Source of the DNA: Selaginella tamariscina
Taxonomy: Eukaryota > Streptophyta > Lycopodiopsida > Selaginellales > Selaginellaceae
Reading direction: 5' to 3'
NCBI GenBank assembly: GCA_003024785.1
Contig: PUQB01000767.1
Location: 38,502-102,501 of the forward strand
DNA: 64,000 nt
The stretch's first letter is position 1. Every line of letters starts with the position of its first letter. Shown piece by piece: positions 1 to 64,000 of this stretch. The notes below the pieces were generated by a model, which worked only from the letters and a program-made list of their open reading frames with translations, did not search any database and was not told where the DNA came from. Both the position numbers and the translations under genes were made by a program.

Positions 1-2846
1 TCCTTGTCACCTTTCCAAGTCAAAGTCAAACCCACATTCTTCCTCATTTATAAGTCATGTCAATATTCTTCCATAGCCCGACCATTTATGAGTCAAGTCA
101 ATACTCTTTCATAACCCCCATTATTTATGAGTTAAGTCAACCATTTAAGAAACAACATGGCCAGCCTTATTTCATGCACAAATGTGTTACATATTTGTTT
201 CCATGCACAATTATAATTAAATATCATTAAATTTGAGACACTTGTAATTCATTACTAAGGACATAATTCAACCGAGAACAACATATTAAGGATAATCTTC
301 TCAAAATAATATACTTACAAAAATTCTTAAGATTTTGAAGCAAGAAGAACTAATTGCCTTTGGTACTTGAAATTACAGTAGTACCATTCATCTAAATATA
401 ATACTGAGCATAAAGATCCTAATCATGGCCACCAATCTCTAGTCATTCCACACACCAAAGTTCAAGCAAACAAGTAAAATAATACATCTTCACCAAACTC
501 AAGTAGACATGTACATTCTAAGATACATGGTCCACATGTACAAAAATATTAAAGACGAAGAGTTGTGTCAACTACAAATTCTTACTTTTATACAAGAATA
601 AAGATAAGGAAGGTTTCTCAAATATTAGGTGAATATCCTTACATTATTAGTGGATATTAAAGTGGTAATTCTTTCTTACAGAGAATAATGAGGATTAGGA
701 CAATCTGGTCTCAACATTCATATTGCTCTTGCCAAACGCTACAAAGGTGCCATATATATATACACACTATACAATACATGTAAGCTCCACATGAAGGTGA
801 TTATATAACATATCTTGCATTTTAGTTCATTAAATATTATTTTAATTGGTATGGGATTCACTAACAAACACCATAAATGCTAACACCTTTATTATCTTTT
901 ATATTTACTATTCATTTGTAGACTATACATTCTTATTAATCTTCATATAATTTTATTTTTTTTTAAGTTGGACACACATTTTGACACCATTTTTGAGATT
1001 GACATCATTCATGGCGATACAATGGAATGACATTAATAAAAGATTTTAGATGATTATTGATGGTTTGGTACATGGGTTAAGAAAGTGTGTGGTAAAATAA
1101 GTAGATGTGTAAATTTATAATATTGACTTGTCGAATGGCCTCCCTTTACTTGATGGAACTTTGCCCAAGTGAATTGAGCTCATGGAGAACACATCACCCA
1201 TGCACTAAACTTGTTAAAGGCATTTTAGTCCCGTGTGTGCTCATCTTCAATGTCGCCACATTGGAAATGCTTGTAAGTGTACCACTTGAGCGAGTACATG
1301 AATTATAGAGAGTGTTCACTGAGGTCAATGTAGCTCCTATTAGAGTTATATGCCCTACTGCATCTGTGGTTGTCGATTTTACCGTCGGTATGGAAAGTAT
1401 GGTTGCACCACAAGATGACCAATATACAGTATTAAAAGGGTAGATTCACTTAGAATCCTCAAAAATCTTAAACAAAACTTATCATTAGTAATTAAAACCG
1501 ATGATTTATAATTATAAATTTAATTTGATACCGTTTAGATTCATTGAGTAGTTTTTGATTTCCATAAGAAGAATTTGATAAACAATCTCACCAATGTCTT
1601 CAATGATGAGTCACAAGGAGTTTTTTAAATAAACACTTCAAGTTGCCAGAAATATTAAGAAGTGAGAAGATAAGCTCAGCTTCATAATACTTCTTTATAA
1701 CAAAACTTATTAGCAAAGCCCATTTGTTGGTTACTAAGCTTTTATTGACTTGTGAATATAGCTTCTTTATATTAGTTAATGTCATTTGCCACAAACCTTA
1801 AGTATGATGGTATTTTATTTTTTGGACTACCAAGTTTTACCAATTCTAATTTCAAATTTTAAATTTCGCTTTCAATTTTAAGATTCATCATAAACCATAG
1901 CTACATTATTTTCTTAAAACTTTAACTCGTGAACTCTACTCAAACTTGTGAATCAAAATGTAAACATAAAATGTGTCCAACCTCCTTGTTTCATGTGGTA
2001 GTCAAATAGGTTGTCTTTATCTTTCTTAGGAATGACGAAGACCTTCACTATATAGTGGTACTAATCATCCACATGTGCCTTCTTCTTTATCTCTTTGAGA
2101 AAAATTTGCATATTTGTGCACAATGTGACCTCCTCGTTATTGTCCTTGACGATTTTTGTAGACTTTCTTCACATATTCCTTTATCATTTAGTTCATCCAT
2201 TCACTACTTGAAATCTTTGTTGGCCCTTAGAATGACATCGTTCTTAAATTTGGTAACGACCTCCGCAAATAGCTTGTTCATGACTTTCAACTTAAATTTG
2301 TGTCTTTCATCAAGGGCAATCTAGCAAGTGAGGTCCACTAATCGAATCTGAGGCACTTGTTGCAGCATTCATCAAGTTGAATCATGTAACTTTATCCATA
2401 AACTCAACACTATTCACATCTTTATTAAATGATGAAAAGTATTACCCATTATTACTATCTAATTGTTCCTCATATCCAGCTTTACCTTTTGAATGTTTGT
2501 AGGTGTCATCACTCCCTTGAATATTAGTGGATTACCTATTATTTTCATTCTAAGGATTTGCACTGAGCAAAGTTGATAACAATAATTCAATATACCCCGA
2601 ACAATATACTACTTTGGTAATGTTTTGGTTCTCATGACCTTTGGCATTCTTCATTGATTATTCTTTTGTCTTCTAAGGAGATGGACTTGGGGTAATACTC
2701 AAAGTTTTCGTATTTTTTGCACTGCGTCAAAGAATACAATCTTTGTGGTAACTTTGCTAAAAATGTGATGTGTTGCCAAGATTACACAACATAAACTTTA
2801 GTCCAATAAAATCACAGCAAGTTTTCCTCACCCTTCTACTCCAAAT
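1..2846. other. AT-rich intergenic DNA, no gene recognised
   Basis: No convincing coding frame on either strand; the open frames are short, AT-biased and lack family motifs. Near the left edge (about 45-150) a sequence resembling CATTTATGAGTCAAGTCAATA recurs about three times in degenerate form. Nothing else could be assigned. Confidence 0.6.
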
Positions 2847-2988
2847 CGTTAAGCAAGTCTAATAGTGGCTTCTTCACAAATTCGTCAACAAAAGAGCTTT
2901 CTCATGTCTTGGAGTTTCGTTAAGCAAGTCTAATAGTGGCGTCCTAATTCATTGATAAAAGAGCTTGCTCATGTCTTGGAGTTTCGTT
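2847..2988. repeat. 71-bp tandem duplication
   Basis: Two head-to-tail copies starting at 2847 and 2918. Each begins CGTTAAGCAAGTCTAATAGTGG and ends near CTCATGTCTTGGAGTTTCG. A few substitutions and small indels separate them. It is non-coding. Confidence 0.75.
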
Positions 2989-3214
2989 GCCATGTGGAAT
3001 GGGTGGATTTGGTGTAACAATTTGTGCATCATGTTGAGCGCTTCTCTTCACTTTCTAAAATAAATGGTTAAAAAAAAAATGTGAAATGTGTAAATATTGG
3101 CACTGAGGTTTGCATTTAAAACCACACTTAACATATGAAATAACACACAAACCTTTGTGCCATGGTTTTTTCATATGAACTACATCCAATGGTCACAAAA
3201 AACATATGTAAATT

Positions 3215-3560
3215 TGCACATACCTTGGCACCAAGGACTCTCAACTTAAACTTTGGCCCCAAGGAATGAAAATTATAAGAAATCCTTGATGTCGAGGATT
3301 TTTGTATATAAATGTACAATACTTAGATGACATTAAATTGACAAATCCTCGACACTGAGAATTTTTGCATATAAACGTAAAATACTAACATATCAAAGGA
3401 CACTAAATAGACAAATCCTTGGTGCCAAGGATTGTTTACATATGTTCGGGTATGATATGTTGACAGTTACATGAATTAGTTTCCAATATCCTTGGGCCGA
3501 GGTTTTCAAAAGTACATTTGAATGGGATTGGATGCTTTAAAACTATAGATGGTGCCAAGG
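3215..3560. repeat. Minisatellite built on a CCTTGG/CCAAGG palindrome
   Basis: A near-palindromic core (AATCCTTGGTGCCAAGGATT at about 3412, CCTTGGCACCAAGG at about 3222) recurs in intact or decayed form at about 3280, 3343, 3487 and 3549. AT-rich spacers of roughly 60-70 bp contain TGCATATAAACGTA-like sequence. No coding frame is conserved. The function is unknown. Confidence 0.6.
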
Positions 3561-3839
3561 TTTGTTAGGAAATGTAACAAATAAGAGAGAAATTAAGACA
3601 TAGGTTCATTTGCAATTTGCGAGACATGTGTATTTTTGTGTGTGATTGTGTGAAATACATATAAAGGCAAATATAGGGAGATGTGTGTGTGCATGTATGT
3701 ATGCGATGCAGAGACACGGATGTGGGAGGAATAGAGAATGAAATTTGCATAGAGAGAGATGTGATTGTGAAACTGTTTTAGTGATAGATTGACCAAGAAT
3801 GGTAGAGAGTGAGATTTAACGTTGAGAGTACTCTTCCAA

Positions 3840-4788
3840 TGGTCAAACTTGCATTTGGACATGTTAATGATTGTGATGATGTTTTTTAGCAATTGCATTG
3901 TATTTGTCAGGAACCATTTAAATCGGTGATGTAATTTGGTGTTCACTTTCGAAGCCTTTTGCTTCGTGCAAGGCTTAACATATCAAAATGCATTTAGTTT
4001 GGTATGTTGTGGCCAACACTTTATCAAAACCTTGTGGGACTTGTACATGCACTAGCTCCAATGACCCTTAATGATGCTCTACGGCTAACACAACGATATG
4101 AGATATCTTTTTTCCCACTTGCAGCTTTGTGTGCTCTAGTTCCACTTCATGTTGGGGATGGTCCTGCTCCAATGGAGGTTGATGCTGTTGCTGCCCGTGT
4201 ACCAAAACAAGGTTGGGGTTATGGATGTGGATATGGATGTACAATCCATTATTGGGCATGTGATGAGGTTGGACATATGTATCACCACCATCTATGTTTT
4301 CCTCAATTGATGTCCTTCATTTTGGGGTGGAGGCCTTGGCGTCAACAATGTTCAGTTGGTGCCACTGCAGTGAAAGGTCTTGAAGCAATAGATCTTTTGA
4401 AAAACGAATAATCACATGAGTAGAGGAGGGTCATGCAAATAAGTTGGTGACCCCTCTGTCTTTCTTTCAAGAAATCATCAAGGGGTTCGCTCAACACCAA
4501 TTCATTTAGTTTTTATTTTTTCAAACTTAATTTAATAACATTCAATGTTAGCTGAGACATGTTCAAGTTTGTCTTTTATTTTTCAGTCTATTGCTACATG
4601 ATACTGTCTTCATTTGTGCTGTGCGGTAGAATTAGTCTTCATTTTTATAGCACTAAACACAATCATGCTTATTTCTGGGAAGAAATTAACATAGCTGTTC
4701 ATGTGAACGGTTGTGAACTTGAGTTTCAATCTTTATGAGTGGTGCCGAATCAAGATTTTGACCTTATTCTTTGTATGGATTGGTGATA
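3840..4788 (+). pseudogene. Ty3/gypsy gag-protease remnant
   Basis: A decayed forward fragment of the same family as the full-length element at 44306-49161. The open part (about 4004-4411) reads through a gag segment with VPLHVGDGPAPMEV, a glycine-rich basic stretch and a zinc-knuckle start (CWACDEVGH-like, here YWACDEVGH). Downstream, nucleotide similarity continues over the gag-protease junction. It stops near 4788 in the region that reads GMNWL in the intact copy. Stops and frameshifts break both ends. There is no LTR, reverse transcriptase or integrase beside it, so it is an internal fragment and not a functional gene. Assignment rests on close similarity to 44930-45930 in this window. 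Confidence 0.85.
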
Positions 4789-5390
4789 ACAACTAGGTTA
4801 AGGGTTCAATTTATGAATAAACTCATTAGATTAAGAATAAAAATTGCTTAAATCTTATTCAATGGCTATCCTAAATCTTAAATCCAGATTAGGCTCACTA
4901 GGTTAACAATATGGTTAAGGGTCATTAGATAATTAAGCCCATGCATAGATAAACGATAAACTCATTAAGTTCAGATTAACAACTCATTTAAAAGTTATTA
5001 AATAGTTAAGCCTAATTTAATTATAAACTCATCAAATTAAAAATAAAAACTGGGTTAAGGGTCCAATTTAGAAATAAATTCATCAGATTAAGGACAACAA
5101 GTGGGAAGGGTTCAACTTAAGAATAAATTCATTAGGTTAAGGATAACATTTAAGTTAAGGGTTATTAAATAATTAAGCTTAAAAGTTTAAGAATAAACTC
5201 ACTAAGTTATGAATAATAATTGGGTTAAGAATCCAACTTAAAAATAAACTTATTATGGTAAGGATAAAAATTGGGTTAAGGGTTCAATTTATAAATCAAA
5301 TTAAAGATAATAAATGGGTTAAGGGTTCAATTTAGAAATCAGATTAAAGATAATAAATGGGTTAAGGGCTATTATAAGCCCACCAATGGT
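4789..5390. repeat. Degenerate tandem repeat, about 50-60 bp unit
   Basis: At least eight imperfect copies of a unit like GGGTTAAGGGTTCAATTTA followed by GAATAAACTCATTAGATTAAGGATAA. Unit length varies through small deletions. It is AT-rich and non-coding, and begins exactly where the gag remnant ends. Confidence 0.75.
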
Positions 5391-5720
5391 GGGCATGTGT
5401 AAATTTTATAATATAGCATGATTAACCTTTGTATTTACCTAACTACCTTACAATATTCCCTTGCGAAAAAATGTTTTAATCATAGACATGAGTGACCAAC
5501 AAGGATTCTTAAGCCTCAACATCTTGCACATGATATACTTAAGAATCAACTTGGCAAAGAATTTTATAGAACCAAGCTATTTCAGTAAAGTTATTGAAGT
5601 TTTGGAAAATACATTAGAACAAGGTTACTAATAGCAAGTGAAGAATTAGAAACCCTATTATTGTTAAACTTGTACGCGACTTAAATGTTTGTTGAAGTTG
5701 CATGTAATAAAAAAAGAATA

Positions 5721-5846
5721 AGTCACCTAATACCAAGCTTCTATATATTTGGGTTGGTCAGAAGTCACCTAATACCAAGCTTCTATATATTTGGGTTGGT
5801 CAGAAGTCACCTAATACCAAGCTTCTATATATTTGGGTTGGTTAGA
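5721..5846. repeat. Three near-identical 42-bp tandem repeats
   Basis: Units start at 5721, 5763 and 5805, each AGTCACCTAATACCAAGCTT plus CTATATATTTGGGTTGGTCAGA. The third differs by one base near its end. Such high identity inside otherwise decayed sequence implies recent amplification, or collapse/expansion during assembly. Confidence 0.9.
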
Positions 5847-5849
5847 AGC

Positions 5850-8110
5850 TAATCCAGCTTTTGGAGGCATTTGAGGGTCTCAAACATATTTTAATGAAAT
5901 ATTAGATATTAGTGTTGTATGTGAATGCCAAATATTGTTTAACTAATTTTAATCATTAAGACAGAATTTACATACTTAGAAATCATATCTTTAAAGATCC
6001 AATTTAAGCTTCACCAAATGTCAGAGTTTTTACCTGGTGCCACAAAGGCGGCTTGCCAGGTGCCAACCCTGGAATCCCCTCTTGGAAACCCCACGGAATC
6101 TGGTAAAATAACCCATATTAGGAACCCAAGCCTTAGGAACTCAAACCCCTAACTGACTAAGCCCACGAACGAGACTCACCTTGTGGATCAGGATACACGG
6201 ACTAGCCGAGCTTTAGGTGTCGTTCCTAGCTTAACGTGGTTGAGGCGGCCGGAGCAAGGCCTCAACCACTAATTCTGCGGAACGTGAACTCGGGCAATGT
6301 CTTTCAGCTTCCGAGCAAGTTTTCGGACCAAGGAATCTGGCTAACTCCTTGGAAGTGACGTGCCCCTATCTCAAAGGCAAGATCCTGCCAACGATAAGGA
6401 TAGTCTAACCCTAGGTGGGTTGTACCCCTGTCGTGTGGAAGTTTGGGCGGCACAACGGAGGGTTGCACCTTGACGACACAAGCTTAGCTTGCACCGGTAG
6501 GAGGTTAACGAGCTCTCTTTTGAACCCAGGAAGCCTCACTACATATACTCTACCTTATTTATGTGACGGACCCCCCCCCCCCCGTTTACCTAAATGAGTA
6601 AGTGGGCTGGCACAAAAATGCCAGCCCTTAGAGAAAATGGTTGTCCTAACCTAACCCTAGGGGGGGTATTAGGGCGTGGGTTAGGGCAACCCTAGGGTTA
6701 GGTCAACCCTAGGGGTGTCCCTAACCCTTTTTGACAAGCTATATTTAACGGAAAACCTATCTTTTGTAACGTCAAACTGGGGGAGAGTTTTCTAGAGGGT
6801 AAGTATTACCTTCGCCTAGAGTTTCTCGAGGTACCTAGTGACAGCCGGCCGGACTACCCCTAAACACCTAAGTGCACTAAGCGGGGCTGTTTCTCACTAC
6901 AACTAGGGTTCGCCACACAACTCGGTAGGTAACAACAGTCAAACCCAAAGTAAAGGGTCGAGTCATAGTAAAAACTATGACACCAAACCATCTATCTATT
7001 GATGAAAAAGTAAAAGACTGTTGAATACGCATTTACAAAGTGAGAACCTTCAAAACGTCTACAAAAAAACTAGGTCCATTATCCTACAAAATCTATTCTA
7101 AACATGAATGATGCAAAATGCCACTTGTGAGTACAATATTATGAGCCATGGCATCTAGTAAGTTTCCAATTTCCACTTAACATGCCAAATAATTTATTAA
7201 AACCACAATATATCCCGAAGGAAAAAAATAATCAATTAAATCTCATGTTACAAGTTCAAATGGTTGATCCACCTGTATCGATTCCAAAATACCAATAGAT
7301 TGTGAAAAGTTTCAAGCATGACATAAGGAACAACTTTGCACATAATGGATCACATTTTGTTGCATATTAGGTTAGCAAAAAGAATGTCAATGTTGAATAA
7401 TCATATTTATGATTCCATTTTTCATAAACATCTCAATGGTTCAGAAAACCTATGCTTGGATCCATGACTACTACTAGAGCACTAGAAAGTGAATCAACAT
7501 CCATCATACTATTTTGAACAATGTTTAGTCTCAAAGTCATAGACTTGAAGTGCTCATTTGGTAAACTAGCCTAGCAACTTATTGTTCGTCAGCAAGTTCA
7601 AAACAATTGCTCTAAAAGTGCACAAGACTCATGAAGAAGACATTTAAAAGCCCACACTACACATAAACGCTCAAGATTTAAGGCATGATGTGTTTAGGGC
7701 CTTGCAATACTCTATTCACATATGTAATGGAATGTAGAATGAACTCATCACATACTTTGGTTTATATTAAGATTCCATTAATACCAACTTCATAAGCATA
7801 TGTCTATAATATAAATAATTGAGAAAAATTTAGATAATGAAGAACTAAATACTCCCAAAGCTTATAAAAAGAAGCTTCACATTCGTCAATCTACACAAAA
7901 GAACATCCTCGGACAACAAAGTTCACAAAAGGAGCATTGACATTAGCCAAACAAGGTATAAAATGTACTAAGTATATGACCTTACCAGAAAATCCATATT
8001 ATTGTACATCTGTTAGATGAGGAAATTTAACACCTTTGGGCTTCTTCAACTTGAGCCCATATTCTTGTAACCAGATAAAAACACAACTTACTTTTATCAA
8101 CCAAAGAGTC
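5850..8110 (-). pseudogene. Reverse-strand Ty3/gypsy pol remnant (RT end to integrase), split by a solo LTR
   Basis: Read on the reverse strand from about 8110 down, broken frames resemble the end of a gypsy reverse transcriptase and RNase H (for example an aspartate-poor NVNAPFVNFVVRGCSFVWIDECEASF stretch, given here only as two partial pieces: NVNAPF and WIDECEASFYKL). Below 7400 they resemble an integrase: a zinc-finger-like HYVQSCSLCHAW and DQPFELVT before the catalytic core. Many stops and frameshifts are present. The frame is interrupted at 6019-6982 by a solo LTR and resumes toward 5850. With the decayed LTR at 8990-9697 in the same orientation it may be one old minus-strand element. 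Recognition is by motif pattern only. Confidence 0.55.
6019..6982 (-). mobile_element. Solo LTR of gypsy family 2, TSD CCAAA
   Basis: 964 bp beginning TGTCAGAGTTTTTACC and ending AAAACTATGACA, so the ends form a short TGTCA/TGACA inverted repeat. It is flanked by an exact 5-bp duplication CCAAA (6014-6018 and 6983-6987), as expected for Ty3/gypsy integration followed by LTR-LTR recombination. Related LTRs lie at 8990-9697, 42379-43088, 57913-58815 and 61806-62720. Orientation is taken from the element at 57913, whose coding strand is known. It contains a C13 run (6571-6583). Confidence 0.85.
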
Positions 8111-8989
8111 GACACATGGTAATATGTGGTTATTAAGTGGTCATTTAGCATCATCACCATGTGTGAAATCTTTCAAGATAACCTCAAGAGTCTGGCTTAG
8201 ATGCCTAAATAGCCATGAGTCGTTAAATCCCCTAAAGTGACTAACCTCAAGCCCCATAAGGATAACTCAAGCAAACTTTAGCATCATGCTCCAAGAGACC
8301 TAGACAAGCTCATGCTTTCACCAAGGAGATCTTCTCCACGCATACCCTATGGCAAAGTTAAAGCATTATCCTAACACCTTGATGAATCACCTTCACTCAA
8401 GAATACAACCCCTTTAGGAGACGAGAATCATGACCCACCATTAACCCCTAAGATTATGTGTGGCCAAGCCATACCCTAATCCTTAGGGCTAGTACTTAAT
8501 GATAGCACGAGTATGCACCATAAACAAACATGAGTGTTTTCTTAAGTAAACCCTTAAGGCTAGATTTGGACAACACTAAACACGCGACTACACAAATGCC
8601 TCACAAAAGAGCCCTTACTAATTAGCTTAAGTTGTTTTACACACCCCTAGGATGAACACCCTTAAGCAAGTGTGCTAGTTAGCAGACCCGATTATGAAAC
8701 TTAATCTCCCTTAAGCAGATGCCTAGGGCTTAACAACCTTATACAAGCACAAACACACCTACTTGTTAAGATCTTCAACCCCTAGGCGTTAAACCCATGA
8801 CATAGCCCCAAAGGTCATACCTTGGGCAATGTATCTTGTGCCATAGTGTCATCCACATATTCATGTGACCATTTCCCAAGCCTTAGGGTATCGATATAGC
8901 CTTTCAAATTCAAGAGCTACACTTGATGCCACGATTTGCTAATGCTAACCCTAAATCCTTTATTGTTAACCTTTAAGAACCTAGTAAAG
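8111..8989. other. No gene recognised; CCTTAGGG-like low-complexity DNA
   Basis: Contains many degenerate CCTTA/CTTAAG/CCTAGG words but no supported frame. By position it could be the decayed gag and leader of a minus-strand gypsy element lying between the LTR at 8990-9697 and the pol remnant below 8110. I could not confirm that from protein motifs. Confidence 0.4.
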
Positions 8990-9697
8990 AAAACCCATAT
9001 ATTAAGATCTTATGCTCATAATTGAACAAGGGCACGAACAATGCTCACATTATAAATCAAGACATGTATCCTACTTAGTTGAGAGTGTTATTTTTAACTT
9101 GACATAGAAGAAGAAGCTGAAGACAAGCCTCAATCTTTAAAGTAGCAGAATGTGTATCTTAACAAGACCCCCCATGCATGTGAATGGATTACTAGACATC
9201 TTATCCTTAAGATGTAACGTACCTCTACATGCTGGAAGTTAGGGTGGCACAAATGACGTGCCTTGACAATATTAGGCTCATGCTGACATAACCAAATACC
9301 TCTTAGTCTCTGGCATGTTTGTCACACACCTACCCTACTTAATTTACATGACAGAGGTTTTTTGTTTTATAAAATGGGCTAGCATGGAATTGTAATCTCA
9401 ATACATTTACACTTAGTGAGTTTAACCTACCCCTAAACCTTATCTTGAGGGTTTCATGGCAAACCTAGGGATAGGTTAACCTTAAGGTGTTTCTTCGAAC
9501 TCACTGAAATCTAACCAAAATACGAACAATGAAGAAAGAATTTTTTAAAAGGTTAGTTTTAGCTTCTCTTAGAATTTCTTGAAGATACCTAATGACACCT
9601 AGTTGAACTATTACTAAATACCCAAGTGTGGCATATTTTACTACATCTAGGGCTCATTAACTTCCAAAGTAAGAAAGTTGTAGTAAAAATTATGACA
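8990..9697 (-). mobile_element. Decayed LTR of gypsy family 2
   Basis: Clear similarity to 42379-43088 throughout, for example GAAGCTGAAGACAAGCCTCAA, CTACATGCTGGAAGTTAGGG and ATTTCTTGAAGATACCTAATG. It ends GTAAAAATTATGACA. The left boundary is approximate. Its position and strand fit a 5' LTR of the minus-strand pol remnant to its left. Confidence 0.65.
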
Positions 9698-9883
9698 ACT
9701 TCTTTGAGATCTTCAATACCCCTTGTTATGAACCAAGATGTTATCCAAGTACTTTGCAATTATATCTCAAATTATTCTTTTGAATTCTAAATATTGCGGA
9801 GGCAAAATATAATTAGCATACAATATTTTTTATTTTGATTTTCTCATTTTTAATATAATCATTTTGTCTCAAACTTACAGTTA

Positions 9884-9909
9884 TGCAAGTTGTAATTAAA
9901 ATGGGCATG
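9884..9909 (+). repeat. Left terminal inverted repeat, copy A
   Basis: Twenty-six bases beginning TGCAAGTTGTAATTAAAATG. One substitution (C to T) from the left terminus of copy B. Sequence homology between the copies starts here (or three bases earlier, at TTA). Confidence 0.75.
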
Positions 9910-10369
9910 TTTATAGTCCCATTTCATAATAATTAGCAATTTTAGCTATTTAATTAGCATTTTCTAATATTAAAAGAATTCCTTAAAATATTCTATTTTG
10001 TAATCGACCCTTTAATAATTATAGCATTCATGGACAAAAAATTAATAACATTATAAAAGTAAAGGTATTAAATATATAATAATATATTTAAGATTGTATG
10101 GAAAATTAAGGAAGAGCATAAGAGGTACATTATATAAATATTGATGTTGTTATTAAAATATTAATATTTAAATATAACATTAATTAAAAATTTGTAAATA
10201 TGTAGTATACAAAATACTATAATAATATAGTCAATCTTCCATATATTTTAAATTTATATAGTTAAGTAAACAATTTGGTACTATTATTAAAGAGTTTATA
10301 ATAATTATGAATATTAAATATATGATATTTTATAATTTTGTAATTGCTTTAAGCTTAGAAAACATACAT

Positions 10370-12950
10370 TCCTTGCAGTTTTATTAATCGTGACTTTATC
10401 AACGCTTCTTACATATCCACCCATATCAAATGGATTTAACATTTATAAAACATGCTGGGTCTTTTTATTGGGAGACCATGTTTTCTCTACACATCCATTA
10501 TATCTTTCGCTCTCCTTCTCATGTTGCCTTTTTTGTGGTTTGAACCATGCAACCTTAACCAACTATTTTTTGTGATTACTTCAGGCGTGTCATAATTTGA
10601 CCATCCAAATAGGCTGATTATATGACATCTGGAGTAATGAGAACCATCATTAGTTTTTGAAGATCTTGCAGTAATCAAAATATGCTTTAGGTTTTTGGTT
10701 CCTTTGTTCAACAAAGTGTGGGGTTTGCACTTCCACATCACTACTGCTTCTATGTCGTATGTGCTCAGTGTGTCATTTCAATCTCTCGCCACCTTGTTTT
10801 AGGCCAAAAAGGGTGTTGCAATTCTGTACTTGTGACAGTAGGCCCTTCTAACTCTCGAACCATAGTCTCCAATAGTCACCACATGCTTATATAGTTCTGA
10901 GTAACCAGTTGCCTTATCAGAATTCTTTGGCATCGATTTTTGAACATGCCACATATTTTTTGATGCCATCAATAATAACCTCTTGTTCCTTGAGCTGGGC
11001 ACTCAATGGAATAGGGTCTGGTTGTCCTTCTGGGAGAAGTGGCTTTCCATCCTCCCACTTTTGAAGAGCATTAAGCCCTCTTTCGGTAACCACTCCTGCT
11101 CTGATGGCCGTAACTTGTACTGCATAATAGTTATACCATCTCGTTATGGAGAAAAAATTGTAGCGGCACAAGGTGACCAACTAAAGAATCACTCCCTTCT
11201 TTTATATACTCCTTGAGAAATTTTTTGAAAGTCTGGCACCTCAGTCACAAGCAAAGCACAACTTTTTTTGGAGATGCAATTTTCAAAAAGATTCATCATA
11301 TGCGGTAAGGTAAGTGCACTTGTCCTTTTTGTAGAGTTGGAGACCTTGCTGAAGAACGCATCAATCTTCATGAGTGTGACCAACCATACTGAGCGTGATT
11401 GTTCAAACACACCTTTGGCAACAAGCATTGACAAGTATGCTAGCACATATCTAGAAAATAAAAGTAAGTATGAGCTTGAGAAACCCTTAAGTAAAATGAT
11501 TTACCTATTTTTGTTCTCGCCTGCACAATTATCCATCTATAAAAGCAAATGACGAGGAAGCTTATTTGATGTTGAGGACACATGTACACTATTTGAGCTA
11601 GATCCCTCCACTGAACTAGAACTCTCACAGGGCCATCTGTTTTTTGTGCAGGCTGCTGACAATGCCTCTCATATTCCCAAGTAGCCTCAAGTGCAGACGT
11701 GTTCATGAGAGCATTATGTAAAGGTTGAAGGTGTTGTTTCTTCACTTTGAGATCATGATAGGACTTGTTGTGAGTGGGCTTCAAGGTTTCTGAAACACAT
11801 GACCAATGACCCAATAGTGAAATTGGAGTCGCTAGACCAATGTGGAAGTGAAAAGTGTCCATATGACTCACAACGTGTCATGTGTTAGCACACCTATCAA
11901 TGAAATCGGAAGTTTCATGACATTTCCAAGGCATTTTGTGTGCAACGAGCTTTGAATGCTGGTCTTTGAATGATCCATCTTGTCATGGATCAAGCACATT
12001 ACTCTGATGGGTGTGACACAGAAAGCATGCGGTACATAGTACTGAGACCGACAAGTTTGTTGTGCAATCATGTGGGCCTCCATCTTTTTGAATGGCAGTG
12101 ATCTCCACCAAGGTTTATGCACCAGGTTTTGGGATCCTGTATATAGTGTACCAAGCTTGAAGCAGATGGCCACCTTATTAAAACCATGGATGTACTTTGA
12201 TAACCTGTGTCCGAGGCCATTCCATCAATACACCCAAATTCATGCCTTTGCTTTTGGGAGCATACGAAAGACATGTCTACATTGAGTAATTTCATTCCGG
12301 TCTGCCATCTAACAACACTTCTTCTTGCAGCAGTCAATCGTGGCAAGTTCATAACACTTTCGAAAGATGTAGGATCCACTTGCCAAAACTTGCAGGGGAA
12401 GATTTGCAACCCATGAATCGCCTTTTTCTTACAATAGGACCAATGCAAAGAACCTCTTCAAATATGGGTTGTTCTTTCGGGTTGTTATTATTGAAATCCA
12501 ACCTAGAATCAACCATCTTGTCGTCTTAATTCAAATGTTTGCCACCTCACGAGGGATCCAGGATGCAATGTGTCATTAGGTGAAACTTCTATCACAACTA
12601 CACTCATGAAGTCGGCCCCTAGTTTCTCTTCTAACAATGCTTCCATTGGATTTATAACTATGATGATGCCTCTCCAACCTCAATCTTCATGAAGAAAGAG
12701 AATCACCTCATCTATCATAGTAGGCAAGCCATCATCTAGTGAACTCATACTACTATTTGTTTGTGACTCTGCATATTCTGTGTCAGCCTTGACTTCATCC
12801 AAATTCCACAATACAGGAGAACCCTCCTCAAATTCCATTTTCGGAACCTCAACATGCTTGCAAATGGTGTTCACCATACGTACACACAAGATCCTTAGGC
12901 AATATTGTGACATGATGCATTAATCTCGAACTTCTACAGTTCCAGTGCCA
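10370..12950 (-). pseudogene. Candidate transposase (DUF7869-like), copy A, broken
   Basis: Reverse-strand frames in several phases match the copy B gene at 23165-26230 piece by piece. Visible pieces are the N-terminal acidic region (12680-12913), a CIDGMASDTGYQSTSMV segment, CLIHDKMDHSKTSI (near 12000), remains of the DNCAGENKNR motif (about 11500-11540, frameshifted) and the C-terminal region down to 10400. The GHTHEDIDAFFSKVS motif is damaged (a gap next to KIDAFFSKVS). Compared with copy B, about 380 bp are deleted between the bases equivalent to 24975 and 25358, which removes the MPHKCRTT segment. Single-base indels occur every few hundred bases. It cannot encode a working protein. Confidence 0.7.
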
Positions 12951-13144
12951 AGTATCTCGTTGTTCCGAAAAAGACATATTTTATCTTCAGTATTAAACAT
13001 ATTGTTCTGCACATAAAAATTGTGTTATTTATGATATGTTTGCAATATTTTTAAGAAATCTTAATTGCGGTGCTTAATAATATGCATGTGCCATAATACA
13101 TAATTATGTATAGGGATAATATCTCATGCTTGATTAATACAACT

Positions 13145-13990
13145 GATGGGCGGGATTAATCCCGCCCACGACTCCCTCCAACGAGGAACGGTCGGCGAGA
13201 TTAATCTCGCGTTGACTCTTCCCCATTGGAGAAAGGTGGCGGGATTAATCCCGCCGCAACTCCCCCAGCGAGGAAGTGTCGGCGGGATTAATCCTACCGC
13301 TGACTCTACCCCTTCGGAGAGAGGCCAACTCTACCTCATCGGAGGGAGTCGGCGGCGAGATTAATCCCACCGCAACTCCCTCCAACGAGGAAGAGGCGGC
13401 GGGATTAATCTCGCTGCAACACCCTTCCACGAGGAAGAGGCGGCGGATTAATCCCGCTGCAACACCCTTCCACGAGGAAGAGTCGGCGGGATTAATCCCG
13501 CCACAATCTCACGACGGGGAATAAGTGACGGGATTAATCCTGCCCACAACTCTCTTTGAAGTTATGATTTCAAAAAGATCTCGAGGGGTGGCGGGATTAA
13601 TCCCGCCGATGCTGTTTTGCATCCGAAACTGATCGGCGGGATAAATCCTGCCCACAAATCTTTAAAACAGGGAAGTGGTGGCGAGATTAATCCCGCCACC
13701 CTTCTCTACCTCCTAAAATGGTTGGCGGGATTAATCCCACCGACAACTCTTTCTAATAAATTCTGGTAACTCTTCATCAGTTTCAAGAGTTATCGGCAGG
13801 ATTAATCCTGCCGCACTTTTTCAGGCGGAGAAGTATTGCCCTGACTAATTCTGTCATGGTTATCAAAGAGATGGTGGCGGAATTAATCCCGCCACCTCTT
13901 CTAAGAGGCGAAAAAGAAATGGCCGGATTAATCTCGCCGCCCCGGCTAACCGAGAATATTAAGTAAGAAGGATGTTTAAACGGGATAAAT
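13145..13990. repeat. Palindrome array 1, copy A
   Basis: About 16 copies of a palindrome with consensus CGGCGGGATTAATCCCGCCG, mostly 42-47 bp apart (starts near 13148, 13195, 13237, 13282, 13351, 13397, 13440, 13485, 13527, 13588, 13635, 13680, 13724, 13795, 13875, 13921). Spacers share a CTCCCTCCRACGAGGAAG-like word. The ATTAAT centre is almost invariant; changes are mostly C to T or G to A in the GC arms. The array lies just upstream of the leftward transposase-like gene. Confidence 0.95.
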
Positions 13991-16520
13991 CCTAACGGAA
14001 TATAATGTAATCCTAATGCATTCCTAAACCCCTAAATTCTAATTTTAAGAGAGAATGTAAGAGAGTGAATCTTTATAAATATTTTTGAATTTGTTTATAA
14101 TACTTACTTGTAAACAGTACTGAAGGCGCCGTGCTTTTTATAAACAATAGCACTCAATTTAATGTTGTTCATGATCTGATCACTATAAAAAAAAAAAAAA
14201 AAGATCTGAAGAGTGAAAAATACAAAAATGAAAAAACCTTTGCCGGAGAAAAAATCAGATCTGAATATGAGTGAGAAATTAAATGCATTTTTAAATTTAT
14301 ATGTCAGACCGACAATACTTATGTCAAAAATTCAAATTTTTTGAAAATAACAGAAAATAAAATTTAAGATGAGTTGACATAAATAATCACACTCTGACAT
14401 ATATACTTTCAAATTCCAATGGGTTATAAAATTACATTTAATGTGATTTAAGTGATTCAAGCTGTTTAATATTACAAAATTTTAATAATTATTCTACATT
14501 CTTAATATTCCAGTATATATTATTAAGTTTATATTATATATATATATACTTATAAATAAATAAATTGATATATTATTATGTATCATTTAAAATATATTCA
14601 TAGTGTGTTTATTAATATTATTTCTTAATTACTCGAGTAATTAATTTACATTTCCTAATATTAATGGGATATTTCTTTATATTTTCTTAATATTAAAAGA
14701 ATATTCCAATATTAAACCTGATTATCATAATTAAATTAGTCTCTATTCTTAATTATTTTAGTAATTATTCTACATTTGTATATATTAATGGGATTTTCTC
14801 AATTAATTTCTTATTATTTTAAGAATATTCCTATGTTAAACCTTATTATCAATATTAAATTAATATATTTATTAAAACTATATATGATTATATATTAAAT
14901 AAAATGATATAATTATGTATAATTTAAAATATGTTCATAGTGTGTATATTAATATCATTTTCTTAATTACTTGAGTAATTAATCTACATTTCTTTATATT
15001 AATGGAATATTCTTTATTATTTTCTTATTATTCCAAGAATATTCCAATATTAAACACGATTATCATAATTAATTTAGTTAATTATTTTAGTACTTGATCT
15101 ACATTTGTATATATTAATGGGATTTCTCAATTAATTTCTTATTATTTCAAGAATATTTCAATGTTAAACCTTATTATCAATATTAAATTAATATATATTA
15201 TTAAAACTATATATGGCTATATATTAGATAAAATGATATATTATTATGTATAATTTAAAATATGTTCATAGTGTGTTTATTAATAATTATTTCTTAATTA
15301 TTCAATGTTTCTTTTGTAGACATATATAAACATAATCTTAAATTTATATATACACGTGCATACACATTAGAAGAGACACATATGCACACAAATGCACAAG
15401 CCAATGAGTGAATCACAATATAAATAAAGCATCTAGATTTGTATTTATAATATAGAGTTTAAAACCAAAACCAAATATTTATAGTTACACACACTCTACA
15501 CTGGGACTTACATATGTTTAGTGTTTAGAGTAAATAATTAGAAAAATGTGCATGCATTTAGTTTATATTAGTATAAAGATTTTATACTAATATATATATT
15601 ATGCACCATATAAAATTTAATAATAAAATACTTATATTAGTTTAAACCCTAAACCAAACTGGAGAGATATGTTGCTTCTTTATTGAAAACATCATGTTCA
15701 ATGCATGTATAATCATATGTACTATATGTAACACATTGAATTTACACATGTAATTGTATGTATGTATGTGTGTATACACATGTATATGTATATATGTGTA
15801 CTAATATATACAATGTGTATGATTTTAATTTATTAACACTCTCTCTCTTCTCATACATACACACCATGCATGATTCATAATATGTAGTCTGTCTCTCTTC
15901 TCTCATATATACACACAATGCATGATTCATAATATGTACTGATGTTACAATATTATGTATTATGTATAAATGTCTGTGTATAATATGTGTATGTATATGT
16001 GTATTAACATATGCAATGTGTACAAAATTAATTTTTAACACTCTCTCTTCTCTCATACATACACACCATGCATGATCTATAATATGTACTGACGTGACAA
16101 TATTATGTACTATGTACGTATGTCTATGTGTATATTATGTGTGTACAATATATTGCTACACGTGAAAATTTAACACTCTCATATATACACATATGTTAAA
16201 CCTTTACATGATTTATATTTTTTGGGTGTATGTGATACACCCACACACGCACACAAATATAAAATTATGATAATAAATGAAAGAATATTCATTTAGGGTC
16301 AATATATATTTTATTCTTTTAGGGTTTAAGTATATTCTTAAAAAGAAATTCAATTAGGGTTAATATATATTTTATTCCTTGGTTTAGGTATATTCTTAGG
16401 GTTTCAAGAAGAAAGGCGGTGGTAGTGGATTAGAGCGGCTGTGCTAGTGGCTGTGCCATAGATGTATAGATTCTCTCTCAGAAGGCGTGATGATGTAAAA
16501 TGGCGCGACGGTGCAGTAGG
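13991..16520. other. AT-rich core, copy A
   Basis: Strongly AT-rich non-coding DNA between the two palindrome arrays. It contains internal duplications of a unit with TTAATTAC, ATTAATGGGATATTCTT and TTCAAGAATATTCCAATATT (about 14560-15300, three to four imperfect copies of about 200-270 bp). Minisatellite-like stretches carrying CATACATACACACCATGCATGAT lie at 15840-16090. No coding frame. Confidence 0.8.
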
Positions 16521-16529
16521 GTTTGAAGG

Positions 16530-16876
16530 TGCATTTAAATAGCTCTCCTCACACGCACACTCCGGTGTATATTTATTTCTATATTTACATATACATTTAT
16601 ATGTGTGTGTATCTTAATAATAAAATTTATTTATCTATCTCTCGCACACACACACACACTCTTGTATATATATATATATGTGTGTGTGTGTGTTTGTATT
16701 ATCTGTATAATTTTTATTTGTTTCGCTCACACACGCATACACACGATATACATATAAATATATATATACCTATATACATATATGCATACATATATTATGT
16801 GTGTGTATCTGTATAATTTTATTGATTTAATAATTTTATCTCTCGCACACACACACACACTCCTACACACATATAC

Positions 16877-16912
<36 letters not shown>

Positions 16913-17157
16913 ATAATTTATTTAAGCACACATGCACACACATGATATACATATCCATATATATATATATATATATACATACATATATAAATAATATATC
17001 TATGTTTGTATCTGTATAATCTTATTGAGTTTTCTATCTCTGGCACACACGCACACTCTCGTATATACATATACATAAATATGTGTTTGTTCATCTCTCT
17101 CACATTCCTGTATATACATATGCATATATATATATTGTGTGTGCGCAGGATTAACGC
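16530..17157. repeat. CA/TG and TA microsatellite block, copy A
   Basis: Alternating (CA)n, (TA)n and (TG)n tracts with recurring TCTCTCGCACACACACACAC and TATATATATATGTGTGTGTG modules, about 150 bp apart. Any frames here are low-complexity artefacts. The block abuts palindrome array 2. Confidence 0.9.
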
Positions 17158-18055
17158 ATGGGTGGCGGGATTAATCTCGCCGCTCTTTGGTTAGCCCCGC
17201 TGGTGGTGGATTAATCCTGCCGCCCTTCACACAAGTCATGAGCGGCGGGATTAATCCCGCCGCCCATGGCCTGCATGGGCCTGCGTTAAGGGCGGCGGGA
17301 TTAATCCTGCTACCCATGGCCTGCATGGAGGTCCTGCATGAAGGGCAGCGGGACTAATCCCTTGTCCATGACCTCCCATGGAGGGCCTACGTGAAGGGCG
17401 ATGGGATTAATCCTGCCGCCCATATATATATGTGTGTGTGCGCATGATTTACGAGAGAGCAGCGAGAGTAATCTCGCCGCACTCCGCACAGCCCATGGCG
17501 GCAGGATTAATCCTGCCGACCCTTCTATGCCTAGTGGCGGGATTAATCCCACCGTCCCTCTAAGGAGGCATGAAAATAGTAGAAGGATTAATTCCCTTCA
17601 CCGGGCATAGAAGGGGTGGAGGGATTAATCCTGCCACCCTTTATGTCTTAATGAGTGTGGGCAAGATTAATCCCACTAACCGCCATTATCCATATGAGAG
17701 TGTCCTGGGCAGGATTAGTCCCGCTCACCAGGCATGGAATTGGTGAGCCAAATCAATCCCGACCACATCTATCTGAGACGAAGAAGGGTTATCGCACACC
17801 AGTTCATGGGACTGAGAAGGGTGGCGAGATTAATTCCACCATCCCTTCCATGGTGGGTGAGATTAATTTCGTCACCCTTCTCTTTCTCTTGAATGAATTT
17901 GCCAAGTAAATCCCGACCAGTTCTCTCTGAGACCGAGAAGGGTGGCGAGATTAATCCCACACAACCATTCAGGGGATCGAGAAGGGTGCCAAGATTAATC
18001 CCGCCCACCCTTTCAGGAGGCATAGAAGGGGTGGCGAGATTAATCTCGCCCCACC
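17158..18055. repeat. Palindrome array 2, copy A
   Basis: Degenerate copies of the same palindrome (for example 17164, 17206, 17244, 17292, 17503, 17537, 17822, 17942, 18030). The outer bases are heavily altered (GGCGAGATTAATCTCGCC, GGCAGGATTAATCCTGCC). Spacers contain CCCATGGCCTGCATGG- or GAGACCGAGAAGGG-like words. It lies just upstream of the rightward ParB-like gene. Confidence 0.9.
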
Positions 18056-18166
18056 TTCCATGTGAATATATATGTGTATTAGTATATATAAGTTGCATAT
18101 TTCATTTTATTTACTTTTATTAGCTTATCATAATATTTTGAGTAAAAGCCAGTAAACTATGTGAAA

Positions 18167-18248
18167 CTATCCAAAGCTCACATTTATGGTGGTTTTAAAA
18201 CAAATGTTATCAGTCTTTTGCACTATCATAAACATGAGCTTTGTACAG
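18167..18248 (+). promoter_or_regulatory. Inverted-repeat hairpin upstream of ParB-like gene, copy A
   Basis: Arms 18167-18188 and 18227-18248 (centre GCTCACATTTATG / CATAAACATGAGC) match at 18 of 22 positions around a 38-nt loop. Position and sequence correspond to the better preserved hairpin in copy B. Role unknown. Confidence 0.5.
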
Positions 18249-18420
18249 TTAATCCCATCCACTTCTCTCTGAGACAAAGAGGGTATATGTGAATTTATCT
18301 ATGTAATATTTGTATATTCGGGTTTATACAAGTGTGTGTGCGTTTTTATATGATTTGTATTCATAATGTATTATTGTGCAGAAGGACAATTTGATCAAAC
18401 AAGGAGATTGAGTCATTAGT

Positions 18421-21400
18421 ATGGAGTCGTCATTAAATTCTGGGTAAGAATTATAATAAAATCTGTTATACTCGAATATGTGCTTGAAAAACTAATCATT
18501 TTTGTATTCAGATGTAGAATTAAGGTGACATTAAAGACGAGAGGAGGAGAAGAGATGGGCAGGGGATTCTGGAATCAACTTGGCCATATTTCAAAATAAA
18601 CGGGAAGCACATTGGAGCAAGCATAGTTGCTGTCAAACTAACCTCTGTCACATCGCGTGGACAAGCAAAACAATGGAAAGTAGATTTACTAGTCAAGCAC
18701 CCGAAAGCAGTCTGCAACCCAAATTGGACAATGCTTGACATGTATGCCTTGTTCCATTTAATGTCACGTTCTCAGATTCAGAAGTTGCCAGTTACGACAT
18801 TAATCTCGAGTGGTTTTGTCAACTTGTGGATAATGATGTTCATGTGTTCACTAATGATATTGACCATGGAGTTCTTCTTCAACTCAATGAAAGCCCATTT
18901 ATGGAGGGGATCCAGTTAGATGTCTACTTCGAAGATCTCCATACTCATTGAGTAGGTGTATTCTCAGCAGATATTGCTTCACAATACAGAATATCCAGAA
19001 GTGGAGCAATCGTCCCTCTTCTTATTGAAGAAGAATAGCGACATCATTAGGGAGATTGAGAGGGTGGCTTGGTCCCAGGTTCTTTACAAATCACGTTCAA
19101 TTTACTTAGGAATCTTTGGGAGTTAGAAGAGTGTACCGAGACCATTAGAATAGCTGCAGTTGGGGATCACACATGTTGATTTGGATCGTAGAAGAAAATC
19201 ATATGTCGTTTTGTTAGCTGCACTGTGGCATCTCATGTTGTAATAAGCCACAAGGAAATGATGTTGGATGATAGGATTTATGAGTGTAGGGTTAAGTATT
19301 GCAACGTCAACCCAAACTTCAATTACATGCCACTCAACCAGGAACGTGTAGTGAGCTCATGAAGAAGATGAAGGACGACAATTCTTACACCGTTCCACAT
19401 AATGTTGTTTTGTGCCCATACTATGAAAGAAAGAAAGGCGCTAATAAAGTGTGGATCACAACACTAGACCAAATCACAAAGATTCAGATGAAGAATAAAA
19501 AATCAATCAAGTACTACATCATTAGTGGCCAGCACACAATAACGGCAGCCCAACAACTTCTCGATGAACACAACAAAGGAACGATGGCAACAAAACTTTT
19601 GAGCATACCCGTGAGAAGCTACAAAAAGATCGGCGTTTTTAGCTAAGCCGAATCTCACAATTGAGCAGTACCATAAGTTATTGGCAGAATGGGACGCTAC
19701 CGACACCAACCACTACAACAGCAAAATATAGGAGAAGTTCAAACACATGCGAGCTGTGTGGGAAACTCTTCAGCGACCACAAAGAGCTATTGCAGGGAAA
19801 GAACAATGTTCAAACTACCGGGTAAGTAAATTGTCTTGGGCGGGATTTATCTCGCCAATATTAATCTGTCTCTTTTTTTCAGAGAGTTAAAGAAATTGCA
19901 GCAGTTGATTTTGCCCAGTGAGCGGGAAGAAAACATCCTTTTTGATGATGTTGATTTCTTCAAGGATAAGATCTTTGCCAAATGGTTGGGATTATGGAAT
20001 CTTTGCAAAAGGAACACTGAAGAAGAAGCAGACAAGTGAAGGGGAGCCCTCAGAGAAGTCTGCAAAGAAACCCAGTAAGACGCGAAGGCTAAGTCTGTTC
20101 AATCTACAAAGGATGTAAAACGATTTCAAGCTCACATGGTTGAAGCCTTTAAATGGAACAACGATGGAGGAGATGGAAGTCTTGGCTTGATTTGGTGATT
20201 GATGGCAAACTACAGATTAACAACAGCAGCCCCACCTCTTTTTCATCTCAAGGCAATGGAGTTGAAGACGGTCAGGCACTTCAAGGAGTGGTTGGGAATA
20301 CACTGCCACAAATGGGTTGGACTCGGCTTCAACATACGAAGAGGTCAATAAATATTTGCATGTGACAAACGATGATATGCTTGTCCAATGGGTGAATCAA
20401 TCGAAAGATCTGGGCAAGAATCTATTGCACGCCAACGCCAAAAAGGAGAACATTGCGATGACGCCTTCTTTTATGGCAGTCCTTCAGCAGCGGAGAACCG
20501 AGTTGAACCTTATAAAGGAGGATGCTACGAATCACGACAAGCCCTACAGATGTTTGTTGTCAGATTCGGAAGACTTTATGGGGTAACATCACTGCTTGTA
20601 GGAAACCGTTTCAATTGTTCGTGATGGATCGGCGGGTGTCAAAAAATCCTTTGACAGATAGGGCACTAGAGGATTTGGTGGAGAAACTTAGCCGTGCAAG
20701 CATGTACAAAAAGGTATTTATTATTGAATTCATGTTTACACTCTTCACTAATACCTACGTTTTGAGGTATTTATTTCTTCATTTTGGTTCATGTCACAGA
20801 CACTTTTGCCTTCGTCTTCGCCAAGAAGAATAGACATCGTTGGACAGGATTTTATATGAACAATGTTGATCCCAAATGCATTGATACGGTTGTTTACTTG
20901 GTTGTTAGGAATGCGCAAAACAATTTCAAACTTCCAAATGACTGACCAGGCATCTGTTTACACTCCAACGAGCTTGAACCTTCATCTGATACACCGATAG
21001 CTGAGAGGGACGTATTCGGCAATGTACGTTATCCAAACATCACAAGTCAAGCTGCACGGAGCATCGTCAACTTGATCAGGGTCCTCACAATGATGCATGG
21101 GTTTTTGACTATTGCACTAGGGGGTTTGTCTTGAAGGAGTGTTACCTTTGGGATACATGTGTGTTTGCCGTTGAAAAGGATAAGACCATGATTAAGGGAC
21201 CTGAACAAGTGGATAGAGAGGTTCTCAACTGACTACCCTAACAAATCCATACATGAGTATTTGAAAAAGTTCCTTCCTGAGAAGTGCGATAGCTTTGAAG
21301 AGGAATTTGGTTCAATGTCGGAGTCTAAGGACGATCTTCAATTAGATATTAGACCAAAAGTTATCTCAACGAGTACAGAACATTCAGATACTCCATTACC

Positions 21401-21515
21401 CATGGAAACATCAACAGAAGATACGGAAGATCATGAACGATCTACCAAGCAACTTAGACCTTCTTCGCCTCACTCAGAAGGTAATAGCGAAGAAGAATTG
21501 TTAATGAGTTCTTAG
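18421..21515 (+). pseudogene. ParB-like / methyltransferase-like gene, copy A, broken
   Basis: Same gene as 31975-35050. The start ATG at 18421 and first intron (18444-18511, GTAAGA...TTCAG) are conserved. The ParB-like block is partly open at 19299-19646 (KYYIISGQHTITAAQQLLDE). A small intron follows at about 19822-19882 and again contains one copy of the array palindrome. A middle region (20040-20720) matches copy B through frameshifts. The intron beginning about 20715 keeps a normal CAG acceptor at 20807-20809. The methyltransferase-like piece (VFDYCTRG near 21105) and an acidic serine-rich tail (21261-21515) remain. Multiple indels and stops make it non-functional. Confidence 0.65.
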
Positions 21516-21689
21516 AGTGACGAATAGTTGTAAATGAGTGTAACATAAGGCATTTTTGTATATTTTATTTATATTTGTATAAAAAATAAATTCTCAAGGA
21601 TTAATGAAGCTTTTAGTTCAAACATGGGTCATACATTAATAAGGTAAATAATATACCTTGATAATTATAAAGCCAGCTAACTATCATTT

Positions 21690-22660
21690 TGCAGATGTAA
21701 TGACAGAGTTCATGCAGGAAATAGATAATAATGTAGTTCAAAACATCGTTACTATGGGACCACTTCAGTTTTTTCATCACCATTTTTATTGGCTTCAGTT
21801 CTTAAATCGCTTTCTTCAGCGCTTGTAATATCTAAATCTTGTAAGTATGATGTACAATTAAATGATAAAGGGATAGGCAACGATATAGTGTCAACAGATA
21901 AATGTGAAAGGGAGTAAACAAGTGAGTTGCAAAGCATTCAAGAGGCAACGCTACCCCTGTTACCCATGGCTATATTATGTTATTGGATGTCAATGGTGTT
22001 CTGCTTCATCGACAAAGGCCTGAGGATAAAAAAAAGAAATCAAACAAGATTTCATTCCTTGTCATGGTAAATTTCGATATAATATTATTTTTCGTCTGGG
22101 GTTGGACCGTCTCTTTTAAAAGCTTAAGGAGATGGGTGCACTTGTGGGGATTTGGTCATGCATGCAGATTCACAACTTGACACCGCTGTTGAATTTGCTT
22201 AAGAAACATTGTAGTGTTGCAAAAGAAGTGATTCGTAAAGATTAAATTTTTGACTAGCGAATATGTTATAAACCTCTCGAATTTCACAATATAAGAAAGG
22301 AAAGCAACCCATACTTCTTTAAGAATGAAAGATTTATTGGGCTTCATAGGGAGATCAATTAGTTAAGGATAATGAAGAACGCACATATCTTAGTGGTAGA
22401 CGATTCTTTTCAAAAGGCTATGCTCAACCAAAACATTGCTTGTATCCATCCAATCACTTTTGGCCCATATTCTAATACCAATACCATGGATGAGCTAGTG
22501 AACTACTTGGATTTGTGCCTCAGAAAGAAGAATCTCGAAAACTTTTGTGAGAACATTTCCTAACACTATTCTTTCTCGTGATTTTGAATTTTATAAAATG
22601 AAGGAGAGCAACCAGGCACTTTACAATATTATTCTTAAAGAACGTTATTTTTTAGATAAG
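21690..22660 (+). pseudogene. FCP1/NIF-like HAD phosphatase, copy A, broken
   Basis: Matches the open frame of copy B at 35593-36288. LLDVNGVLLHRQRPEDKKK is readable at 21980, then a frameshift near 22040. IACIHPITFGPYSNTNTMDE and LVNYLDLCLRKKNLENF are readable at 22372-22563. In-frame stops appear near 22245 and 22355, and the C-terminal part after NIS is deleted or shifted. The aspartate pair survives as VVDDSFQK. Clearly inactive. It ends 6 bp before the start of copy B. Confidence 0.75.
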
Positions 22661-22666
22661 CCTTTA

Positions 22667-22692
22667 TGCAAGTTGTAACTAAAATGGGCATG
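22667..22692 (+). repeat. Left terminal inverted repeat, copy B
   Basis: Twenty-six bases beginning TGCAAGTTGTAACTAAAATG and ending GGGCATG. It pairs with 36744-36770. The subterminal region is very AT-rich at both ends. Confidence 0.8.
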
Positions 22693-23164
22693 GCTATAGT
22701 CCATTTCTAATAATTAGCAATTTTAGCTATTTAATTAGCATTTTCTAATATTAAAGGAATATTCTTTAGAATATATGTTTGAAAAAAGAATATTCTTTAG
22801 AATATTCTATTTTGTATTTGACCCTTTAATAAATTATAGCATTCATTGAACAAAAATTAATAACATTATAAAAGTAGAAGGTATTAAATTATATAATATA
22901 TTGCCTAATATAACAATTAAGGAAGAGCATAAGAGGTACATTATATAAATATTGATGTTGTTATTAAAATATTAATATTTAAATATAACATTATTAATTA
23001 AAAATTTGTAGTAGTAATAATATATATATAAATCCTATAATAATATAGTCAATCTTCCATATTTTTTTAAATTTATATAGTTAAGTAACAATTTGGTACT
23101 ATTATTAAAGAGTTTATAATAATTATGAATATTAAATATATGATATTTTATAATTTTGTAATTG

Positions 23165-26100
23165 CTTTAAGCTTCAGAAAACATACATTCCCTTGCAGTT
23201 TTGTTAATCGTGACTTTATCAACGCTTCTTGACATCCACCCATATCGAATGGATTTAACATTTATAAAACATGCTGGGTCTTTTTGATTGGGAGACCATG
23301 TTTTCTCTAGGCATCCATTATATCTTTCGCTCTCCTTCTCGTGTCGCCTTTTTTGTGGTTTGAACCATGCAACCTTAACAATACTATTTTTTGTGATTAC
23401 TTCAGGTGTGTCGATAATTTGACCCATCCAAATAGGCTGATTATATGACGCATCTGGAGTAATGAGAACCATCATTAGTTTTTGAAGATCCTGGCAGCAA
23501 TCAAAGTATGCTTTAGGTTTTTGGTTCCTTTGTCCAACAAAGTGTGGGGTTTGCACTTCCACATCACTACTGGCTTCTATGTCTTGTGCTCAGTGATGTC
23601 ATTTCAATCTCCTCTCGCCACCTTGTTTTAGGCCAAAAGGGTGTTGCAATTCTGTACTTGTGACAGTAGGCCCTTCCAACTCTCGAACAACAGTCTCCCA
23701 ATAGTCGACCACATGCTTATATAGTTCTGAGTAACCAGTTGCCTTATCAGAATTCTTTGGCATCGATTTTTGAACCCATGCCACATATTTTTTGATGCCA
23801 TCAATAATAACCTCTTGTTCCTTGAGCTGGGCACTCAATGGAATAGGGTCTGGTTGTCCTTCTGGGAGAAGTGGCTTTCCATCTCTCCACTTTTGAAGAG
23901 CATTAAGCCCTCTTTCGGTAACCACTCCTGCTCTGATGGCCGTAACTTGTACTGCATAATAGGTATACCATCTCGTATGGAGAAAAAGAATTGTAGCGGC
24001 ACAAGGTGACCAACTAAAGAATCACTCCCTTCTTTTATATACTCCTTGAGAAATTTTTTGAAGTCTGGCACCTCAGTCACAAGCAAAGCACAACTTTTTT
24101 TGGAGATGCAATTTTCAAAAAGATTCATCATATGCGGTAAGGTAAGTGCACTTGTCCTTTTTGTAGAGTTGGAGACCTTGCTGAAGAACGCATCAATATC
24201 TTCATGAGTGTGACCAACCATAAGGAAACTGAGCGTGATTGTTTCAAACACACCTTTGGCAACAAGCATTGACAAGTATGCTAGCACATATCTAGAAAAT
24301 AAAAGTAAGTATGAGCTTGAGAAACCCTTAAGTAAAATGATTTACCTATTTTTGTTCTCGCCTGCACAATTATCCATCTGTAAAAGCAAATGACGAGGAA
24401 GCTTATTTGATGTTGAGGACACATGTACACTATTTGAGCTAGATCCCTCCACTGAACCTGAACTCTCAACAGGGCCATCTGTTTTTTGTGCAGGTTGCTG
24501 ACAATGCCTCTCATATTCCCAAGTAGCCTCAAGTGCAGACGTGTTCATGAGAGCATTATGTAAAGGTTGAAGGTGTTGTTTCTTCACTTTGAGATCACTG
24601 ATAGGACTTGTCTGTGAGTGGGCTTCAAGGTTTCTGAAACACATGGCTGACCCAATAGTGAAATTGGAGTCGCTAGACCAATGTGGAAGTGAAAAGTGTC
24701 CATATGACTCACAACCGTGTCCATGTGTTAGCACACCTGTCAATGAAATCGGAAGTTTCATGACATTTCCAAGGCACTTTGGTGTTGCAAAGAGCTTTGG
24801 AATGCTGGTCTTTGAATGATCCATCTTGTCATGGATCAAGCACAGGTACTCTGATGGGCGTGACACAGAAAGCATGCGGTGTGCATAGTACTGAGACCGG
24901 CAAGTTTGTTGTGCAATCATGTGGGCCTCCATCTTTTTTGAATGGTAGTGATCTCCACCAAGGTTTTTGCACAAGCCTCTGCAGCCTTCAATGATGTACA
25001 AGTGTCACACTTGGAAAAGCTAGAGTGTTTTGCAATCTCCACATCCTTAAAATGAGTATTCCATATGTTGTTGAAGGTACCAGTGCAGATTGCTTGAGCC
25101 CCATCAAACTGAGGCACTTGTTCACATGTTCACACAGCTTCAATTGAGTGTAGATTGAAGGCAAAACCTTGAGATTTTCCCTGACCCCTGCATTTGTGGT
25201 TCGGCATTTGTGAGGCATCCTGTCTGCATTTGCTTCCACAAAAGCCTTGAGTATCTCTATGGCTGCCATGATGTGAGAGCGGGTTTTGACCAAGCAGTGT
25301 TCCCATGAACTGAGGTTCGCGCTCCATCTAGCCACTCATCCCTCCGACGGTAGAACGTGGTCTTTGGGATCCCGTATATACTGTACCAAGCTTTGAAGCA
25401 GATGGCCACCTTATTAAATACCATGGATGTACTCTGATAACCTGTGTCCGAGGCCATTCCATCAATACACCCAGTTAGTGCAGCATATACAAACTCATGC
25501 CTTTGCTTTTGGGTGAGCATACGAAAGACATGTCTACATTGGGTAATTTCATTCCGGTCTGCCATCTGACAACACTTCTTCTTGCAACAGTCAATCGTGG
25601 AAATGCTCGTAACACTTTCGGAAGATGTAGGATCCATCTTACCCTCTTGCTGAAACTTGCAGGGGAAGATCTGCAACCCATGAATCGCCTTTTTCTTACA
25701 ATAGGACCAATGCAAGGAACCTCTTCAAATATGAGTTGTTCTTCCGGGTTGTTATTATTGAAATCCAACCCAGAATATGTTGAACCATCTTGCCGTCTTA
25801 ATTCAGATGTTCGCCACCTCACGAGGGATCCAGGATGCAAGTGCCATTAGGTGAAACCTCTGTCACAACTACACCCACGAAGTCGGACCCTAGTTTCTCT
25901 TCTGACACTGCTTCCATTGGATTTATAGCTGTGATGATGCCTCTCCAACCTCAATCTCATGAAGAAAGAGAATCACCTCATCCATCACAGCAGGCAAGCC
26001 ATCATCTGGAAAACTCGTGCTACTATTTGTTTGTGACTCTGTATATTCTGTGTCAGCCTTGACTTCATCCAAATTCCACAATACAGGAGAACCCTCCTCA

Positions 26101-26230
26101 AATTCCATTCCAGAACCTCAACATGCTTGAAAATGGTGTTCACCCATACGTACACACAAGATCCTTGGGCAATATTGTGACATGATGCATTATTCATCTC
26201 GAACTTCCACAGTTCCAGTGCCAACTATCT
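23165..26230 (-). pseudogene. Candidate transposase (DUF7869-like), copy B, broken
   Basis: Read right to left: an acidic N-terminal region (about 25920-26110); a cysteine cluster DCCKKKCCQMADRN followed by a GIPKTTFYRR helix and HGNTAWSKP (25257-25715); ADRMPHKCRTT (about 25220); CLIHDKMDHSKTSIPK (about 24820); LQMDNCAGENKNR (24345-24385); an apparent short intron near 24290-24345; MVGHTHEDIDAFFSKVS (about 24185-24225); and a basic C-terminal domain. From memory these motifs match the eukaryotic DUF7869 family, often seen in mobile or expanded genes. The acidic residues in DKMD, DNCxxEN and HTHED look like a DDE/RNase H-type active site, which is inference. Frameshifts between blocks make it a pseudogene. 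It is transcribed away from the adjacent palindrome array. Confidence 0.65.
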
Positions 26231-26424
26231 CGTTGTTCCGAAGAAGACTACTTTATCTCCAGTTATATACATATTATCCTGCACATAAATAATTGTGTTA
26301 TTTATGATATCTGTTTATGCAATATTTCTAAGAAATCATAACTGCGGTTGCTTAATAATATGCATGTGCAATAATACATAATTATGTATATAAATAATAT
26401 CTCATGCTTTATTAATATAACTGA

Positions 26425-27240
26425 TGGGCGGGATTAATCCCACGCAGATCTACCCCTTCGAAGTGAGTCGGCGGGATTAATCCCGCCGTCACTCTACCCC
26501 ATCGAGAGAGTCGGCAGGATTAATCCCGCCGCCGATACTTCCTCGTCGAAGGAGCGGCGGGATTAATCCCGCCACGGGCTCCCTCCGACGAGGAAGTAGC
26601 GCGGGATTAATCCGTCGCGGGCTCCCTCCGACGAGGAAGTAGCGGCGGGATTAATCCCGCCGGGCTCCCTCCGACGAGGAAGTACCGGGGGATTAATCCC
26701 GCCACCGGATCTTCCTCGTCTGTGAGAGTTGGCGGATTAATCCCGCCGCAAATTCCTCGACGAGGAAGAGGGGCGGGATTAATCCCGCCACAAACTAACG
26801 ACGGAGAATAGGCGGCGGGATTAATCCCGCCCACAACTCTGACGACGGGGAATAAGCGACGGGATTAATCCCGCCCACAACTCTCTCCGACTATGATTTT
26901 AAAGAGATTCGGAATGAATCCTGCCCACAAATATTTAAAACAGGGAAGTACTTCTCTGCCTCCTAAAATGGTTGGCGAGATTAATCCCGCGACAACTCTT
27001 TTAATAAATTCAAGTAAATCTTATCAGTTGAGAGAGTTATCGGCGGGATTAATCTCGCCGCTCTTTTTAAAGGCGAGAAGCATTGCCCGAACTAATTCTG
27101 ATATAGCTATGAAAGAAATGGTGGCAGGATTAATCCCGCCACCTCTTCAAAGAGGCGAAAAAAAATGGCCGGATTAATCCCGCCGCCCCGGCTAACCGAG
27201 AATATTAAGTTAAAAGTATATTTAAACGGGATAAATCCCT
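26425..27240. repeat. Palindrome array 1, copy B
   Basis: About 16 copies of CGGCGGGATTAATCCCGCCG at intervals close to 43 bp (for example 26427, 26469, 26512, 26556, 26600, 26643, 26685, 26731, 26772, 26814, 26858), then wider spacing to 27228. Perfect copies are commoner than in copy A. Spacers carry CTCCCTCCGACGAGGAAG, itself GC-rich and regular. Same position relative to the leftward gene as in copy A. Confidence 0.95.
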
Positions 27241-29740
27241 AACAGAATATATTGTAATCCTAATGCATTCCTAAATCCCTAAATTCTAAAATTTAAGAGA
27301 GAATGTAAGAGAGTGAATCTTTATAAATATATTTAAATTTGTTTATAATACTTACTTGTAAACAGCACTGAAGGCGCCGTGCTTTCCTATAAACAATAAC
27401 GCACCCAATTTAATGTCGCTCCTGAGCTGATCACTAAGAAAAAAAAGAAAATCTGAAGAATGAAAATAAAGAATGAAGAAACCCTTGCCGGAGAAAGAAC
27501 CAGATCTGAATTTGAGTGGGAAATTAAATGCATTTTCAAATTTACATGTCAGACTGACAATACTTATGTCAGAAATTCGAAATTTTTGAAAAACAACAGA
27601 AAATAAAATTTAAGATGAGTTGAAACAAATAACGATAGTCTGACATATATACTCTCCAATTCAATGAGTGTTTTAAAATTGCATTTAATGTTATTCAAGT
27701 GCTTCAAGCTGTTTAATATTACGAAATTTTTGTAATTGTTTACATTCTTAATATTCAAGTATATATTATTGAGTTTATATTATATATATATATACACTAA
27801 TACAATAAATAAATTGATATATTATTATGTATCATTTAAAATATATTCATAGTCTGTTTATTATTATTATTTTCTTAATTACTCGAGTAATTAATTTACA
27901 TTTCCTACTATTAATGGGATATTCTTTATTATTTTCTTAATATTGAAAGAATATTCCAATATTAAACCTGATTATCATAATTAAATTAGTCTTATTCTTA
28001 ATTATCTCAGTAATTATTCTACATTTGTATATATTAATGGGATTTTCTCAATAATTAATTTGTTATTATTTCAAGAATATTCTAGTGTTAAACCTTATTA
28101 TCAATATTAAATTAATATATATTATTAAAACTATATATGACTATATATTAGATAAAATGATTATTATTATGTATAATTTAAAATATGTTCATAGTGTGTA
28201 TATTAATTTCATTTTCTTAATTATTTGAGTAATTAATCTTCTTTATATTAATGCGATATTCTTTATTATTTTCTTATTATTTCAAGAATATTTCAATATT
28301 AAACATGATTATCATAATTAAATTAGTTAATTATTTCAGTACTTGATCTACATTTGTATATATTAATGGGATTTTCTCAATTAATTTCTTATTATTTCAA
28401 GAATATTCTAATGTTAAACCTTATTATCAGTATTAAATTAATATATATTATTAAAATTATATATGGCTATATATTAGATAAAATCATATATTATTATGTA
28501 TAATTTAAAATATGTTCATAGTGTGTATATTAATATTATTTTCTTAATTATTCGATGTTTGTTTTGCACATATTATATATAAACACGATCATAAATTTAT
28601 ATATACACGTGCACACGCATTAGAAGTACTTACAAAGACACATATGCACACACATGCACATTGCCCTAAACCAAACTTGAGAAATTATATGTTGCTTCTT
28701 TATTGAAAAACATTATGTTCAACGCATGTATGATCTATATGTACTCAGTCTGTGTGTATGTAACACATTGAATTTACACATGTAATATATATGTATGTCT
28801 GTGTGTATACACATGTGTATGTATATATGTATTAATATATGCAATGTGTACGATTTTCATTTGTTAACACTCTATCTCTTCTCTCATACATACACAGTGT
28901 CACCATGCATAATCCCTTCTCTCTCTCATACATACACACCATGCATGATCCATAATATGTATTGATGTTACAATATTATGTAATATGTATAATGTATATC
29001 TATGTATAACACTCATTCCTCTCATACATAAATATTATGCATGATCCATCATAACCCTAAACCCTAAACCCTAAACCCTATGTTAACACATTGAATTTAC
29101 ACATGTAATATGTATGTATGTCTGTGTGTATACACGTGTGTATGTATATGTGTGTACTAATATATGCAATGTGTATGAATTTAATTTGTTAACACTCTTT
29201 CTCTTCTCTCATACATACACACCATGCATGATCCATATAAATATGTACTGTCTCTCTTCTCTCAAACATACACACCATGCATGATCCATATAAATATGTA
29301 CTGTCTCTCTTCTCTCATACATACACACCATGCATGATCCATATATGTATTGTCACTCTTCTCTCATACATACACACTATACATGATCCTATACTCTGTC
29401 TCTCTAATATTAATATGTACTAATATGTATGTATGTCTATGTGTATAATACTATGTGTGTATATATGTATCGTTGCACGTGAAATTAACACTCTCATGGA
29501 CACACACGTGTTAAACCCCTGCATGATATTTATTCTTGGGGTGTATGTGATACACCCACGCACACGCACACGCTGATAATATAATGAAAGAATATTCGTT
29601 TAGGGCGAATCTATAGTTTATTCTTTTAGGGTTTAAGTATATTCTTAAAAGGAATATTTGATTAGGTTAATATATATTCTATTCCTTTTAGGGTTTAAGT
29701 ATATTCCTAGGGTTTGTAAGGTGCGGCGGCGGCGGTGAAA
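27241..29740. other. AT-rich core, copy B
   Basis: Counterpart of 13991-16520, with the same imperfect duplications of an ATTAATGGGATATTCTTTAT-bearing unit (about 27840-28550). The minisatellite of CATACATACACACCATGCATGATCCATA units (28870-29400) is expanded relative to copy A. Non-coding. Confidence 0.8.
29053..29080. repeat. Interstitial plant telomere repeat, about four units
   Basis: Four consecutive CCCTAAA-type units. It sits at the junction of a local duplication: the GTTAACACATTGAATTTACA-type sequence at about 28750 reappears immediately after it. No telomere run was seen at the matching place in copy A. Confidence 0.85.
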
Positions 29741-30000
29741 TCTCCTTTTCTCTCTCACACAGGTGAGATCTCTCTCTCTCTCACACGCACACTCCTCTGG
29801 GTTTATTTATTTATTTTATTCACATATATATTTATATGTGTGTGTATCTTAATAAATATAATTTAGATCTCTATCTCTCGCACACACACGCACACTCGTA
29901 TACATATACACACACAGATATATATAATATATATCTCCTTCTCTCTCTCTCTCTTCTCTATAGATCTCTATCTCTCGCACACACACGCACACTCCTATAC

Positions 30001-30040
<40 letters not shown>

Positions 30041-30405
30041 TGTGTGTATCTGTATAATTTTATTGATTTGTTAATTGTATCTCTCGCACACACACGCGCA
30101 CTACTGTATATATATATGTGTGTGTGTGTTTGTTTATTTGTATGACTTTATTTGCTTCACACACGCATACACATGATATACATATACACACATATATATA
30201 TATACCTATGTACATATATACATACATATATTATGTGTACCAGTATCTGTATAATTTTATTTATTTATCTATCTCTCGCACACACACGCACACTCCTGTA
30301 TATACATATACATATACATATATATGTGTGTGTGTGTATTTGTATAATTTTATTTGATTTGTCTACCTCTGGCACACACACGCACTCTCCTACACACACA
30401 TATAC

Positions 30406-30443
<38 letters not shown>

Positions 30444-30447
30444 TGTA
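29741..30447. repeat. CA/TG and TA microsatellite block, copy B
   Basis: Same modular arrangement as 16530-17157, with (CT)n, (CA)n, (TA)n and (TG)n tracts and repeats of ATCTCTCGCACACACACGCA. It ends in a TG tract directly joined to palindrome array 2. Confidence 0.9.
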
Positions 30448-31645
30448 GCGGCGGGATTAATCCCGCCGCTATTATGGTGAGACGTGTGTAGCGACGGGAT
30501 TAATCCCGCCGCTATATGGTGAGACGTGTGTAGCGACGGGATTAACCCGCCGCATATGGTGAGACGTGTGTAGCGACGGGATTAATCCCGCTGCTATATG
30601 GTTAGCCCCTCGGCAGCGGGATTAATCCCGCTGCCATTTCAGGCAGGTTATTCGGTTAGCCAAATGAGTGGCGAGATTAATCCCGCCGCCTACGCATGCC
30701 TGCGCGGAATCGGGCGGGATTTATCCCGCCGCCATTGGCCTACCTAAGGGCCTAGGCAGGGGATTAATCCCGCCGATTCCGCATAGGCATTGGCGTCCGG
30801 CGGGATTAATCCCGCGCTACGCATGCCCTGTGCGAATCGGGCGGGATTTATCCCGCCGCCAAAGGCCTGCCTGAAGGGCCTAGGCGGCGGGATTAATCCC
30901 GCGGATTCCGCACAGGGCATTGGCGTGGCGGGATTAATCCCGCCGCTACGCATGCCCTGCGCGGAATCGGGCGGGATTTATCCCGCCGCCAGGCCTGCCT
31001 GAAGGGCCTAGGCGGCGGGATTAATCCCGCCGATTCGCACAGGGCATTGGTTCCGGGGATTAATCCCGCCGCTAAGGCCCGAGTGAAGGGCCTGGGCGCG
31101 GATTAATCCCGCGCTACGCATGCCCTGCGCGAATCGGGCGGGATTATCCCGCCGCCAAAGGCCTGCCTGAAGGGCCTAGGCGGCGGGATTAATCCCGCCC
31201 GATTCGCGAGGGAATTGGCGTCCGGCGGGATTAATCCCGCCGCAAGGGCCCTGGCGGGATTAATCCCGCCGAGCCTTCAATGCCTGTTGGAGGAATGAAT
31301 CCCGCCACCCTTCCTTTTTTCTCCATTGGTGAGTCGGACCAATCCCAAACGTTTCTGTCTGAGACGTAGAAGGTTTACAACATACCAATGGAGAGACTGG
31401 GAAGGGTGGGAAATTCATTTAACCATCCCTTACATGGTGGGCGAGATTAATCCCGCCTCCTTTCTGGAGTCACTGAAGGGGTGTGCAAATAAATCCTGCC
31501 AGTTCTCTCTGAGACCGAGAAGGGTGGCAAGATTAATTCCGCACTCCCGTTCAAGGCCTCCAGAAAGGTGGCGAGATTAATCCCGCCCACTCTTTCAGGA
31601 GGCATTGAAGGGGTGGCGAGATTAATCCCGCCGCACCTTCCATGT
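30448..31645. repeat. Palindrome array 2, copy B, with higher-order units
   Basis: About 20-24 palindromes, many perfect (GGCGGGATTAATCCCGCC), some with TTTAT in place of TTAAT at the centre. Intervals are near 42 bp. Between 30690 and 31230 they are organised in a higher-order unit of about 127 bp marked by CTACGCATGCCCTG (near 30690, 30816, 30944, 31114). In it the spacer GCATGCCCTGYGCGGAAT is answered by its reverse complement ATTCCGCACAGGGCAT. From 31250 on the copies decay as in copy A. Confidence 0.95.
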
Positions 31646-31749
31646 GAATATATATGTGTATTAGTATATATAAGTTGCATATCTCATTTTATTTACTTTT
31701 ATCATCTTATCATAATATTTCGAGTAAAAGCTAGGAATCTATGTAAAAC

Positions 31750-31830
31750 TGTCCAGAGCTCACATTTGTGGTGGTTCTAAAACGAAATGTTATCTTTCTT
31801 TTGCACTAGCACAAATGTGAGCTTTGGACA
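31750..31830 (+). promoter_or_regulatory. Inverted-repeat hairpin upstream of ParB-like gene, copy B
   Basis: Left arm TGTCCAGAGCTCACATTTGT (31750-31770) and right arm 31810-31830 pair at 20 of 21 positions. The remaining pair would be a G-U wobble in RNA. The loop is 39 nt. One pair differs compensatingly from copy A (G-C here, A-T there). It lies about 145 bp before the proposed start codon, between array 2 and the gene. It may be a 5'-leader RNA hairpin or a protein-binding inverted repeat. Confidence 0.6.
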
Positions 31831-31974
31831 GTTAATTCCGTCACTTCTCTCTGTGTATTATTTTTGTATATTCGGGTTTATACAAGTGTGTGTGCGTTTT
31901 TATATGATTTGTATTCATAGTGTATTATTTTGCAGAAGGACGATTTAATTAAACAAGGAGATCGAGTCATTAGT

Positions 31975-34900
31975 ATGGAGTCGTCGTCAAATTCTGGGTA
32001 AGAATTAAAATAAAATCTGTTATACTCGGATACTTGAACTAATCATTTTTGTATTCAGATGTGGAATTGAGGTGACATTAAAGACGAGAGCAGGAGAAGA
32101 GATGGGCAGGGGGATTCTGGAATCAACTTGGCCATATTTCAAACTAAACGGGAAGCGCATTGGAACAACCATGGTTGCTGTCAAACTAACCTCTGTCACA
32201 TCGCATGGACAAGCAAAACAATGGAAAGTGGGTGTGCTAGTCAAGCATCCGAAAGCATGCTGAACCCAGATTGACGATGCTCGACACATATGCCTTGTTC
32301 CATCCAATGTCACGTTCTCGGATCCAGAGGTCGCCAGTTACAACATTAATTTCGGGTGGTTTTGTCGACTTGTGGATAATGACGTTCACGTGTTCACTAA
32401 TGATGTTGACCTTGGAGTTCTTCTTCAACTCAACGAAAGCCCATCTATGGAGGGGATCCACTGGATGTCTACTTCGAAGATCTTCAGACTCATCGAGTAG
32501 GTGTATTGTCAGGAGATATTGCTTCACAATACAGAAAATCACAAGTGGAGCAATCGTCCCTCTTCACATTGAAGAAGAACACAGCGACATCATAAGGAGA
32601 TTGAGAGGGTGGCTTGGTCTCAGGTTCTTTACAGATCACGTTCAATTTGCTTAGCAAATTTCGGGAGCTGGAAGAGTGTGCCGAGAACATTAGAACAGCA
32701 TCAATCGGGGATCACACATGTTGATTCGGATCGTAGAAGAAAATCTAGTCGTTTTGTCAGCTGCACCTGTGGCGTCCCATGCTGCAATAAGCCACAAGGA
32801 AATGATGTTGGATGATAGGATTTACGAGTGTAGGGTTAAGTATTGCAGCGTCAACCCAAACTTCAATTACAGGCCACTCAATCAGGAACGTGTAGCTGAG
32901 CTCATGGAGAAGATGAAGGACGACAATTCTTACACCGTTCCACATAATGCTGTTTTGTGTGCATACTACGAGAGAAACAAAGGCGCTGACAAAGTGGATC
33001 ACAACACCGGAACAAATGAGGAAGGTTCAGACGGAGAATAGAAAATCATCAAGTACTACATCATTAGTGGCCAGCACACAATAACGGCAGCCCAACGACT
33101 TCTCGACGAACACAACAAAGGAACGATGGCAACAAAACTTTCCGAGCATACCCGTGAGAAGCTGACGAAAAGATCGGCGTTTTTAGCGAAGCCGAATCTC
33201 ACAATCGAGCAGTACCATAAGTTATCGGCGGAATGGGACGCTGCAGACACCAACCACTACAACAGCAAAATATGGGAGAAGTTCAAACACACGCGAGCCG
33301 TGTGGGAATCTCTTCAGCGACCACAAAGAGCTACCGCAGGGAATACACAATCTGCGGACTACCGGGTAAGCAAATTGTTTGGGCGGGATTTATCTCGCCG
33401 GTATATTAATCTGTTTTTTTCTCAGAGAGTTGAAGAAATTGTAGCAGTTGATTTTGCCCAGGTGGGCGGGAAGGAAACATCCTTTTTGATGATGTTGATT
33501 TCTTGTCCCGAGGATAGGATCTTTGCAAATGGTTGGGGATTATGGAATCCTTTGCAAAAGGAACACTGAAGAAGAAGCAGACAAGTGAAGTGGAGCCCTC
33601 AGAGAAGTCTGCAAAGAAACCCAGTAAGACGCCGAAGGCTAAGTCTGTTCAATCTATAAAGGATGTAGACAACGATTTCAAGCTCACATGGTTGAAGCCT
33701 TTAAATGGAACAACGATGGAGGAGATGGAAGTCTTGGCTGATTTGGTGATTGATGGCAAATTACAGATTAACAACAGCAGCCCACCTCTCCTTTTCATCT
33801 CAAGGCAATGGAGTTGAAGACGGTCAGGCACTTCAAGGAGTGGTTGGGAATACACTGCCACAAACTGGGTTGGATTTCGGCTTCAACATACGAAGAGGTC
33901 AGCAAATATTTTGTGACGATGATATGCTTGTCGAATGGGTGAATCAATCGGAAGATCTGGGCAAGAATCTATTGCACGCCAACGCCAAAAAGGAGAACAT
34001 TGCGATGACGCCTTCTCTTATGGCAGTCCTTCAGCAGCGGAGAACCGAGTTGAACCTTATAAAGGAGGATGCTACGAATCACGACAAGCCCTACAGATGT
34101 TTGTTGTTGGATTCGGAGACTTTATGGGGTACCATCACTGCTTGTAGGAAACCGTTTCAATTGTTCGTGATGGATCGGCGGGTGTCAAAAAATCCTTCGA
34201 CAGACAGGACACTAGAGGATTTGGTGGAGAAACTTAGCCGTGCAAGCATGTAAAGAAGGTATTTATTATTGAATTCATACTTGCACTCTTGACTGATATC
34301 TATTTTCAGGTATTTATTTCTTGATTCTTGCTCATGTCACCGATACCTTTGCCTTCGCCTTTGCCAAGAGGAATAAACATCGTTGGACAGGATTTTATAT
34401 GAATGATGCTGATCCGAAGTGCATTGATTCGGTTGTTCACTTGGTTGTTAGGAATGCGCCAAACATTTCAAACTTCCAAATGACTGGCCAGGCATCTGTT
34501 TGCACTCCAACGGCCCTGAACCTCCATCCGATACACCGATAGTGAGAGTGACGTATTCGGCAATGTACGTTATCCAAACATCACAAGTCAAGCGGCACGG
34601 AGCATCGTCAACTTGATCAGGGGTCCTCACAGTGATGCGTGGGTTTTTGACTACTGCACTAGGGGGTCCGTCTTGAAGGAGTGTTACCTTCGGCATACAT
34701 GTGTGTTTGCCGTTGAAAAGGATAAGACCATGGTTGAGGACCTGAACAAGTGGATAGATAGGTTCTCAACTGATACCCCAACGAATCCATAAGGAGTATT
34801 TGAGAAAGTTCCCTCCGATAAGTGCGATAGCTCTGAAGACGAATCTGGTTCAATGTCGGAGTCTGAGACGAACTTCAATCAGATATTAGACCGGAAGTTA

Positions 34901-35050
34901 TCTCGAGGAGTACAGAACATTGCACACTCCATTACCCATGGAAACATCAATAGAAGATGCAGAAGATCTTGAACCATCTCACAAGCGGCTTAGACCTTCT
35001 TCGCCTCACTCAGAAGGTAATAGCGAAGAAGAATTGTTAATGATTTAGAG
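31975..35050 (+). pseudogene. ParB-like / methyltransferase-like gene, copy B, broken
   Basis: Proposed start ATG at 31975; intron 1 is 31998-32058. Domains in order: an unassigned N-terminal region (GCGIEVTLKTRAGEE...); a ParB/Srx-like block at about 32850-33130, with RPLNQERVAELMEKMKDDNS and then YYIISGQHTITAAQRLL, which resembles the ParB N-terminal GxxR region; a helical basic region; intron 33366-33425; a linker with lysine/serine repeats (33580-33660); and a C-terminal block at 34560-34795 with WVFDYCTRGSVLKEC and VFAVEKD. The last block looks like motif I and strand 2 of a Rossmann methyltransferase. An acidic tail follows. Single-base indels and stops (near 33030, 33569, 34790) break it. 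ParB and methyltransferase identities are motif-level inferences. No DPPY-type motif IV was found. Confidence 0.55.
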
Positions 35051-35592
35051 TGACGAATAGTTGTAAATGAGTGTAACATAAGGCATTTTTGTATATTTCG
35101 TTTATATTTGTACAGAAAATAAATTCTCAAGGATTAATGAAGCTTTTAGTTCAAACATGGGTCACACATTAACAAGGTAAATAATATACCTTGATAATTT
35201 TAAGGTCAGCTAATTATCATTTTGCAGATGTAATGAAACAATTGAGAACATGGATTTTCAGCATTGGCATGAGGTAAGAGAGGGGTTTGGCGACAATTTC
35301 TTGTGCCACATGTCAGAATGACAGAGTTCATGCAGGAAATGGATAATAATGCAGCTCAAAACATCGTTACCATGGGGGCCACTTCATTTTTCATCATCAT
35401 TTTTATTGGCTTCAGTTCCGAAATCAATTTCTTCAGCGCATGCAATATCTGAATCTTGTAAGGATGATGTACAATTAAATGATGAAGGGATAGGCAACGA
35501 GATAGTGCAACGGATAAATGTGAAAGGGAGCAAACAAGTGATTTGCAAAGTATTCAAGAGGCAACGCTATCCATGTTACTCATGGCCATATT

Positions 35593-36288
35593 GTGTTGTT
35601 GGATGTCAATGGTGTTCTGCTTCATCGACAAAGGCCCGAGGATAGGAAAAAAGAAATCAAACAAGGAGATTTCATTCCTTGTCATGGTAAATTTCGATAT
35701 GATATTATTTTTCGTCCAGGGTTGGATCGTCTCTTTCAAAAGCTTAAGGAGATGGGTGCGCTTGTGGGGATTTGGTCATGCATGCAGATTCATAACTTAA
35801 CACCGCTGTTGAATTTGCTTAAGAAACATTGTAGTGTTGCAGAAGAGGTGATTCGTAAAGATTGGATTTTTGACCAGCGAATATGTTATAAACCTCTCGA
35901 ATTTCACAATATAAGAAAGGAAAGCAAGCCATACTTCTTCAAGAATGAAAGAATAATTGGGACTCATGGGGAGATCAGTCGCTTAAGGATAATGAATGCA
36001 CAGATGTTAGTAGTAGACGACTCTCCTCAGAAGGCTATGCTCAACCAAAACATTGCTTGTATTCATCCAATCACTTTCGATCCATATTCTGATACCGATA
36101 TCATGGATGAGCTAGTGAACTACTTGGATACGTGCCTCAGAAAGAAGAATCTCGAAAATTTTTGTGAGCAGTATCCACCGTATCATACATTTCCTGAAGC
36201 TTTTCTTTCTCGTGATTTTGAATTTTATAAAATGAAGGATAGCAACCGGGCGCTTTATAATATTATTCTTAAGGAACGTCATTTTTAG
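35593..36288 (+). CDS. FCP1/NIF-like HAD phosphatase domain protein, copy B
   Basis: A 231-codon open frame with the order of an FCP1/small-CTD-phosphatase (NLI-interacting factor) domain: strand 1 LLDVNGVLLHR (residues 2-12); RPGLDRLFQKL (41-51); GALVGIWSCM (55-64, the motif II position); DWIFDQRICYKPL (90-102); MLVVDDSPQKAMLNQN (138-153, the DD motif); CIHPITFDPYSDTD (156-169); and NYLDTCLRKK. Active family members use DxDx(T/V); here it is DVNG, with the second Asp replaced by Asn, a variant I recall in some plant homologues. Catalysis is therefore doubtful. The frame opens at a TTG and continues upstream without a clear ATG, so an N-terminal exon (35230-35590) is likely. It is the only long intact frame in the element, and probably cargo. 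Confidence 0.75.
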   Translation: MLLDVNGVLLHRQRPEDRKKEIKQGDFIPCHGKFRYDIIFRPGLDRLFQKLKEMGALVGIWSCMQIHNLTPLLNLLKKHCSVAEEVIRKDWIFDQRICYKPLEFHNIRKESKPYFFKNERIIGTHGEISRLRIMNAQMLVVDDSPQKAMLNQNIACIHPITFDPYSDTDIMDELVNYLDTCLRKKNLENFCEQYPPYHTFPEAFLSRDFEFYKMKDSNRALYNIILKERHF

Positions 36289-36743
36289 ATGAGCCTTTAT
36301 GCAGACCTTCTTATTACATCTTATGTATTAACAAGGATGGCAACTCCCAATTGCATTCGTGAGAGTGTTAGTGGTGGCAACAACATCAAGATATTGACCA
36401 AAATGATTTGATTAATCCGGAGAGTGATGATTTAGACAAAATGAGGAGATTTCTCTGTATGATAGGAAGAAAGTATTTATAAAAAATTAACATGTTGATA
36501 AGAAAATGATTTCATTTGTAATTATGTTTGATAGTATTTCTTCATTATTGTAAACTATTTTTAGAATAATATGAATATTCTAAGATATTTTAGGAATATT
36601 CCTTACTAAGTAAGGTTATTGAAGGATTAATTAATTAATTAATTAATATTTAAGGCTTAATTACATATTAATTAAATGATTAATTAATAATTAAAACTTA
36701 AGTATTAATTAGTAATTTATTTTATATTCCCATTTTCACGTAT

Positions 36744-36770
36744 CATGCCCACTTTAGTTACAACGTTGCA
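36744..36770 (-). repeat. Right terminal inverted repeat, copy B
   Basis: Reads CATGCCCACTTTAGTTACAA then CGTTGCA. The reverse complement matches the left terminus except for one extra C and one A/G difference. Inboard lies an AT-rich stretch of ATTAATTAATTA-type sequence (36600-36730), similar in composition to the left subterminal region. Confidence 0.8.
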
Positions 36771-38293
36771 TCTTTATGGCAACTTGTTTAATTATTTTCT
36801 AAAGTGTGTACGCTGTTAATGAGGCTTGGTATGCTGGTATGGACGTGGTGCTTGTGGTCTATGCTGGATTTGGTCCCAGGTTTTCATTTTACAGCATTTC
36901 CCTCCTTCGGGCATGTGCAGGGGGGCATGTTGCTTGATGTATAGCGGCTGTTTCAGTGGTCTAGTGGTACTTGTGATGCTTTAAGGTTGTTCTATAGGCT
37001 TAGTAGGTGCTAGACATGGGCCGGTTTATGCTTATTCTTCTCTGGGAACAGTAAAGTCCATTCAGTTTGATGGACGACCACATTTTCCCCCCTTGGGCGG
37101 AGAGTTTGGCTTCTCGCAAATGCTACTGTTTCAGAAGTTCGGTTTGGGATTGAGGGTATAGGGATGTATGGTCATTGCCTAGGCTGGACGTGTGGTGACT
37201 TTGGATATGTTTTCGTTCTGAAACAGCATTTCGACAGGTCTTTTCGGTGGTTAAGGCCTGTCTTTTCGGTTTTTTTCCTTCTAATGGGGGGATGCACTCT
37301 TTCGTGAGTTCCTTGGTGAAGGAATCACCGGAAACCCGGTATTGACTCATTCTGACTTTTTTATCAGATGAGTGATTACCAGTTGTGGGTTCTAGAAGTG
37401 AGTGTATCATTCAACATGGGTGGATGCACTTAGTGAAAGATAAGGTGGGTTCTGTAGATTGGGATAAGCAGCTGTGTTGCCAGTTTGCTGGTTTACACAT
37501 GATGATTGAGTTTGCATGGCAGTTTTTTTCTTGGTTTTGTTTTCTGCTGCTGATGGTGCTAGTTCGTGTGGGTTAGACACTTGCTGGTGCTACTGTGGCA
37601 CGTTTGGGTGTGGTGTGGTGTGCCAGATGATTCATCCATTGGCTTGGCTCATGCTGGTTGTTATTCAAGGTAGCACAGGTGGTGACAGGTTTTGAAGGGG
37701 TGTTGGTTGGTGTGGATTAGGCACCTTCAATGCTCCATGGAGGAAGGGCTTGTGGGTTCTTGGGGTTGTGTACAGTGCTAGTGGGTGTGGGTTAGGCATT
37801 TGTCGGTACTTTCTTGGTGTGAGGTGTGAGTTGGTCTCATCCTCCTTGGTGATATCTTTTACTTAGTTCACCATCTTAAAGATTCTTTGGAGTGGGATGA
37901 ATATTCTTAAGGGATATTCTTGGCATATGCTATTGGGAATATGTTGATGGAATATGCTGCTTTATGTAGTATGTTTTGCAGTATATACAAGTCTCCAAAA
38001 GGTATATACAGGGGCATGTTCTTTGGGTTGTTTCATCTGGGTTGTTTCTGTATGTGGACTGGTTCGTGGACCGGCATGCAATAGTATCCTGACAGAGATC
38101 GATAAAGGTCTGAAGCATGACAAAACCGGGTATCTGGAGCTCGAGCTTTCAAGTCCAAGACTCCAAGGTATATGAGATATTCATTGAATATTCTTGGATA
38201 TCTTGGAGACAATATATAGTTTAGCATATAGAATATTTTTGTATATTTGTTTTCTCGTTCTTTAATACGATTATCGTTTGATCACAACTGTCT
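36771..38293. other. GT-rich DNA, no gene recognised
   Basis: Rich in GGTGCTAGTGG, GTGTGGGTTAG and TTGTTTTC-type words, with a TATA-like AATATATAG near 38213. It has the look of an LTR or leader upstream of the retroelement fragments at 38294, but I found no matching LTR downstream. No supported coding frame. Confidence 0.4.
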
Positions 38294-38520
38294 AGACGTC
38301 ACAGGGGGATTCCATACATGATCCTACAAAGCCACTCATTGGATGAGAGAATATCGTCCAGCTGAGGTAAGTCGCGCCACCAGCCGTCAGGTTGGTCTCG
38401 CGGAGGGCCCCAAGGGACAGCCAGGAGGAGCCCGTCCTCGTCACCCACCCTCAATGGGAGGGCAGGGCCATGAGGAAGGAGAAAGGTACCTACAAATACC
38501 GGGACGTGGACTACACCATG
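38294..38520 (+). mobile_element. Fragment of gypsy family 2 leader
   Basis: Closely matches 59890-60115 inside the element at 57913: ATGAGAGAATATCGTCCAG, CACCAGCCGTCAGGTTGGTC, AGGAGCCCGTCCTCGTCACC and ATACCGGGACGTGGACTA. Similarity stops abruptly at both ends, so it is a truncated internal fragment. Confidence 0.75.
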
Positions 38521-38694
38521 TCCGAAGCGGAGGGTTCGGATCGGAGGGTCTGGATCGGAGCACTTCTCAAGTGCAACGGAACACCATAGGAACCGAATCG
38601 GTTACCTTACTAGCTCACGCGCTCAATCGGATGCAGGAGAGCACCGTAACAGTGCCCTTACCCATGTTCCATGTTACCCAGGATTGACTATGCC

Positions 38695-38945
38695 TATTCC
38701 TGTATCAGTGTTGAAGACTCCTCCTTGACAAGATTCACCTCATGTCAGTTCCTCAACACATCCACAGGCTCTCTCCATTCCTGTAAGTTTGCGGATTCCT
38801 GTACAGGTTCTTCCAATCCTATATCAGTGTCGAAGGTTCCTCCTCAACAGATCCACCTCCTGTTGGTTCGTTAGCACACTCGCAGGCTCTCCTCACTCCT
38901 GTGCATCCACGGACTTCTGTACAGGATTCTTCCAATCCTGTACAC
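38695..38945 (+). repeat. 120-bp tandem repeat in proline/serine-rich gag-like sequence
   Basis: TGTATCAGTGTTGAAGACTCC at about 38700 and TATATCAGTGTCGAAGGTTC at about 38820 begin two imperfect 120-bp units, each ending TGTACAGGWTCTTCCAATCC. It lies upstream of the chromovirus reverse transcriptase and may be what remains of its gag. Confidence 0.65.
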
Positions 38946-39224
38946 TTGTCAACATTCGCACAAGTTTTCCCCAATCCTGCCTCTTTTCATTATTCTGCTT
39001 CTATTCCCCAAGATCCTTCCTCTTTTTCAGTCACAGCTCCCTTCTTCTCCTCTCCGAGTTCTTACCACTACTATGCATGAACTTGCCACTGATCCTGCTC
39101 CTTTTCATCTTTTTGCTTTCCAAGTAACTCCTACATCTCTTCTACCTTTCCTGTATCTGACTCTCCTGTTTTTCAATCTCCTTCTCCTTCTCCTCTTCTT
39201 CCCTACCATCCAAGTATTACTCTT

Positions 39225-41842
39225 TCCAGTATGTTTTTGACAAGCACAAGGCTGCAATTCTTCCTGTTCACAAGTCCTACGACTGTCCTATTAATCTTGC
39301 GGAAGTAAAGACTCCACCGTTCGGACCAATTATGCACTATCACTTACAGAATTGAAGATTCTTCGTCAGTACATTGAGGACAACTTGACATCTGGCTTCA
39401 TTCATCACTTAAAGTCCCCTACAGGAGCACCTATCTTCTTTGTCAAGAAGAAAGATGGGAGTTTGCGTTTGGTTGTGGACTACAGGGGTTTGAATCAAGT
39501 CACCATTCGAAATCAACTATCCAGGATGCTCGATGACATTTTGATTTTCTCCAAGGACTAGGCGGCACATGACAAGCATGTACGACTAGTTCTACAGAGG
39601 CTTTGTGAGCATGGCCTGTACACAAAGTTGGAGAAGTGTTTTTTTCGACAGGGACACTGTGAAATTCTTGGGCTACATCGTCTCTCCTGTTGGCGTTTCC
39701 ATGGACATGCACAAGGTGAAGATTATCATGGAGTGGGAGAGGTCCAAGTCTGTACGAGACATACAATGTTTCCTTGCTTTGCAAACTTCTACAGGTGATT
39801 CATACAGTTGTACTTCCACTCACGGAACTCACCAAGTGCACAGGAGTTTTCTCTTGGTCCAACAAGGAAGAACATGCATTCACAACACTCCAATTTTAGC
39901 ACATCCTAATCCTTCTCGTCCCTTCTTCGTTGAAGCAGATGCCTCGGATTTTACAGTAGGTTCTATCCTATCACAAGTTGGAGAAGATAAGTTACTCCAT
40001 CCTAAAGCCTTTCACTCTCGTAAGTTCCTTTCGGCGAGATTAATTACGAAATTCATGACAAGGAACTCAAGGCCATTATGGATTTGTTCGAGGAGTGGTG
40101 GCACTTCCTAAAGGTGTTGCGCATCCTATACAAGTTCTTATGGATCACAAGAACCTGGAGTTTTTTCAAACGGCTTAAGTTCTCAGTCGACGACAAGCTA
40201 GGTGAGTGAAATTCTTATCACGTTTTGATTTCGTCATCGTCTACAGGCCTAGTTTTTGAAATGGCAAAGCGGATGCATTGTGTAGGCGCTCTTACCTTGC
40301 ACCGACCCTGGGCGATCCTGCATATGATTGTCAAAAGCAAGTGTTGTTGGGTCCATATCGACTTCAGCTTGCAGCACTACAGGTTCATCAGGCTCCAGCA
40401 GATTCAACACTTCTACAGGACATTTGTTTGCAGTTGGCTACAGACGACTTGGCAAAAAATGTGTTCTCACACTTAGTCCCGACATCGCCAATTCTTCTTC
40501 CTCCAGTTCCCGTACAGACTACAAGTTGTTTGCCATATAGGACGGACTCCTATACCGGGAAGGTCTCCTATACGTTCCTGTTGGTGTTTGTAGGACTCGT
40601 GTGGTACAGGATTGTCATGATACCCCGGCTATAGGACTTTTGGTGTGGCCAAGACAGTTGAGTTGGTGACTTGCAACTATTGGTGGCCTGGCTTTGCGAG
40701 GTTTTATGGACAAGTTTGTACGAAGTTGTGACATTTGCAACAAGTCGAAGATGCCTCGTCACGTGCCCTTTAGTTTTCTTCGTCCTCTTCCTGTTCCTTC
40801 TGCTCCTTGGAGATCCATTTCTATGGATTTCTTCACAGATCTTCCTCCTTGTGGATTCGATATAGTTCTTGTGGTGGTTGACCATTTCACCAAATAGGCT
40901 CATTTTTTACCATGCAACAAGACAGCTACAGGCCAGACAACTATTGAGTTGGTGATCCATGAAATGCTCTAACACCATGATCTTCCTGAGAGCATTATTT
41001 TTGATCGAGGCCACAATTCATGTCCAAATTTTGGCGAAAGCTTCTCCGAAGTCTACAAGTTAAAGCGGGTCTTTCTTCAGGATATCCTCCACAAACTAAT
41101 GGGCAGTCAGAACGCACGATTTAGACCTTGCCTATAACAACTCCGTTCACGCATCTACAGGCTAGAACCTTTCTTCATTTTACAGGCTACCATCCAGGTT
41201 TTGACTTTGCTCCTCCTGTTTCTCCTTCTTCCGCTCCTACAGTACATGATCATCTCCAACATCTTTGTCAGGTACAGGATGATCTCTGAGTTCATCTTCA
41301 GTAGGCACAAAAACGGTACAAGCGTCATGCTGATGCTCATCGTCAGCCGGCACTTGCTTATAAGATTGGTGATCTTGTGTGGCTTCTTCATCAGCATATT
41401 CGCACCAACAGGCCTTCTTCTAAGTTGGATTTTCAACGATTGGGCCTTTACAGGATTTGGTTGAGGTTAATCCTGTAGCTTTCCGACTCGAGTTACCATC
41501 TACAATGAAACTTTATCATGTGTTTCACACCTCTTTGTTGGATCCGTATCATCCTTCTTCTCTTCCTGATCGTGCTTTTTCTCCTCCCCCTCCTGTGGTT
41601 ATTGACAATAAATTTGAGTACGAAGTGGCAGCCATTCTTGATTTTCGTCTTCATCGTTGCCAACTTCAATACTTGGTGGATTGGAAGGTTATTTGCCTAT
41701 CGATCGCACTTGGGAACCTACATCCAACTTACTCCATGCTTCTTCCAAGGTTGCTGCCTTTCATCGGCATTATCCTGCTAAACCAAGTCCCAAGACTCGT
41801 GGAACTCGTCCTTAGGAAGGAGGTGCTGTCAACGACCATATA
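39225..41842 (+). pseudogene. Ty3/gypsy chromovirus pol with chromodomain, internally deleted
   Basis: Order of blocks: reverse transcriptase start (VFDKHKAAILPVHKSYDC, then [20 protein letters not shown] at 39430-39485); a jump from VTIRNQ directly to [10 protein letters not shown] at about 39515, so the palm core between them is deleted although the catalytic DD remains; RNase H (PFFVEADASDFTVGSILSQV, about 39930-39980); integrase zinc finger and core start (CDICNKSKMPRHVPF, SISMDFFTDLPPCGFDI, 40730-40870); a frameshifted core; and a C-terminal NPVAFRLELPSTMKLYHVFH block followed by a chromodomain-like FEYEVAAILDFRLHRCQLQY (41610-41690). Stops and frameshifts are common. The [10 protein letters not shown] reverse transcriptase style plus a chromodomain place it among chromoviruses. 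The deletion rules out activity. Confidence 0.85.
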
Positions 41843-42378
41843 GGATGCAGGATTCCAAATACAGGATACAGGATGCAGAATTCCGAATACAAGATACATG
41901 ATACATGATACAAGATACAGGATACATGATACAGGATACGGGATACAGGATAAGCCTACAGGATATACCTATAGGATATTCCTACAAGATATACCTACAA
42001 GATATGCCTACAGGATATTCCTATGGATATGCCTAGAGATATGCTACAGGATATGCCTAGAGAATAAGGGTCACCATTTTTAGCTCATGACTAGATTAGG
42101 CTCATGACCAGATTAGCTCTTGGGGTTGTAAGCATAAAAGCTCCGACCTAATTGTTGTACAATTAGTTACTATCAACACTAGTCATTATACAATCATTCT
42201 TGTTCCTTGTTCTTGTCTTGTTCCTTACCTCCTGCTCTTGTCTTGTTCCTGGTTCTCATCCTGCTCCTGGTTCCTAGTTCCGGTCTTGCTCCAGTGCTTG
42301 TCCTGCTCCTAAGTCAAGCTTCCTTGTTCTCGGAATTCTGCTCTCTTCCTTGTTCCTGGATCGTGGCTTGACAGAACC
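41823..42378 (+). repeat. Putative chromovirus 3' LTR with GATACAGGATAC minisatellite
   Basis: A purine tract AGGAAGGAGG (41813-41822) precedes TGCTGTCAACG, the expected arrangement for a 3' LTR start. From about 41840 to 42060 the sequence is dominated by degenerate GATACAGGATAC and ATGCCTACAGGATATTCC units. A pyrimidine-rich run of CTTGTTCCTGGTTC-like units follows (42200-42370). No second LTR was found, so the LTR call is tentative. Confidence 0.5.
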
Positions 42379-43088
42379 TGTCAAACAAGATTCCATGCCC
42401 ACAGTTGGACAAGGACACAAATGTGCCTTACTTGGCCGTGAGTGCTACACCTAGCTTGACGTGGAGCAAGAGGCTGAAGACAAGCTTCAACCTCTGCCTC
42501 TTGGAATGTGCATTCTGACAAGACCTCCCAGGCATGGATTCACCAACATTATGGGTAAGCTACCCCAAAGGTGGGACGTACCCCTGTCATTTGGAAGTTA
42601 GGGCGGCACAACAAAGGGTTGTGCCTTGACGACACAAGCTAGAGCTTGCACCGGGAGGAAGAGTAACGAGCTCAGTGATGAACCCAGGAACCCTCACTCC
42701 TACATACTGTACCTTATTTATGTGACAGAGCCCCCCCCCCCCATTTTCTTGTTTACATAAGTGGGCTGGCATGAAATCTCATTCCCAGAGGGAATATACT
42801 TGGTGAGTTATTCATAGACCCCTAAACCCTAACCTGTCAAACATAGGGGTATTTCTAAACATATTCGACATGCCAAACTCACCGAAACTAATCATTAACC
42901 CCACCGGGACACTGAAAACTAGGGTAAAAATTTTCTAGAAGGTAAGTTCTAGCTTCGCCTAGAGTTTTCTGTAAATACCTAATGACACCCGGCTAAACCA
43001 TCACCACATCTAAAGTTATCAACATAGTACAGTAGGTAACAATAGTCAACGTCTAAAGTAAAGGGGAGTCATAGTAAAAACTATGACA
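42379..43088 (-). mobile_element. LTR of gypsy family 2
   Basis: Starts TGTCAAACAAGATTCC, ends GTAAAAACTATGACA, and shares long stretches with 8990-9697 and the distal half of 6019-6982 (CTAGAGTTTTCTGTAAATACC, CCTGTCATTTGGAAGTTAGG). It contains a C12 run (42731-42742). No exact flanking duplication was found, so its ends may be altered. Confidence 0.7.
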
Positions 43089-43120
43089 AAATTGACCTTG
43101 AAAAGTAAAGAGTAGATAAA

Positions 43121-44281
43121 TTGGTGCCGAATGAACCCCTTGATGATACTCCTGAAAGAAGATAGAGGGGTTACCAACTTATTCATATGAGGACCCTACT
43201 CTACTCATGCAATTCTTCATTTCTCAGAAGATCCATTGCACCAAAATCTTTCACTACAGCAACACCAATCAAACATTATTGACGCCAAGGCTCCACCCTA
43301 GAAATGGGGACACCAATCGAAGAAACATAAACAACACCAATATGTGTGTCCAACCTCATCATACACCCAACAACCACGTCCATGGCCCCAACCTTGTCTT
43401 GGTACATGGGCAGCAACAGCATCAACATCCATTGAAGCAAGACCATGTGAAACTAGAGCATGCAAAGTTGCAAGTGGGAGAAGCGATGTCTCATATCGTT
43501 ATGCTAGCCACAAAGCATCGTCAAGGGTCACTGGAGCTAGTGTATGCACAATCCCCATAAGTTCTTGATGAAGTGCTAGCCACAACATACCTAATTTGAT
43601 CCGCTCCAACATGTTAAGTTCTACACAAAGCAAAAGGCATCAAAAGCAAACACCAAACTACATTACTGACTCAAATAGATCCTGACGAATACGATGCATT
43701 TGTTGGAAAGCATCATCATAGTCATTAGCATGCCCAAATGTGTATTTAAAGGACATTGAAAGAGTATTCCAATCCCACAAGTTGTTGTGTATAGACCATT
43801 GTACCACTGCAACGTTGTCCATTAAAGACAAGTAAGAAACTCATGCAAACATCGAGCATTTTCTCAAAAATGATATGTGGCAACCATTATGAAGTGATTA
43901 AATCAATGGTACACATCATCCCAAGACTTCCATGGAAAAAATCCAACTAGACTTGAGGATTCACAGCATGAACATGAGGAGTAGCACCATGGGTTGTGAA
44001 TGCCGCCACGAATTGAGTTTGATTGTTTAGTTACACCCACATAGCATCAAACAATTACATGAGTAATTGCTTCATAAACAAAGAATTTACATGTTGCATA
44101 GCCATGGATGAAAAGAACAGAGTAAAAATCTACAAAAAGAATAGAATATAAATCTACAAAAATGAAACGATTTAAACAATGAAAAAGCTATATCTAAAAA
44201 GACAAAGAAGATGTACAAAAAATAAGACATGAATCCGAGCATTCTGTAGGGACAATTAGAGGTGCCCCTCACCTCCACCAT
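43121..44281 (-). pseudogene. Inverted Ty3/gypsy gag fragment (host of the full-length insertion)
   Basis: The reverse complement of 44282 down to 43121 aligns with the leader, gag and gag-protease junction of the full-length element (44463-45620). Examples are the CACCTCCACC/TGCCCCTCAC leader, the HVGDGPAPMEV region and the zinc-knuckle region near 43350. It is frameshifted throughout. It ends on the right in its own LTR, which the full-length copy split. The left end is cut at TGGTGCCGAATGAACCCC. An older member of the same family. Confidence 0.85.
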
Positions 44282-44305
44282 TGCAAGAGCTTGAAATATA
44301 TAAAT
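44282..44305 (-). mobile_element. Host LTR, left piece
   Basis: TGCAAGAGCTTGAAATATAT is the reverse complement of the family LTR terminus. The rest of this LTR resumes at 49162 after the inserted element. The last four bases, AAAT, are the target duplication. Confidence 0.75.
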
Positions 44306-44462
44306 TGTAAGATCCACGTGTACGACTGCATGTGCACATATTATTATTAGCGTAGTGGATTTTGATAGCCATCATATTGGATTCAATCTGGACCACTCAC
44401 TTGTATATAAGTTAGGGTTTCTGAATTAATGGATACACATTTTTATATTTCGAGCTTTCACA
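44306..44462 (+). repeat. 5' LTR of the full-length gypsy element
   Basis: Begins TGTAAGATCCACGTG and ends CGAGCTTTCACA. A TATA-like GTATATAAG lies at 44403-44411 and would serve as promoter. The sequence after the LTR (TTGGTGGAGGTGAGGGGC) does not resemble the usual plant initiator-tRNA primer site. Confidence 0.9.
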
Positions 44463-44606
44463 TTGGTGGAGGTGAGGGGCACCTCTAATTGTCCCTACGG
44501 AGTGCTCGGATTTGTTTCGTTTTATCAATTTTCTTTGTCTTTTTAGGTCTAGCTTTTCATTGTTTAGATCTATTCCTTTCTTATAGATTTTGTCTTTTCT
44601 TCGTCC

Positions 44607-45540
44607 ATGGATCCACAACAGGCAAATCCCTTGTCTGTGGAGCAGTTACTCATGCAGTTGTTGGATGCCATGCGTATGCAATTGAACAATCATTCTCAGT
44701 TAATGGCAACATTCACAATCCAGGGTACTCCTCCTACTCATGTTGCAAACCCCCGTGTCCGGCCAGATTTCTTTCACAAAAATCCTGGAGATGATGTGTA
44801 CCATTGGTTTGACCACTTCACTGTGGTTGCCACATATCATTCGTGGGACAGTGCTCAGTGTTTGTGCGAGTTTCCTAATTGTCTTCAAGGGACGGCATTG
44901 CAGTAGTACAATGGTCTGGACGTTGCAACTCATGGAGATTGGAATATTCTTTCAGAGATCTTCAAACGTGCATTTGGGCATGCGAATGACTGTGATGATG
45001 TTTTTTTAGCAGTTGCATCGTATTCGTCAGGAGCCATCTGAGTCGGTGATGCAGTTTGGTGTTCGCTTTCAAAGCCTTTTGCTACATGCAGAACCTAACA
45101 TGTCGGAACGCATCAAGTTAGGTATGTTGTGGCTAGCACTTCGTCAAGACCTTGTGGGACTTGTGCATGCACTAGCTCCAGTGACTCTTGACAATGCTTT
45201 GAGGCTGGCACAACGATATGAATCGTCACCTCTCCCACTTGCACCTTCACGTGCTCTTGTTCCACTTCATGTTGGGGATGGACCTGCTCCAATGGAGGTT
45301 GAGGCTGTTGCCGCTCGTGTACCAGCACAAGGTGGGGCCCGTGGACGAGGACGTGGATGTGCAGTTCATTGTTGGGCGTGTGATGAGGTTGGACACGTAT
45401 CGGCGTTGTCAACGGTTTCCCGATTGGCGTCCCCATTTCCAGGATGGAGGCCATGGCGTCAACAATGTCCGATTGGTGCTGCTGCAGTGGAAGGTTGTGA
45501 TGCGGTGGATCTTTCAGGAAACAACAAACCGCACAAGTAG
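44607..45540 (+). pseudogene. Gag of the full-length gypsy element, broken
   Basis: Start ATG at 44607 (MDPQQANPLSVEQLL...). The first 99 codons end at a TAG (44905). The coding pattern then continues in other frames to an open stretch at 45013-45540 with MQFGVRFQSLLLHAE, LRQDLVGLVHALAPVTLDNA, GDGPAPMEVEAVAARVPAQG, a GGARGRGRG basic run and a CWACDEVGH zinc knuckle. The last cysteine of the CCHC knuckle appears in the neighbouring frame (YRRCQRF), so a one-base deletion lies just after the histidine. Gag would form the virus-like particle and bind RNA. This copy cannot do so intact. Fragments of the same gene lie at 3840-4788 and, inverted, at 43121-44281. Confidence 0.85.
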
Positions 45541-45566
45541 AGGAGGGTCCTCGTGCAAATAAATTA

Positions 45567-46868
45567 GTGACCCCTCCGTCTTTCTTTTGGGAGTATCATC
45601 AAGGGGTTCACTCGGCACCAAATCATCCGGTTTTCACTTTTCAAGCTCAATTTAATCACACGCCATGTCCTGTTTTCCTTTCAGTGTTGGTGGATACAGG
45701 TTTGAGTTTGTCTTTTATTTTTCAATCTGTTGCTACACGTTGTAGCCTTCATTTGCATCGTGTGGTAGAACCAGTCTTCATTCTATACGGCAACGGACAC
45801 ACTCATGCTTATTCGCGGGATGAAGTGGACATTGTTGTTCGTGTGGATGATCGTGAGCTCGAGCTTCAATCTTTACGGGTGGTGCCGAGTCAAGCTTTTC
45901 ACCTTATTCTTGGTATGAATTGGTTGACTCGCAATCATGCCAAGTGTGACTTTGAAAAGTCTCCCCCTTGTTTGACTCTCCCTCGTCTTTCTTCCATTCC
46001 TCTTACCTTTATTCCACTTCGTCCATCTGCTTCCACCTCTGTTTCCATCACTTTTGTCTCACCCCTATTTCTAACCATTTTCCCTTCATGCTCTTCCTTT
46101 TCTTCTTTGGATCCATCAGATGATCATCGTGCTGTAGTTATTGATCAACTCAAGGAGTATGTTGATCTTTTCAACTTCGACTTATCATCTGGGGCCAAAA
46201 TTGCGACACGCCACCCTATTCCAACTGGAGATGCTAGGCCAATCAAGGTACCTGTTCGGTGTCGGTCACCAAAGGAGCTCAAGATCTTACGAGCGAATGT
46301 CAAAGAGATGTTGGGAAGGGTGTTATCCGAAAAATCTCGAAGTCCTTGGGCGTGCGAGCCTCACCTTGTGACGAAGCCTGATGGGAGCGTTCGATTCTGC
46401 ATTGACTATCACCCATTAAATAAGGTAACCGTCTCAGATGTGTACCCACTTCCTCATACTACAGACCTTTTGGATCGACTGAGGCGGAGCCATTGGTTCA
46501 CCAAGTTAGATCTTGTATCTGGGTATTGGCAAGTTCTAATGGCTGACATGGACATTCCTAAGACTGCTTTTTGGACACCATTTGGCCTGTACAAGTTCTT
46601 GGTGATGCCTTTCGATTTGAGCAATGCTCCATCAACTTTCCAACGTATGATGGATGAGGTTCTTTGCGACATGCCGGAGGTGACTGCCGATTTTATCGAT
46701 GATGTTTTGATCCATTCGGATGGAACGTGGGAGGAGCATGTCAATGATGTACGTAAGGTTTTGGATCAGCTGCAGGAAGTTGGTTTGAAGTTGAAGCCAT
46801 TTAAGTGTGTGTTTGGATCAAAGGACACCACTTATCTGGGTTATCGCATTTCACGTGAAGGTTTGTAA
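45567..46868 (+). CDS. Protease-reverse transcriptase of the full-length gypsy element
   Basis: A 433-codon open frame without an obvious ATG; as in other gypsy elements it would be made by frameshift or readthrough from gag. The retropepsin region has VLVDTGLSLSFIF (residues 40-52) and LILGMNWLTRN (about 115). After a serine/proline-rich linker, the reverse transcriptase shows PHLVTKPDGSVRFCIDYHPL, KLDLVSGYWQVLM, FGLYKFLVMPFDLSNAPSTF and the catalytic FIDDVLIHS. A stop at 46866-46868 ends the frame inside the connection domain (after GYRISREGL), where an intact pol would continue. This is the best preserved pol in the window. Confidence 0.9.
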   Translation: MTPPSFFWEYHQGVHSAPNHPVFTFQAQFNHTPCPVFLSVLVDTGLSLSFIFQSVATRCSLHLHRVVEPVFILYGNGHTHAYSRDEVDIVVRVDDRELELQSLRVVPSQAFHLILGMNWLTRNHAKCDFEKSPPCLTLPRLSSIPLTFIPLRPSASTSVSITFVSPLFLTIFPSCSSFSSLDPSDDHRAVVIDQLKEYVDLFNFDLSSGAKIATRHPIPTGDARPIKVPVRCRSPKELKILRANVKEMLGRVLSEKSRSPWACEPHLVTKPDGSVRFCIDYHPLNKVTVSDVYPLPHTTDLLDRLRRSHWFTKLDLVSGYWQVLMADMDIPKTAFWTPFGLYKFLVMPFDLSNAPSTFQRMMDEVLCDMPEVTADFIDDVLIHSDGTWEEHVNDVRKVLDQLQEVGLKLKPFKCVFGSKDTTYLGYRISREGL

Positions 46869-48971
46869 GTCGATCCTAACAAACTAGTTGCAGTTTTGAA
46901 GTTCCCTATGCCAAAGTGTATGAATGATGTGCAACGCTTTCTTGGCAAGGTATAATATCTGGGTCGTTTTGTGGATCATCTTTCAGATCGTACTGCACCA
47001 TTGTGCGCATTGTTGAAATCGTCAATGACTTCTTTTGTTTGGTCTAAGGATTGCAAGCAGGCATTTGCAAATCTCAAAGAGTTGTTGACGACTCCCCCAG
47101 TTTTGGTGTACCGGATTACACTCGTCCTTTCATCTTGCGTGTAGATGCTTTTGACATCAGCCTCGGGGGCGTATTGATGCAGGAGAGTACGAGTGTTCTG
47201 GTCAACAACATCCCATTGCGTACATCAGCCGTACATTGCAGCCAGTAGAGGTGAATTACTCCACGATAGAAAAGGAGTGTCTAGCAGCAGTTTGGCGTTT
47301 TGAGAAGCTACATGCCTACTTATTGTTGGAAGGCGATCATGCAGCAGTCACTTTGTTGTTGAAGTAGAAGAATTTGATTGGTCGTACTGCTCGGTGGGCC
47401 TTGAAACTTCAAATTTATGACTTTGAAGTTGTTCATCGCCCAGGGAGTTCCATGGCTGATGCTGATGCTCTTTCTCGGGCTCCTCTTCCACCTTCTCTCT
47501 CTTCTGTTGCCCCAGAAGAACCAGTTGTTCCAGCTTCAGTGGACTTTTTGGACGAAGATTCCATACCATCAGCAGTTGCTGTGCTTAACATTCAGTGTCC
47601 CCAGAATGCAGAGTTAGATTTGCCGTCTTTGGATGAGGTTCGGGAAGCTCAAAAGGTTGAGCCGTGGATTCAAAGGCTTCGTGATGGGTTTGAGAATCCT
47701 GCATCACTTGCTGATGACTTGCCTTTCAGGCATTTACATTCGCCGTATCGCCTTCAGGATGACCTTCTTTATTTTGTGAGGACTGATCCAGATGATCCTT
47801 TGCGGTTGGCGGTGCCTTCAATCTTCATTCCACGCTTCCTCCATGCTTACCATGACTCTCCTATTCTTGGTGGGCACATGGGACATTGTCGGGTGATGGA
47901 GAAGCTACACAGATCTTTCTGTTAGCCGGAGTTGTGAGGAGATGTGATTCAGTATGTGTGTAGCTGTGTGTGGTGCCAAGCTTGCAATACTCCCCCATGT
48001 GCTTTGGAAGGACGGTTGGAGTCAATTACAGTTTCTTGTTCGTTTGAGTTAGTGACATTTGATTTGATGGGACCTTTTCCATGGTCAAATGCTGGCAACG
48101 AGTATGTTATTATTGCTTCTGATTACCTAACTCGTTGAGTAGAAGTTGGTGCTCTTACTAGTGTGACTGCTTTTGCAGTTGGTCAATTTCTCCTTAATCG
48201 GGTCGTATTTCAGCATTCTTGTCCAGAGCGAATTCTCTCGGTGGTCTTGCATTTATGGCTGAGGCATTTCATGTTTTGACATCTTGATTAAGGATATGCC
48301 ACACTTTCATAAATGCTTATCATCCTCAGACAGATGGTTTAGTGGAACGGCTCGTCAGAACCTTCAAGGGGATGATCGCGAAGTATGTGAACTTTCAACA
48401 TTCGGATTGGGATGGTTATCTGTTGTCTCTTCGATATGCTTATGTCACTGGAGTTCAAAGTTCCATTGGTACTTCCCCATATAAGCTCTTATATGGTCAT
48501 GACCCGGTGTTGCCAATGGAGTTGGGTTTGCCTTTTTGGTTACCATGAGCTGCTGATGCTAGGTTGTGGGATCGATATCTGACGAGCATTCTTCCATTGG
48601 TTCGTGCGGAGTCAGCAGAACACTTGGGCCGCATACAAGTAGGACAACAACAATGTTACAACTCGCATCATCGTCCTCCTGCGGAGTACAAGGTTGATGA
48701 ACTGGTGTTGGTTCGTTTTCCCAAGCTTACAGTACATAGTTTAGCTAAGAGTCTCCTTCCTCAGTGGAAAGGACCGTATCGAGTGCTACAGCAAGTAGGG
48801 CCACAAGTTTATGAGGTTCGGCACGACATTCAACCCAATCCTCCAAAGATTGTACATGTACAACGGTTGAAGCATTTTGTGCAACGGGAACAAGTTGTGC
48901 CGCCTACAGATCCACCAGTGCCTCCTCCTGATGTTCCTCCAGATCCAGGCCCATATAAAAGAAAACCCTAA
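46869..48971 (+). pseudogene. RNase H-integrase of the full-length gypsy element, broken
   Basis: Continuing frames show QRFLGKV near 46935 (then TAA), an RNase H core with [16 protein letters not shown] (47140-47185), and FEVVHRPGSSMADADALSRA (47425-47480). The integrase zinc-finger region (HDSPILGGHMGHCRV, then CVWCQACN) runs across a TAG at about 47923. The catalytic core has FDLMGPFPW (48060) and LVERLVRTFKGM (about 48335). The expected second aspartate motif near 48240 reads ILSVV, where the family has ILSDRG, through a frameshift or deletion. The C-terminal open frame 48564-48971 ends in proline-rich PPVPPPDVPPDPGPYKRKP. Several stops make integration by this copy impossible. Confidence 0.85.
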
Positions 48972-48987
48972 CCAACTTACACCCTTC

Positions 48988-49002
48988 GAGAGGAGGGGAT
49001 GA
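48988..49002 (+). promoter_or_regulatory. Polypurine tract
   Basis: GAGAGGAGGGGATGA sits directly before the 3' LTR TG. The same arrangement in reverse (CGAGAGGAGGAGATGATG) precedes the LTR of the minus-strand remnant at 56569. Confidence 0.8.
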
Positions 49003-49161
49003 TGTAAGATCCACATGTACGGCTGCATGTGCACATACTATTATTAACATAGTGGATTTTGATAACCGTCAGATTGGATTCAATCTGAACCACTCGCTCT
49101 TATATATAAATTAGGGTTTCTGAATTAATGGATACACATTTCTATATTCCGAGCTCTCACA
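49003..49161 (+). repeat. 3' LTR of the full-length gypsy element
   Basis: Begins TGTAAGATCCACATG and ends CGAGCTCTCACA, about 90 percent identical to the 5' LTR with a two-base indel near the TATA-like region. Confidence 0.9.
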
Positions 49162-49303
49162 AAATGTGCATATTGTATTAGGCCAAAACCCTAGTTTATA
49201 TATAGAAGTGAATGATCCAGATTGAAACCAATCCAATGGCTATCAAAATCCCACTACACTAATAATAATATATGGCATTGTAACCGTACACCTGGACATT
49301 ACA
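49162..49303 (-). mobile_element. Host LTR, right piece
   Basis: Begins with the duplicated AAAT and continues GTGCATATTGTATTAGGCC to CCTGGACATTACA. The reverse complement (TGTAATGTCCAGGTGTACGG) is a family LTR start. With 44282-44305 it makes one LTR of about 162 bp in reverse orientation. Confidence 0.75.
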
Positions 49304-50870
49304 ATAGTTGTTTAACACAAGTTTGACTTCCTTGTTGAGTTTGACTTTCTATCTTTCTTACATACATACCATACATACATATGTATGTATGTATACACAC
49401 ATATACAGATATATATATATATATAAACTTTGATTTCCATAGTGCAATTTGACTATGAAATTTAAGTTTGAAGTCCTGAAGTACAACTGCAACGTACAAC
49501 TGATAGGGACTTGTGCCAATCCTAATGCTCTACTATATTCCCTCTTGTAGCCTACCTTTGCATTTTGCATTTCATATTACCTTACATTTCTATATTGTCC
49601 TTGAGTTTGGACCAAGTCAGACCATAAAATATTAAACAACTACACCTCCTATTCACACACATGATCCTAGGTTTTCCAATGAGTGATCCCCATGTGTCTC
49701 ATGTGTTAGGATCTCCAACCCCTCTGGACCTCGAAGATCCTAACCCTCTTGAACCATCTTCGCACCTCATATTTTAAACTTAAAAAAAGATTGTATTTTT
49801 CACTTTATAAACTATATATTATATGGTTTTCATTTTTATGTTTTAAATTTATATTATATTATTTACAATTATATACATGCATAAAAACACAACACTTTTA
49901 AATATATTGCAATTTGAAAATTATATTATTTTATTAGTATATTATAAATTATTTATTAAGAATTCATTATTGACTTTAAAGTGGGATTTTCAGTTTTAAA
50001 TATAAATTGCACTATTAAACCTAAAAATTGTTAAATTTATAATTTACATTTTAAACTTTGAATTATAATTAATGCCGTGATGATTTGTTGCTATGATTGA
50101 ATAACCTAATGAATAGTACCAACTGTAATGAGTTTAATTTGGTGTTTTTGCATTGTTCTTGTTTGTTAACATGTCATTCTAAAAAATATATAGTAAGTTA
50201 CAACTTATATTAATCATATTTTAAAAAACCACAATTGTTGTAAGATGTAGAATATATAGATTTATATAAGAAAATAAGTAAATATTTTTTTTTAACTTTA
50301 TATTTCTTATAAATTTTGTGGGCAACTTTGCCATAGTAGACAATAAAAGTGCATTATTATAATTATTATTATTAACTTATATCCATGGGAATCAATTTAA
50401 AACTCAACTAGACCCTTTCTTTAAATAAATTAAGCAAAGAAGGTCTCTAGTATGTGTGAGAGAGAATGCAGCCTCACCAAAATCTATACATACATTTTGT
50501 ATCTACAAAAATATGTGAGGACACAGAAATACACTTAAGCTACATGCAAACGTGATATATATATATGTGAACAATTATAAATATTGTGAGAACTATACAC
50601 ATTGATTTGTGTGTGTGTTGTGAGTTGACTCCTCATCATGTACACAAAGACCATGAAGAAACATAAATTAGGGCTCTTAGTTCCATTATGCCCTAAACAG
50701 AGGAGAAGAGCAGTATATTCTAGTGATTATTTGTGTAGAACACGTGTCGTCTCACCACTGCAACACGTGTAGTTTATGCATATGTGTATTAATGAAGCAT
50801 ATGGAGCAGTATACAAACTAAGCAACGTGTTGTCCTACTTCCTTTTTTTTTTTTTTTTTTGATTTCCTTC
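49304..50870. other. AT-rich intergenic DNA
   Basis: No supported coding frame. Contains a short TACATACATATGTATGTATG microsatellite (49360-49400) and a T19 run before 50861. It may include the promoter of the gene starting at 51245, but no element could be identified with confidence. Confidence 0.5.
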
Positions 50871-51195
50871 ATTTATTTTCTCTTTTTGGTTTGTTCATGT
50901 CACATGTCTTCTGTTTATGATATAGAAATCTAGTAATTTTCTATTTCTAATTTTATTTGGTCTGTTCATGGATTCCCTCATTTATTCTCTCTTTTTGGTA
51001 TGTACATGTACTGTGTTTTCTGTTTACGATATAGAAATCCAGTAATTTTCTATTTCTAATTTTATTTGGTCTGTTCATGGATTCCCTCATTTATTTTCTC
51101 TTTTTGGTTTGTACATGTACTGTGTTTTCTGTCTACGATATACAAATTCAATAATTTTCTATTTCTAATTTTACTTGGTCTGTTCATGTACCTTG
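50871..51195. repeat. 109-bp tandem repeat, three copies
   Basis: Units start at 50871, 50980 and 51089, each with ATTTATTTTCTCTTTTTGGT, TCTGTTTAYGATATAGAAAT and TCTATTTCTAATTTTATTTGG. They sit directly upstream of the proposed start codon at 51245, so copy number could affect the promoter or 5' leader. Confidence 0.85.
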
Positions 51196-51244
51196 CTAAT
51201 TTTTATATTCATTTTTCCCTTTGATTTTACTTGTTTGTTCATCT

Positions 51245-53875
51245 ATGGAACAGGAAAATTGGCCAGTTAAGCCATTGGCCACCAAAGTCTGGTCTCAACC
51301 TCAAACCCAAAGGCTTAGGAGTGTTATTACTAAAATGTACCAATCTAGCTTCTATCCCCACAATGAGACTACCTCTGGATCTCAACAACAATGCACCTCT
51401 TCATTTAGTGGCGAACAGGTTTCTAATTGAGATTCTCTCTCCCCTCACTCTTTCTAACAAACTTTTACAGCCAACCCAAGACGGACAAGGAGTGGGAAAC
51501 AATAGAACCAACTGCAACTTTGAAGCTGGTGCCACTAATGGGGATGCTATGCAGGTGTGGATTGATCTACATTATCACTTAGGAGATAGAGCCCTAATTG
51601 CAATGATTATAGGGAATTGGTCATGGAACGGATTGGAACACTGCCATAGCTTCTGGCAATGAAGAAATTCTTTTGGGAGAGGAAGATGGATATTCAACTT
51701 GGCAGTCCCATGTACATGTGAGTTTCATCTGCATGATCACAATAGAAGTGGGATTGTACTAGCACAATTTTCATGTATCATGTACTTTGTTGTAACCATC
51801 TCGATGACATGTAGTACTGATTTTGTATCACATATTCTACAGAACTATGGACCAAGAGCAAGAAACAGTGGAACGAACTACAATTATGACGTTGTCACTA
51901 ATGAGGCTGTTATACAGGCATGGTTTGATCGATTCTTAGGAGATAGATCCCTAACTACAATGGTTGTAGGGAATAAGTCGTGGAACGGATTGGAACACTG
52001 CGATAACTCTTAGCAATGAAGAAACTCTTCTGCAAGAAGAAGATGTATATTCAACTATACATGTAAGTTTCATCTGCATTCACTATAATAGAAATGAGGT
52101 TTTCCAATAGATTTTTCAATCTATTGCAACACCAAAAGTGTGTTCTAAGTTAAACACCATGTTAACGTGTAGGAATGATTTTCTCTTGTAGAGAACCGTA
52201 ACCTTGGTAGATCCTCAAGGTGGCTATTTGCAACCAATAACTTGTATTTCCACGACAACGTTAGTACATGTCTCATGTTACAATCTACATACACATACGC
52301 TTTCTAAGTTCTACACACATATATGGTCTTTATTTTTACATGCAGACAGGTGGTGCAGAAGAGGTTTTGTCAGATTTTGGGAAGGATCATGAGGATCCAC
52401 CTTTACCCACAATCCCTTCGGATGATGAAGATTTTAAAGATAATAACGGTTATGGACAAACAAATGGAGAGAGATTAGATGGGTTCCAAGCTCATGCAAT
52501 CCAGATGCACTCGAACCAATCAAACTCTAGTGCAGATCAATGTGTATCTGACGAGGTTGGTATACTAGAAGTATATAAGTATATACTAGCATATGTTTGC
52601 AAGTATCTTAACTATATTTGAGCATGCATGCTTATATACAACATTATAATTAAGTTGTACTCTATATATAGTATGTGTGTGCATATAATATAGATTGTTG
52701 TGTATAATCTCAATCCTTGGTATTTATGAAACAGGCTCATGATTTAGATACAGAAGATGAACAGTCAGACCAAGACACATATAGTGAGAAAGCAACGGAA
52801 GATTCAGATACTGATGGACCTAAGAAGCAGACAATAAAGAGGAATAATAAGAAGAAGAAGAAGAAGTGGGAGATGACCAAAAACCAAAGAGCTGAACTTG
52901 TAAGAATTAAAGTGAGGTATCCAGCATCTGACCAGGTTAGTATACTAGAAGTACACTTGTAGGGTATCTTAACTATATTTGAGCATGCATGCTTGTATAC
53001 AACATTATAAGTTGTACTTATATATGGTACGTGTATGCATATAGCATAGATACTATATATGGTACGTGTGTGCACATATTGTGTATAATCTCAATCCTTG
53101 GTATTTATGAAACAGGCTGATGATTTAGATATAAAAGATGAACAGTCTGACCAGGACCAAGACACATATAGCAAGGAAGCAACAGAAGATTCAGACACTA
53201 ATTCACCTAAGAAGAAGACAGTAAAGAGGAATACTAATAGGAAGAAAAATAAGTGGGAGATGATGAAAAAACAAAGAGTTGAACTCACGGGAATAAAAGC
53301 AAGCTATCCAGCACATCAATGTGTATCTGACGAGGTTAGTATACTAGAAGTACACTAGCATATGTTTGTAGGGTATCTTAATTATATTTGAGCATGCATG
53401 CTTATATACAGCATATAATATAGATACCATATATGGTATATAATATAGATATATGTGCATGTTGTGTAGATCTCAATCCTTGGTATTTATGACACAGGAT
53501 GATGATTTAGATATGGAATATGAACAGTCCGACGAAGACCAAGACACATATAGTGAGAAATCAACTGAAGATTCAGACACTGATCGACCTAAGAAGCAGA
53601 CAGCAAAGAGGAACACTAGTAAGAAGAAGAAGAAGGCCAAGATGACAAAAAAACGAAGAGCTGAAATCGCAGAAATAAAAGCAAAGTTTCCAGCACATCC
53701 AAGGTGTCCGAAGTGCAACCAAGGGACTACGGATTTTACAGATTATGTAGTTTTGAAGAAGGATAACAAACCTCAAGCAAGATTCAAATGCAACTTCTGC
53801 AACATAAAGTTTACATATGGTGTACCATATAAACCAAGAGGAAGAAGGAACAAAGCTAAAGATACTCTAGGTTGA
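51245..53875 (+). CDS. Ten-exon gene of unknown function, zinc-ribbon-like C-terminus, duplicated exons
   Basis: Exon model: 51245-51418, 51471-51554, 51613-51717, 51843-51917, 51970-52062, 52192-52219, 52350-52555, 52735-52935, 53116-53334, 53498-53875. All junctions are phase 0 except the exon 6/7 junction (phase 1). The sum is 1563 nt, about 520 residues, with no internal stop. Exons 2-3 and 4-5 are duplicates (GTDWNTAI, SNEETLLQEEDVYS). Exons 8, 9 and 10 share DDLDxxxEQSDxDQDTYS, EDSDTDxPKKQT and a lysine run. The C-terminus has CPKC and CNFC about 30 residues apart in RFKCNFCNIKFTYG, like a transposase-type or InsA-like zinc ribbon. The acidic and lysine-rich composition suggests a nuclear protein. 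One donor (after 51917) is GC, not GT. No family was recognised. It could be a host gene or a domesticated transposon product. Confidence 0.6.
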
Positions 53876-56224
53876 AGGTATTTGTAAATATGAATTGGTA
53901 TTTTTTGCTTTAACAATAAGTTTTTGTGTGAGGATTACATTGTTGTATACAACTAGCTATCAAGACATCTAATATAAATTAACATGTAAACATTTACATA
54001 CACGGATTTTATAATATTTGTTAATATAAAATATATAACAATTATTGTTTTCATATAAAATATATATACATAATATATATTTAAAAGAGACAAAATCTCT
54101 TCTCTCACACACACACTTAGCATATTGTATATAGAAGTGTGTGTATAAATATGTGTGGAATGGAAGTTACAATATTGCTATTAAGTATTAGTATATCAAA
54201 TATTTACATATATACAAATAAATATGATTATGTGATGATGATATGATTTATTAGTACTCTTCTTCTCTCTAGCACTTTTTTTATATTATATAATTTTCCT
54301 AATGTATAATATATTATGTTTTAATTTTCACAATATAACATATTTAGAGTAAACCAGTATTTTTCCTTGTCCATTTTTCTCCTTAAAACATGAGATTTAT
54401 TTACTTAGGGTTAGGGTTTAAAACTATTAAATTGTTTTCCACTCTCCTCTATCTTTGGATCTTCTAGCACATGTGGTTCTCCAGTAGGTGCGAATATCTT
54501 TATAATGTCCTCAATTTCTATATAGTGTGGAGGCTATAGATTTTATAATACATGACTTATATATTATATAAATCAGACACACGCACTATGTTACTTAAAC
54601 ACATATATAGACACATGTACATCTCTCTTTACCCACACATAGACAAGTAGCATACAACCACGTACACTAACAGATAATTACATGTGCAATGAAATTTGTG
54701 ATAAATTCATACATTATTCAGGTGTATCATAGATGTGTGTGTGTGGTGTGTGTATGTTTATATATGTGTATATTTGTATATGTATTTATGTGTGTGTATG
54801 TGTGTGTTTGTGTGTAATTCTTAACATCATGCATTAATATTAATATTTAACTTGATGTTTAATACTTTACCATTAAGAGGGTATTTGATTATGCAAAACA
54901 TTTGATTATATATGGTTTGATATACATAATATTTAGTAAGCTAAATATAGCATAGGTGAATGTTGATTTTGTAATGTAATGTGGTTTTAACACACAAACC
55001 CTCCTTACACACACATGCATTATGTATACTTACAACTACACTAGAGTCTGGACAAAACCTCATCCACGGTGTTTGCATGTACAAATAAAGTCCATATATA
55101 ATTCATTTTGGATAATGATTATATATATAGAACTTAGAAAACATATGTGTATGTACCTCGGGGATATACAGGGTTGGGTTACCTACAAGAGAAAATCATT
55201 CCTACACATCAATGAGGTGTTTCTATGTTGCAATAGATTACTGCAAACCCCGTTTCTATTGTAGTGAATGCAGATGAAACTCACATGTGACTCCCAAGTT
55301 GAATATCCATCTTCTTCTAGAGTACATACACACGTACGCTAATAGATGATTATATGTGCAATGAAGTTTGTGATAAATTCATACATTATTGATAGACTTT
55401 GAGTTTATAAGTCATACATTATTTATAGAGCATTTATTATGGGTTGATGAGCCCTCTTAACAATTAATTTTAAAGTTAGAAAGAGAATGTATCTTTTTAA
55501 AAAAAATTTATATGTTATATAATTTAATTTAAATTAATTTCAAATTTATAAATTAAAATCTTTTAATTTTAACAATGGGATTTCATATTCAAATCTCACT
55601 GCTAATTTAAACAAATTACTTTAAAATATTAAAATGCTGTGATGAATTCTTATGTTGCTGCATTATTATCACTATTCTACAATATTTACTTTCGCCCTAG
55701 TATTTTATCAATTGCTTTTCTATGTATTTTTTTATAACCACCAAAAATGTAAATATAAAGATTCCTTAAAATATATAATTATACCTTATAAAGAAATTAT
55801 TCTAAATTTGAAAAAGCATTCAAAACTCAACCTGGGAGCTTTTTGAGGTGTATCATATATAAATGTGTGTGATGTGTGTATATCTATATACGTATGTGTG
55901 TGTGTTTGTGTATAATTCTTAATAACACGCATTAATACTCATCTCATGCATGTTTAATACTTTACCATTAGAAGACTTAATATATTTTAGTGAGAGTTAT
56001 AATAGTGAATTGGATTTAGAGTTAGATCAGTGTTATGTTTGAATATTTCACTATGCAAAACATTTGATTATATGTGGGAAATACAAAATATTTGGTAGGC
56101 TAAATGTAGCATAGGTAAATGTTGTTTTTGTACACACAAACCCTCCTTAAACACACACATGCAGTTTATATACTTAAAATACACCCTCTAGTGTAGGACT
56201 CTAATATATTCTAATGGGGACTCA
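53876..56224. other. AT-rich DNA with a long imperfect duplication
   Basis: No gene recognised. Segments around 54650-55020 (GTGCAATGAAATTTGTGATAAA, CAAAACATTTGATTATATAT, CACACAAACCCTCCTTACAC) recur at 55340-55400 and 55890-56180, giving a duplication about 0.7-1.1 kb apart with an insertion in the second copy. At 55264-55316 lies a reverse-strand scrap of exon 3 or 5 of the 51245 gene (ACTCACATGTGACTCCCAAG, TGAATATCCATCTTCTTCT). Confidence 0.65.
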
Positions 56225-56425
56225 ATATAGGTATTGTTTGATCTACAATTTAGGAGATAGAGCCCTAAGTGCAATGATTATAGGGAATTGGAACACTGTC
56301 ATAACTCTTAGCAATGAAGAAACTCTTTTGCAAGAAGAAGATGGATATTCAGCTTGGTAGTAGCACATGTGAGTTTCATTTGCATTGATCACAATAGAAG
56401 TACAGTTTCATGTCTCATCATTAAG
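56225..56425 (+). pseudogene. Stray exon-intron fragment of the 51245 gene
   Basis: Matches intron 2 and exon 3/5 of the 51245 gene with the flanking intron: TTAGGAGATAGAGCCCTAA, ATGATTATAGGGAATTGG, GAAACTCTTTTGCAAGAAGAAG, then GTGAGTTTCAT and ATCACAATAGAAGT. A deletion after GGAATTGG and a TAG near the end break the frame. It is a DNA-level copy because intron sequence is included. Confidence 0.75.
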
Positions 56426-56568
56426 GATCAATCAATGTTTTTGAAACAACATGTGCATTAATCACTTATCAATTTCAATGTTGTTATACAGTAAAAATCA
56501 TGAACACTTGAGCCCCTCATGTACGATACTTTAATAAATAAAAAAGAAAATTTTTAAAAAAATGGTAG

Positions 56569-56729
56569 TGTGAGAGTCGGAATACAGGTGTACATATTGT
56601 ATTAGCTCAAAACTTTAGTTTATATATAGGAGTGAGTGGTCTAGATTGAAACCAAATTATGTCAACTATTAAAATCCCACTATTTTAATAATAATATATG
56701 GCATTATAGCTGTACACTTGGACCTTACA
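56569..56729 (-). mobile_element. LTR of the 44306-type gypsy family, reverse orientation
   Basis: 161 bp starting TGTGAGAGTCGGAATA and ending TGGACCTTACA; its reverse complement is a family LTR. It is followed by a partial repeat of the LTR start (56742-56780) and then by the reversed purine tract CATCTCCTCCTCTCG. Confidence 0.8.
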
Positions 56730-56779
56730 TGATCCCTCCCAAGATGGCATTGTAACCATACATTTGGACCTTACATCAT

Positions 56780-57912
56780 CTCCTCCTCTCGAAAAGATGG
56801 ACAGTTATTAGGGTTCTTTGGTATATGGGCCAAGATCTAGAGGAACATCAGGAGGAGGCATCATTGGATCCGTAGGCGGCACAACTTGTTCCTAACCCCA
56901 ATACATGAAATGCTTCAAGCATTACATGCACAATCTCTGAAGTATCGGGTTGAATGTCATGTTGAACTTCATAAACTTGCAACCCTACATGCTGTAGCAC
57001 TCAATATGGTACATTCCACTGAGCAAGGAAACTCTTGGCCAAACCATGTATCATGCCTTAGAAAATGAACCAACACTAGCTCATCCACTTTGTACTCCGC
57101 ATGTGAACGATGATGAAAATTGTAGTGCCACTATTGTCCCACTTGTACATGACCCAAGTGTTCTGTAAACTTTGCTTGAACCAATGGAAGAATATGTGTC
57201 AAATATTGATCTTAGGACCTAGCATCAATAGCTCATGGCAAGCACGAAGGTAGACCCAACTTCATTGGTAACACTATATAAGAGCTTATATGGAGAAGTA
57301 CCAACAAAACTTTGTACTCCAATGACATAAGCATATTAGAGAGATAGCAAATATCTATCCCAATTCAAATGTTAAAAGTTTACGTACTTCATGATTAAGT
57401 CTTAATGAGCTGTTCCATCAAACCATATGTCTAAGGATGATAAGTACTCATGAAAGTGTGACATATCCCTAGCCAAGACGTCAAGACATGAAATGCCTCA
57501 ACTATATATGTAGGACCATTGTTTGAGAGAATCTATTTTGGTTCGGACAAGAATGCTAGAACACTACTTGATTAGGAGAAAGTGGCAAACAATAAAAGTA
57601 GTCACATTAGCAAGAGCACTAATTTCCACCCAACGTTTAGGTAGTCAAAAACAACACTAGAGTACTCGTTGCCAACAATTGATAGTGGAAAAGACCCATT
57701 AAATCAAACACCACCAACTTAAATGGATGAGAAACTATAATTAACTTCATTCTAAAGTATAAGGGGGAGTATTGCGAGTTTGGCACCCCACACAACTACG
57801 CATATACCGGGTTACATCTCTTCGCAACTCTGGCCAATAGAAAGATTTGCTTAGCTTCTCAATCACATAATAATGTCCCATGTGCTTGTGAGAATAGGAG
57901 AGTCATGGTAAG
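56780..57912 (-). pseudogene. Reverse-strand gypsy integrase remnant
   Basis: The reverse complement aligns with 47850-48970 of the full-length element: the C-terminal proline-rich end near 56820-56880, the region equivalent to LKHFVQREQVVPPTDP, the catalytic core, and the zinc-finger segment corresponding to HDSPILGGHMGH at about 57880-57910. Stops and indels are frequent. It is cut at 57912 by the LTR of gypsy family 2. Confidence 0.8.
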
Positions 57913-58815
57913 TATCATGGTTTTATTATGAACTTTACTTTTATTTTGGAGTTGATTGAATTATGTGATAAACCCTATATGTAGTGAGAAACCGCCCCAC
58001 CTAATCCACTTAGGTGTTTAGGGGTAGTTTGGCTAGTTTTCACTAGATACCTCGAGAAACTCTAGGCGAAGGTAGAACTTATTTTTTAGAAATCTCTTCC
58101 TAGATTTTGACATCTCAATTAGTGGTTGACTGTGGTTTGACCACTATCAAACCTCCAACCGGCACGAACAAGCAACTGGATGGAGCAGCCAAGTGGGGAA
58201 GGTACAACATGTATGGACTGATCAGGTGGCACTTAACCAGGCGTAGATTCGATCGTTTGGATCAATTACCAAGGTACTTGGGATAGCACGCATATGGAGG
58301 CACATAAATGCTATAGGCAGAACTCTGTCATAGGGCGTTAGACTAGTGAGAGGGTGCGCCACTTGTACTTAGGATCTAGCACTAGCCGACCCACTATATA
58401 AGCCGAGAGGCTGGTAGTGGGTTAGGGTCCTTCTAGTCCATTTTCATCTTGTATCTTGCTCCACCTTTCTGGGGCACCTTTGTACTTAGGCAAGCAATAT
58501 ATACATGTTCCTTCTGTTCACCCCCTCTTCGGCTATTCACTTCTCGCTCCGCTCCCAGACCAATAAGTACTCAGGTAACAAGCAGCAGCATTGTTCTAGG
58601 AGAACTCCACACCTGTACACAGACCCTCGGCGTCTGGGTAGAGGCCATCTCATCACCTTCCAGTACTCTCGAGATAAGGCCGGCTCACTGGTGCGGATCC
58701 GCGGGACTGGACACTATCCATAGTGTCCTAGAGACCACCGAGACTTCATAGTTAACATTAAATCTGGCCTGCAAAGTCCCCGACGACCATTTGTGGTGAC
58801 CACGAAAAGATTGTA
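57913..58815 (+). repeat. 5' LTR of gypsy family 2
   Basis: Starts TATCATGGTTTTATTATGAA, a decayed form of TGTCATAGTTTTTACTATGA at 61806, and ends near CATTTGTGGTGACCACGAAA, matching the other LTR end (CCTTTGTGGCACCAGGTAAA). About 900 bp, similar to the 915-bp solo LTR. The right boundary is approximate. Confidence 0.65.
58393..58401 (+). promoter_or_regulatory. TATA-like box in the LTR
   Basis: CTATATAAG in mid-LTR, followed by a C/T-rich stretch. The solo LTR of the same family has CATAAATAAGG at 62172 in the equivalent part. Confidence 0.45.
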
Positions 58816-60121
58816 AGTACACATGGATGGAGTTCACCGTAGCAAGCAGAGTTGCAGCCCGAAGGAGAGACTGAAAAGCCGGGATTAACTTGTTTGAACA
58901 ATTAGAGATCAGCGAGTATTAGCTGGCTAGGAGGATGCATCGGGCCGGCCGAGAAAGGTTGATGGAAGATAGAGAGGCACCTTGGTTGCCACAATTGACC
59001 CTTGCCTCGACTACCCAAGGAAACAACATAAACACCACATGGCTAAATCTCCAAGAAGCAGTAAACTCGGCATAGTAGCAGCAGAGGTGATCGCAAGCCG
59101 CAAACGACAACGAAAGGTGTGAGGAACCCATAGCATGTTCGGATGTTATTCCAGGTGTAGGAGCGTGCGGGAATGAGCAGCACCTGGACAAGCGACTACG
59201 CCCAACGATGACCTACAATGCAAAGTGGGATGGATGGCATGATGACGGAAGCCCTCCAGCCTCTCTAAATGTAGGCCAAAGTGACGGCTATGTTGAGCCC
59301 CCACACTAAAGAGCAAAACCTATGTTCAACGAGTACCCCTGAAGGAGGAGACCCCGCACAAGAGAACCCCAAGAGAGGGAAGGCCTACGTTGGAGGCAGG
59401 AATCTCGAGGCGGCGAAAGTAGCACGGATAGCGACAGGAGGTCCAGCGTGGCCAAGGCCATGAGGGACATAAGGTAGAAAACCTAGGGCCACCGTCACCC
59501 ACCAGGGTAAAGCGAGAGGCCCGTGGCTGCCCGAAAAGAGGGGAGGAAGAGCCTCATTCGAAAGGCCCCTGCAGGGAAGGGCATCGATTATCAAAAAGCA
59601 ACCTCTACACCAAGAGTTCAGTAGATCGGATGACACAGCAGGCCAGGGTTGCGAAGGCGACTGGACGTCAATGAACTAACGGACTAGGAGGAGGTACCAA
59701 TAAGGGGGCCACACAATGGTCACTCTGGGCAAGGGACGAAGGGATTCCGTCCAAGGGTGAGGGAAATCCGTCCGAGCGACTAAGACTGTATCAACCCCGC
59801 AAGGAAAATCCACAAGGGCGCACGTTAGAGCCACTATCACCACGAGATGAGGGGATACCGTCTTAGGGCAAGGAGGATCCACCCTGTTAACCATGGCCAT
59901 CTCGACATCACAAGGGGATTTCACGCATGGTCTTACACAGCCACTCACTAGATGAGGGAATACTGTCCAGTCGAGATATGCCGTGCCACCAACCGTTAGG
60001 TTGGTCTTGCAGAGGGGGGCCCTGAGGGACAGTTGAGAGGAGCCCGTCCTCGTCACTCACCCTCAACAGGAGGGCGGGGGTGCACGGGAGGAGAAAGGTA
60101 CCCACAGAATACCGGGACGTA
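58816..60121 (+). other. Leader of gypsy family 2, no gene recognised
   Basis: GC-richer than the surrounding DNA, with frames that carry no family motif. Part of it (59890-60115) is duplicated at 38294-38520. Probably the untranslated leader plus the decayed start of gag. Confidence 0.5.
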
Positions 60122-61365
60122 GACTATAGCACGTGTCAAACAAATATGCAAATTGAGGAGCATAAGCGACAACCACAAGAAGCTGAGTGCATTTACATGC
60201 ACTTTGGACAAAAAGGCACACGTCTGGTGGATGCGGTTCCATGAGGTAAACAAAGGAGCTCATTGGGAAACCACACGGAGGACGTTTTTAGATACCTTTT
60301 GAGAGGAAAAGAGTGAGGAAGAAGTAATCCATAAGCTAACAAGCTTGACATAGAAAGCGGGAGAGTTGGTCAACGAATACACAGTCCACATGCTGGGATA
60401 CATCGCCCGGTTAAGGGATGCCCTAGTCAACTTGACCAAGAAAATGTGGTACTGGAAGGGACTTCGGCCAAAGATTCGCAAGTGGATCGGCCTAGATGAC
60501 GACCGAACGTTCAACAAGTTACTCCAGTACGCCAAGAAGGCTGAGAAGCAGGAAGCCAAGAGATGCTAAGAGAGTAAGATGTAGGACAAATCAGACGGCA
60601 AACAACACCACCATGGACGAGGAGAACCTCTTGGACGTTTCAAAACCTATCAGAAGGGAGAGACGGTCAGGAGCTAGGGAGCACGAGCAATCAAAGCGAA
60701 GAGAGGCCCACAAGGCAGCAGCACAGCAGGAGGACCTAACCACCACTCTCGCTCAATTAGGTTACACTGCACATGGGGATAAATATTGCAAGGTATGTGA
60801 CGTTTGTGGATCCCACAACATGGATGATTGTTACCGGCTAACCAAGCTCTTAAACAATATGCTACCCCAAGCAATCGCCTGGGCTGTTGAGCAACAGGAG
60901 GTGGACCACATGAGATACCAGCAGTATGGGGCCTTGGTGGTGGCCAACCCCATCGTAGATCACAATCGAGAGACTGCAACCAGATGTTGCACTAGGGAGC
61001 ACCAACAGTATCGATCAAGGTATGATGATAAGAACAAACAGCCAAAATGCCGGGAGCTGATTTGCATGCTGTGCAATGGACACCACCCACTCTATCGATG
61101 CTCTTGGATTGGGATGCTCAAGCCCATGCTAGAAGTGCACATACCAAAAACCACAGAATTGGCTGAAGGACCAACCCTGGCCCCAGTAACACCAATCCCT
61201 GCACCACAAGCCAACCATGTAGAGATGTCACCACCTGAGCTACAATGTGGGGCAATCATGAGATCACAAGATCAACAGACAAGACCACCAGTTGATCTTG
61301 AGGAGGAAGATAATGGGGAATTCAGTGAGGAGGAAATAACGGCCGAACTTGTGGAACCAGAATAG
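60122..61365 (+). pseudogene. Gag of gypsy family 2, frameshifted
   Basis: The first half is split between frames. An open piece at 60366-60569 (VNEYTVHMLGYIARLRDALV and WYWKGLRPKIRKWIG) resembles the gag retrotransposon domain. A frameshift leads into the open frame 60496-61365, with an arginine/lysine-rich region, CKVCDVCGSHNMDDCYRL and CMLCNGHHPLYRCSW. These two zinc-knuckle-like cysteine clusters are as seen between gag and protease in some plant gypsy elements. An acidic end (DLEEEDNGEFSEEE) follows. It would encode a nucleic-acid-binding structural protein. As it stands it is broken by at least one frameshift and several stops in its first third. Confidence 0.7.
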
Positions 61366-61386
61366 TGGGTGTGAAGGCGCACAGAA

Positions 61387-61805
61387 GTGGAGGCCACTAT
61401 GGAGCATATGAAAACTTGCATAAGGTCCAGTAATGAGGGTGACAATGGGAGTACACGAGGTCATCACCGGGAAGGTACGGGAAACCCATGTGTCAGTAGC
61501 CCTAGGAGAGCTATTGATGTTATCCCCGGGGCTATACAAGTCCTCACTTGGGAGCTGCACGGACCCACAGTAGCACCCTCAAGGGTCACAACAATGGCAG
61601 TAGACTTCGTAGACGATGTACCGGCCATACCCATCCAAATGGCAGGCCGCATAGTCCACAATGTGATCATAGATGGGGGATCAGGCATAAATATCATGTC
61701 GATGGAACTCCATCAAGAGTTGGGGATGCCCTCACCCTTCCTTATACGTATGGCAAATCAAGCCAGGGTGGCACCTAAAGGCATCATGAGAAAGGTAGGG
61801 ATAAG
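61387..61805 (+). pseudogene. Protease region of gypsy family 2, split by an LTR
   Basis: An open frame with VHNVIIDGGSGINIMSMELH and LGMPSPFLIRMANQ. The catalytic triplet is DGG-S and not DTG or DSG, a form I recall in some plant Ty3/gypsy families. The frame is cut at 61805 by the solo LTR and resumes at 62721 (IRIQSVKFLINMVVLDMHEK, then GGFNLLLDWLWL). It would have cleaved the polyprotein. Confidence 0.75.
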
Positions 61806-62720
61806 TGTCATAGTTTTTACTATGACTCGACCCTTTACTTTGGGGTTTGACTGTTGTTATTTACCGAGTTGTGTGATGAACCCTAGATGTAGTAGGAAAA
61901 AGGCCCGTTTAGTGCACTTGGGTGGTCCGGCCGGGTGTCATTAGGTATTTGGAGGAAACTCTAGGTAATAAAAATTCTCCCCCGGTTCTACGTTCTAGGT
62001 TAGGGTTCTTTGCAAAGTATACCTTGTTAAAATAAGGGTTAGGGACACCCCTAGGGTTGACCTAACCCTAGGGTTGCCCTAAACCTAGGGGTTAGGTTAG
62101 GACAACCATTTTCTCTAAGGGCTGGCATTTCCGTGCCAGCCCACTTACTCACTTAGGTAAAGAGGGGGGGGCATAAATAAGGTAGAGTATATGTAGTGAG
62201 GCTTCCTAGGTTCAAAAGAGAGCTCGTTAACCTCCTATCGGTGCAAGCTAAGCTTGTGTCGTCAAGGTGCAACCCTCCATTGTGCCGCCCAAACTTTCAC
62301 ACGACAGGGGTACAACCCACCCTAAGGTTAGACTATCCTTATTGTTGGCAGGATCTTGCCTTTGAGATAGGGGCACGTCACTTCCAAGGAGTTAGTCAGA
62401 TTCCTTAATCTGAAAACCTGCTCGCAAGCTCAAAGGCATTGCCCGAGTTCACGTTTCGCAAAACTAGTGGTTGAGGCCTTGCTCCAGCCCCGCCTCAACC
62501 ACGCCAAGTTAGGAACGACACCTAAAGCTCGGCTAGTCCGTGTATCCTAATTCACAAGGTGAGTCTCATTCGTGGACTTAGTCAATTAGGGGTTTGAGTT
62601 CCTAGGGCTTGGGTTCCTAATATGGGTTATTTTACCAGATTACATAGGGTTTCTAGAGAGGGGATTCCAGGGTTGGCACCTGACAAGCCGCCTTTGTGGC
62701 ACCAGGTAAAAACTTTGACA
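61806..62720 (+). mobile_element. Solo LTR of gypsy family 2, TSD ATAAG
   Basis: 915 bp beginning TGTCATAGTTTTTACTATGA and ending GGTAAAAACTTTGACA, with an exact 5-bp duplication ATAAG on each side (61801-61805, 62721-62725). It carries a G8 run (62164-62171) next to a TATA-like CATAAATAAGG. Opposite orientation to the solo LTR at 6019-6982. Confidence 0.9.
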
Positions 62721-64000
62721 ATAAGGATCCAGAGCGTCAAGTTCCTGATAAACATGGTCGTCTTGGACATGCATGAAAAAGGGGGGTTCAACTTACTCCT
62801 AGACTGGTTGTGGCTCAAAGGCGTGAAGGTACAGCATGACTGAGAGAATCAGCAGGTCTAGTTCCCCTCCAAGGGAGGACTCGTATCCATTATTGCAAAA
62901 CAGGTCCGGGCGCCCCCATCAGAATCCCGACCCTAGGAATACCACCTCCCAGACTAGAGGAGGGGCTGGATGATGAAGCAGCTATCCTGGCATGCTTGCC
63001 AAAATTATTCATTGTAGGGGAGGTAGACCCCGGGCAGGAGGTATGGGAGTCTGTCGCCGCGTACTTAATGGCTTGTCTAGAGGCCGAAGCAGGCACCTTT
63101 GAAGCCCAAATCCCAGAATGGCCCGTGTTAGAGAAGGAAATGCGGAGTAATGCCCCGCCGACCCAAGAGGAGTATTGCAACAAGCCAATGTATGGGTGGA
63201 ATATAACTCTCGAAGCAGCAATCAAGTAGATCAACATAAGCACCAACGAAGAACCCCGGCTAGTAAATGTTAATGCTCACATTGGATTAGGGCTAAGGGA
63301 GCAGATTGCCGACTGCCTCTGTAGGAACAGGGAAATATTTGCCTGGACCTATCATGACCTAAGGGGAGTACCACTGGAGTTATGCCAGCACAAAATTAAG
63401 CTAAAACTCAACATCAAACCCAGCCACCAGCAACGGTACTGCATCAACCCAAACTACGCCCGAAAGGCCAAATAGGAGATTGATAAGTGGCTCGAAGCGG
63501 ACTTCTTCTACCTTATTGAGAATCCAGAAAATGGCTGTCACTGATTATCATTGTACCTAAGAAGGACGGGTGGCTGAGAATCTGCATAGACTATTAGTGA
63601 TTGAATGCCACCACAAAGAAAGACCCGTTCCCCATCCCGTTTGTGGAAGCCACCCTAGAAGATGTAGCAGGTCATGAGATGTACTCGTTCATGAACGGCT
63701 TCAGCGGGTACAACCAGGTGACGATCAAAATGGAAGACCAAGCCAAGATTGCATTCATCACAGATTGGGGAGCATACGCATTCAAAGTTATGCCATTCGG
63801 ACTCTACAACGCCCCAACCACATTCCAGAGATTGGTCTAGTGTGTATTCTTGGACAATATCACGGACTTCGTCTGGGCATTTCTGGATGACTTCACATCT
63901 TATGGACTAGTAGAGGACCACATGGCATGCCTCGAATGGGTGTTTCGGTGCTACCGGGAATACAGAATATCTCTTAACCCCTTAAAATGTGTATTTGGGC
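62721..64000 (+). pseudogene. Protease end and reverse transcriptase of gypsy family 2, partial
   Basis: After the LTR the protease tail runs to about 62840. A linker follows, with YLMACLEAEAGTFEAQIPEW at about 63060. The reverse transcriptase region then shows FAWTYHDLRGVPLELCQHKI (63340-63400), KKDGWLRICIDY (about 63560, followed by a TAG), FSGYNQVTIKMEDQAKIAFI, AFKVMPFGLYNAPTTFQRLV (then a TAG at 63838) and the catalytic FLDDFTSYG (63874-63900). At least four in-frame stops are present. The frame leaves the window just after CVFG, before RNase H and integrase. Confidence 0.8.

Follow-up and report, generated by a model that had tools for sequence, protein, structure and literature searches.

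A probable high-copy family of 14-15 kb cut-and-paste elements with a DUF7869 gene and palindrome arrays in Selaginella tamariscina

A 64,000-nucleotide stretch of the Selaginella tamariscina genome (contig PUQB01000767.1, positions 38,502 to 102,501; hereafter, the window) holds two long and similar segments, A and B, which raise the question of what they are and how they came to lie next to each other. The original prediction was of two tandem copies of a large DNA element with terminal inverted repeats (TIRs), either autonomous or a recent relative of an autonomous element. Our analysis supports an autonomous-type TIR element that carries a transposase candidate of its own. As judged from sequence, it is very likely that B represents, at full length, a high-copy and recently active family of cut-and-paste elements of 14-15 kb, with a DUF7869 transposase and palindromes that are bound by a protein, and that it is nested in A.

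Aligned over 27-28 positions, the two termini of B differ by one gap and one mismatch, as anticipated from the window. The left TIR, ATGCAAGTTGTAACTAAAATGGGCATG (22666-22692, + strand), includes a 20-mer core with 1,151 exact matches in the genome, and the common form of the right end, TGCACGTTG..., has 1,110, whereas the reversed control of each has 0. B itself carries a variant right TIR, ATGCAACGTTGTAACTAAAGTGGGCATG (36744-36771, - strand), with 8 exact matches. Within the window, the left-end 20-mer is found exactly at 22667 and with 1 mismatch at 9884, against 0.01 occurrences expected by chance. This search for further copies by terminus, which had been proposed as a check, puts the family at ~1,100 copies in the 300.7 Mb genome, on exact end counts. 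Plant DNA transposons of this size had been described as rare, but the present one is abundant: 1,100 copies of ~14 kb, if every one were complete, would make up ~5% of the genome. They are not all full length, since a complete right end lay at the expected distance from 14 of 22 sampled left ends and was missing from the other 8 (C5, at a contig end, was omitted from this sample). Among the matches listed, 38 of 96 left ends face an exact right end less than 20 kb away, and 31 of those 38 pairs measure 13.6-15.1 kb; a wrong-side control gave 7 inside the 20-kb limit, of which 3 fell at 13-16 kb. This set leaves out 4 left ends and 1 right end that were listed beyond C202.

Homology between copies stops at the first and last base of B instead of running past the termini. 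All 16 loci compared, one of them B itself, lost contiguous homology at the same termini: each of 8 left-end loci and each of 8 loci with a B-type right end. At one locus, C77 (L009), there are further separate matches of 72-81% outside the right end, to the repetitive middle of the element, perhaps because C77 landed inside another copy. The element termini read ATGCAA...TGCAT, and the terminal A before and T after TGCA were found in 17 of 17 insertions.

Immediately outside these termini, a 4-bp target duplication is exact in 10 of the 17 insertions, compared with 1 of 272 mismatched pairs. It is not exact in the other 7, and it is absent from an eighteenth insertion, C7, which was examined after the count; C1_2087k, which has lost its terminus, and C3_367k, which runs into N, were left out. 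One of the non-matching insertions, C14_498k, displays a gapped resemblance of 8-9 bases (AAAAGGTAG / AAAAGTAG). Other lengths fared differently: duplications of 5 bp and 6 bp were seen in at most 3 and 1 of the 17 insertions, respectively, the 3-bp duplication of PIF-Harbinger was exact in 1 of 17 (control, 7 of 272), and no exact match of 7-9 bp, as relevant to the 8-9 bp duplications of Mutator and hAT, occurred in the 17 insertions. At B, flank comparison of insertions places the left copy of the duplication, CTTT, at 22662-22665, within the sequence of A, and the right copy at 36772-36775. Since these 4 bp flank ATGCAAG...CGTTGCAT, B spans 22666-36771 (+ strand), i.e., 14,106 bp including the terminal A and T. 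A duplication at B had been foreseen, although its length had been put at 5-6 bp rather than 4 bp; the constant length across copies that was to be looked for was found.

Segment A (9883-22661, + strand) is an older copy that has the gene order of B, in-frame stops, and no right end. The two segments are colinear in four large blocks of 85-93% identity (9881-22660 versus 22664-36293), in agreement with the shared gene order and orientation noted at the outset; the middle is rich in repeats and has diverged further (70-89%). A retains the remains of a transposase gene (10352-13000, in blocks 10352-11449, 11504-12125, and 12128-13000; - strand), of gene 2 (18810-21242, + strand), and of gene 3 (21892-22651, + strand), as well as two decayed palindrome arrays with 9 (13153-13808) and 7 (17208-17631) GGATTAATCC sites. 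B starts shortly past the end of the gene 3 remains. The homology of A to B ends where the uninterrupted sequence of B reads GCCTTTATGCAGACC, and the 3.2 kb that follow B do not contain the last ~470 bp of A. The insertion of B alone is insufficient to explain the missing right end. The better reading is that A is the older copy, truncated on its right, and that B is nested in its 3' portion, with loss of the end of A. Two related copies are therefore present, but not two complete tandem elements, as A has no right end and the left end of B lies inside A.

Identical orientation and order would also be expected had a single locus been duplicated, in tandem or as a segment, instead of receiving a separate insertion. 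Elsewhere, an insertion does seem to have been duplicated together with its flank, as the left flanks of C80:105768 and C80:121378 agree over at least 30 bases. Such an origin is nevertheless highly improbable for A and B, because the nearest relatives of B sit at other loci: A differs from B by 7.3% substitutions, yet the last 3.5 kb of B differ from C1325 by only 0.17% (6 substitutions in 3,488 bp). B also carries its own 4-bp duplication. Furthermore, a self-comparison of the window (>150 bits, low-complexity filter on) revealed no match joining the left flanks of A and B and, at the same threshold, none continuing to the right of B at the A-B spacing; the shared outer flanks that would betray a segmental duplication are absent at that spacing. 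The outer flanks do share other repeats at other spacings (e.g., 3843-4784 with 44962-45924, 77%).

The transposase candidate is a minus-strand gene with a Pfam match to DUF7869 (PF25273; E = 4.1e-26). Its exon 1 (24345-26272) encodes the acidic motifs IHDKMDH and QMDNCAGENKN, and exon 2 (23170-24290), beyond a GT-AG intron of ~54 bp, encodes a third motif, VGHTHEDID, and the C-terminal part. Across 64 aligned relatives, the acidic pattern D..D..(E)D.D is invariant (P0010 numbering: D530, 63/63; D671, 63/63; D711 and D713, 61/61; E710, 57/61), with 38 residues separating D671 from E710. The product is thus most likely a DDD-type (RNase H-fold) transposase. By a simple site count, dN/dS of exon 1 is 0.14-0.31 against five young copies and 0.76 against the decayed A. 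Across the genes compared, values of 0.73-1.66 occur where very few changes exist.

Copies A and B might both be dead pseudo-elements, in keeping with the stops in A and with the frameshifts in B, which are numerous (9 relative to C1355 in exon 1 of the transposase). This is quite unlikely for B, whose frameshifts look largely like assembly indels, given that B and C1325 differ by 22 small indels against 6 substitutions and that the compared codons of B contain no stop. Exon 1 is, moreover, open for 660 codons in C1355. A, on the other hand, is a real relic.

DUF7869 proteins occur in a liverwort, molluscs, corals, echinoderms, and amphioxus, and the best ten relatives (35-43% identity) are environmental sequences. 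They share the domain and the acidic motifs with the gene in the element, but neither their source names nor the literature searched labels any of them a transposase, and mobility is shown here by element anatomy alone. A widespread domain of unknown function thereby gains a mobile-element context, complete with defined ends, a target duplication, a copy number, and a catalytic motif. A PDB sequence search with the transposase profile gave a single match, at E = 1.6, to Origin recognition complex subunit 1; no DUF7869 protein was found in the viral contigs searched, and the literature searched, Repbase lying outside it, contained no mention of DUF7869, PF25273, or pieces of the end and palindrome sequences.

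As predicted, A and B each have two palindromic arrays. The arrays lie upstream of the two gene blocks. The repeated unit is an 18-bp palindrome, GGCGGGATTAATCCCGCC, with a period of ~45 bp. In B, array 1 (26431-27180), just upstream of the transposase gene, has 13 GGATTAATCC sites, and array 2 (30454-31266), upstream of gene 2, has 14, with weaker copies to ~31627; all 43 GGATTAATCC in the window fall within A and B. The exact palindrome occurs 27,128 times in the genome, and 99 of the first 100 of these listed lie in clusters. A set of 210 sites from 7 copies has variable spacers. Substitutions amount to 4.5% in palindromes versus 11.5% in spacers, a difference to be read with the inner eight bases fixed by site selection and with array homogenisation possibly accounting for part of it. 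Rfam, applied to the window at gathering scores, gave no match. We consider it most likely that the palindromes serve as putative recognition sites of a DNA-binding protein that acts as a dimer, be it the gene 2 product or a host factor. The arrays could instead be unstable, satellite-like repeats that have no function, since their copy number and spacing differ between copies, with evident expansion and contraction, and since C1_324k, in which an internal deletion removed array 2, still has both ends. We regard this as unlikely: the 18-bp dyad is conserved and the spacers are not, and in each of the seven copies with both regions present the arrays sit at the same two positions (the middle of C617 being longer).

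Gene 2 (32354-34789, in blocks 32354-33414, 33421-34247, and 34333-34789; + strand) belongs to no recognisable family and possibly has an extra N-terminal exon from ~32030. Its labeling as a ParB/methyltransferase-like gene found no profile match in any library tried: Pfam, PHROGs, and NCBIfam returned only unrelated sub-threshold matches (E of 0.035 and above), the ParB-like part matched nothing among PDB sequences, two protein-database searches with the gene gave nothing, and tblastn against phages gave one chance match (E = 4). Gene 2 evolves as a protein between subfamilies and is clearly under purifying selection, with dN/dS (simple site count) of 0.10-0.13 for gene2_c against B, C564, and C1325, and of 0.75 for gene2_d against C113b.

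For gene 3 (35507-36285, + strand), the proposed phosphatase gene, Pfam supports a NIF domain (PF03031; 5.8e-12; 46-47.5 bits, cut-off 21.8), and by profile it has the HAD fold in common with FCP1/NIF-type phosphatases. The catalytic motif of NIF/FCP1-like HAD proteins is DxDx(T/V). However, motif I reads DVNGV in B, C1355, C1325, and C113a, and therefore Asn replaces the usual second Asp, which makes phosphatase activity doubtful. A PDB search with gene 3 gave chance-level matches only, and dN/dS was 0.31 against A and 0.50 against C113b, the only two comparisons with more than ten changes.

Taken as a mechanism, the DUF7869 protein would bind the 27-bp ends, excise the element, and join it to AT-rich 4-bp targets, while a dimeric protein on the palindromes would control both gene blocks, gene 3 would be an accessory gene, and B would have inserted into the 3' portion of A, which lacks its last ~470 bp. 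In En/Spm, element-encoded proteins bind repeat arrays or short repeated motifs that also act in regulation, and the control role of the palindromes is proposed by analogy. The arrays raise the questions of what protein recognizes the 27,000 identical palindromes and whether this recognition couples transposition to the host. A tentative extension, with a low probability, is that DUF7869 forms a DDD superfamily of its own in plants and animals, and that in this plant-like lineage the element acquired a control centre, where the gene 2 product or a host cell-cycle factor such as E2F/DP binds the ~25-40 palindromes per copy in ~45-bp steps, switching both divergent gene blocks together. The half-site GGCGGGA resembles E2F sites. 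If this extension holds, the 27,128 exact sites might form a large decoy for the bound protein.

Among known classes, CACTA/En-Spm also comprises large plant elements whose own protein binds repeated short motifs. The present element, in contrast, has ATGCAA ends rather than CACTA/G termini, a 4-bp rather than 3-bp duplication, arrays that are internal and gene-proximal rather than subterminal, and a DUF7869 transposase without a Tnp2-type domain above cut-off. In the main reading frames of the element, DUF7869 and NIF were the only Pfam domains above cut-off, a result that, within those frames, bears also on KDZ (KDZ transposase) and Maverick-Polinton (DNA polymerase B and integrase genes). 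In one relative, P0002, TNP1/EN/SPM scores 19.9 bits, below the cut-off of 21.

Of the known kinds, Sola is probably the closest; its transposases were reportedly described as DDD by Bao et al. in 2009. Like the element, Sola has AT-rich 4-bp duplications, short TIRs, large chimeric members, and what is said to be a large DDD-like transposase; the three invariant acidic motifs of the element agree with that label at the level of sequence. There is an even chance that the element is a plant Sola superfamily member enlarged by accessory genes and arrays, only its anatomy being new. The 4-bp duplications, 27-bp TIRs, and DDD pattern fit such a placement, but the likeness consists in target duplication and catalytic pattern and not in Sola protein sequences, and the ends of the element are 27-28 bp long and begin with ATGCAA. 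The palindrome arrays and NIF gene of the element go unmentioned in the Sola passages of one report, which give short TIRs, AT-rich 4-bp target duplications, and a large transposase (888 aa) for Sola2 of dictyostelids, and in which Polysphondylium Sola2 elements have near-identical 5' parts and entirely different 3' parts (PMC3627910). Among plants, the table of a review has an entry for "Physcomitrella Sola1" (PMC9033089).

The element is a real, abundant and recently active giant DNA transposon. A search of the 300.7-Mb assembly (1,391 contigs) recovered 610 + 541 occurrences of the exact left end and 558 + 552 of the common right-end form, which was first noticed in two fetched loci (L037-L038); the reversed control of each gave 0. 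The right-end form of copy B, the complete copy at 22666-36771, has one extra base and occurs 8 times. Contiguous homology stops at the termini, as the original prediction implied: it starts at B's first base at 8/8 loci from the top of the left-end listing (7 with ~1.5 kb of the transposase side, 1 rearranged) and at B's last base at 8/8 loci with B's right-end form, B itself among them. The first complete copies measured were 13,813, 14,550, and 15,046 bp long, compared with 14,104 bp for B (terminal A and T excluded).

Among the matches listed, for 56 of 96 exact left ends the contig also carried an exact right end facing them, which lay <20 kb away in 38 cases and at 13.6-15.1 kb in 31; a wrong-side control gave 7 at <20 kb, including 3 at 13-16 kb. 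In the regions extracted around left ends, a right end lay near the expected distance for 14 of 22 left ends (8/12 + 6/10), a sample from which C5 was left out because its contig ended (other copies are named by contig). The eight misses include an 11.85-kb copy with an internal deletion (C1_324k), a left end whose exact facing right end is 18.1 kb away (C36_427k), and one retaining 150 bases of the right part (C25_206k). Some ends had unusual surroundings. Same-orientation left ends at C191:284264 and 284547 (locus L033) are 283 bp apart, each followed by ~283 bp of element. Those at C80:105768 and C80:121378 have a common left flank of 30 bases or more and are probably a single insertion duplicated along with its neighbourhood. 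Outside the right end of C77, bases 1-1500 of locus L009 again resemble the element's repetitive middle, in separate matches at 72-81%; C77 may have inserted within another copy.

With the termini taken as ATGCA...TGCAT, an exact 4-bp duplication flanked 10/17 insertions compared with 1/272 unrelated flank pairs, and all 17 carried A before TGCA and T after TGCA. Duplications of 5 and 6 bases, the lengths first proposed, occurred in at most 3/17 and are replaced by 4 bp. All misses were scored as such, including those resembling the one-base shifts that assembly indels would produce and C14_498k, which resembles a longer duplication. An eighteenth insertion, C7, did not match the 4-bp duplication.

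The window carries two left-end 20-mers, at 9884 (1 mismatch) and 22667, where 0.01 would be expected. In a self-comparison (matches over 150 bits, low-complexity filter on), 9881-22660 of copy A was colinear with 22664-36293 of B, at 85-93% identity in four large blocks and 70-89% in the repeat-rich middle. No A-B homology at the A-B spacing was found past the element ends, which argues against a segmental duplication with shared flanks; repeats common to the outer flanks are otherwise placed (e.g., 3843-4784 with 44962-45924). The shared gene order stands, but the pair is better read as B nested in A, which has no right end, than as two tandem copies. The left CTTT of B's target duplication sits within A sequence, and since uninterrupted B sequence at A's stopping point reads GCCTTTATGCAGACC, B entered A just past gene 3. 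A's remaining ~470 bp did not turn up in the 3.2 kb that follows B, where only CTTTATG (the duplication plus three bases) matches the expected continuation, so A's right end was lost or replaced. At 36771-36783, CTTTATG is followed by the 9-base ATGGCAACT, also present in B's tail, which is possibly a scar from this loss and possibly chance.

Around the two elements, an inverted pair (6019-6983 and 61805-62720; ~970 bp, 86% identical, 55 kb apart) encloses both and probably represents copies of a different repeat. At 45501-47925, reverse transcriptase and aspartyl protease mark the remains of a retroelement, probably of Ty3/gypsy type, and a tandem repeat with a 109-bp period lies at 50843-51188 (three copies, 82-84% identity to the first).

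Substitutions reach 7.3% between A and B, and A has in-frame stops; B and C1325 differ by 6 in 3,488 bp. The reading frames of B's genes appear broken. However, no stops were found in the B codons compared with other copies, and small indels are far too many among young copies (22 vs. 6 substitutions for B/C1325 and 23 vs. 26 for C687/C113a) for this damage to be taken as decay; uncorrected assembly indels are the simplest reading. Between the youngest copies, small indels about equal or exceed substitutions, and reading frames in this assembly call for care. B also appears mosaic: over its left 1.45 kb it most resembles C77 of the 12 compared (5/1,441 differences), its gene 2 has a dS of 0.10-0.12 from the C687 type, and its final 3.5 kb is nearly identical to C1325, a pattern likely to reflect sequence exchange between subfamilies.

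The transposase candidate first proposed is supported. When pieces of the minus-strand gene were scanned, DUF7869 was the sole Pfam match above the cut-off (4.1e-26). Its two exons are separated by an intron with GT-AG ends, and exon 1 of C1355 is open over 660 codons. A read-through query against 5.8 billion proteins returned 108 relatives, with Riccia, Mytilus, Saccostrea, Tubulanus, Branchiostoma, corals, and echinoderms among those named. In 64 aligned relatives, D530 (63/63), D671 (63/63), D711 (61/61), and D713 (61/61) are invariant where present, E710 is found in 57/61, and D671 and E710 most commonly have 38 residues between them. The order and spacing of these acidic residues are consistent with a DDD/E transposase of predicted RNase H fold. 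The literature searched contained no mention of DUF7869 (PF25273) by name, and this transposase context is among the element's most original parts.

Sola, reportedly defined by Bao et al. in 2009, has transposases of the DDD type. Sola2 of dictyostelids is described as combining a large transposase with short TIRs and an AT-rich 4-bp duplication, like the present element; its elements can share near-identical 5' parts while their 3' parts differ (PMC3627910). A review table lists Sola1 for Physcomitrella (PMC9033089). By these features the element works like a Sola element and may belong to that superfamily. The duplication or the domain speaks against CACTA, hAT, Mutator, and PIF-Harbinger.

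On the plus strand, gene 2 had been likened to ParB/methyltransferase genes, a resemblance by eye only: no profile library or protein search tried recognised gene 2. Its dN/dS was 0.13 against B, 0.10 against C564, and 0.12 against C1325 for part gene2_c; 0.26 (B), 0.28 (C564), and 0.30 (C113b) for gene2_b; and 0.75 against C113b for gene2_d, with values of 0 to 1.66 against near-identical copies resting on a handful of changes. Judged by the gene2_c and gene2_b ratios, gene 2 is conserved at the protein level across subfamilies. Gene 3, called a phosphatase gene, is indeed a NIF-type HAD protein, though its motif I reads DVNG; its dN/dS was 0.31 against A, 0.50 against C113b, and 0.24-0.99, on few changes, against young copies.

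Also among the most original parts are the two predicted palindromic arrays. Full copies carry two arrays of the 18-bp GGCGGGATTAATCCCGCC: the first lies immediately upstream of the transposase gene, the second upstream of gene 2. Both are putative sites for a dimeric DNA-binding protein that would control both gene blocks. All 43 GGATTAATCC in the window fall within A and B. Across 210 sites from seven copies, whose inner eight bases were set by site selection, the outer five bases per side are 83-96% conserved, conservation fades by about twelve bases from the centre, and sites are most often spaced 45 bp apart. In ten non-independent comparisons of aligned arrays, differences amount to 4.5% in palindromes and 11.5% in spacers. 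The genome holds 27,128 exact palindromes (reversed control, 0); the first 100 of the matches listed all come from contig C1, where 99 of them belong to clusters and six pairs of clusters show a separation of 3.1-3.8 kb, as within the element.
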